Shown piece by piece: positions 1 to 64,000 of a stretch of DNA of 64,000 nucleotides (its first letter is position 1; each line of letters opens with the position of its first letter). The notes beneath the pieces were generated by a model. It did not search any database. It was not told the DNA's origin and worked only from the letters and a program-made list of their open reading frames with translations. Source of the stretch: Deuterostichococcus epilithicus (Eukaryota > Chlorophyta > Trebouxiophyceae > Prasiolales > Stichococcaceae); the NCBI GenBank assembly GCA_033439295.1, contig JAVTLE010000017.1, positions 310,001-374,000 of the forward strand, given 5' to 3'. Made by a program: the position numbers and the translations under genes.

Positions 1-3000
1 GTGCAGTGGGCCGACGGCAGCGCGCCCACCGAGCACAGCGTCTACCAGCTGCAGGTGTCATGGCGTCCTGGAGCTTGCAGGAAATGAATTCGTCGACAGT
101 GTGCAAAATCAGCTGGGACTGCACCTGAGGCTGATGGCGGCTCGCCCAAGGAGCATAGCCTGTGCCAGCTGCAGCTGAGGTCGCAGGGGATGGGACATGT
201 TCAGGGCCTGCGGCTTTTTTCCTATAGTCCACGCTGCGATAGCTTGACGGGCGTCCGTACAAGGAGCCTGCAGCCTGCTCAGTCAATTGAGCTTCCTGCA
301 GTCGCTAGAGGCTGCTGGTGCAGTGTTGGTCTGCATGCGTCTTGGCTCATCAGTTGTAGACGCCCTGCCAGTGCACCCCGATCTGAGCGCTGCAGACCCC
401 GCAGGCCGGACAGGCCGGCGGTGTCTGGTTGGTTGCTGCGGGTTGCGCTGCTGCAGTAGTCATTTTGCATGGACTACCCTAATGCCACATGCTGGATGCA
501 TGCGAGCTTAACGCCGTAGCTGAACGAGTCAACTCGTAGCTCGTGGTTGAATGCCACACCAATCTGAGGCGTCACTGTCGTTGTTGCCCACTTGCTGCTC
601 ACCTGCTGCTGGCGCTGTTGCATCCTGGCCCTGGTCACAAGGCCTTCAGCGCCCTGCTGCAGGTGCACCCAGACTTCCAGTTTGCCGCTGGCGATGTGGT
701 GCTGCGCCTGCCGTCAGCTGCTGCACAGGCGCCAGCAGCTGCAGACCAGCCCGGCGGCCCTGGCCCCGGTGCCGATGCCGGCGCCGCCACCGAGCCCACA
801 GCCGGCGCCCTGGCGGCTGCGTCGCCCGCCAGCGACCTGCCGGCGGCCGCTGAGGCGATGCGCATCGGTGACAGCGCCGACACCGGCGGCGCAGCATCTG
901 CTGGGCCGGAGGCGCCACGAGCAGGGACCCCGCAGNCNGCCGCGGCCGCGGCGGCGCCGCCGCAGCAGCGGACACGGTGGCAGCAGCGCGCGGAGTGGCA
1001 GGTGGTGCCCAATCGGGGCGGCCATGCGCCCTACTATCACAACTCTCGCACGGGGCATTCCACCTGGCAGAAGCCCGACGTGCTGCTGACCACACAGGTA
1101 CAGTCCGTTCACCGGTGATGCCGCTCCTCCTGCCCCTGCTACACCCGAATTTTCTCAGCCAGGCTGCCTTGACCTTGCAGAGTGCACGATGTATGGAATG
1201 ACCGATTGCACCGCTACAATCAGTGACCGCGCTACAAAGCCGCACCGATGTCAGCCTGGGCTGGCATGTATCCTCTGTCTGGCAGCGGCCTGAGCGGGGA
1301 CACTACGCCCTCATCTCTGAATAACCTGCATGCACAACAGCGGCTTGCCAATGTCAGCGTGGCTGGCATGGGTCCATTGTGCGGCCCATTGAGCTGACAC
1401 TAAACCCGCAACTCCAACAGTTGATAAATGTATGTGTTGCATGCACCGCAGGAGCGTGCCGACGCGAGCGTGGGCTGGCAGGAGTACACGATGTGGCCCG
1501 TCGGCGCGCCGCCGGAGGTGCCGCCCGTGAGCTACTGGCACCACCCCGCCACCGGGACCAGCACCTGGGAGAAGCCGCCGGAGGTGAGCAAAGGACCACT
1601 GTACTTCCCGAGCGTCTCCAAACAGTTCCGCCCAGCAGGAACAGCAGCGGCTGGCTCGTTCTCAGAAGCTGTTCCGTGTCCCTGAGCCCCACTTGCAGTT
1701 TGAACCCTCAGCCTCCTGGGTCCCGAGGTGCGCACTGCTCTCGTGTCGCAATGCATCTCGTCCACAATTTGGAGAAAGAATGTCACACACCCTCGTGCGC
1801 CACTGGTGCCACCCCGCCACCAGCGCCAGCATTTAGGACATGTCACCCCAGGTGCGCCTCTTTTTCATCTCTGACGCTATCTGATGCTCTAGCTGTACGC
1901 ACGACCGAAACGTAAAGGGAAGCTTCAAAATGTCGATGTCCCGCCGTCAGACCGGCTTCCTGGCCTAGTTGGCCTTACTACCCTGCGCCCGGGTTGGAGC
2001 TGTGCCCCTGCACGCAGAGAAGGACTGTCCACGCGTTGTGCTGCGCCGCCTGGCAAAGGGGCCATGTAGCAGATGCAGAAGCTAGTCACAAACGTCCTCC
2101 GGGCTGTTCCATGCAGCTCGGATGCCCTCGCGCGGCTTCTCGCACCCCTCAGGCCACCTTAGCCGGGCGCGGCTCGGACTCCAAACCCTGCGATGCGGCC
2201 CCTGACAATTCCTCTGCCCTGCAACACCTCTACACGCAACCACTCGGGGTCCTGTCGCAAGGAGCGGGAGGCGCGGGCGGCAAATCCTGGACCAACAACT
2301 ATATCACCCTGTATTAAAAGTACTCCGGTTGATTGCCCGGTGCCCTTGCAGGTACGGGAGGCGCGAGCGGCGGCCAAGGAGCAGCAGGACGCAGATGCGC
2401 TTGCCTCCGGCGCCCTGGTGGGTTATTATATATGTGCAGACACACAATCGACATATGAATCGAAAATCAAACATGAACAGTGATGCAGTCACCTTGGCAT
2501 GGCCCAACTCGCATGGACCTGTTGTTGCTGACCCAGTGCGATTGCCTGCGAATGCTGGGGGATCTGGTGCGGCAGTACATCGATTTGAATCTCCCGTGAC
2601 GCAAGGCGCTGAGTTGCATCAAGTCTGAGCCGGGCTTCCTTGCGCACACGGCGACCTGTCTGCCATGCTGCCGGGATCGCAGGCTGGCTGCTTCTGCACT
2701 GTTGGCCGGCGCGCCGTTGCGCCTATCCTAGTGCATGCACGCCACCCTGTGTCCCCGGCTTCAGGCTCCTCATGCACGTGCAACCTTTCCCTTGCTGCCC
2801 CTTGCATTCCGCACGGTTGCATACTTCCGGGGTCTGGCGGTGCATCCCATGCTGCCGCCGCCGCCGCGCATCCTGCCCACTCCTACGCCCGGCACCTGGC
2901 GCTGCAGCTGACCCGCCGCTTCGAGAGTCGCCGCAGCATGCATGCAGTCGCACCCTGTCATGCTTCTGACGCTGACTATCTTACACACCTTCTCTGACTG

Positions 3001-6000
3001 ACGCAGGAAGCCGACGCGGCGGTGCTGACCCGCATCGGCGAGGTGGTCGGCTTTGGCGGCGGCCGTGTGCGCGTCGCCTGGGCGGACGGCACTCATGGCT
3101 GGGCGCCGCCCGCGGAGCTGTTTGTGGTCTCGAAGGACGAGGACGACGCCGCCGGCGAGGTGCTGCTCGGCTGGAAAACAGGCTCCGCATCCCTCCTCTG
3201 TTCCCGGCATGCCATCCTCTGGGTCCCAGGCTTTGGGGCAAGTCTGAAGTTACAGGTGAGCAGTCTGCAGCTGGCAGGGGTTTGTGCGAGGGCCGGGCGC
3301 CGCCGGCGGAGCTGGTGGCCGACGGAGCTGGTCACGTCTTAATCAAGGATGGGGACAAGCGGTAGCTGGCATGGCGCTGCCCCGGTGGCCGGGTCTCATC
3401 TTAACTGCTGATTCAACTCGGCACTCTTGCTATTTTCCCCGGCTGCTGGCAGACATGGAAGCTTTTCTGCTGTAGTGAGTTGGGGACTAGGGGACTAGAT
3501 GGATCGTTCACCTTGTCTTCAGCACGAGCTGTGCGAGCTTTGAGGGCTCCAGTGCTGCAGCAGTTGGGAGCAGGGACGGTTATGCGCCATCAATGTTATC
3601 CTTTTCCAGTCGCAAGTCTCAACCTTTTCGAAACCTCCTCTAACTCTTTCCTCGCATACTCCGCAGAGCAAGCTGAGCGACGTGAACTGGGATGAGGCGT
3701 CCTGCTACGAGGAGGGCAGTACCACTTTTCAGCGGCACAGGGTGGTGCTTTTGGGCCACATTTCCCCTTCAACTGCCTCCGCCTGTAAACATCATTCCTC
3801 ACCGCCGCCTGCAGAGCGAGCTGAGCGGGCTGAGCGGGGACGAGGAGTCCTACTACGAGTCGATCGACGGCAGCGTGGCGTCTGAGGGCCCGAGGGCGGC
3901 ACACCCGCCATCAGATGACGGCAGCGACAGCAGCGGTTGGGTGACGGACGAGGATGAGGATGGGAACTCCGCCACCGAGGTGAGGTTCAACTATGTTGTG
4001 TGGCTTTCCTTAAAACCCTGCGTCTGGCCACCCTTGCAAGGGTCGTCCACCAAGATTTGCCGCCTGTGACCGCGGGCGCCAGCTGGCAAAGTGGATGGGG
4101 GCTAACCTGGGCTGGGAATGCCTCCTCAGCCTCTCGTGGCCGACAAGCCCCCCTGGCTCGAACATCATGGCTGACATGTCTTGGCAAATTGGTTTGGCCG
4201 AAGTGGCTGTTCCGACACGCAGACCGCCGCCAGCGACGAGGAGATGGCGCAGGCATCCGCCGCCGGCACCACCGTCGATGTTGCCCCTGCCGCAGGCGCT
4301 GCCGCCGCCGCCACCGCGCCTCCCCCCGACAGCATCCAGGCGGCCGCCGCTGCGCTGGGGCGCCTGGCCGCGGGACCCTTCATGTCGCGATTCATGGCGC
4401 CGGCGGCAGGAGCCCCCGCCTCGGAGCGCAACACGCCTCCGGACGCCACATCAGAGAATGTGCGTCGAGGGGGCACCATGTTGCGGCCGTGCAGCCTGTG
4501 CTTTTGTGCATGCGGTTTCACTTCGACCGTATGTTTCTGCACTGTTTAAGCGGAAGCGCCGGCGGCAGTGTGGGCTGGCGAGTTGGGGCAGGCCCATGTA
4601 CCCTACCCTCCCCGCTTTACTTTGTCCCAAGCAATCACCAGACAAGCAACCACCAGAGAGGACGTGCGAGACCCTTATGCTGGGATGTCCTGGAGTAGTT
4701 TGGTGTAGGGTGTTATCGCTTCTTGCCGCACACCTTCCTCCATCACGAGCATGTCAACAGGCTTGTGTGTGTGATATGTTGCCCTGCAATTCGCAGCTCG
4801 GTGGCGCCAGCATCCAGGACCTGCTTGCGGGGCTGCGCCGGGCGCGGGACGGTCTCAGTTCAGAAACCAACCCGGAACAGGCGCGCTTCGTTGATGCGAT
4901 GCTGGAGCGGGCGGCAGCGGTCGCGCAGAGCTTCGAAGAGCAGGGTGCGCGCTCAACGGAGTGGCGTGTTCTCATCATCGCAGACGACAGGAAAAACGAC
5001 AGCAAACGTGCATCCGAGCAGCACTGCGATGGGACTGTGGTTCAAACGGCTGCTGCTGTGGCGTCCAGGTGGAGTGGACAGGATGGGTTCTCTGCGGCCC
5101 CACCGCCAGACTTGAGCCCTGTAGAGTCGCAGGGGTTTCGCGCAGGACGTCTGCACTAGCTGAGATTTGGACGATTCAAACCTGCGCAACTTGTCTTTTG
5201 TTGTCCTTCAACTCGTCGCCTGCTGCACAGCAGGTCCGACGGACCCAAATGCGCCGCCGCCGCCGCCGGGGCCAGCCCCGGTGCTGCCGCCGCCGCCAGT
5301 GGGGCCTCCCCCCAACGCGAGCGCCTGGCTGCTGCCGATGCTGCCGCAGGAAATGCAGCAGGAAATGCAGGTGCGCAGAGAACCTCTTCCGAAAGCTGAG
5401 CGTTGAAGCGTGCTTGCTACCCTGCATAGAACAATGTGCACCGCGGTACACCCTCCCCTCACCGGGCCGCACCCTGTGCTGCCAGCAGCTGACCATCAGT
5501 CGATCCCACTTGAGCATCTTACCGTTAATCCAGGATCACGACTGCAAATGGAGACCCTGTCGCCGGCCGACCGTCAGCTGTGTTGCACAGGAGGCTGCGG
5601 CGGTGGACACGCAGAGCGGGGACGCTGGCACGGCGCAACGGGTCCCCGGCGCCGTATCGACCTTCACCAGCGCGCTCAGCGTCATTGCACGCTGTGCGTC
5701 GCCATGTCCAAGCCCTGTGTCCAGCCCCGAGACGGCCAAAGTGTGATGGGTTGTCCGTTGTTTGTTGCCCCGACAAAGGCGGCCGAGCAGTGTTCGGTGT
5801 GATGTCGGGCGTGCATCATGCCATTCGACCTCCAGCAACGCACACACGGCGGGATCGTGCGCCATGCGTCATATCAAAACAGCTCAGTGACACTGATATG
5901 CAGTGGGTGAAAGCACAGCTGGGCCAGCTTGCAGCGGGCTGCTGACCCTTGAATGTGCCATGTGCCAGCTTGAGCGGCGCCGGCTGCCGGCATCACAGGC

Positions 6001-9000
6001 CATCGCATCGCTGCCTGGGGCCACGGCTGAGCTTTCACCGGTCCCTTTTCCTGTGGCGCAGCTCTGTTTGGGCGCGATGCTGGCGCCGCAGTCGAACCCG
6101 CCGGCGGCCAGCAGACGGCTTCCGACGCGGTGGCGGCGCCAACGGCAGGAGGCAGGGGAGCAAACGAGGCGGAGCAGCTGGCCGCTGACGAACAGCGCCG
6201 CATCCTGCATGCCAACGCGGCCCTGGGTGCCGCTGGCGGCAGCGACACAGCAGGCAGCGATGCCGCGGCAGGGGCCGCGGAGGTCCCTATCGACGGCTCG
6301 GCGCCGTGGCAGCCGCCGCTGCCGGCAGGTGCGTTCGTGTTGGGCGTCGCAAGCTATGGTGCCCGGGTCCGCTAAACAGGACTGTGCACTCGTGCATGCT
6401 TTGGCGTCCCTCTCAATGATTATCAGGAGGAGAGCATGGTCCATGCCTCGCACTGTGCAAATGTCCACGTGAAACCCGCCTGCAGCAGGCGCCTCCAAAC
6501 TTGGCGACAATCTGCGACATTTACAGCAGCAACCGAATGCTGCCGCTGGAAAGCTTTTGCATCAGCACGTCCTGGCCCCTGCTAGATTGGTGGCTGCGCA
6601 GCGAGTGCAGCGCGCATGAGCGTATAGTCATTGCATCGCAGTTCTGCCCGCCCACAGGCGAGGCACGGCGGCGGGCGAAGATGCCGATGCCCGCAGGTCG
6701 GTCGCTGCACAGCGTCTTGCATGTGAGGCGGCTACTCATACTACCAATCTGATGGACAGGCGAGGCGCGGCGGCGGGCAGAGTTGCCGCAGGCTCAGGTC
6801 CGCACCGAGATCATGGCAGACTACCAGCGTCTGGAAGACGCCGCCGCTGGCGCGCGCGCGGCCGGCGGCGCCGTCGGCGGCATCGCAGTCGCCGAGCCGC
6901 CAGCCGAGAAGCTTTGGGCCGGCGAGCCCGAGGCGGAGTTCGACACGCCCGCCATCCGGCATCGGTTCGCGCAGCTTGTGCGCCGTGGCGGCTGGCGCCC
7001 TTTGGACGTGAAGCAGGCGTTTGCGCTGAGCGGGCTGAGCGTCGCCAACGACTGGTACGCTTTGGGGTGCATTTCAGGATGCTGCTCAGGGTTTGGATTT
7101 TCCAAGAGCAACTGGGACCCTGTGGACGCGAAGCAGAGAATTAGCGCAGAACGGGCTGAGCATCGCCTACGACTGGCATGCTTCACAGGGGAACCAGGGC
7201 TTAACCGCACTCCCGTATCTCTCGAGCTTGCGTCGGATCGGCCGCAGGCGGGCCCGGGCGGTCAGCAGCGCGATGCGACTTGAGAAAACATCAACAAGTT
7301 TGTTGCTCCGCTGTTTCTGAAAAGAGTCGACACTGCCATGCCGCAGGGTTTACTCCGAATTCCAGAGGGAGCTCCTCGGGAGCTCGTCGCTCCTCGATGC
7401 GGCAGTGGCAGCGCTGCGGCCAGCGCCTGCTGCCTCCCCCGCGCCAGCATCCACAGCCACGACCGCGGTGGCTGCGGCGGCGGCAGCGGCCGCCGCCTCA
7501 NCNGGTGGTCCTGCGAGCGCACCTGCCGCTGCCACGCACGCGACCAGCCCGGCAGCAGCCGTCACTCCCGGCGTCGACGCATTGGCAGGCGCGGCGGCAG
7601 ACTCCGTGGAAGAGCCGGCAGCGGCGGCAGGCAGGGGCGATGCGGAATCAGGAGGCGGCGGCGCGGCCGCGGCGGACTCCCCGGCGGCTGGAAGCAGCGA
7701 GGCGACGGCAGCAGGAAGCGGCGAGGCGCCCTCGGAGGCACCGCTCAGCTTCCCGCAGTTCGACGTGCTGGAGGAGCCGGTAGCGCACCACTTTGGGGAG
7801 GCGCCGCAGGCGGCGGCCAACCCCAGGTGCAGGCACCCACTCTGTGCAGTGTGTCTTGCAAAATTCCACGCCTTGCATCATGGTGCAGGATCTGTGCGAC
7901 CGGCAGGTGCTCCACTGGAGGTCCAGGCTGCTTCGGCTGTGTGGGGACCCTTCCCAGAGCAGGCCAGCTGGGTTGACACGCAGGGCGGTGTTCCGCAGCG
8001 GGTGCGCCGTGGGCGGGAGGGGCTGTGCGGGCCGTCTGCTCGCTTCCCAGGGTGGCACTCATTTCCAGCAGCATGGTCGTGACGCCTGCTCTTCGAAACT
8101 GCCTCCCAGCACCAAAGGTCGCAGGAGGCCTCAAGACAACTCGCTGCGCAGGGCTTTTGCAAAGCGGGTGCGGCGGGAGTGGGAGGGCCTCCGGGAGCTG
8201 CCGCCCACCATCTGGGTCCGTGCCTACGAGTCTAGGTGCGCGGCGGCAAAACCAGCCTCCAAACTCGTGAACACTTTCCCACTCCCAACTTCCACTCCCA
8301 TCCTCCACTCTCAACATCCCCTTCCAACCGCAGCACGCGTTGCAGCCTTTGCTCTGTCTGGTTCAGGCGCTGCAGCGCTGCGGCAGTTGCCCTTGATCAG
8401 CGCTTCTTTCGATGTTGCCTGCTCCTACCATTGGAAAACGTGTTCCTGGCGGATGAAATAGGTGTCTCCCGCACCCCGACGGTCGACTATCTCACAAGCC
8501 GCCCAGACGCTCGTTTGCTGTGCATGCTGCGCCTGGCGACAGTCCGCCAGCGGGGCAGACTCCAGTGCATTCAGTGCTCAGCCACCTCACGCAAGGTCTG
8601 CAGAACAGACCTGCTGTGCGCAGCGGCGGTGGGGCCCTACTGGCGCACCTGCAAACACCTTCAGCTCCTTTGCCTATTTCAGAATGTTGAGAAGTTCAAG
8701 TCATTGACTGCCAAGATATTGACGCCCAACTGCACCCGCAGGATGGATCTCCTACGCGCAGCGATGGTGGGCCCCGCAGGCACGCCCTACCACGATGGCC
8801 TGTTCTTCTTCGACATCAAACTGCCGCACGACTACCCCGCCTCGCCGCCGCAGGTGCCGCTGCCGCCTCCACGCTCCCTCTGAGCTCGAGGTCATCAGTC
8901 CAGCCCGGTCCGGCTCTGTGCGGGAGACCTGCAGCGCCTGCCATGCGACTTGTGCGCAGCGCATGCATGCAGCCTCCTGCACAGAGGCCAGCGCCCCAGC

Positions 9001-11369
9001 CCAGCTTTCATCAGGGCTTGGTCCCGACCCAAATGCCCTTTTCTTCCGGAATGTCATGCCTTCAGCTTATAAATAGGACACCATGACTTTGGAGCAGTAC
9101 ATATGACACATGAAGTCGGACCTAGAACACACGCCCGGGCACGCAGGTGTGGTACCGGTCGTGGGGCCTGCGGGTGAACCCCAACCTGTACGAGAACGGT
9201 TACGTGTGCCTCAGCCTGCTGGGCACCTGGAACGGGCGGCCCCAGGAGTGCTGGAACCCCGCCGCCTCGACGCTGCTGCAGGTGCCTGACCGCCCTCCAC
9301 ACGGCGCTCTGCTGCTGTCCTTGCTATTGCTATTGCATTTGCTATTACTATTGCATCACCTCAAGTGAAAGCCCTCAGGCGTGCTGGAGACCCGCCGCCT
9401 CGACACTGCTGAAGAGGCTGGCGGGTGCCCTGCCCGTGGCGCGCCACATTTTGCTCTTCCTGAAACAGATTGCCGTTTGTTGCCATCCCTTGCCACCTTG
9501 TGCTCCTCACCTTGCCGCTGGCGGATGGTTGGCTGCCTGCATGGGTGGCCTCAGCAGCGGCCACCTATGCAGAGAGCTTCACTGCGCCAGCTGCACGGTG
9601 CTCGGCTGTCTCTTCCCCCCCTGCAGCTTGCTTGCCCACAAACATGCTTGGCACGTACTGGCAGCTGGAGTTGAACACTGAATCTTCCAACAAGGGTATT
9701 CTATTCTGTCAAACAAAACCTTGACGTTCAAAAAAACCTGAGAAGTATCGCCTTAGCCCCACAGGTGCTGGTGTCCATCCCAGGGGCTGGGGGCTGGAGC
9801 TGATCATAAGTCTGGCCATTTCAACAAGGGGAATCCGTTCCGTCAAACAAACCTGAGGAGTGTGTTCTTCGTTCCCCAGGTGCTGGTGTCCATCCAGGGG
9901 CTGGTGCTGGTGCCGGAGCCCTACTACAACGAGGCCGGCTACGGGCGCCAGGTGCGTTTTAAAGTCAAATATTCACTATGAAGATTCTATGAAACAAAAA
10001 TGGCCAAAATATTCCGAGTCCATCCGAGCAGTGCTCAGGGTCCAGGCGTGTGGCCGCTGCGTGGGCTGCCCCGCACCAAGTCTCTGCTCATTGCATGCGC
10101 ATAGCAGCAGGCTTTACCGCGCTAGTCACGGCGCGGTGGCTTCCTCGCACGCCGCCGTCGCCTGTACAGTGCACGTCTGACATGTGGCAATGAGCTGCAC
10201 CGGTAAAACGAGCGCCAGCAGGACGGCGACCGTGCACCCGAGCGCATCCCACTCTGTCTTTCTGCGCTCATGGTCGAATGCTGTTACTCGTGGTCAGTCT
10301 GCAACCATATCACTCCAGTGCCATCCAAGGGGGCAGACACCCGCGGCGCACGCAACGGCGTCGTCCACAACCACGACGCCTCTCTTCAGCCGACTTCCAG
10401 CTGCCATCCCCCTGCCCTGCCCAGCCCCCCTGAAGCGAATGCTAGTGTGAATCCAGGTGGGCAGCGCCGGCGGCGCGCGCAACAGCGTGGTGTACAACGA
10501 AAACGCCTTCCTGCTGTCCGCGCGCTCCATGGTCAACTGCGTGCGGCAGCCGCCGCCCGACTTCCGGCCCCTCATGCAGGTCAGTTTGCCCGCTGCCGGC
10601 GGTGCGGCGGCGGCGACTGTGTCAGGTTTTCAAAAGTCGAGCGAGAGTGGGTCTGGCCGTGCCGTCTGCGACAGACGCGTCGGTGTGCCGTTTGGTCGCT
10701 CATGAGCCGTATGGTCGCTGCGTACAATGACAGACGTGCTGCGGGAATACACAAACACGTGAAGGTCCTCTGCCGACCAGACCCCCGCTGCTAGCCTCCC
10801 TGCATCTCTGGCCTGAACCAGGCATGGAAGCCACGTTTGGCAGACTGCAACCCTGAACCCTGGAGCGACGCCTCCGCAGGAGCACTTTGCACGACGGCGG
10901 TCCACCATTCTGGCGGCCTGCGATGCATATGCGGCAGGCGAGTGCCGCGTCGGCCACTTTGGCACCAACGCGCAGGCCGCGGCAGCGGCGACGGAGCGGC
11001 AGCTGCGGCGGCTCGCGGAGCTGGCCTTTGATGCCGGCGAAGCGGGTGCCGCTGCCGGNGGGGNNGGNCCGGCCGCCGGCCCCGCAGCAATCGGCCAGGA
11101 GGCTGCTGCCACGCCGGCGGCTGTGTCGCCAGCGCCAGCGGGCCCGTCCGACACCGATATGGCAGGCACAGCCGATGTCGCGGGGCCTTCCAGCGGCGGA
11201 GGGGCATCAGCAGATGCAGTGGTGGCGGCGGGGGGNCGCCGTGCCGACGGCCGCGCCGCCGCAGGACGGTTCAGTCGCGGCGGGCACCTCGGAGGGCTTC
11301 CGCCTGGTGCTGGCCCAGCTGCAACCGCGGCTGCAGACCGCGCTGCAGTCCGTCGCCTGGCCCTCCTAG
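1..11369 (+). CDS. UBE2O: UBE2O/PHO2-type E2 ubiquitin-conjugating enzyme with two WW domains (5' end outside window)
   Basis: This is a large hybrid E2/E3 ubiquitin-conjugating enzyme of the UBE2O/UBC23/UBC24(PHO2) family. Exons I support: 1-54, 663-1097, 1452-1583, 2352-2417, 3007-3159, 3815-3979, 4223-4459, 4797-4944, 5234-5370, 5591-5693, 6062-6328, 6760-7054, 7347-7826, 8152-8235, 8742-8853, 9147-9281, 9880-9951, 10457-10579 and 10880-11369; their phases agree. N-terminal SH3-like repeats typical of UBE2O are visible ([15 protein letters not shown]; then [32 protein letters not shown]). Two WW domains lie between them, ending near 1080 and 1580 ([17 protein letters not shown]). An acidic and Pro-rich middle follows. 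The UBC fold spans 8152-10579: [20 protein letters not shown], then [20 protein letters not shown], then [18 protein letters not shown]. The catalytic Cys codon is 9207-9209. After the N at 11236 the plausible C-terminus ([20 protein letters not shown]) is in another frame, so a base-count error is likely. The WW pair is absent from the UBE2O proteins I know. The 5' exon models before 3007 are the least certain. Confidence 0.85.
131..174 (+). repeat. Decayed copy of E2 exon 1-54
   Basis: Matches 11-54 at 34 of 44 positions by my count, ending in the same CAGCTGCAG as the real donor edge. It contains an in-frame stop relative to the exon. Confidence 0.8.
3663..3714 (+). repeat. Decayed copy of E2 exon 3815-3979 start
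   Basis: GCAGAGCAAGCTGAGCGACG parallels 3811-3862, GCAGAGCGAGCTGAGCGGGC, including the acceptor GCAG. About 40 of 52 bases match. Period 148. Confidence 0.85.
7122..7180 (+). repeat. Decayed copy of E2 exon 6760-7054 end
   Basis: TGGACGCGAAGCAG..CGGGCTGAGCATCGCC..GACTGGCATGC parallels the real exon end TGGACGTGAAGCAG..CGGGCTGAGCGTCGCC..GACTGGTACGC. The donor GT has become GC in the copy. Confidence 0.88.
9310..9360 (+). repeat. Simple repeat (TTGCTATT-like)
   Basis: Irregular TTGCTATTGCTATTGCATT units in the intron after the catalytic E2 exon. No function is evident. Confidence 0.7.
9688..9910 (+). repeat. Tandem duplicate of an E2 exon start with its upstream intron
   Basis: Two units, 9688-9797 and 9822-9910, share CAACAAGG, GTCAAACAAA, the CCCCAGG or CCACAGG acceptor and GTGCTGGTGTCCATCC. 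The second contains the real exon at 9880-9951 ([11 protein letters not shown]). The first has an extra C after GTCCATCC and a stop, so it cannot replace it. Confidence 0.9.
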
Positions 11370-11395
11370 GCACGGTAAGGGCTGTGAGCCATTGA

Positions 11396-11794
11396 CGGGC
11401 GGCGGGAGGTGGCGGCGAGGCCGCTCTTGACTTCGTGCGCTGCTGTGCTTAGGAACTCTTGTGCGATGGTTCCAGCGGCGCCTTGCTCACTCCAGCTTCG
11501 GGAGATAGCATCATGCAGACCGTTCGTGAGCAGTCACGGTTTGGCAGGAGGTTTAGGATTTGCTGCACCCGTCGACAGTCGTCATTTGACTGGTACCTGT
11601 AACACATCGGCATCATCGTGACCTTGAAACAATTTCGATGCGTCCTGTTGTTTGGTGTCTGCATTGCATTTTCCAGGTATGTGGGATTGGTGGGATTTTG
11701 GCTCGCTGCCCTGAGGGCCATGCAGCCCTGCAGCAGGTGCGACACAACAGTTTCAGACAGAGGCAACGGATCCAGTCATTTCCGAATAACTGGT
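11396..11794. other. Convergent intergenic region between E2 and H3
   Basis: About 400 bases between the 3' ends of the E2 (+) and H3 (-) genes. I see the possible TGTAA signal and, at its right edge, the H3 stem-loop. I see no coding sequence of its own. Confidence 0.6.
11598..11602 (+). terminator. Possible TGTAA polyadenylation signal of the E2 gene
   Basis: TGTAA is the usual green-algal polyadenylation motif. This copy lies about 230 bases after the E2 stop codon, a plausible 3'-UTR length. A five-base motif occurs often by chance, so support is weak. Confidence 0.35.
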
Positions 11795-11810
11795 GGTGTT
11801 TAGAAACACC
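11795..11810 (-). terminator. Histone 3' stem-loop of the H3 gene
   Basis: On the minus strand this is a perfect 6-bp stem (GGTGTT/AACACC) with a four-base loop (TCTA), about 31 bases after the H3 stop codon. It matches the geometry of the histone mRNA hairpin bound by SLBP, which in replication-dependent histone mRNAs replaces or precedes polyadenylation. The flank ACCACCA is shared with the H4 hairpin. Confidence 0.9.
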
Positions 11811-11841
11811 AGTGGTTTTGGGTCAAGACACAGCGTCAAGC

Positions 11842-12423
<582 letters not shown>

Positions 12424-13042
12424 GTTTGCTGCCTGCAGCAGAGCACACGGTGCATTGGGTCAGCTGACGAGCAAAGCCAGGTGAGAAGTCAACTGCACTG
12501 GTGGCAGTGCTGACACACAGCAGCGTCTGTGCAAGCCGAGCAGGGCCGGCTAGCCGGTGGATGTGAGGCTGCGGCAAGCAGGACGGACTAATAACGCAAT
12601 TACGCTGACTGGGATGCCATGAAGCAGAAAGCGGGCCGCTGAAAGGCAGAGATGACAGCCAGCTCACCTGGGAGAAAAGAGCTTGTTGACTTGGTGCCGG
12701 AGTTTGGAGGGCAAAAGGAGCGCAATGGTCAGCGAGTGCAGGAGCCTGCTGCTTTGAAGCAAACGCAATGACGAGAGTCTGGAGGGACCCGTGCCGACGA
12801 TTCGGCGCTACCTCGCACCCCTGCGCTTTATTCAGGGTTTGGGCAATGTACGAGCTACATTCCCACAGAGAAACGGGAAACTCTGAGCAGTTGCGATATC
12901 AAGGTTGCCGTTTCCACAAAACGAACTGCGATTCCCAGCTCCCCAAAAGCTCGCCAGCGCTGCAACTGCACAACATTCTGCTCTCCGCCTGCCTCAATCC
13001 TTTTCTCAGCTCGCTCCCCAGCACTCAACAACTCAAGCAACC
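12424..13042. promoter_or_regulatory. Divergent H3/H4 promoter region
   Basis: 619 bases separate the two histone start codons, which are transcribed outwards, so the region should hold both promoters (inference from arrangement). I could not identify a convincing TATA box or histone-specific element. A CTGCAG sits 12 bases upstream of the H3 ATG on the minus strand and could be the acceptor of a 5'-UTR intron. Confidence 0.6.
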
Positions 13043-13566
<524 letters not shown>

Positions 13567-13608
13567 AGCGTCTGCAGTTTTACTGTGCTTTCAACACCTC
13601 ATCCAATT

Positions 13609-13624
13609 GGTATTTTTAAATACC
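13609..13624 (+). terminator. Histone 3' stem-loop of the H4 gene
   Basis: Perfect 6-bp stem (GGTATT/AATACC) with a four-base TTTA loop, 42 bases after the H4 stop and followed by ACCACCAACCCA. The geometry equals that of the H3 hairpin on the other strand, but the stem sequence differs by a compensatory change (A-T for G-C), which supports a conserved structure. Confidence 0.9.
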
Positions 13625-13888
13625 ACCAACCCACGGACGCCAACTGACTGTGACACCATTTCAGCAAAGAAATTGATCGTGCGGCAAGGGCAGCAAACGC
13701 ATCCAGGGGCATGAGGGCGTGATGTGCCTAGAACGAGAGCTGTTTGAACTTCCTGAGCAGCAAAATTCCGATGTGGGATTGAGCGGCTACCTGAGAAACC
13801 TAGCGTCGTCGATGCCCTGCCCAGGGCGCGTCTCTATATTGCAGCATGGTCGCATGGGGCAGTTGCCGATGCCCACGGCAATGCGAGG

Positions 13889-14544
13889 TCATCCACATGC
13901 CGGCCGGGGACCGGGCTGCTGGCCCGGCTGCCCAGGCCCTGCCAGGCCGCTGCCGCCGCAAAGATTCGGGAAGCAGCGACCTCGGTTGAATGTGAAACCA
14001 GGCGCGCAGGCGGTGCATGTGCCAGCTGGCCCGCATGCCACGCAGTTTGGCACGCTGCATGCCGTTTGGCACAGCACACTCCACCGGAAGGCCAGGCTGC
14101 CGTAGACGCTGGGGTAGTCGGTGTAGGACTTACCAAAGGCAGCCGCGTCCACTGTTACCGGGACCTGACCGGCGCCTGCCGCAGAGAACAGCACCCCCGC
14201 GCCGGCGCGGTTGCTGGCGTCGGGCGCCGCCCACGCCCAACTGCGGTGCCAAGCAGCCAGCAGCACGTCAGCGATTGATCATCCTGGGTGGAGGTTTCGA
14301 GGAGCTGTGCTGCTGTGCGAAGGCATGCAACAGTGTCAATATGCCAAGCGGCGGGTAACTGGAGGCAAGCCAACAGAGGAGCACACTATAGGTTCCAGTA
14401 GCTGCCGTGAGGGTACGCAGCCGCCGAGCAGCTGTGGGAGCATGTGTCCGCCACTGCTGCGGCGTCTGCCGCGAGCGCGCCCGCATCAGCCGTGGCGTTC
14501 AGGTCCAGCAGCCCGAGCTGAACGCCCAGCAGCCTGCCGGCAGC
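13889..14544 (-). CDS. Fragment of a Cys-rich, possibly secreted protein (5' part unresolved)
   Basis: The family is not recognised. Two minus-strand exons join in phase: 14544-14387 (GRLLGVQLGLLDLNATADAG.. ending YPHGSYWN) and 14240 onward (WAWAAPDASNRAGAGVLFSA..VTVDAAAFG). The second either continues in frame to the stop at 13889 or is spliced at a strong GTAAGT at 14133. The in-frame continuation carries a C-x2-C-x5-C-x2-C-x8-C array (NCVACGPAGTCTACAPGF) as in growth-factor-receptor or furin-like Cys-rich modules of secreted proteins. The last residues are Gly/Pro-rich. I found no convincing 5' exons or start codon upstream, so this may be a pseudogene fragment or part of a longer gene. 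Confidence 0.35.
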
Positions 14545-16546
14545 CTGCAGAATCAAGCGTGAGCACTCTGCGAACCAATGCAGATGTAGGTGTCCATTCA
14601 GCAGTTGACAAAGCATGCATGCTGCCATTGAGGCAATTTACAGCCCAGGTAGGCCAAGCTTGCCATGCAGTTGTGCAGGGCGTGGCACAGGGGTACGCTC
14701 GGATGGACATCACTTGGTGGCTGATGATGACATGACAATGGATGAGAGGGGTCGTGCAGCAGGCAGAGATGTAGTAGAACCTCCAGGCACCTGGCAAACG
14801 TCAAGAGCGCCCTGTGTGTATTGAGACGCTCCGGAGGTGTCCGGCAGAAATGGCACCAGCTTATTGACCTGTTCACGGACAGAGGCACGGGGCTCTGTCA
14901 GCACAAATAGAAAGCAGTGATCAGCAAGAGGGTGGAGTGAGCAGCCTCGAATCCGAAAGACAACAGCTGCCGGACCAAGATCAGCGGCTGCGGTCAACAA
15001 GCGGCTGTGGTGCAGCAGCTCAATGACAAATGACCGCTGGTCCACCACAGCTGCGACTTGGTTTACATGGCTGTAGGCGTGCTCACGCTGTACACGTTGG
15101 CAGCAAATTTGGTGCCTCTGCAAACGCTGCCATCGTTCTCTGCGGCACATGACGCTCGCAGAGTCAGGTCCCCGGCAGCGGCCGCCACCGTCGCCGCCTT
15201 CTGCTTTGATGCAGTGCCGGCCGCCAGCAGCTGCCGTCGCGCTGCATTGCCTGCGTGTGAGTGTATGGAGAAAGGAAGTTCGAGATGACGGACTTTCTGA
15301 ATTGCACAAATTGACCTGTGCCGCCAATGACACCGCCTTGCACAATCTGGTAGGCAGGGATGAGAGACTAGAGTTGGACAAGTCGAACATCAATTTAGAG
15401 AATGAACTCGCCTGCTTGTGTGCCGCTGACAGTGTTAGCAATGGTGCTGGCGTCGGCGCCCGGCCACCGGTGGCACTGATGCAAGACTAGCACCGCCACT
15501 AATGCAGCTACGGACTGGAAGGCCGATCCGGATGCCCTCGGCACTTTGCCATCGCCTGCACCCACAGCGGCAGCGCATGGGTAAACCACTACTACTGTGG
15601 CCAGTGGCCACCGCACTCAACAAGCAGCATTCACGCCTGCTCTGTCAGCGAGTGCTGAGTCGCAGGCGTGGCCTGTAAGCGCATGATAAAAACAATCTAT
15701 CTGTTGTGATGCAGTGCTGGAGCTGCGTGTGCTGGCCTGAGCAGTGCTGGTCTGAGCAGCTTCAGTCACGTCACTGTCGTACAGTGTCGCACGCACGATC
15801 GCTGGCGTTGATGCACAGCCAGCAAAGCCCGCGAGGCAGGTTCCGTCTCATGCTCTCGCGTCCTAGTGTGCGGGTCCACTCTGGCCTCTCGCGCACCAGG
15901 ATTAAGCTCGGCAACGCGGTCACCGCGTGCCAACGACAGGCGGCCCAGTGCTGCTCCCAATACGGCGCGTGTATTGAATGCCAGTTCAGGATGAATTCAG
16001 ACTCTTACGAGTCTGAAAGGTTCGGAGGACAGCGACTCATCATCTGCGAAGAGCGTGCACCCGGCGCACCTGCCATAGCGAAGCTGACGCGGCGGCAGCA
16101 CGCGCGTCCGCTGGCAGTGTTCGCTGCCTCAGCTTTGGCTTACGGCAGGTGGTGAACGATTGCAGAAGGAACTGACTGGGGCCACTAAACGGCTGCGAAG
16201 TTGCGCACTATCGTTCATGTTCGTGAGCGGCAGTACCCGACAGCAGTACTCCATTAGCACTGTACCGCCTCTGGTGACGGCGGCACCGCTTCGCAGCTGC
16301 GTTGACCTGACAGCACGTTCTCAAGGTCAGCTGGTCGTGGTACCGCGCCTCATACTGGTCAGGGAGCAGTCACATGTCTTTATCAGCCTGGTCGTTGCGC
16401 TGTCCTGCCTGAACCTATCTATACATGTGCATATCTTCCACGACTTGAAGCCGCTCCTTCCCGGATTCTGGGCACAATTCCCGCAGGAGGGGCACAAGTC
16501 TGGCTGCACTGCCGCGCAGGCGCCCGCATGCACGGCTATCAGGCAG
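14545..16546. other. About 2 kb without a supportable gene
   Basis: Long open frames exist, for example minus 14710-15441, but none shows a recognisable domain, repeated motif or phase-compatible splice chain. It may hold 5' exons of the Cys-rich fragment and the 3' UTR of the SWR1 gene. I see no tRNA, rRNA or mobile-element signature. Confidence 0.4.
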
Positions 16547-39806
<23,260 letters not shown>

Positions 39807-40493
39807 GGCCGTAGACTAGCACTGGTCCATATGCAGCCCCGTGCGCGCGCCCGCTGGCCCTGCCGCGCGTCCCGGAAACCGCCCGGCTGAGTTCATGCGC
39901 AGATTTCAGACCTCGTAGCCGCGCTGTCAGGCGCCAGAATGCTGCATATCGACGAAATGGCGTCCGAGGTAGCAGAAGCGATGAGCGAGGATGTGCGCAA
40001 GCGTAGTAGCGCACGCAAATGGACGCCCGAAAGTTGCAAGCAAGCTTGCACCGCTCCCATTTTCTGCGTCTGACAAACAGTCCCTCAGATGCCAAGTCAC
40101 TCTGAGTCACTCAAATCACTCAGTGCTGTGCTGAATCTGCTGATTGCAATTGCAACAAGCTCGCCTAACGACTCCGACAATTTTATGGTGCCTGCTGGGA
40201 TTGCAAAGCCACGCCCCTTGTGGCGACTCCCTTCTCCATCATCCTCCACTCTTCTTGCTCCACCAGGCTTCAGTTACCGGGGCTTGTCGGACGCGGACTG
40301 ACTTGCGAGCAATTTGAATATCGTCTAAACCAGCACTCTTCACTGCTACTCGTCTCGATCCCCTGCGAACAGGTCTGCACAGCGGCGGCGCATCCGGCCA
40401 GCCCGGCAGCGGCAGCGCCCGCGTCGTGCGCAGCGCTTAGCACGCGTTCCCGACCATAGGTCGGTAGCTGCATTGCGCAGAGCAGGCAACAAG
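39807..40493. promoter_or_regulatory. Divergent promoter region of SWR1 and the F-box gene
   Basis: 687 bases between two outward-facing start codons, so both promoters should lie here (inference). I see no clear core promoter motif. The exact limit depends on the tentative SWR1 start at 39806. Confidence 0.45.
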
Positions 40494-43400
40494 ATGGCTG
40501 CCGCAGCTCTTGAAACTCTTGCGCTAGGTTCGTCAGTGGCGCCCGCGGCTGCCGTGCACGACCCTGCACCGTGGCATTGGGACGGACTGCCGCCCGAAGT
40601 GCAGCGCGACATCCTCGCTCTGGCCCTCGAGTGCGCGTCCTCCCTGTGTCTACACTCGTCCACTCCTGCACGACCCCTCGTTCTGCATCGTTCCGTGCAC
40701 CCTCTGGCGCATCCGCTGCTTGCCACATTGATGAAGGCATACTGGCGCTTCTCTTGTTGAGGAGACAGCGAGGGCTAGCTTCGCGGCGTAGCCGCACACC
40801 ACCAGGGTGGACCCTTGTGTCGAGAGGCTTGTGACTGCTGCCCCTTCAGGAATCATGATGGCGCTGAGCGCACGTCAGTGCGGGCTGTGTGCCGCTCTTG
40901 GCGCTGTGTTGCCGACGGCAAGCTCGACAGCCTCCAGCTGCACGACTTCAGGTGCACTTCAGATGGACTGTGCTGGGACCAGCCGTGCTGCGGGAAACCC
41001 TAACGAACTTGCGCCAAGCAGCGAGTTGCACCGCAGGTTGACGAGCTTGTACATGCAGGCACCGGTTTCTCCATGCAGCAGCGGACATAAACCCCTCTTG
41101 AACTCCTAAAACCTCTCCTGGAGCTTGTTCTCGCCGACCATGTGTTTGCGTTTCTGGCAGGTCGCTGGACGCGTGCCCAACGCTGCCCGTGCTGACTGCT
41201 CTGGACCTGAGTCCTGCCGCGAACATCGGAGCGCTGCGAGTGGACGCCCTGAGTGAGCTCGACCGCCTGGCGCCGCGGCTGCGCAGCCTCAAGATCGACG
41301 GCTGGCGCAGGTGCTCTTGCCTCTTCTGATCCGCTGGTGCACTGTGCTGGACCGCTTGCGCTGCTGCAGGTTTATTTGAGTGATCAGGTCTCTGCACTGC
41401 TGGGTGCCAGCAGAACAACAGCTGCTGTTGCTCCCAGGCATCGCCAGATGCCGGTAGCAAAGACCTGCTGACTTGACCATGGCTGCGCCGCCTGTCCGCA
41501 CAGGCGGCAGTGTGGGCACATCGTCAAGATCAGAGCTGATGGCAAGCTGTGATGCTCGTGCCCGACAGTCACGTGCAGTTTGCCTGCTGCGCCGGTTTCA
41601 TTCCGACATGGCTTTTGTGACGGTGCACCATGTGTTGCATTCCGCAGGCGCGCTGACGCCTACCGCTATGGCCCAAACGGGCCAGCGGCGCTGCTGGCAG
41701 CCATTGCCGCGAGCCTGCCGCAGCTGCGGCGCCTGTCGCTGGCCGGCGCCACGCTGCCGCCAATGTACGACGTGTCAGGCCCCGGGGCCATCGTCGAGGA
41801 CGGCGGCGATGGCGGTGGCCCGCGCCCGCTGCTGCCGGGCGCGATTCTGGCGCCGCTGGCAGACTCGCTGACGGAGCTGGACCTGTCGGACTGCTCGGTG
41901 GGTCACCGCGACCCCACCTCCGGCCGCTGCGGCTGGCGGGGATGAGTCCCTTGCCGGGCCGGCGTCATGAGCAGCCGGCCTTGCACATGGCCTCCCCGGC
42001 CCTGTGCTCCGGCTTGTAAACTCTGGCCCCGCATGTGTCAGGCTGACTATGGTTCTTCAAACGCATCGATCTTTGGTCCTCGATTTGCATGATGCAGGCA
42101 TTCAGCGGCGGCACCCTTGGCGGGCTTCAGCACCTGACACGGCTGCGGCGCCTCAACCTGGCACGAGCTCAGAAGCTGACAGACGAAGGTGAGGGGCAAC
42201 TGCATCGCCTGAAGAGGATGAAGCGCAACCCTAGTGTGGCCGTCAGGTTCACAACCTTGGGCGTGTCGACGTCGGCAGAACGAGGTGGCAGTCTTTTGAC
42301 AGGTGCACGTCGGCAGCGCTGAATCTGCTATCCAGTGGCGAAGGGTGGCATCGGCAGGGCCCTGCAATTTTCTTTTTTGGTAGGACCTGCGCCTCGGCCT
42401 AGCACCTGCTCGTGCGCCCAGGTCTCGTGCAGCTCGCGCAGAAAGCCGAGACGTGCACCTGAGTCTCGCGCCTTGCTCTGGCCTCGCCCATCAACCCTAC
42501 ACAGGCCCTGCTCTCAATGTGACCACAACCAGATGCATGTGTTCCGCCCTCCAAGCGTCCCAGGCTCGCGCCGCTGGCGGCCACCTTGGAGCACCTTGAG
42601 CTTGAAACTTGACCGCGCTCAGTAACGGTTGCGCTCGTATTGAATTTTGCTTGTGCTTTGTATCCGTACGTCCAGGCCTAGCGCAGCTGGTCCCCCTAGC
42701 GGCCACCCTGGAGCACCTCGACATGACGCACTGCGACGGCAGCCTCGGGGCGACAATGCCGGCGCTGGTCGGCGCCCCTCTCAGCGCTTTGACGAGGCTG
42801 ACGTCGCTGGCGCTCACGAAGTGGAGGCGGGGTGCCGCCGTCGACTTCCGGTTGGATATGCTGTGGCACATGCCGCGGCTGGTGCATCTTGACATCAGCC
42901 TAGGTGCGTGTGTTGCTAGACTGCTTCCAATGCTTTCATTCAAAAGAATAATTAGGTGTGAAATCCCCTGCTGGCACATGCAGATCATGCACCAGAGCAT
43001 AGCTCGCTGCCTGGCGGGGCTACTTCTGTGCTGCCCTGTGACGCTTCAACCAGTCTCCTCCACGCATTGCCATGGCCAGCGCCGGCGGCAGGCGCTGCTC
43101 GCATCACCCGCCTGTGCAGCAGCTCCACAACCTCTAGAGGGCCATGCACATTCAAAGCGGCGTTCGACTGCTCTTGGCATTCGTGCTCACATGTGATTGT
43201 ACCTCCCCTTCCCGCTTGGTGCCCGCCGGCACACGCAAGAGGCAGCGCTGCTGGCTGCGCTGCCGGTCTCAATTTCCTTGGCGCTGGAGGCGAACGCCAA
43301 ATGGACGTCAGAAAAGTGCGCTCGTTCTGCTTCAGCTGAAATCCTTCTGCTGTCTGCAGGCCACGAGCAGGAGGTGGCGCCGCTGGCGGCGCTGGCCGGC

Positions 43401-46177
43401 CTCGAGATCTTGGAGCTGGACGCGTACCAGCACCGGCTGGGCGGCCTAGCAACGCTACATGGCCGCCTGACGGCGCTGCGGTCACTCAATTGGAGGCCGC
43501 AGGCTGGTGTGCTACCCGAGCAGGTAACCTCCTCCTCATCCTGAGCCTCGCTTCCAAAACCTCGGTGGCTGCTCGCGCCCTGCTGTCGTCACTGCCCGTG
43601 TTTTGGCGCCCCTTTCATCTTTATCTATATATTACCTAGCCTTGCCGGACCGCCAGTGGAACCCTTGCCGCCATGTTGGCTGCTGTGTAGCCATGCCATC
43701 CTCATGCCTCGCAGATGGCGACGGCAGCCGCGGAGATGGCGGCGTGCGGTCGCCTCGCGAGGCTGTGGCCCGCTGTTGGACCGTTTGACGATTTGGCGCC
43801 GGTGGTACAGCAGCTGACGGCCCTGACGCATCTGACCTTGGACAGCCAGCACAACGTCACAGACGGGTATGTCGCTCGCTGCGGCAGGGCCCTTCCATGG
43901 CAGAAGGTACACGCTGGACCCTGCACACCATGTGTTCGAATCTCATCGTCATTTGCAGTTTGCACGGCCGTCCAGAAACCCTCCACACCCTTCCTCGCCT
44001 TTCCCTGTTGCACGATGAGCTTGGCTGTCGTGACCTGCATGCGGTCTCCGAGCCAAGTGTGGTCCACTCAGGAGGCCACCTGACCGTGCTTTGTCCGGTA
44101 AGTTCTGCAGAGCAACCTGCCAGCTGAAAGCGCTGCGAACGCCCTGTTCGCAAGGGTCCGTATGTTCGCCACAGCGCCGCAGTCTCTTGCCGCGGCAGCA
44201 GCACGACGAAATGACATCATCCCATCCACTTCGTCAGGTCATGCGAGCAGCTTGCGGAGGCAGCCCCACAGCTGCAGTTCCTATCGGCATGCGCCGACGC
44301 TTTCACCTCCCGCGGCATGGCGGCGCTCGCCCGTCTCGGCAGCTGCCGCACGCTGCTGCTGCAGATGGCCACCACGCGGCTCGGCGCTGATGGCGTGGCC
44401 GCTTTAGGTGCAGCAACGGCCCTGGAGCAGCTTTCCGTACAGTACCAGGCCAGGCTGCCGCCACGAGTGCGCCTTGTTCTCTTGTGGGGTGATCTTTGTG
44501 GATCGTAGTTTGTCACCTACTGACATCGGAATTGCGGTGCTGTTCATATGGAACATTCAGACAGAGTGACGAAGCGAGTGTCACATGGCGGTGCACAATG
44601 AGAAGGTGCCGGAGGCAGCAGCGGCGCCAAGGGCAACGGCAGCTGTGCTGGCCTGCAAACTCCGCCGCGGATGAAGTCGGGCGGCCTACGTAGCCTTTGA
44701 CCCTGGGCTGCTGCTGTGGTGTGCGCGCAGAGGCACCCATCAATCATGCCCAGCCAACCACACGCCGTGGGCCCAGAAGACAGGCCTGTGCTGCGGCACA
44801 GCATCGCCGCGCTTGCAAAGCTGTCGCGCCTGACATCGCTCACGCTGCGTGCCGCCAACATTGGTGGGCGCCCGAGGCCGCTGATGATGAGCCATCACAT
44901 GCGCATGCGCAAGGAGAGCTCGAGTCGCTGCAGTGCCCGGGCTCTTCCGCAGCCTTCAGTGCAGTGCCCCAGTACTGCAGCTCGGTTGCTCATGCTGATC
45001 TGGCTGACACGGAGGCCATTGCCGCTGGGCTCGCGGCCGCATGGTCGAATGTGAAATGCCCGCCACACTGCCGCCTCATGGCCTGTGGCAGCGCAGCTTT
45101 CGACACCCAGTGGACCCAACATTGCGCTGCCTCTGTGTTTTGTTCGTTTGGGGAAACAGCTTGTAGGCGCCGCAGAGGCGGCAGAGCTATGCAGAGCCCG
45201 AACGGCTCGCTCACGGAGCTGGATCTGTCGCACAATCGGGCGTCGGCCGATGATGCGATTGCAGTCCTGTTTGCTGCCTTGTGAATGTTGCCAGACGCCG
45301 CCAAGGCGGCGAGGCCGGGGCAACACCGGCACTCAGTAATCCGGACTCACCTGGATTTCGGACGCCGGACGGCGAAACGCCATTGGCGCAGCTTTTGGGA
45401 GATGAAATTGCAGTGTACACTGTTGCCGCAGGCGCTGCGGAGGCGGCAGAGCTGGCGCGGCTGCCTGCGCTCACGGAGCTGGACTTGTTCCAGAATCGGA
45501 CACTGGACGACGAGGCAGTGGCGGCGCTGGCGCCGGCGACGCGGCTCCGGACTCTGCGCCTCACTGGCTGCTCCGGCGTGCACCTCAGGCATGCCTTGAT
45601 TGCAGTGTTCCGAGGCTCTGTCGAAGGAGATTAGACCGCAGGTGCGGGGCGCAGCCTGCGAGCACGGGGCTGCAGACTTGCACGGCTGCGCCCTTTCGGC
45701 GGGACTCCCCAGCCCCTCTGCCGATTGGGCCTCCCCTTGCCCTGTGCTGGCGCGACGGGCAGCAGGCGCTGCCCAGCCGGGCTGCTGCCCTAGCGCCTCT
45801 CGCTACATGGAGGCAGTTCCGGTCTGGGCTCTCCCCCACGGCACTGCAGAGTCTTCTCCATGCACCTCTCCAGGCCAGGTGTGGTCAGAGTGCAACAGAG
45901 ACTGAGAGAGACCTGTTCTCAGCACCCCTGCTCCTGCTTCTTCAGGGGGCTGCAGGCGCTGTCGGGCCTGGCGCGGCTGCGCCTGCTGGACATCACCGGA
46001 TCCGGCGCCGATCTGGACGCCTGGGGCAGCTCACCGGAGATATGTGCGCAAGACATTGGCGTCCCCAACCCAACGCGCCTGGCCGTCATCCACCAGTGCC
46101 ATGGCGTGTACCGCAGCGGCGGCGTGGCGCCCCCGCCACCGGGGGCAGAGGGCGGGGAGGCGGCCGGCTTCCAGTGA
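40494..46177 (+). CDS. F-box / leucine-rich-repeat protein, 12 exons
   Basis: Probable substrate-recognition subunit of an SCF ubiquitin ligase. Exons: 40494-40630, 40850-40951, 41161-41310, 41648-41897, 42098-42188, 42676-42903, 43360-43523, 43715-43866, 44238-44441, 44784-44863, 45432-45577 and 45956-46177; these sum to 642 codons (641 aa). The F-box is split over exons 1-2: WDGLPPEVQRDILALALE then SVRAVCRSWRCVADGKLDSL. At least ten leucine-rich repeats follow (LTALDLS, LRRLSLAG, LTELDLSDCS, LRRLNLA, LEHLDMTHCDG, LTSLTLRAANIGG, LRTLRLTGCSG, LRLLDITGSGADL). The tail is Pro/Gly-rich (APPPPGAEGGEAAGFQ). Introns contain decayed exon-edge copies. It most resembles the FBXL/AMN1-like LRR class; the substrate cannot be predicted. 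Confidence 0.8.
45159..45290 (+). repeat. Decayed copy of F-box/LRR exon 45432-45577
   Basis: This intronic segment parallels nearly the whole exon at 45432-45577 (GCGGCAGAGCT, CTCACGGAGCTGGA) over about 115 bases but contains an indel that breaks the reading frame. It is either an exon echo or the relic of an LRR exon that was once used. Confidence 0.75.
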
Positions 46178-46411
46178 TGGATTTTGCTACATTGGTGGGC
46201 GGCCAGCTGGGCAGACATGATGCGTCCTGCTCTGTGGTGTGGCACCGCATACAGCCGACAATGTGGAGCCGGTGCAGTGGGAGACCATTTGAATGCAACC
46301 TGTCAAGTTGCGATTGTCAGATGCTCTGCGCAGCGATTGTGCATCGGGTCACGTCGCCACAGTGTGAACATGTACAGAGCTCCTGCATCGTGATCGTCAC
46401 ATCAAACCACA

Positions 46412-46416
46412 TGTAA
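46412..46416 (+). terminator. Probable TGTAA polyadenylation signal of the F-box gene
   Basis: TGTAA about 235 bases after the stop codon, in the convergent intergenic region. A mirrored copy serves the opposite gene. Chance occurrence cannot be excluded. Confidence 0.5.
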
Positions 46417-46687
46417 CGTGGGATAGGTACATCCTCTTGGAGTTTTCACTTCCATCGCAACACCATACGGAAGTTCGGTACTGGCATGAAGGTAGGTAAC
46501 ACGGTGCGCCATCAATTTTTTTATAACAAACCGTGGGGGCGCCAGAGTCTTGCTTTCAGAGGAGCTAGCGTGCTAACTACCTAGATATGTCACTGCTAGA
46601 CAAATGAGCCTACGACAGCGGTTGCGGCGTGCACGGCGTAGCAGTATTCAGCATCACACCAAACCTCCAGGTCCGGTCACAGGTGCC

Positions 46688-46692
46688 TTACA
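46688..46692 (-). terminator. Probable TGTAA polyadenylation signal of the R3H gene
   Basis: TTACA on the plus strand, i.e. TGTAA on the minus strand, 275 bases downstream of the stop at 46967. Confidence 0.45.
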
Positions 46693-46966
46693 GTCAGCAG
46701 TCCTCCATGCTGGCCAACACAACAACAGCATTGTCATCTACAGTACGAGCTTTGAGATTGTGCTCCCTGATGTATGGTTCATGTACAATGCCGCTGGATT
46801 TCAGCTCGTCGGGTGATCCCCTAGCTGCGGCCGCTTCACCCGGTGCTAGCGACCAAGTTAGCCGCAAACCGCTGTGGAGGCGCTTTGTAAGACACCAGAC
46901 TGGGTTCCAACTCCTTTGAAGCCCTGGCTCGCTCTCACCAGTTCACCAGCGCAGGGTAGCATCGCC

Positions 46967-49900
46967 TCACCACCGCCGCCTGCTGCCAGACAGCAGGACA
47001 CACACCGCCGCCACCGTGGCGGCGCCAAGCCCGCAGCAGGCAACCGCGCCCTGATTGCGCCCCAGCCAGGCGCGCCACGCCGCCGGCGACGTGACGTCGG
47101 CCGGCAGCCAGCCGTCGCTGCCGTCGTCCGCTGCCAGCAGCGGCGTGAGGTTCCGCCACTTGCCGCCACCGCCCGGCGCGCCCGCCGCTGGCCCGGGGGC
47201 CTGGGACTGGTCCGCAGCGGGCGTGATCTCGCTGGATGGCGCGGCCGCCACCCTGCTGCCGGTTGTGGAGGCCGCTGTCCTGCTGCCGCTCATGCCGGGA
47301 CCGGAGGCCGTCGTCGCCTTGGAGGCGCAGTCGCCGCCAAGCGTCGAGAGGTCCGCCTCGGAGCCGAAAGCCGCCAGGCTGCTGACCTCGCTGCGGGCAC
47401 CGCTGCTTGGCGCAAAGACCTGCGTGTGTTGAGTTGATTTGAATGGCGGTCCATGGGCATAATGTGAGTCACACACCAGGCGCAGCCTCGTGCAGAAATC
47501 AGACTGAAATGGCATTGATGGCGCCGCAGCATCTCACCAAGGCGGTCAGACTCGAACTGTGGGCAACGTGCGCGCAGCACTGCCGCCGGCAAGACGTCAG
47601 GCTGCAGGCGCCATAAATGGTCCTGCCGCTAGAGTCCGAAGCAGGCGGCAGGCAGGACGTTCTCATCGGCAGGGAGCCAACCGCTGAAGCACCTTCAATG
47701 ACTCGGACTTGGCCATCAGAGCGCCACGCAGCGTCGCCGGGCCCTCCTCGCCGTCGCTAGCGGCGATGCCGCTGCCGCTGCCGCTGCCGCGGGAGCCCAG
47801 CTTAAACTCGAAGCTGCATCGGGAGTTTGCAATGCTGCGGGCCGCCTTGCGCCGAGCCGCCACATCAGCCGCCTGACCGCCCGCGGACATCGCCGCGCGG
47901 ATCTCGGCGCTGCCGACCGCGAGCGACGGCTCGCTCTCCAGCGTGGCGGCGGCCTCCACCGGGGGGTCGCCGCTGCTCCCGCCCGCCAGCCAGCCGCTGC
48001 TTCCGGCTTCCTGCTGCCGGGGGGCGGAGGCACCGACCTCCTCCTCCTCCGGGATCACATCCCAGTCCTCTGTGCCGCGGCCTACACGGGTTGCAGTTCC
48101 GTTTATGCGTTTTGAAAAGCAACCTGCATCAGGTGGAGCGACAGTGAAATGTGGTTTCCTGCGCCAGTGCCACCCCCCGGAGTGCTGCACCGACAGCTTT
48201 TGGCTGTGAGACACGCAGCACAGGATCAAGCAGCGAGTCGCCTCCAAGCTTGGCAGCAGCTGCCGTCCTGCTGCCCTTCAACTCGAGGGGCTGCCTCTTG
48301 ATCTGTGGCAAGCTTGGCAGCCGACGGGCAGCCAACGGGCCGCCCAGCACGCCACGGCGGCTGCGACGCGCTCGCGTTGGTGAGCCACAGGTGCAGCTCC
48401 TCTTGAGCAGGGGCGCCGCTGCCATAGAGCGAGCCGGTGAGATGGGCGCATTCCACACCTCTGCCGGCGGCGCCGCCGCGCGGAGAGCCGCCGTCCTCGT
48501 CGACGTCTGCGTACGCGCCGGAGGTGGAGCGGGCCGCGAAATCCAGCGGGTCCAGCTCCGACTGCGCCTGCGAGGCCGCGTAGTCTGACGTGCCGGCGTC
48601 CGCACCTGCGCCGACGGCATCGACTCGCCTCAGGCCCAGCTGGAGCTTTCACGCAAGGGTCACTTCAAGGCATGCAAATGTGGTGGCCCAGGCTCTGGCT
48701 GCCCTGGCGAGTGCGCACAGTCGGAGGCTCCTGCGTCCGCGCCTGCAGGCGCAGGGCCGGACATCCTGAACACCTTCCTCGAGCAGCAGTCGCTGCATCG
48801 ACTGGCCAAAGGTTCAAGGTGCAAGTCCGAGTACGCCCCCAGCAACGGCGCAATTCTGAGGCGCCTGCGCACGAGCCTGCGGACGAGAGCCGGTCCATGC
48901 AGCTGGGAAGCGAGCTGAGCGCGGGCCAGGTTCTGACGTGCACGCTTGGAGGCTGGGCTGACGCGCATGTGACAGGGTGCGAGTGCGGCGGTCTGGCCAC
49001 GAGCCAGCGGCTGCGTCTGGTCTGCCCGCGCCACTGCCGGCTGTGAGGATGCATTGAACACGCGGCGAGGACTGGCGCAAAGCGCAAGCAGCGTTGCCAT
49101 GCGGGGTTTGCCCGAGCCGGTCAGGCGCAACCGAGCAAGCCTAGCCGTGGGCGGCGCTGCAGCGTCTGATCCTACAACAACGCAGCATGAATGCGAGTTT
49201 GCGACTTACGACCCACCTGCGAAAGAGACGCTCTGCTCTGAGGGCGTGGCCTCGCTGCCGCATCTCCGTGCAGCATACTCAGCGAACCCTGAGCCTCCCG
49301 GCTCCACCGCCTCTGCCAGCGGCACGGTGTCAGGGTGCGGTGCGGCTGCAGGCCCCGCGCCGTCGGGGCCGCCTGCCGGCGCCGCCAACGCCGCCGCCTT
49401 TGCCGCCTCAGCGGCATCCGCCAGGGCCTCAGACACGGGTGCCGTGCGCGACGACTGCGGCGGCGACGGCGCGGCCATGTCGCTAGTGGCGCTGCCTGCG
49501 TCGCTGCTACTGCTGCTGTGGCTGCCGCCGGTGGGTCCGCCTACAGAGCGCGCAGCCTCTCCTTGATGACCGCGCGCCGCGGGCTCAATGGCCTGCGCCA
49601 GCGGCACCGTGCCCTGCGCCGCCGCGCCCACCGCGTCTGCTTCTGGAGCCGCGGCCGCCGCCGCGTCTGCCTGCAAGCCGGGCGCNGCCGGCTCGATGGC
49701 CTGCGCCAGCGGCACGGTGTCCAGCGCCGCCGCGTCCGCCTCGAAGCGCACGCCTGGACGCGCAGCGGTGCCTGCGGCGGCTGGCCGTGCGCCCGCCTCC
49801 GCGGGCTGCCGGGCCGCCTCTGCAGGCTGCCTGTGCGCCTGTTGCGGCTCCGAGGCTGCTTTGGGCCGCTGCGCCGCTGCACACCGCACCGCCTGCAAGG

Positions 49901-52900
49901 CCGCACCCAGAGCGTCAGAGGCTGCAGCTGTGCGACAGCAAAGCTGGTGAAGCACCGGATTTGTGCAGGGCGATGCAGGGGCGGCGCTCAAAGCCTCTCC
50001 CATTGTCGCTGGGCCTCTGCCGATCTGCCATTGACTGGCAGGCACGCACATCACGCTCTGATGCAGTGCCTGATCCCGCGCTGACAGCGCTGCACCTGCT
50101 GCCTAGTGACGGGCTCAGCAGCCGCCGCGTCAGGGACGCTGCCCGGCTGTTCCTGCTCCTGTCGCTGTTGCTCCTCCGCGCCGTGGCCGGAGCCGGCAGC
50201 CGCGGCGCTGCCAGCGCTGCCAACAGTCCGCGAGTCGTCACTGCCGGCCGCTGCGGCGTCACTGCCACGACCGCCTGCAGCTGGCCGCGACGCGGCCGCG
50301 GCAGGCGGCTCGAATGTCGGCGCCGCAGNGTTCAGCTCGGCGGCCTCGCCGTCGCGCTGACCNGCCGCCGCGGCCGCCGCAACTGCGGNGNCACTGACGC
50401 CNCCGCCGCTGCTGCCGCTGCCGCTGCTGCCAGCGCGGCTGGCAGGCGCCGAGAGCGGCTCGAAGGTCGGCGCTGCAGGGTCCAGCGCCGAGGCGATGGG
50501 TGCTGAGGCGCCGCCGCCAGGAAAGTGCGACTTGCCGGCGTCGCAGGCGCCATTGCGCAGCAACACCCCCTCCGCATCGCTCTGGTCGTGCTTCCGTGCG
50601 AGCTGCAAGGCAGACTTGCAGTTAGCTTGAAGTTAGGGGGCGTTTGGTTGTGCGCGAGGGTGACGGGCCTGCTGGCGCTGGCGCACAGCACTGCACGTCG
50701 CGCCGCTGCAGCCGGGTCGGGCGCCGCCGCCGCATTGGTGGGCGGGGACGCACCCTCGAGTGTCTGGCCGAGTGCCTAACTGACAGCGTCTGGCTGACAG
50801 CCCTGCTGACAGTCCTGCAGCGGTGCGATCTCAGGAGGCGCCCAGCTGGTGGGTGCAGCACCCCAGACGCGACAGGCTGCCCTGCACCGGGGGGCAGTGA
50901 CTGGGGGGAAAAACCTGCAGCGCGGTCTGGCCATTGCCGTCCGGCGCATCCACCGGGGCGCCCGCATCCAGCAGCGCCTGCACGAGGTCCGCTGCCCCCT
51001 CGGCCGCGGCCAGGTGCAGCGGCGCCGCGCCGCCGTCCGTGTCCCAGGCGCCGCTGGCGACCACCCCCGGCGCCTCCGCCGCCACGGCCTGCCGGGGGTG
51101 CGGTGCTCGGCGTCAGCCCCGACCCGGGTTCCGCCAATGTGTGTCGCATGTGGTTGTGAGGCTGAGCGCCGCCCACGAGGCAGCAGTGGCGCATCAGCCA
51201 CACAAGGGGCAGGTGTGAGAGGCACATGGACTGGTCTTTCCTCCACATGGCCGCGTTTTGTCTTCGACGCATGTGCAGTACCCCATGCCACTGCCAGCAC
51301 GGCCGCGTGGCAGCAGGCGCACGGTGTGCGGCGGATGCACACCGGCAGCCCTGACATCACACCCTAACCCCACGCTCTGAAGCCCCATCTCAAGCGCATA
51401 GGCGTCCTCGGCATGCATTGCACAGCCGCAACACCACCTACAGCCTGCCTGCCGAGCCGCCAGCTTTGGTGCAACAGCCCCAAGCCTTAAAGGCCAGCCT
51501 TCAGGGCTCTGGCAAAGGCGGTACATGCGGGGCAAAGCTGCGGCACTGCTGCCAGCTACTTTAGTGCCATGCCCTGGTCCGCAATCTTGTCCCAGGCTGT
51601 ATTGTCACCTTCAGAGCGCCTGCATCCTTGTCATGGCCCGCAACGCAACAAGTACACGTCTTGCTCAGCGAGCTGTCAGGTCTGAGTCCCAACCCATAAC
51701 CATTCACCTTGAAAGACACTTTCCCTGAAAAGGCACCCTGAAAGGCGCACCTTAAGGGCAGCGGCGTTGCCGCCGCGCACCGCAGCCAGGAGTCGAGCCA
51801 CCGCTCTCTGCTCCGCTGACTTGGTGGTCCAGAGCTCCGCCAGGTCGCTGGGCACCATGTCGGTGAAGACCTGTCACCAAGCACAGGCACAGCATCCGTG
51901 AAGATCTGTTGTTGGGACTGCGAGCTGTGACAGTGAAGGCCTGCCACAGGGCGGCGTGGGTCGAGGACCCAGAACCCAAATTCCNCATGGCNNTGNANGG
52001 GGGGGGTGTAAATGCGCACCATGTCGGCAACCTCGTCGCGGGATACTGTTTTGCCGGCGTCCAGCGCCCAGCGGTAGAGGTGAAATGCCTTGTGCTCCTG
52101 CGCCTCGCTCAGCTCCTGCAGCACAACGAACTCATCGTCGTGCCAGGGGCTTCTGACGGAAAAGCGGGGTTTACTCGGGTGACCCGACCCGAGAACAGCC
52201 AGCCACCAGTGGACGACTTGTCTCACGACACGCAGGGACGCAGCTTGGTGCGGGGTCTTGGCCGCGGTGTGAGGCGGCGAAAGGACTTGGGTCGGGTGCG
52301 AGGAAGGTTTTCAGGGCAGGCGCCACACCCGCTTGGGCGCGGCGCCGGCGCGCATGACACTGATGTAGCGGCCGTCACCAATGCCGCGGCTGAAGGTCTC
52401 CAGCGCGCCGAGACCCACCTGCTTCGTCACCCTGCACCGCAGCACAGGATACTTATTGACTCAGATCCCACTCCAAGGCTTCTTGCCAGAGCAGCCCTAC
52501 ATTGTGTCAGGAGGCAGTCGTGCTGTGCCCGGAACTTCCTTTTGATGCAAGCCAAGACGGCAGCATCGCCGCCTCCGCCACGCCCAACCCAAGCTGCCTC
52601 AGCGCTGTCGATTCTAGCACGGCTGCAGAGCCGGCATGCAGGCATGAGCGGCTGTGCAAGTGTTCCTGGTCGCTGGGGGACGGTGCCCGCACGTGTGGAT
52701 GTGCGCGCGCTTTCCCTTCGAAAGGTGTGCGGGGAAGACCAGCTCAGCCGCCTCGTCGCCGTCCGAGCCGTCTCGAAACCATGACAGCAGGTCCAGCAGG
52801 CCGTGCTGGTCCGCCTGTGCAAATGCAGGCAAGGGAGAGGCCTGAAAAGCATGGTCAGGATGCAGCCTGGCCTGTGCCGGGCCGGCCACGAGCAAGCCCG

Positions 52901-53696
52901 GCAGGTCCGACATAGCAGGCCCACATCAACCTCACCGCACAACAGCACAGGCGGTAGCCCCTGATCGGCCACGAGCCGCTTGAGCTCTGTATGCCCATTG
53001 CTGCCCACCCTTGGAGCAGCAGCTCCACCTGCCACAAGCGTCGCCGCCCAACACTTGCGCAAACCCTTCCCCTTGATTGCAACGCAGCGCCGGCTGCATC
53101 ATCTGCTCTTGATGAAAATATGAGACCTACCAGGTGCAGGTGCATGCCAGGGCGGTCGCCGCCATCCTTCGCCTCGAGCGTGCCATTGAAGCGCTCGTCT
53201 GCATCGGTGGCGGAGACAAGGAAGGCGAACTCAGTATCTCCTCGCAAAATATTGCATGTATCTGACACCGCCCGTAGTTACTGCAAGGTCCAGTTCCAGC
53301 AGTCGCAGCAGCCACCCACCGCTGCACATACTCTGCTGCACGTGGTATTCAAGACAGGAGATGCGCAGGAATGGGTGAAAAAGTGATGCAAGCAGATATG
53401 TTCTTCGCTTCAGCATGAGATTGATATATTAGGCACTGCTGCACGTCGCTAGAGGGACTTCGTTGGGGGTGTCAACGCGAGTGTCATCTCATCCAAACAA
53501 CCTCACCGGCGATCTTTGCCTTCGTGAAAAAGACATCCTTGGCGATCAGCCGAAGCTCCAGACTGGTCTGCTTTGGGTGATCTTGCGAAGCCTCCCGCGT
53601 CTCAGCGCCTGGGGCAGCGTCGCCTCTGCCGCGGCTGCGACCTCGCCCTCTGCCGCGACCCCTGCCGCCTCCCCGGCCGCTTCTCCTCCCAGGCAT
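46967..53696 (-). CDS. RGG-box, R3H and ankyrin-repeat protein with C-terminal membrane anchor, 13 exons
   Basis: Probable nucleic-acid-binding protein, specific function unknown. Exons (minus): 53696-53507, 53240-53131, 52985-52926, 52814-52693, 52431-52329, 52115-52020, 51870-51751, 51088-50915, 50602-50096, 49943-49217, 48605-48459, 48081-47693 and 47419-46967, in phase and totalling 1066 codons. The N-terminus is Arg/Gly-rich (GRGGGRGRGRGRGRSRGRG). An R3H-like domain spans exons 4-5 (FPAHLSKGKRAHIHTVTKQV, then LETFSRGIGDGRYISVMR), with the R-x3-H signature as RAHIH. Ankyrin repeats follow at about 51870-50600 (APLHLAAAEGAADLVQALLD). A long low-complexity Ala-rich part repeats TVPLAQAIEP about three times. 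The end has a hydrophobic helix (GAVACCGLGAATVAAVCVLL) before SRRRW, suggesting a tail anchor. Exon 3-4 and 5-6 junctions are the weakest, and Ns at 50330-50402 blur exon 9. Confidence 0.68.
49330..49730 (-). repeat. In-frame repeat of the motif TVPLA(Q/E)A(I/V)EP in the R3H gene
   Basis: Three copies, near 49725-49690, 49615-49580 and 49330-49300, each follow an Ala-rich stretch of 25-100 residues and keep the frame, so they are a coding repeat rather than an intronic echo. Function unknown; possibly a short linear binding motif. Confidence 0.75.
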
Positions 53697-54252
53697 GTTC
53701 AGGTAGTTTTTCCTGCCGGTCGCGCAAACGTGGCTTAGATCGGAGCTGGGTTGGCAGGCCGGGTTCTGCACTGAAGAAGCGACATGACTAACATGACCAA
53801 TGTGGAGACTTGCATGAAGACTACCAAGCTTTTGTAGTGAGCATCGCCAACTGCTGGGTGCATTGCCTGCACCCATTCCGTTCGAGTTAAACCACATTCA
53901 CAATTTGCCAAGCGAACGGTGAACTCTGGCATTGCTAGTTTCGTGTGTCGCGCCGGAAAGGTCTGTCAGTCATCCGTTCTCGAAACACCGACACTGACCT
54001 TCTGAACAACAAAGGTAGAGTTCGCAGGAAGCCAACATGGCCTGGCAGCCACGACCAACGTCGCACTCGTCGGCGCTGGGTCCAGGCTGCACAGGACCCT
54101 CGCTAACAGACCCCAGGCCGGGGAACGCCCAATTGCCCGCTGCAAATGTCACACAGCACCCGTCGTGCGGGTCCCAGGCGTTCTCGGTGCAGCCAGTCGC
54201 AGCGGCAGGCCAGCCCCGGAAGCACACGCAGTGAGTTTCCTGCAAGCAGTGC
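53697..54252. promoter_or_regulatory. Divergent promoter region of the R3H and proteasome genes
   Basis: 556 bases between outward-facing start codons. A Cys-rich minus-strand frame crosses it (listed under findings). I see no recognisable core promoter motif. Confidence 0.45.
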
Positions 54253-57200
54253 ATGCCCATGCTGGCGCCCTGTGCGCGGCCGTTCGAAGCAAAACTGGAC
54301 CTGGTCCTTGAGGGCATTTCAGCGGTGCAGGGGGTCAGATACGCTTCGTCCGATACATCTGTGAGCAAGCTCTTGATTCCTGCGACGTGTTCTGACGGCA
54401 GGGACCCATATGTGACGGGGACCTCAGTGCTGGGCATCGTGTACAAAGATGGCGTTATGCTGGCCGCTGATACCCTCGGTGAGGCACATGTCCGAGTGTT
54501 ACTATGCACCAGGGCGCCTGCCCACGATGCGACCTGCTCCTCGCCGACACTGCTGCTGTAGCACAACATGGTGTGTCGCTGCACCACGAGCTTGCCGCAC
54601 AGCATAGCGTGATGTCCGATGTGCATGCTGCAGGCTCATACGGTTCTACGAAGCGGTACAAGTCGGTGGACCGGCTCATCAGGATCAACGACCGAACGGT
54701 GCTGGGGGCCTCGGGGGAGCTGTCCGACCTCTCCTACATCCTGAAGTGCGCACCACTGCTTCTGACTGCAACCTCATCGCCTTGCACGACATGCCTTGCT
54801 TGTACTTGTTGCCTCGAGTGCGCTGTCCGACCTGGCCTGCTTTCTGCAGTGCGCAGTGCAGCTCTTATATTGCATAGCTCATCAGCTGCAAATGCGGCAT
54901 GCTCGTATCGCCGCATCGTATCGCCGCATCGTGCCGCGGGCCTTGGCAGAGCTGTCCAATCTGCCCTGCATCCTGCAGGCACGGCACCTTGCTGGTTGCA
55001 TTCTGTCACCTGTGGCAACCATGTCTCTTGCAGCACGGCTTTGCGCCGCACGCCTCTGGCTAGCCGCCTGGCGAGTGCCGTGCCAATGCTTGAACGTGCG
55101 TGATGAAAGTGCGCCAGCCGATGTCTTGCAGGGGAGGCAGCGGCGGCGTGGGCAGCTGCGAAGCTGACTCCACAATGCCGGTACTCCGGTGGACTGCAGT
55201 GACCCCAGCGAAGCTTGCCTCGACCCCTGCGCAGGCTGCTGGATGAGCTGGTGACGGTGCAAACCTAAACCCTAAAGCCCTAAACCCAAATGCAGGCTGC
55301 TGGATGAACTGGTGAAACCCCAAATCCCTGTGCAGGCTGCTGGACGAGCTGGTGACAGCGGACTTCGTCGCCGACGATGGCCTCCAGCTGGAGCCGGACG
55401 AGATCCATGCATACCTGCAGCGGGTTTTGTACAACCGGCGCAACAAGTGAGCAGCACCCAAGCCTTTTTCAAGCCTCGGAACCCTGATGAATGCTGGAGC
55501 CGGATGAGGTGTTTGTGTACCCGCAGCGGCTGCTGCAGAATCGGCGCAATGTGCACATGGCTCTGGCCGTCCTCCCGTAGAGCATGCAAGCGTCAAGGCC
55601 GCAGGGGCGTGCTGCAGGGGGGTGTTGTGGTGTCAGTCCTGCGCGCAGCCGCTGTCGTGGATCTTGAAGGAGGGTCTCAGGGCCAGCTGCGCAGGCGCAC
55701 GCTGCCGTGGCCCACAGCATACACCCATCAAACATGTTGGCACCTAGCGCAGGGCGGCGGCGCTGGCTGCAAAACCAACCTGGTGTGGATCTCACTTGTA
55801 GTGAGTGGCGTGCTGGGCGGCCTGCTGCGTCGGCTTGTGTCGTCCTGATGCTTTACCCATGAGTGTGATGTGCGGACCCGTATGCTGCCTGCAGGTTTTG
55901 CTCTGGAAAGTCGCTGGTGGTGGGCCGCAAGGGGCTCGAAGTAATGTCAAATGCCCTACCCAAAAGGGCATCTGGGCCTGTGTGAAACCTTTCATGCCCT
56001 TTCCGTGCCCCTGACTGCAGGTTCGACCCGCTGTGGAACTCGCTCGTAGTGGGCGGCGTGAAGGCGGACGGCACCCCCTTCCTCGGCACCGTGGGCATGA
56101 TCGGCACCGCCTTCACCGATGTTCACGTAGCCACAGGTGCCCAGTCCTGACTGTCTTGGCAGATACCCCAGTTTGCCAAACAAACTCGATCACCATATGT
56201 GTCTTCCTTCTCAGTGTGAACATCATATGGTTTGGCAGCGTCCCGGCGCAGCTTGTGTTCCGGGAGCGGAAGTCGCAGTGCCTGCCAGCGCACACACGGA
56301 ACAGAGCTGCCACAACACACAGCCCTGGATCGGAGAGCTTTCTCGTGGTGCAGGTCTTGGCAACCACCCGGCGCGGCCGCTGTTCTGGCAGCGGGACGTG
56401 CAGCGCCTGCCGGGGCACTGCAGCGAGTGTCTTTCGCAACCACGCTTGTGGGCAGACACCTGCACACGTGTGTGACTTGCAGGATTTGGGAACTACCTGG
56501 CGCGGCCGCTGTTCCGGGACCAGGAGGCGGAGCTGCCGGCGATGGGCGAGGCGGACGCCACCAAGCTCATGCACGACGCGCTGCGGGTGAGATAGGGCTT
56601 AAGGATTTAGGTTCGCGCAGCTGCGAAAGTGACCAGCAGCCTGTTTCTCGAAGGCAATCCGAGTGCGTGTGCCGAGCTGGAGCTCGCAGTGAGGCCCGCT
56701 GCAGTGAGGGTTGTTGCAGGCTATGGCTGGTATGCCGCTGACTCAGCGCTGGCTTGTTGCCCAGCTTGCATGTCGGCTTGCAGCCAGTGGTGCGGCTTCT
56801 TGTGGCGGTGGGGGCAATGTCCGCTGTGCATGCCTAGTGCAGCATCGTCAAGCGCGGCAGTCATGGCAGGCTCTGCGCTGCAGAGTCAGGCTTCACTGCG
56901 CCCTGACAAACGGCGAAACGGCGCTTGACGACGTGTGCATTGCAAAACTTGCAGATCTGCTACTACCGCCACAATCAGACCCTGACCGATGAATCCTAAA
57001 CATCGCAGATCTGCTACTACCGCGACAAGCAGAGCATCAACAAGTTCCGCATCATCAAGGCGACGGCGGCCGGCGTGACGCTGACGGAGCCGTTTGCGCT
57101 GGAAACCAACTGGCACTACAAGGTGGGCTGACATACTTTTGCACTGTCTGCTGCAGAGCATGTTTGTGCTGCCTGCTGGGTGTTCGCTGGGTATGATTGC

Positions 57201-57364
57201 CGTGCTGTCTGCTGGGCATATCATTGCATGCCGAGACCCGCTTGCAGCGCTTTGTCTGTGTGGTCCTGCCACTCCTCGCTGCTGAGAGCAGTGTGCGTTC
57301 TGATCCTGTCGTCACTGCGCAGGCATTCGTGAACCCCACTGCCAATGCGGTCGGTGCATGGTGA
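54253..57364 (+). CDS. PBG1: 20S proteasome subunit beta7 (PBG1/PSMB4), 7 exons
   Basis: Non-catalytic beta7 (PSMB4-type) subunit of the 20S core, which in this family forms part of the beta ring. Exons: 54253-54478, 54634-54745, 55336-55446, 56021-56136, 56483-56586, 57009-57122 and 57323-57364; they sum to 825 bases (274 aa). Conserved segments: DPYVTGTSVLGIVYKDGVML, SYGSTKRYKSVDRLIRI, TVLGASGELSDL, EIHAYLQRVLYNRRNKFDPL, WNSLVVGGVKADGTPFLGTV, ATGFGNYLARPLF, ICYYRDKQSINKFRI and the plant-like C-terminus AFVNPTANAVGAW. The length and the N-terminal prosegment before TGTSV fit the family. The start at 54253 is the first in-frame Met I could justify; the prosegment is poorly conserved, so it could differ. 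Most introns hold decayed copies of neighbouring exon edges. Confidence 0.95.
54806..55315 (+). repeat. Decayed exon-edge copies in proteasome intron 2
   Basis: Two copies of the end of exon 2 (GCTGTCCGACCT) lie at about 54810-54850 and 54938-54985. Two copies of the start of exon 3 (GCAGGCTGCTGGATGA) lie at about 55226-55256 and 55291-55315, ahead of the real one at 55332. The intron thus carries relics of both flanking exons, each next to its parent and in order. Confidence 0.88.
56232..56412 (+). repeat. Two decayed copies of proteasome exon 5 start
   Basis: 56232-56298 and 56346-56412 both resemble the start of exon 56483-56586 (compare TTTGGCAGCGTCCCGGCGCA and GGCAACCACCCGGCGCGGCC with TTTGGGAACTACCTGGCGCG). 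Spacing is about 114-137 bases. Frames are broken relative to the exon. Confidence 0.85.
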
Positions 57365-57833
57365 GGGGCGCACCATTTCTGAGGCGGAGCTGGACACCAC
57401 GGTGCTGCATGAAGCTTCGAAGGGCAGTGCGCCTGGGAACTGCTTCGCAACTATGGACGGCAAGGCAGCCACAACGGAGGATGTTGTTAGGAGAAGTAGC
57501 GCTGTGCACGCTCCCTAGTTTGCCGGCCTTGGATTGGTGTGCATCGTCGACAGCCTTGCGACTGGATGAACTTCTGCGACGCCTCCATCACAACATCCAA
57601 GCTGGGATGTGCCCCTCGCTCGGGTTGTGTCTCCTCCCCATGCCATACCCAGAGATCAGATTCTGTATGCGAGATCTCTCCACACGCGCAGCGCCAGCGC
57701 ATGTCCAAAGGCCTTCGTAGAAGCTTGCACGCAGGTCTCTTTCTTACTCTTTCAATTCGTTTAGACGTTTCCTGCAGGTTAGCGACGCATGGCAGGAAAT
57801 CTCGATGTCCTCATTTGAGAAGGTTTGACGCCG
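57365..57833. other. Intergenic region between proteasome and P450 genes
   Basis: 469 bases in tandem orientation. It should hold the proteasome 3' UTR and P450 promoter. I found no TGTAA and no clear promoter element. Confidence 0.5.
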
Positions 57834-60800
57834 ATGCACGGCGAAGGCAGCGGCCTGGCCGGCCAACGGAGCATCAAACAGCGTCCAGGCCACGTAGTCA
57901 ACCAAATCAACAGCCTCAGATGTCCGCAGCGGCCGCAGATCAGCCGGCAAAAGTGTCGACGGAAAACGCGCTCAGATGTTCATGCCCGGAGCTCAGTGTT
58001 CGAGAGCGCTGCTACCGCACCTCCGACGCCCGCAGTGCCGTTGGGGAAGTGCCCCGTGCAGCATCTGGTGCAGCACGGCGCGGATCTGAGCCTAGAGCAG
58101 CAGAAGGCGCTGCTGGGCATGCAGCGGGAAAAGGTCACGCCCGGGCCCCCAGCGTTCAGCCTGGCCTCGATGCTGGACGTGAGTCGAGCGAATTCCAGCA
58201 CAGAATTATAATCGGAAACGTGTCACCTGTGAAGCAAACACCGTCGCAGCACTTGGCGACTATCTGCTTGCGTGTCGTGGTTTTGCATGAATAATGTCTT
58301 TCCTGCACTGCAGGTGACCGGCATCCTCGTCAATGGCATTCACCAGGCCATGCTGGAATTTAGCATCAAATACGGTCCGGTGTGCAGGTGCGAGCCGCTC
58401 GTCCTCTTGCGCATGCGAAGCACGAGCTGCTGCATTCCCTTGCAACGCCTAGCATCGCCCCTAAAAACGAGAGTGGCACGCGGTCCTAAAGTCGCCATCA
58501 GAACACGAGAAGCGGTGTATGATCTCCTTCTGCGACTCGGTGATGCGTCCTGGGTGTCGCACAGATTTGCCAACCCCTCGGCGCTGAACGCCGCCGCGGG
58601 TTGGCTGTTCGTCAACGACCCGGAGAACGTGCAGTACCTGTGCGCCACCAACGTGCGCAACTATCAGCGGCGATACTTGCCGGACATCTACAAGTGGGTG
58701 GCTTTGCATTTGATCACTGTGAAACTGTCTGCAGGTTCACAACGAGGCATGTCAACCAATTCACACATGCATTTGATGTCAAGTGATGATTCTGTGAACC
58801 GGTCATTGGTAAACCTGTGCTGCCCTAGGTGGGTGACGCATGAGAAGGGCATCCTCGGCAGCCAGGTGCGGCGTGGCAAATGCGCTTATGCACCGAAAAT
58901 TGTTGACGCGAACATGCAAGAGGATGGTCGCCTTCGCTGCACAGCGCGATGGCTAAAATCATGGCTGGCCTGATGCCGTGCCGCGTGTTCCTTGCTGACA
59001 CATGGGTTGCTGGATGGCAGGACGACTACAATGCGAAGCACCGGCGGTTGTGCCAACCGCCGTTCCGAAACCGGACGGTGCTGCAGGGCTTTGCCAGTGT
59101 CATCAGCGACCGGTGAATACTGTCTGCCGCAAACTCATGGACTCCTCGTTGTGCCCTGCCGCAAACCTCAGCATCCCTGCTGGCTCAACAAGTGAACGTT
59201 GTATTGCGGGGTCAGGCAGGCCACAGGATATCGCAGGCTCCAACGGAGGATCACTGCCGATGTGCCAGGGCACTGGAGCTCGTCGACATCTGGAGGCGGC
59301 ACGGCGAGCACGTCACCGACGTGTCGCTCCAGACGCAGCGGCTCACGCTGGACGTGGTACGACTCTCTAATTCTCAAAATCGCAAATTGCCGCATGTGCT
59401 GCCCGTATCCGTACCTTGCTCAGATGTGTGCGGCATGCAGCGGCCACCTTGGCTGCATCGAGCTGGTGCAGAAACGGTATGCAATTCCGCAGGTGGGCCT
59501 GGTCGCCTTCTCGCACGACTTTGAGGAGACGGCACAGATCCGGCGGTGTGTTTTTTTTAAAGGATAAGTTGATTTTGTCCCCTCTCCCTTGCTGTGCCCC
59601 AGAACGGTCTTGCTCTGCGATGCTGGTCCTACCATCTGCATGCCTTGCATCCAGCCGCACAGGCATTGCAGAGAGCCAAAGCTGGGAAAGCGCCACGTTC
59701 GAGGCTGCCAGCATGCAAAGCGGTGTGAGACTGTGCAGATGCCCGCTGCACGCTTGGGCAGGCAACAGGCGGGTTTGCAAAGATGCGGAAACCGGGCGCT
59801 CCAAACGTGAGGGTTCGATATTAGCGATGGGAACCTTCTTTCCTTCTGGAATCGATTTCAGAAACTGCCAATGACGGGATTCGAGGATGCACAGGGAGCT
59901 GGAGGGGCAGACGAAGTCGCAGGAGGATGCGCTGCTGTGGGCGGTCAACACCTTTGGCGATATTCTCGCTAAGGTGCGGCGCAAGGCCTCCGCCCTGGGA
60001 CATGCACCTGGAGCAGTTCGTGCATCGACAGCCACGATGTGGGGCCCTATGTGCGCATATGTGAGTCGTCAACAGAGAGGGCAGGGGGCCCGCGGGGGGG
60101 GCCGGATTGCTCAAAGCTGGTAGTCCATCAAGAACGCCGGCAGCGCGGTCTGGATTGACACCCAGCAGCGACACAGCAGTACTGCCAGACTCGGCAGCAG
60201 GAGAGATCGACACTTCGCCTGCTTCGCTTAGGTGTTCATCACGCCATTCCCGGTGCTGCGATTCATGGAGCGGCTGGGCGACCCGACGCTGAAAACTCTG
60301 AAGCGCGCCGTCGCCACCATGCGAGCCTCCATGCTCGGCGTCATCCAGGTGAGTGCTTCAGCCACGGGCTCGACGCAGCGGTCCGACCTACAGCCTTGCG
60401 CTAATGCTTTGCCCTGGCTTCTGCGCAGTCGTGCACTGCAAGCCACGCCTGACAGCCCTGAGATACCCCCGCAACCTTTCGTCATGTGCCCAATGTGCCT
60501 GCATAGATAGAGACGGCATTGCTCAACTCAGAGGGATAATTTGATGCATGCACTCCTGCAGCGGCGGAGAGAGGCGCTGGCGACGGGTGCGCACGGCACC
60601 CAGAACGACCTGCTCAGCGTGCTGCTGGAGGTGCGCGTTGGGAGCCTTTCTGCACGGCGTCTCGAAGCAGCTGCTTCCATTTTCTGGCACGCTGGTGACA
60701 GCGCGCCGTAGAGGACGGGAAATCTACTGGTTGATGTTGTCACTGCCACCAGACAGCCCCGAAGCGAGCTTGCGAAAACGAGTGTCACCCTCTTCAGAAG

Positions 60801-63297
60801 GAATACATGTTGTGCACCACCACAGCAGCAGCTGTTCCACCACATGCGGAGATTAAGAGGGTGCGCAATCTGACGGATGAGGGTCTGTTGGATCATGCAC
60901 ACGATATCAACGGCCACTGCTGCTTCAAACGACCACTGCTGCAGCGCTCAGAAACATCACGGTTCTTCCTGTCTCGCAGGCGGAAGACGAGGAGGGGCGC
61001 AAGATGACGGACGAGGAGCTGTGGGAGGACGTGCACGACATCATGGGCGCGGGGCACGAGACGACGGCGACCACGACGGCGGCGGTGCTGTACTGCGTGT
61101 CGGTGCACCCGGAGGTGCAAGCGCGCGTCACGGCGGAGCTGCGCACCGTCGTCGGCGGTGCGGCCCGAAATCCTAAACCCTCTCTCTGTGGCACAAGCTC
61201 GGACCCCTGCTTGAGGCTTGCTTGAGACCGGCTTGAGCGGAGGCTGTGGTAGGATGCACTGGCCCAGTGCTGGCTGCACGGCAGATCTTCCTGATGTTGA
61301 CATGGCCTGGGCGACCGAGGAAAGCGGCACGATCCTGGGCTTGGCGGCGCAGCGGACAGTTTCAGTCTGGCGCGGTCACGTCCTGATTCTTTGACATTCG
61401 AGACGGCTGCTGCGGCCACCTCCCAGTTGCTCTGCCAGTCCTGACTTCAACCCCTGAACCCTGCGCAGACGCGGCAGCGCCCACCCATGAGCAGCTGGAG
61501 CAGCTGCCGTACCTGCGCGCCTGCGTCAAAGAGGTGCGGCCATGACACTGAAACCTTGCAATGCAATCTAAACGGTAAAGAGAAATGACATTTAAAGTAT
61601 TGGGACAGTGCCCCACATCAGTCTGCAGATGCCCTATCTGCTTGCCTGCGTTGAGGCGGTGCAGCAGGCAGACTTTGACCACCATCTGACTGCGGGGGGC
61701 GCTGAAATGATCTGACACCTTCCCGCTGTGGTCCATTGCGCTGTTTCGTCTGGTTGCGCCATCACCATCACAGCAGCGTGGGCAGCCAGGCGAGCTGAGT
61801 CCTCAGACCTACCATTCAACTCTCGCCTCAGAGGTCCACTCGCAAGTTGTGGTCGGGCGCAGGTGCTGCGGCTGCACCCTGCCATCCCCGTGACGCCAAG
61901 GGAGGCTGCCGCCGACGACGTCCTGCCGTCTGGAGACCGCATCCTGGCAGGTGTGCGCTGTGCGGACTTCAGCCGCACAATCTGGTTCGCGGCCCGGCGC
62001 CGCCACACCTTGATCCCTGCAAGCTGCACAAGCACCTTGCCGGCCGAGGCGTGCGGGTCGTGCACGAGCCACTGTGCATGCGGATCCCCCGTGAATGCCA
62101 GTCTGGCGTGGAGCTGCGCCGCTGGGCGGAGTGCAACAGCGGCAGCCACCAAGCATGCGGCACCCAGCAGCCACGCAACAATCATCGTCTGGATGATCTC
62201 CTCCGTGCAGGCGACGTGGTGTTCATGTCGCCATATGCTCTGGGGCGTTCGCCGGCACTGTGGGAGGACGCCGCAAAGTTCCGCCCGGTGCGCCTCTTGT
62301 CCCCGCATCCCTCCTGCTGGCTCGCTCAGCGTCGATACTGCACTGCCGGGGATCAAGGGATCCGGCGGCCTGCTTGCGTGCTGACAGGCATGCCTCGTCG
62401 TTGGAATGGGTGCTGCGGCAGATGCGCCACACGGTTCATGCTATTTGGTGTGTTTGGTGTCGAACCTACCATATAGTTGGTCGCACCTCATTGTGCACTC
62501 GATGCGCAGAAGCGCTTGGTTGTGCAGAAGCACTGTCTGCAAGGACCAGCTGATGAAGCGACAGCAAGAAACTGAATGCAGGCCACGGTGCTGTCCGCAA
62601 CCCAGATGTCCGCGTTTGTTTCATGGCGCAGGAGCGCTTCCATGACGAGGAGCAGCTGGCGAAGCAGCACCGCTTCCAGTTCCTGCCCTTTGGCGCGGGA
62701 CCGCGCATGTGCCTCGGCGCAGGCTTTGCGCAGGCGCGAATCAGGACCCTTTCCCAGACTGCTGCTGCTAACGAAGGGCGGGAGCATGGGTGGACACTTG
62801 CAGGGCGGGAGCCGGCGTTAGGCCAGTCTGTGCAGCCAGCGCCATTACTCTGGTTGCCGTGGTGCCAGCGCTCAGAATGACGGCTGAGCCCAAGAAATAA
62901 CCAGCATCTGCCTGTCCGACTCACAAGTCGCTCACACTGCGCGCCGCAGATGTCGGTGACGATGATGGCGGCGACGCTGCTGCACCACTTCCGCTTTGAC
63001 GCCATCACGCCCAACACCCCGGAGCTCCCATGCGGCTATGACATCACGGTGCGCTCTCTGCTGATTTGACAACAACTAAGGTTTTCATTTCCGAATCAGT
63101 CCGCTCACCGTCGTTATGCTGGAGCAACTGCTCGATTCCTGTGGATGGCAGCATCTGTGGATGGCAGCATCCTGTGGATGGCTGCGTTCAGCCTTTGTGT
63201 TGTTGACCTGGGTCGATGGTCATGTGTTGTGCATGGGCCGCAGATGAACTTCAAGCCGACCAACGGTTTGAAGATGCGGGTCGTGCCACGGGCGTAG
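57834..63297 (+). CDS. Cytochrome P450 monooxygenase, 17 exons
   Basis: Haem-thiolate monooxygenase, substrate unknown. Exons: 57834-58178, 58314-58387, 58565-58693, 58829-58865, 59021-59112, 59269-59356, 59493-59545, 59886-59973, 60232-60348, 60562-60630, 60980-61157, 61469-61533, 61863-61950, 62211-62287, 62632-62733, 62950-63048 and 63244-63297; together 585 codons, all phases consistent. Motifs: I-helix oxygen-binding AGHETTAT (exon 11), ExxR as KEVLR across exons 12-13, PERF-like KFRPERFHDEE across exons 14-15, and the haem loop FLPFGAGPRMCLGAGFA with its Cys codon at 62710-62712. The first 115 residues are basic and Ser/Pro-containing, possibly a plastid transit region (inference). The C-terminus NFKPTNGLKMRVVPR resembles CYP97-like ends, but I do not assign a subfamily. 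The donor after exon 15 is GC (CAG|GCGCGA). The start codon is the least certain part. Confidence 0.9.
60857..60913 (+). repeat. Decayed copy of P450 exon 11 start
   Basis: Resembles 60996-61052 in the real exon: TGACGGATGAGGGTCTGTTG against TGACGGACGAGGAGCTGTGG, then CATGCACACGATATCA against CGTGCACGACATCA. It lies about 140 bases upstream, within the intron. Confidence 0.85.
61627..61668 (+). repeat. Decayed copy of P450 exon 12 end
   Basis: CAGATGCCCTATCTGCTTGC..GTTGAGGCGGTGC parallels the real exon end CAGCTGCCGTACCTGCGCGC..GTCAAAGAGGTGC at about 61502-61537, including the GGTGC donor junction, 127 bases downstream. Confidence 0.85.
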
Positions 63298-64000
63298 TCA
63301 CCACACGGATGAGTGAAAGAGCACGGGAGGACGTAAACTGAAATTGAAGGAGAAATGCAGCGCATGCCGCCAAATCTGACCTGGCAGGCATCGGTGAAGA
63401 GAGGGCAGCGGACTAATTGGCGACCCACCTGGTTGCAGCAATACGGTCTGCCGCCAAGGGTCGCAGTTGCGGGTGAGGCCAATCCCTTGGTGGCCCATGT
63501 GGGAATTGCTTGTGGCCCAGTTGCTTGCGCCTGAGTGTGAGAGTCGGGCCTATTTTAGTTACAGCTGGGGCATATGTTGCCGCTGCGTTTATGCTTGCGT
63601 CACAAAGACCTTTTTGAAAGCAGCTGCGGCTCGCATTGATACTTGTACTACCTGATCCGGTTGTTTTTGAATGTCTGTAAGAATTCAGGCTCATCACACG
63701 ATACCACATCTACAACCTAGCTGTTGTCCTGGAGACCCAACAAGACAGACACACAAGATCTCCAAGAGACAGTGCAACAGATACATACAATCATACAACT
63801 ACAACAAGAGCGTCCTACCCAGCAGACCTGCAAGTCCTGATCATCGATGATTATACACAGGAACACCTCTCAAACATTACGAACCACGCCCTACATCAAT
63901 AGCCGCCGGCAGCGCACTCTGCTGCCGGCACAAATAATGGCTTCCAATACAGAATGAGTGAATACGTCATGCAGCTCCAGACTGTGTTTGCAATGCGCCG
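63298..64000. other. Downstream of P450; no gene seen
   Basis: 703 bases at the window end. TGTAA at 63676-63680 could be the P450 polyadenylation signal. From about 63720 the composition shifts to A/C-rich (ACACACAAGATCTCC), unlike the GC-rich rest. No supported frame. Confidence 0.45.

What the first reader, a model, noticed from the sequence alone, without database searches (positions are those of the whole stretch)
1..63297. Genome-wide style of 'exon echoes': introns carry decayed direct copies of neighbouring exon edges
In the E2, SWR1, F-box, proteasome and P450 genes many introns, and at least one in the R3H gene, contain one to four imperfect copies of the adjacent exon end or start. 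All I saw are in direct orientation, mostly within about 60-300 bases of the parent exon, and often include the splice-junction bases and some flanking intron. Copies have stops and indels, so they are not used exons, and decay tends to increase with distance. The simplest inference is repeated local tandem duplication across exon-intron junctions, which would lengthen introns and could create them (as in AGGT tandem-duplication models of intron gain). I do not know of a description of this as a pervasive feature of a genome.
Basis: partly seen in the sequence, partly recalled or inferred. Interest (0 to 1): 0.95.

Follow-up and report, generated by a model that had tools for sequence, protein, structure and literature searches.

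The report
Intron copies of neighbouring exon edges
In this alga-like genome many introns hold a worn, same-direction copy of the edge of the exon next door, usually about 115 bases away and ending almost exactly at the splice site, which suggests that introns grow by error-prone repair at exon-intron borders.

Summary
In the window, local direct repeats with starts 60-300 bp apart number 33, against 0 inverted and 1 and 0 in two shuffles. In 284 kb, 92 of 484 usable introns hold a copy of an adjacent exon edge (105 edge hits): 48 of 150 in and beside the window, 44 of 334 elsewhere. Controls give 17 edge hits with foreign introns and 26 with reverse complements. Copies are direct, start within 5 nt of the exon edge in 76 of 105, mostly lie 83-184 bp away and decay without codon bias.

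Plain tandem duplication across the junction plus neutral decay predicts detectable homology of the intron flank in about 50% of cases; 8 of 57 show it. Most copies stop within about 5-10 nt of the splice site and are separated from the parent by about 70 bp of AT-richer, unrelated spacer. I favour repair-like duplication with filler at splice junctions.

Separately, short telomeric repeats sit in 27 introns, 19 of them hugging a splice site (6.0 expected).

Gene models are my own predictor's; no RNA-seq, no relative. Decay with distance was not significant; intron creation was not tested directly.

The parts
9..177 (+).
   Evidence: 38/49 identical, exon part ends at the junction
1327..1473 (+). 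E2 gene: echo 1327-1362 of acceptor-side exon edge 1438-1473 (junction 1452), d 111
   Evidence: 27/36; about 14 nt of flank also similar
7020..7183 (+). E2 gene: donor-side exon edge 7020-7062 (junction 7055) and echo 7141-7183, d 121
   Evidence: 36/43
9685..9900 (+). E2 gene: echo 9728-9785 of exon start at 9880, d 115; one of few cases with intron-flank homology (about 48 nt)
   Evidence: 46/58
21891..22073 (-). SWR1 gene: echo 21891-21946 of donor-side exon edge 22018-22073, d 127; about 20 nt flank shared, then unrelated spacer
   Evidence: 50/56
25871..26163 (-). SWR1 gene: array of an exon edge and two echoes, period 104; the nearest echo matches the exon 59/62 (48 in a row) while the two spacers match 28/44
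27790..27951 (-). SWR1 gene: acceptor-side exon edge (exon start at 27840) and echo about 27901-27951, d 111; further copy near 28061
   Evidence: score 39 over 51 ungapped positions, i.e. 45/51
28790..28931 (-). SWR1 gene: echo 28790-28824 of donor-side exon edge 28897-28931, d 107
   Evidence: 31/35
30290..30472 (-). SWR1 gene: exon edge 30290-30355 and echo 30407-30472, d 117; my predictor called part of the echo (30415-30465) an exon, probably wrongly
   Evidence: 50/66
54692..54978 (+). Proteasome gene: exon edge 54699-54752 with two echoes, d 103 and 232
   Evidence: 41/54 and 41/55
55218..55356 (+). Proteasome gene: three copies of an acceptor-side exon start; the filler between the first two contains a telomere-like stretch at 55264-55287
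55387..55549 (+). Proteasome gene: donor-side exon edge 55387-55443 and echo 55493-55549, d 106
   Evidence: 43/57
56944..57033 (+). Proteasome gene: echo 56944-56979 of exon start at 57009, d 54
   Evidence: 31/36
61500..61665 (+). P450 gene: donor-side exon edge 61500-61540 (junction 61534) and echo 61625-61665, d 125
   Evidence: 31/41
20800..20814 (-). Telomeric repeat 6 nt inside a donor site (TTTAGGG sense)
21076..21113 (-). Telomeric repeat (CCCTAAA sense) ending 6 nt before an acceptor
26554..26572 (-). Telomeric repeat 13 nt inside a donor site (CCCTAAA sense)
61164..61181 (+). Telomeric repeat 6 nt inside a donor site (CCCTAAA sense)
10849..10861 (+). Telomeric repeat (CCCTAAA sense) 18 nt before an acceptor

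Best explanation
Echoes are most likely scars of repeated, error-prone DNA repair or re-replication events at exon-intron junctions. Each event copies about 20-70 bp of exon edge, together with the splice-site core, in direct orientation and leaves about 50-100 bp of unrelated, AT-richer filler between copy and parent, so that the intron grows by about 115 bp. The outer copy is the working exon; the inner copy then decays neutrally, and later exchanges between copies can expand arrays at the same period. Shown: direct orientation, junction anchoring, the distance mode, neutral decay, a non-homologous spacer in most cases, and units duplicated with their flank in a few. Inferred: that the spacer is filler made or captured during repair (staggered-break fill-in, end joining or template switching), and that it arrived in the same event.
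For: Direct only. Anchoring in a scan that does not start from exon hits (345 introns): 14-mers recur 30-170 bp away in the intron for 2.1-3.8% of acceptor-side windows from the junction to 39 nt into the exon and 2.9-4.6% of donor-side windows from the junction to 18 nt; on the intron side for at most 1.7%, mostly under 1%; foreign controls 0-0.4%. Distances centre on 115 (sd 25, the 59 copies under 170 bp). Spaced repeats 75-170 bp apart are exon-intron in 36 of 47 against 17.2 expected by random relocation (p 4e-8). Two young pairs, 97% and 92% identical, end abruptly (L003 5803/5918, L014 8912/8997). Spacer GC 0.516-0.517 against 0.587-0.588 at matched positions. Besides themselves, 57 spacers had 10 further hits in 284 kb, 4 of them in their own intron and the rest 16-30 bp long; they do not match the surrounding 6 kb. 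Branch-point-like motifs precede echo acceptors as often as real ones (14 of 32 each; other introns 153 of 330; mid-intron 22%), as expected if the original acceptor context now lies at the echo. Telomeric repeats hug splice sites (19 of 27 against 6.0 expected), and one echo spacer is telomeric.
Against: Why the copy should stop within 5-10 nt of the junction is not explained; filler plus duplication at random points would give longer intron parts. Only 1 of 57 spacers contains telomeric repeat, so the two junction-linked phenomena may be separate. A minority of cases do show longer flank homology. In the 25871-26163 array the spacers are homologous but more diverged (28/44) than the exon part (59/62), which fits homogenisation better than filler. 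With high indel rates, simulated plain duplication comes nearer to the observed flank identity. No presence/absence comparison was possible.
Confidence: 0.45

Rival explanations
1. Plain contiguous tandem duplication of about 115 bp across the junction, then neutral decay; the exon side looks preserved only because the parent exon is constrained.
For: Two arrays with flank included. Residual flank homology above permuted pairs (acceptor 21% vs 1.6%, donor 8% vs 1.3% at SW>=11 after trimming 8 nt). The geometry d = exon part + spacer fits.
Against: Simulations matched for identity and gap rate over-predict flank homology 3-4 fold, and of 7 young cases 2 show it against about 95% predicted.
Confidence: 0.2
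2. Old tandem duplications whose exon part is repeatedly homogenised with the parent exon (gene conversion or unequal exchange), while the flanks diverge freely.
For: Window 25871-26163: exon part 59/62 identical, 48 in a row, spacers 28/44. C15:309.1-309.4 kb looks like an unequal exchange between an older echo and the exon (my reading of the alignment). Distances near 115 and about twice that.
Against: No patchiness of mismatches within echoes (54 copies, combined p 0.74), though whole-block conversion would not be patchy.
Confidence: 0.22
3. Copying is coupled to splicing or transcription, for example repair templated by RNA, which would explain why copies end at the splice junction.
For: Junction-close boundary on both donor and acceptor sides; splice-site-hugging telomeric repeats.
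Against: Echo flanks match neither the exon across the splice nor the other end of the same exon, so spliced or circular RNA was not the template.
Confidence: 0.08
4. Echoes are functional: alternative exons or decoy splice sites kept by selection.
For: AG at 20 of 41 echo acceptors, GT or GC at 24 of 37 echo donors; branch-point motifs upstream.
Against: Mismatches nearly even over codon positions; copies partial; AG is kept no more than about 20% decay per base would give (about 26 of 41).
Confidence: 0.04

Closest known systems
Tandem genomic duplication model of intron gain (AGGT duplication; reviewed in PMC3443670, passages seen)
   Same: Direct local duplication involving exon and splice-site sequence
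   Different: That model duplicates an exon segment and makes an intron as long as the unit; here copies lie beside their own parent junction inside longer introns, and most lack a contiguous duplicated flank
Staggered double-strand-break repair in Daphnia neointrons (PMC4202315, passages seen)
   Same: Direct repeats inside introns taken as scars of staggered breaks that lengthen introns; repeats shared with an adjacent exon
   Different: There the repeats shared with an exon are 4-12 bp and at the opposite end of a new intron; here they are about 20-70 bp, on the same side, about 115 bp away, in 13-32% of introns by region (raw counts)
Direct repeats near intron borders (Rogers and Bendich 2025, PMC11782384, abstract and first part of Results seen)
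   Same: Direct repeats near splice sites
   Different: Those compare the 5' with the 3' border within 40 bp, mean 11.4 bp in the abstract; not exon-edge copies deep in the intron
Short interstitial telomeric repeats at repaired breaks (recalled; the one search gave only listings)
   Same: Short telomeric stretches inside chromosome arms
   Different: Here 27 of 28 sites in the sample are in predicted introns and 19 of those next to a splice site

Membership tests
Contiguous tandem duplication across the junction | Similarity runs over the whole unit, intron flank included | tested here: not met
   8 of 57 with flank SW>=11 against 50-53% predicted; met or nearly met in two arrays
Contiguous tandem duplication across the junction | Direct orientation | tested here: met
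AGGT tandem-duplication intron gain | Repeat distance equals intron length; echo at the opposite intron end | tested here: not met
   4 of 105 hits within 15 nt of the opposite end; echo introns median 445 nt against d about 115
Staggered-break repair (Daphnia type) | Direct repeat flanking inserted unrelated DNA | tested here: inconclusive
   spacers without local or mutual relatives, but that the spacer was inserted with the copy is inferred
Staggered-break repair (Daphnia type) | Presence/absence of the insert in relatives or alleles | not testable with these tools
   no relative held
Introner or transposon insertion | Inserted sequences share a family | tested here: not met
   57 spacers: 6 short hits (16-30 bp) outside their own intron in 284 kb; one of 57 spacers searched in the whole genome, no second copy
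Mutually exclusive or alternative exons | Whole exon with coding constraint | tested here: not met
Mutually exclusive or alternative exons | Use in transcripts | not testable with these tools
   no RNA-seq

The most novel reading that the evidence does not exclude
Exon-intron junctions of this genome are preferred sites of DNA insertion: a process guided by splice sites, transcription or splicing itself inserts filler (sometimes telomerase-type repeats) just inside introns and copies the exon edge up to the splice junction, so that intron length is built junction by junction.
Probability: 0.15. Interest if true: 0.9.

Novelty: new variant of a known kind. Interest (0 to 1): 0.62.

Why it matters
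How introns lengthen and where intronic DNA comes from is an open question. If roughly one intron in ten (more in rich regions) still shows a datable, junction-anchored duplication scar, this genome lets the rate, size and mechanism of intron growth be measured directly, and the splice-site-hugging telomeric repeats give an independent marker of junction-local insertion.

Tried and rejected
Spliced mRNA as template: echo flanks do not match the adjacent exon. Circular-exon template: no match to the other exon end. Patchy gene conversion: no patchiness. Spacers as a repeat family: no. Spacers from the nearby 6 kb, either strand: no. Assembly artefact: judged unlikely, since 42 of 57 copies are 70-90% identical to the parent (histogram), but no second assembly was seen. 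Multiples of three: 12, 21 and 26 of 59 for d mod 3 = 0, 1, 2, a weak deficit that I do not rely on. d correlates with parent exon length (rho 0.38, p 0.003), unexplained. Histone H3 paralogues as a natural presence/absence test: of 15 pairs of six introns 13 align no better than SW 16 (one pair, L032/L034, aligns over its length), and none of the six carries an echo at the threshold; in L035 the first exon matched only in part, so its intron limits are doubtful. Algal contigs in IMG/VR: one poorly conserved query, no relative. Literature: nine searches; no listed title or abstract start describes this as a genome-wide pattern; full texts were not screened and most subscription papers are not held. 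PMC4938644 (outline and passages) proved irrelevant. Genome-wide telomere-plus-splice-word patterns: 150 (GCAGG) against 33 (GAGCG) and 74 (CAGGTG) against 9 (CGATGG), overlapping matches included; the splice words are themselves 2.8 and 2.7 times commoner in the sample, leaving about 1.6-fold and 3-fold. The pattern with CCTGC (149) was meant as a control but also reads reverse donors, so I dropped it as a control.

Errors of my gene finder: some echoes were called as small exons (window 26011-26053 and 30415-30465 by my reading), and it fuses neighbouring genes. Exons under 20 nt between introns were merged into introns before the 284 kb counts, under 25 nt. Introns dropped before counting: 532 found, 484 used (both exons >=25 nt, intron >=60 nt). 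Hits not starting within 8 nt of the exon edge (27 of 105) were left out of geometry counts; many are probably chance. Low-complexity pairs were filtered out in the repeat scans.
Full report
Setting. The window is C15:310001-374000 of a 46.8 Mb genome in 21 contigs, about 64% GC. I worked on 284 kb: the window, 10 kb on either side of it (84 kb in one piece, called W) and 20 other 10-kb stretches.

Gene models. No annotation was available, so I trained a hidden Markov model on the sequence itself. It learned a donor CAG|GTGCG and an acceptor (C/T)GCAG|G. Checks that it did not see in training: branch-point-like CTGAC is enriched before its acceptors, most 20-40 nt away (54 of 330 introns against 19 in a control stretch); it returns histone-H3-like and H4-like proteins, each from a two-exon gene, and long models without internal stops. 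Pfam finds the core histone domain in the H3 model, histone-fold families (not the core-histone model) in the H4 model, SNF2 in the SWR1 stretch, and P450 plus a weaker proteasome match in the model at 54253-63297, which fuses two genes. E2, LRR/F-box and the gene at 46967-53329 were not scanned.

The observation. Local direct repeats far exceed inverted ones and shuffles. Exon edges recur in their own adjacent introns far more than in foreign introns or in reverse complement. The region of the window is rich (48 of 150 introns), the rest less so (44 of 334), against 17 foreign and 26 reverse-complement edge hits in all 484 introns, so the window is not typical and the weakest class holds chance hits. 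One to four copies per intron occur. Identity does not fall significantly with distance.

Anatomy. Of 105 hits 76 begin within 5 nt of the exon edge, on donor and acceptor sides alike. Of 78 anchored copies, 3 lie at 49-54 bp, 58 at 83-184, 15 at 209-268 and 2 beyond 1.1 kb; the 59 under 170 bp average 115. Mismatches fall nearly evenly on the three codon positions (39 gapless copies) and are not clustered (54 copies): the intronic copy decays as unconstrained DNA.

Where the copy ends. If a unit spanning the junction had been duplicated, the intron flank should be copied too. In a scan of 345 introns, recurrence of 14-mers jumps at the junction itself and fades 25-45 nt into the exon. Flank identity is 0.67, 0.41, 0.36, 0.29 and 0.29 at 1-4, 5-8, 9-14, 15-20 and 21-40 nt (57 copies). 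Simulations of contiguous duplication with matched echo identity, at the two indel rates that bracket the observed gap rate, give 0.63-0.69, 0.55-0.61, 0.47-0.52, 0.41-0.48 and 0.36-0.41; at higher indel rates 0.55-0.59, 0.47-0.49, 0.40, 0.35-0.36 and 0.31-0.32, with SW>=11 still in 43-45% against 14% observed. From this I infer that plain tandem duplication explains perhaps a quarter. The splice-site core of the echo is consensus-like, but beyond it the flank resembles its own parent only slightly more than any other intron.

Specificity for junctions. Spaced repeats 75-170 bp apart are exon-intron in 36, intron-intron in 6, exon-exon in 4 and intergenic in 1 of 47, against 17.2, 17.6, 5.5 and 5.1 (the rest of the expectation falls in mixed classes). 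At least two of the intron-intron pairs (L003 5803, L012 4387) are copies of echoes. By my reasoning, slower decay of exon-intron pairs gives about a twofold bias if births are steady and more if most are old, so this is strong but not decisive.

Young cases. At C15:309.1-309.4 kb (just left of the window) a 133-bp unit is duplicated with its flank, 96% identical over 74 bp, apparently by exchange between an older echo and the exon. At 25871-26163 three copies with period 104 occur; the exon part of the nearest echo matches in 59 of 62 positions, 48 in a row, the spacers in 28 of 44. At L003 5803/5918 and L014 8912/8997 the copies are 97% and 92% identical and end abruptly. So more than one process may act: first duplication, then exchange or homogenisation.

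Telomeric repeats. Telomeric 9-mers occur 90 times in introns of the sample against 2.2 expected from shuffles, twice in exons (0.8 expected) and never between genes (0.2 expected, so uninformative). They form 28 sites, 27 in introns; 19 of the 27 lie within 21 nt of a donor or 32 nt of an acceptor, expected 6.0, reached in none of 200,000 draws; these limits were set after seeing the list. All 11 near acceptors read CCCTAAA in the sense strand, which offers a branch point and pyrimidines; the 9 near donors are mixed, 5 TTTAGGG and 4 CCCTAAA (one short intron counts on both sides). Genome-wide patterns agree after correction for word frequency, about 1.6-fold for acceptors and 3-fold for donors. 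One site, 55264-55287, lies between exon-edge copies; another, in a 54-nt intron of L010, lies between an 11-bp direct repeat that includes the acceptor. But only 1 of 57 echo spacers is telomeric. Selection for useful splice signals may explain part of the acceptor sites.

Paralogues. H3 gene copies whose matched exon stretches are 93-98% identical carry introns at the same place that mostly cannot be aligned beyond short stretches (13 of 15 pairs at SW 16 or less), so intron interiors turn over fast here. Histone exons are unusually conserved (recalled), so this gives no clock.

Conclusion. The pattern is real, directional and junction-anchored. The best account is repeated repair-like duplication with filler at exon-intron junctions, with exchange between copies; contiguous duplication alone is not enough. 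Intron creation by this route is neither shown nor excluded. The finding stands close to known ideas on break repair and tandem duplication in intron evolution, but repeat length, side, distance and frequency differ from the passages I could read. All statistics rest on 0.6% of one genome, with the window over-represented, and on predicted genes.

Noticed in passing
window 10849-10861, 20800-20814, 21076-21113, 26554-26572, 55264-55287, 61164-61181 and 21 further intronic sites in L002-L020: Short telomeric repeats in introns, 19 of 27 next to a splice site; all 11 near acceptors in CCCTAAA sense.
   Followed up: yes
window 11842-13566: Neighbouring histone H3-like and H4-like genes, each with an intron; H3 paralogues on C15 and C4 have near-identical exon stretches but mostly unalignable introns.
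   Followed up: partly
L025, L027-L029 (contig ends): C5 starts with telomeric repeats; the first 120 and last 120 of the 400 bases fetched from the starts of C7 and C12 are the same, and the end of C12 looks like a reverse complement of that region.
   Followed up: no
window 49298-49747: Exon-exon direct repeats that encode a repeated protein motif (TVPLAQAIEP) in the predicted gene at 46967-53329; ordinary coding repeats.
   Followed up: no
window 936, 7501, 11059-11068 and other places: 29 isolated N bases (27 runs); origin unknown.
   Followed up: no
window and sample, distances of echoes: Echo distance correlates with parent exon length (rho 0.38) and is a multiple of three in only 12 of 59.
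   Followed up: partly
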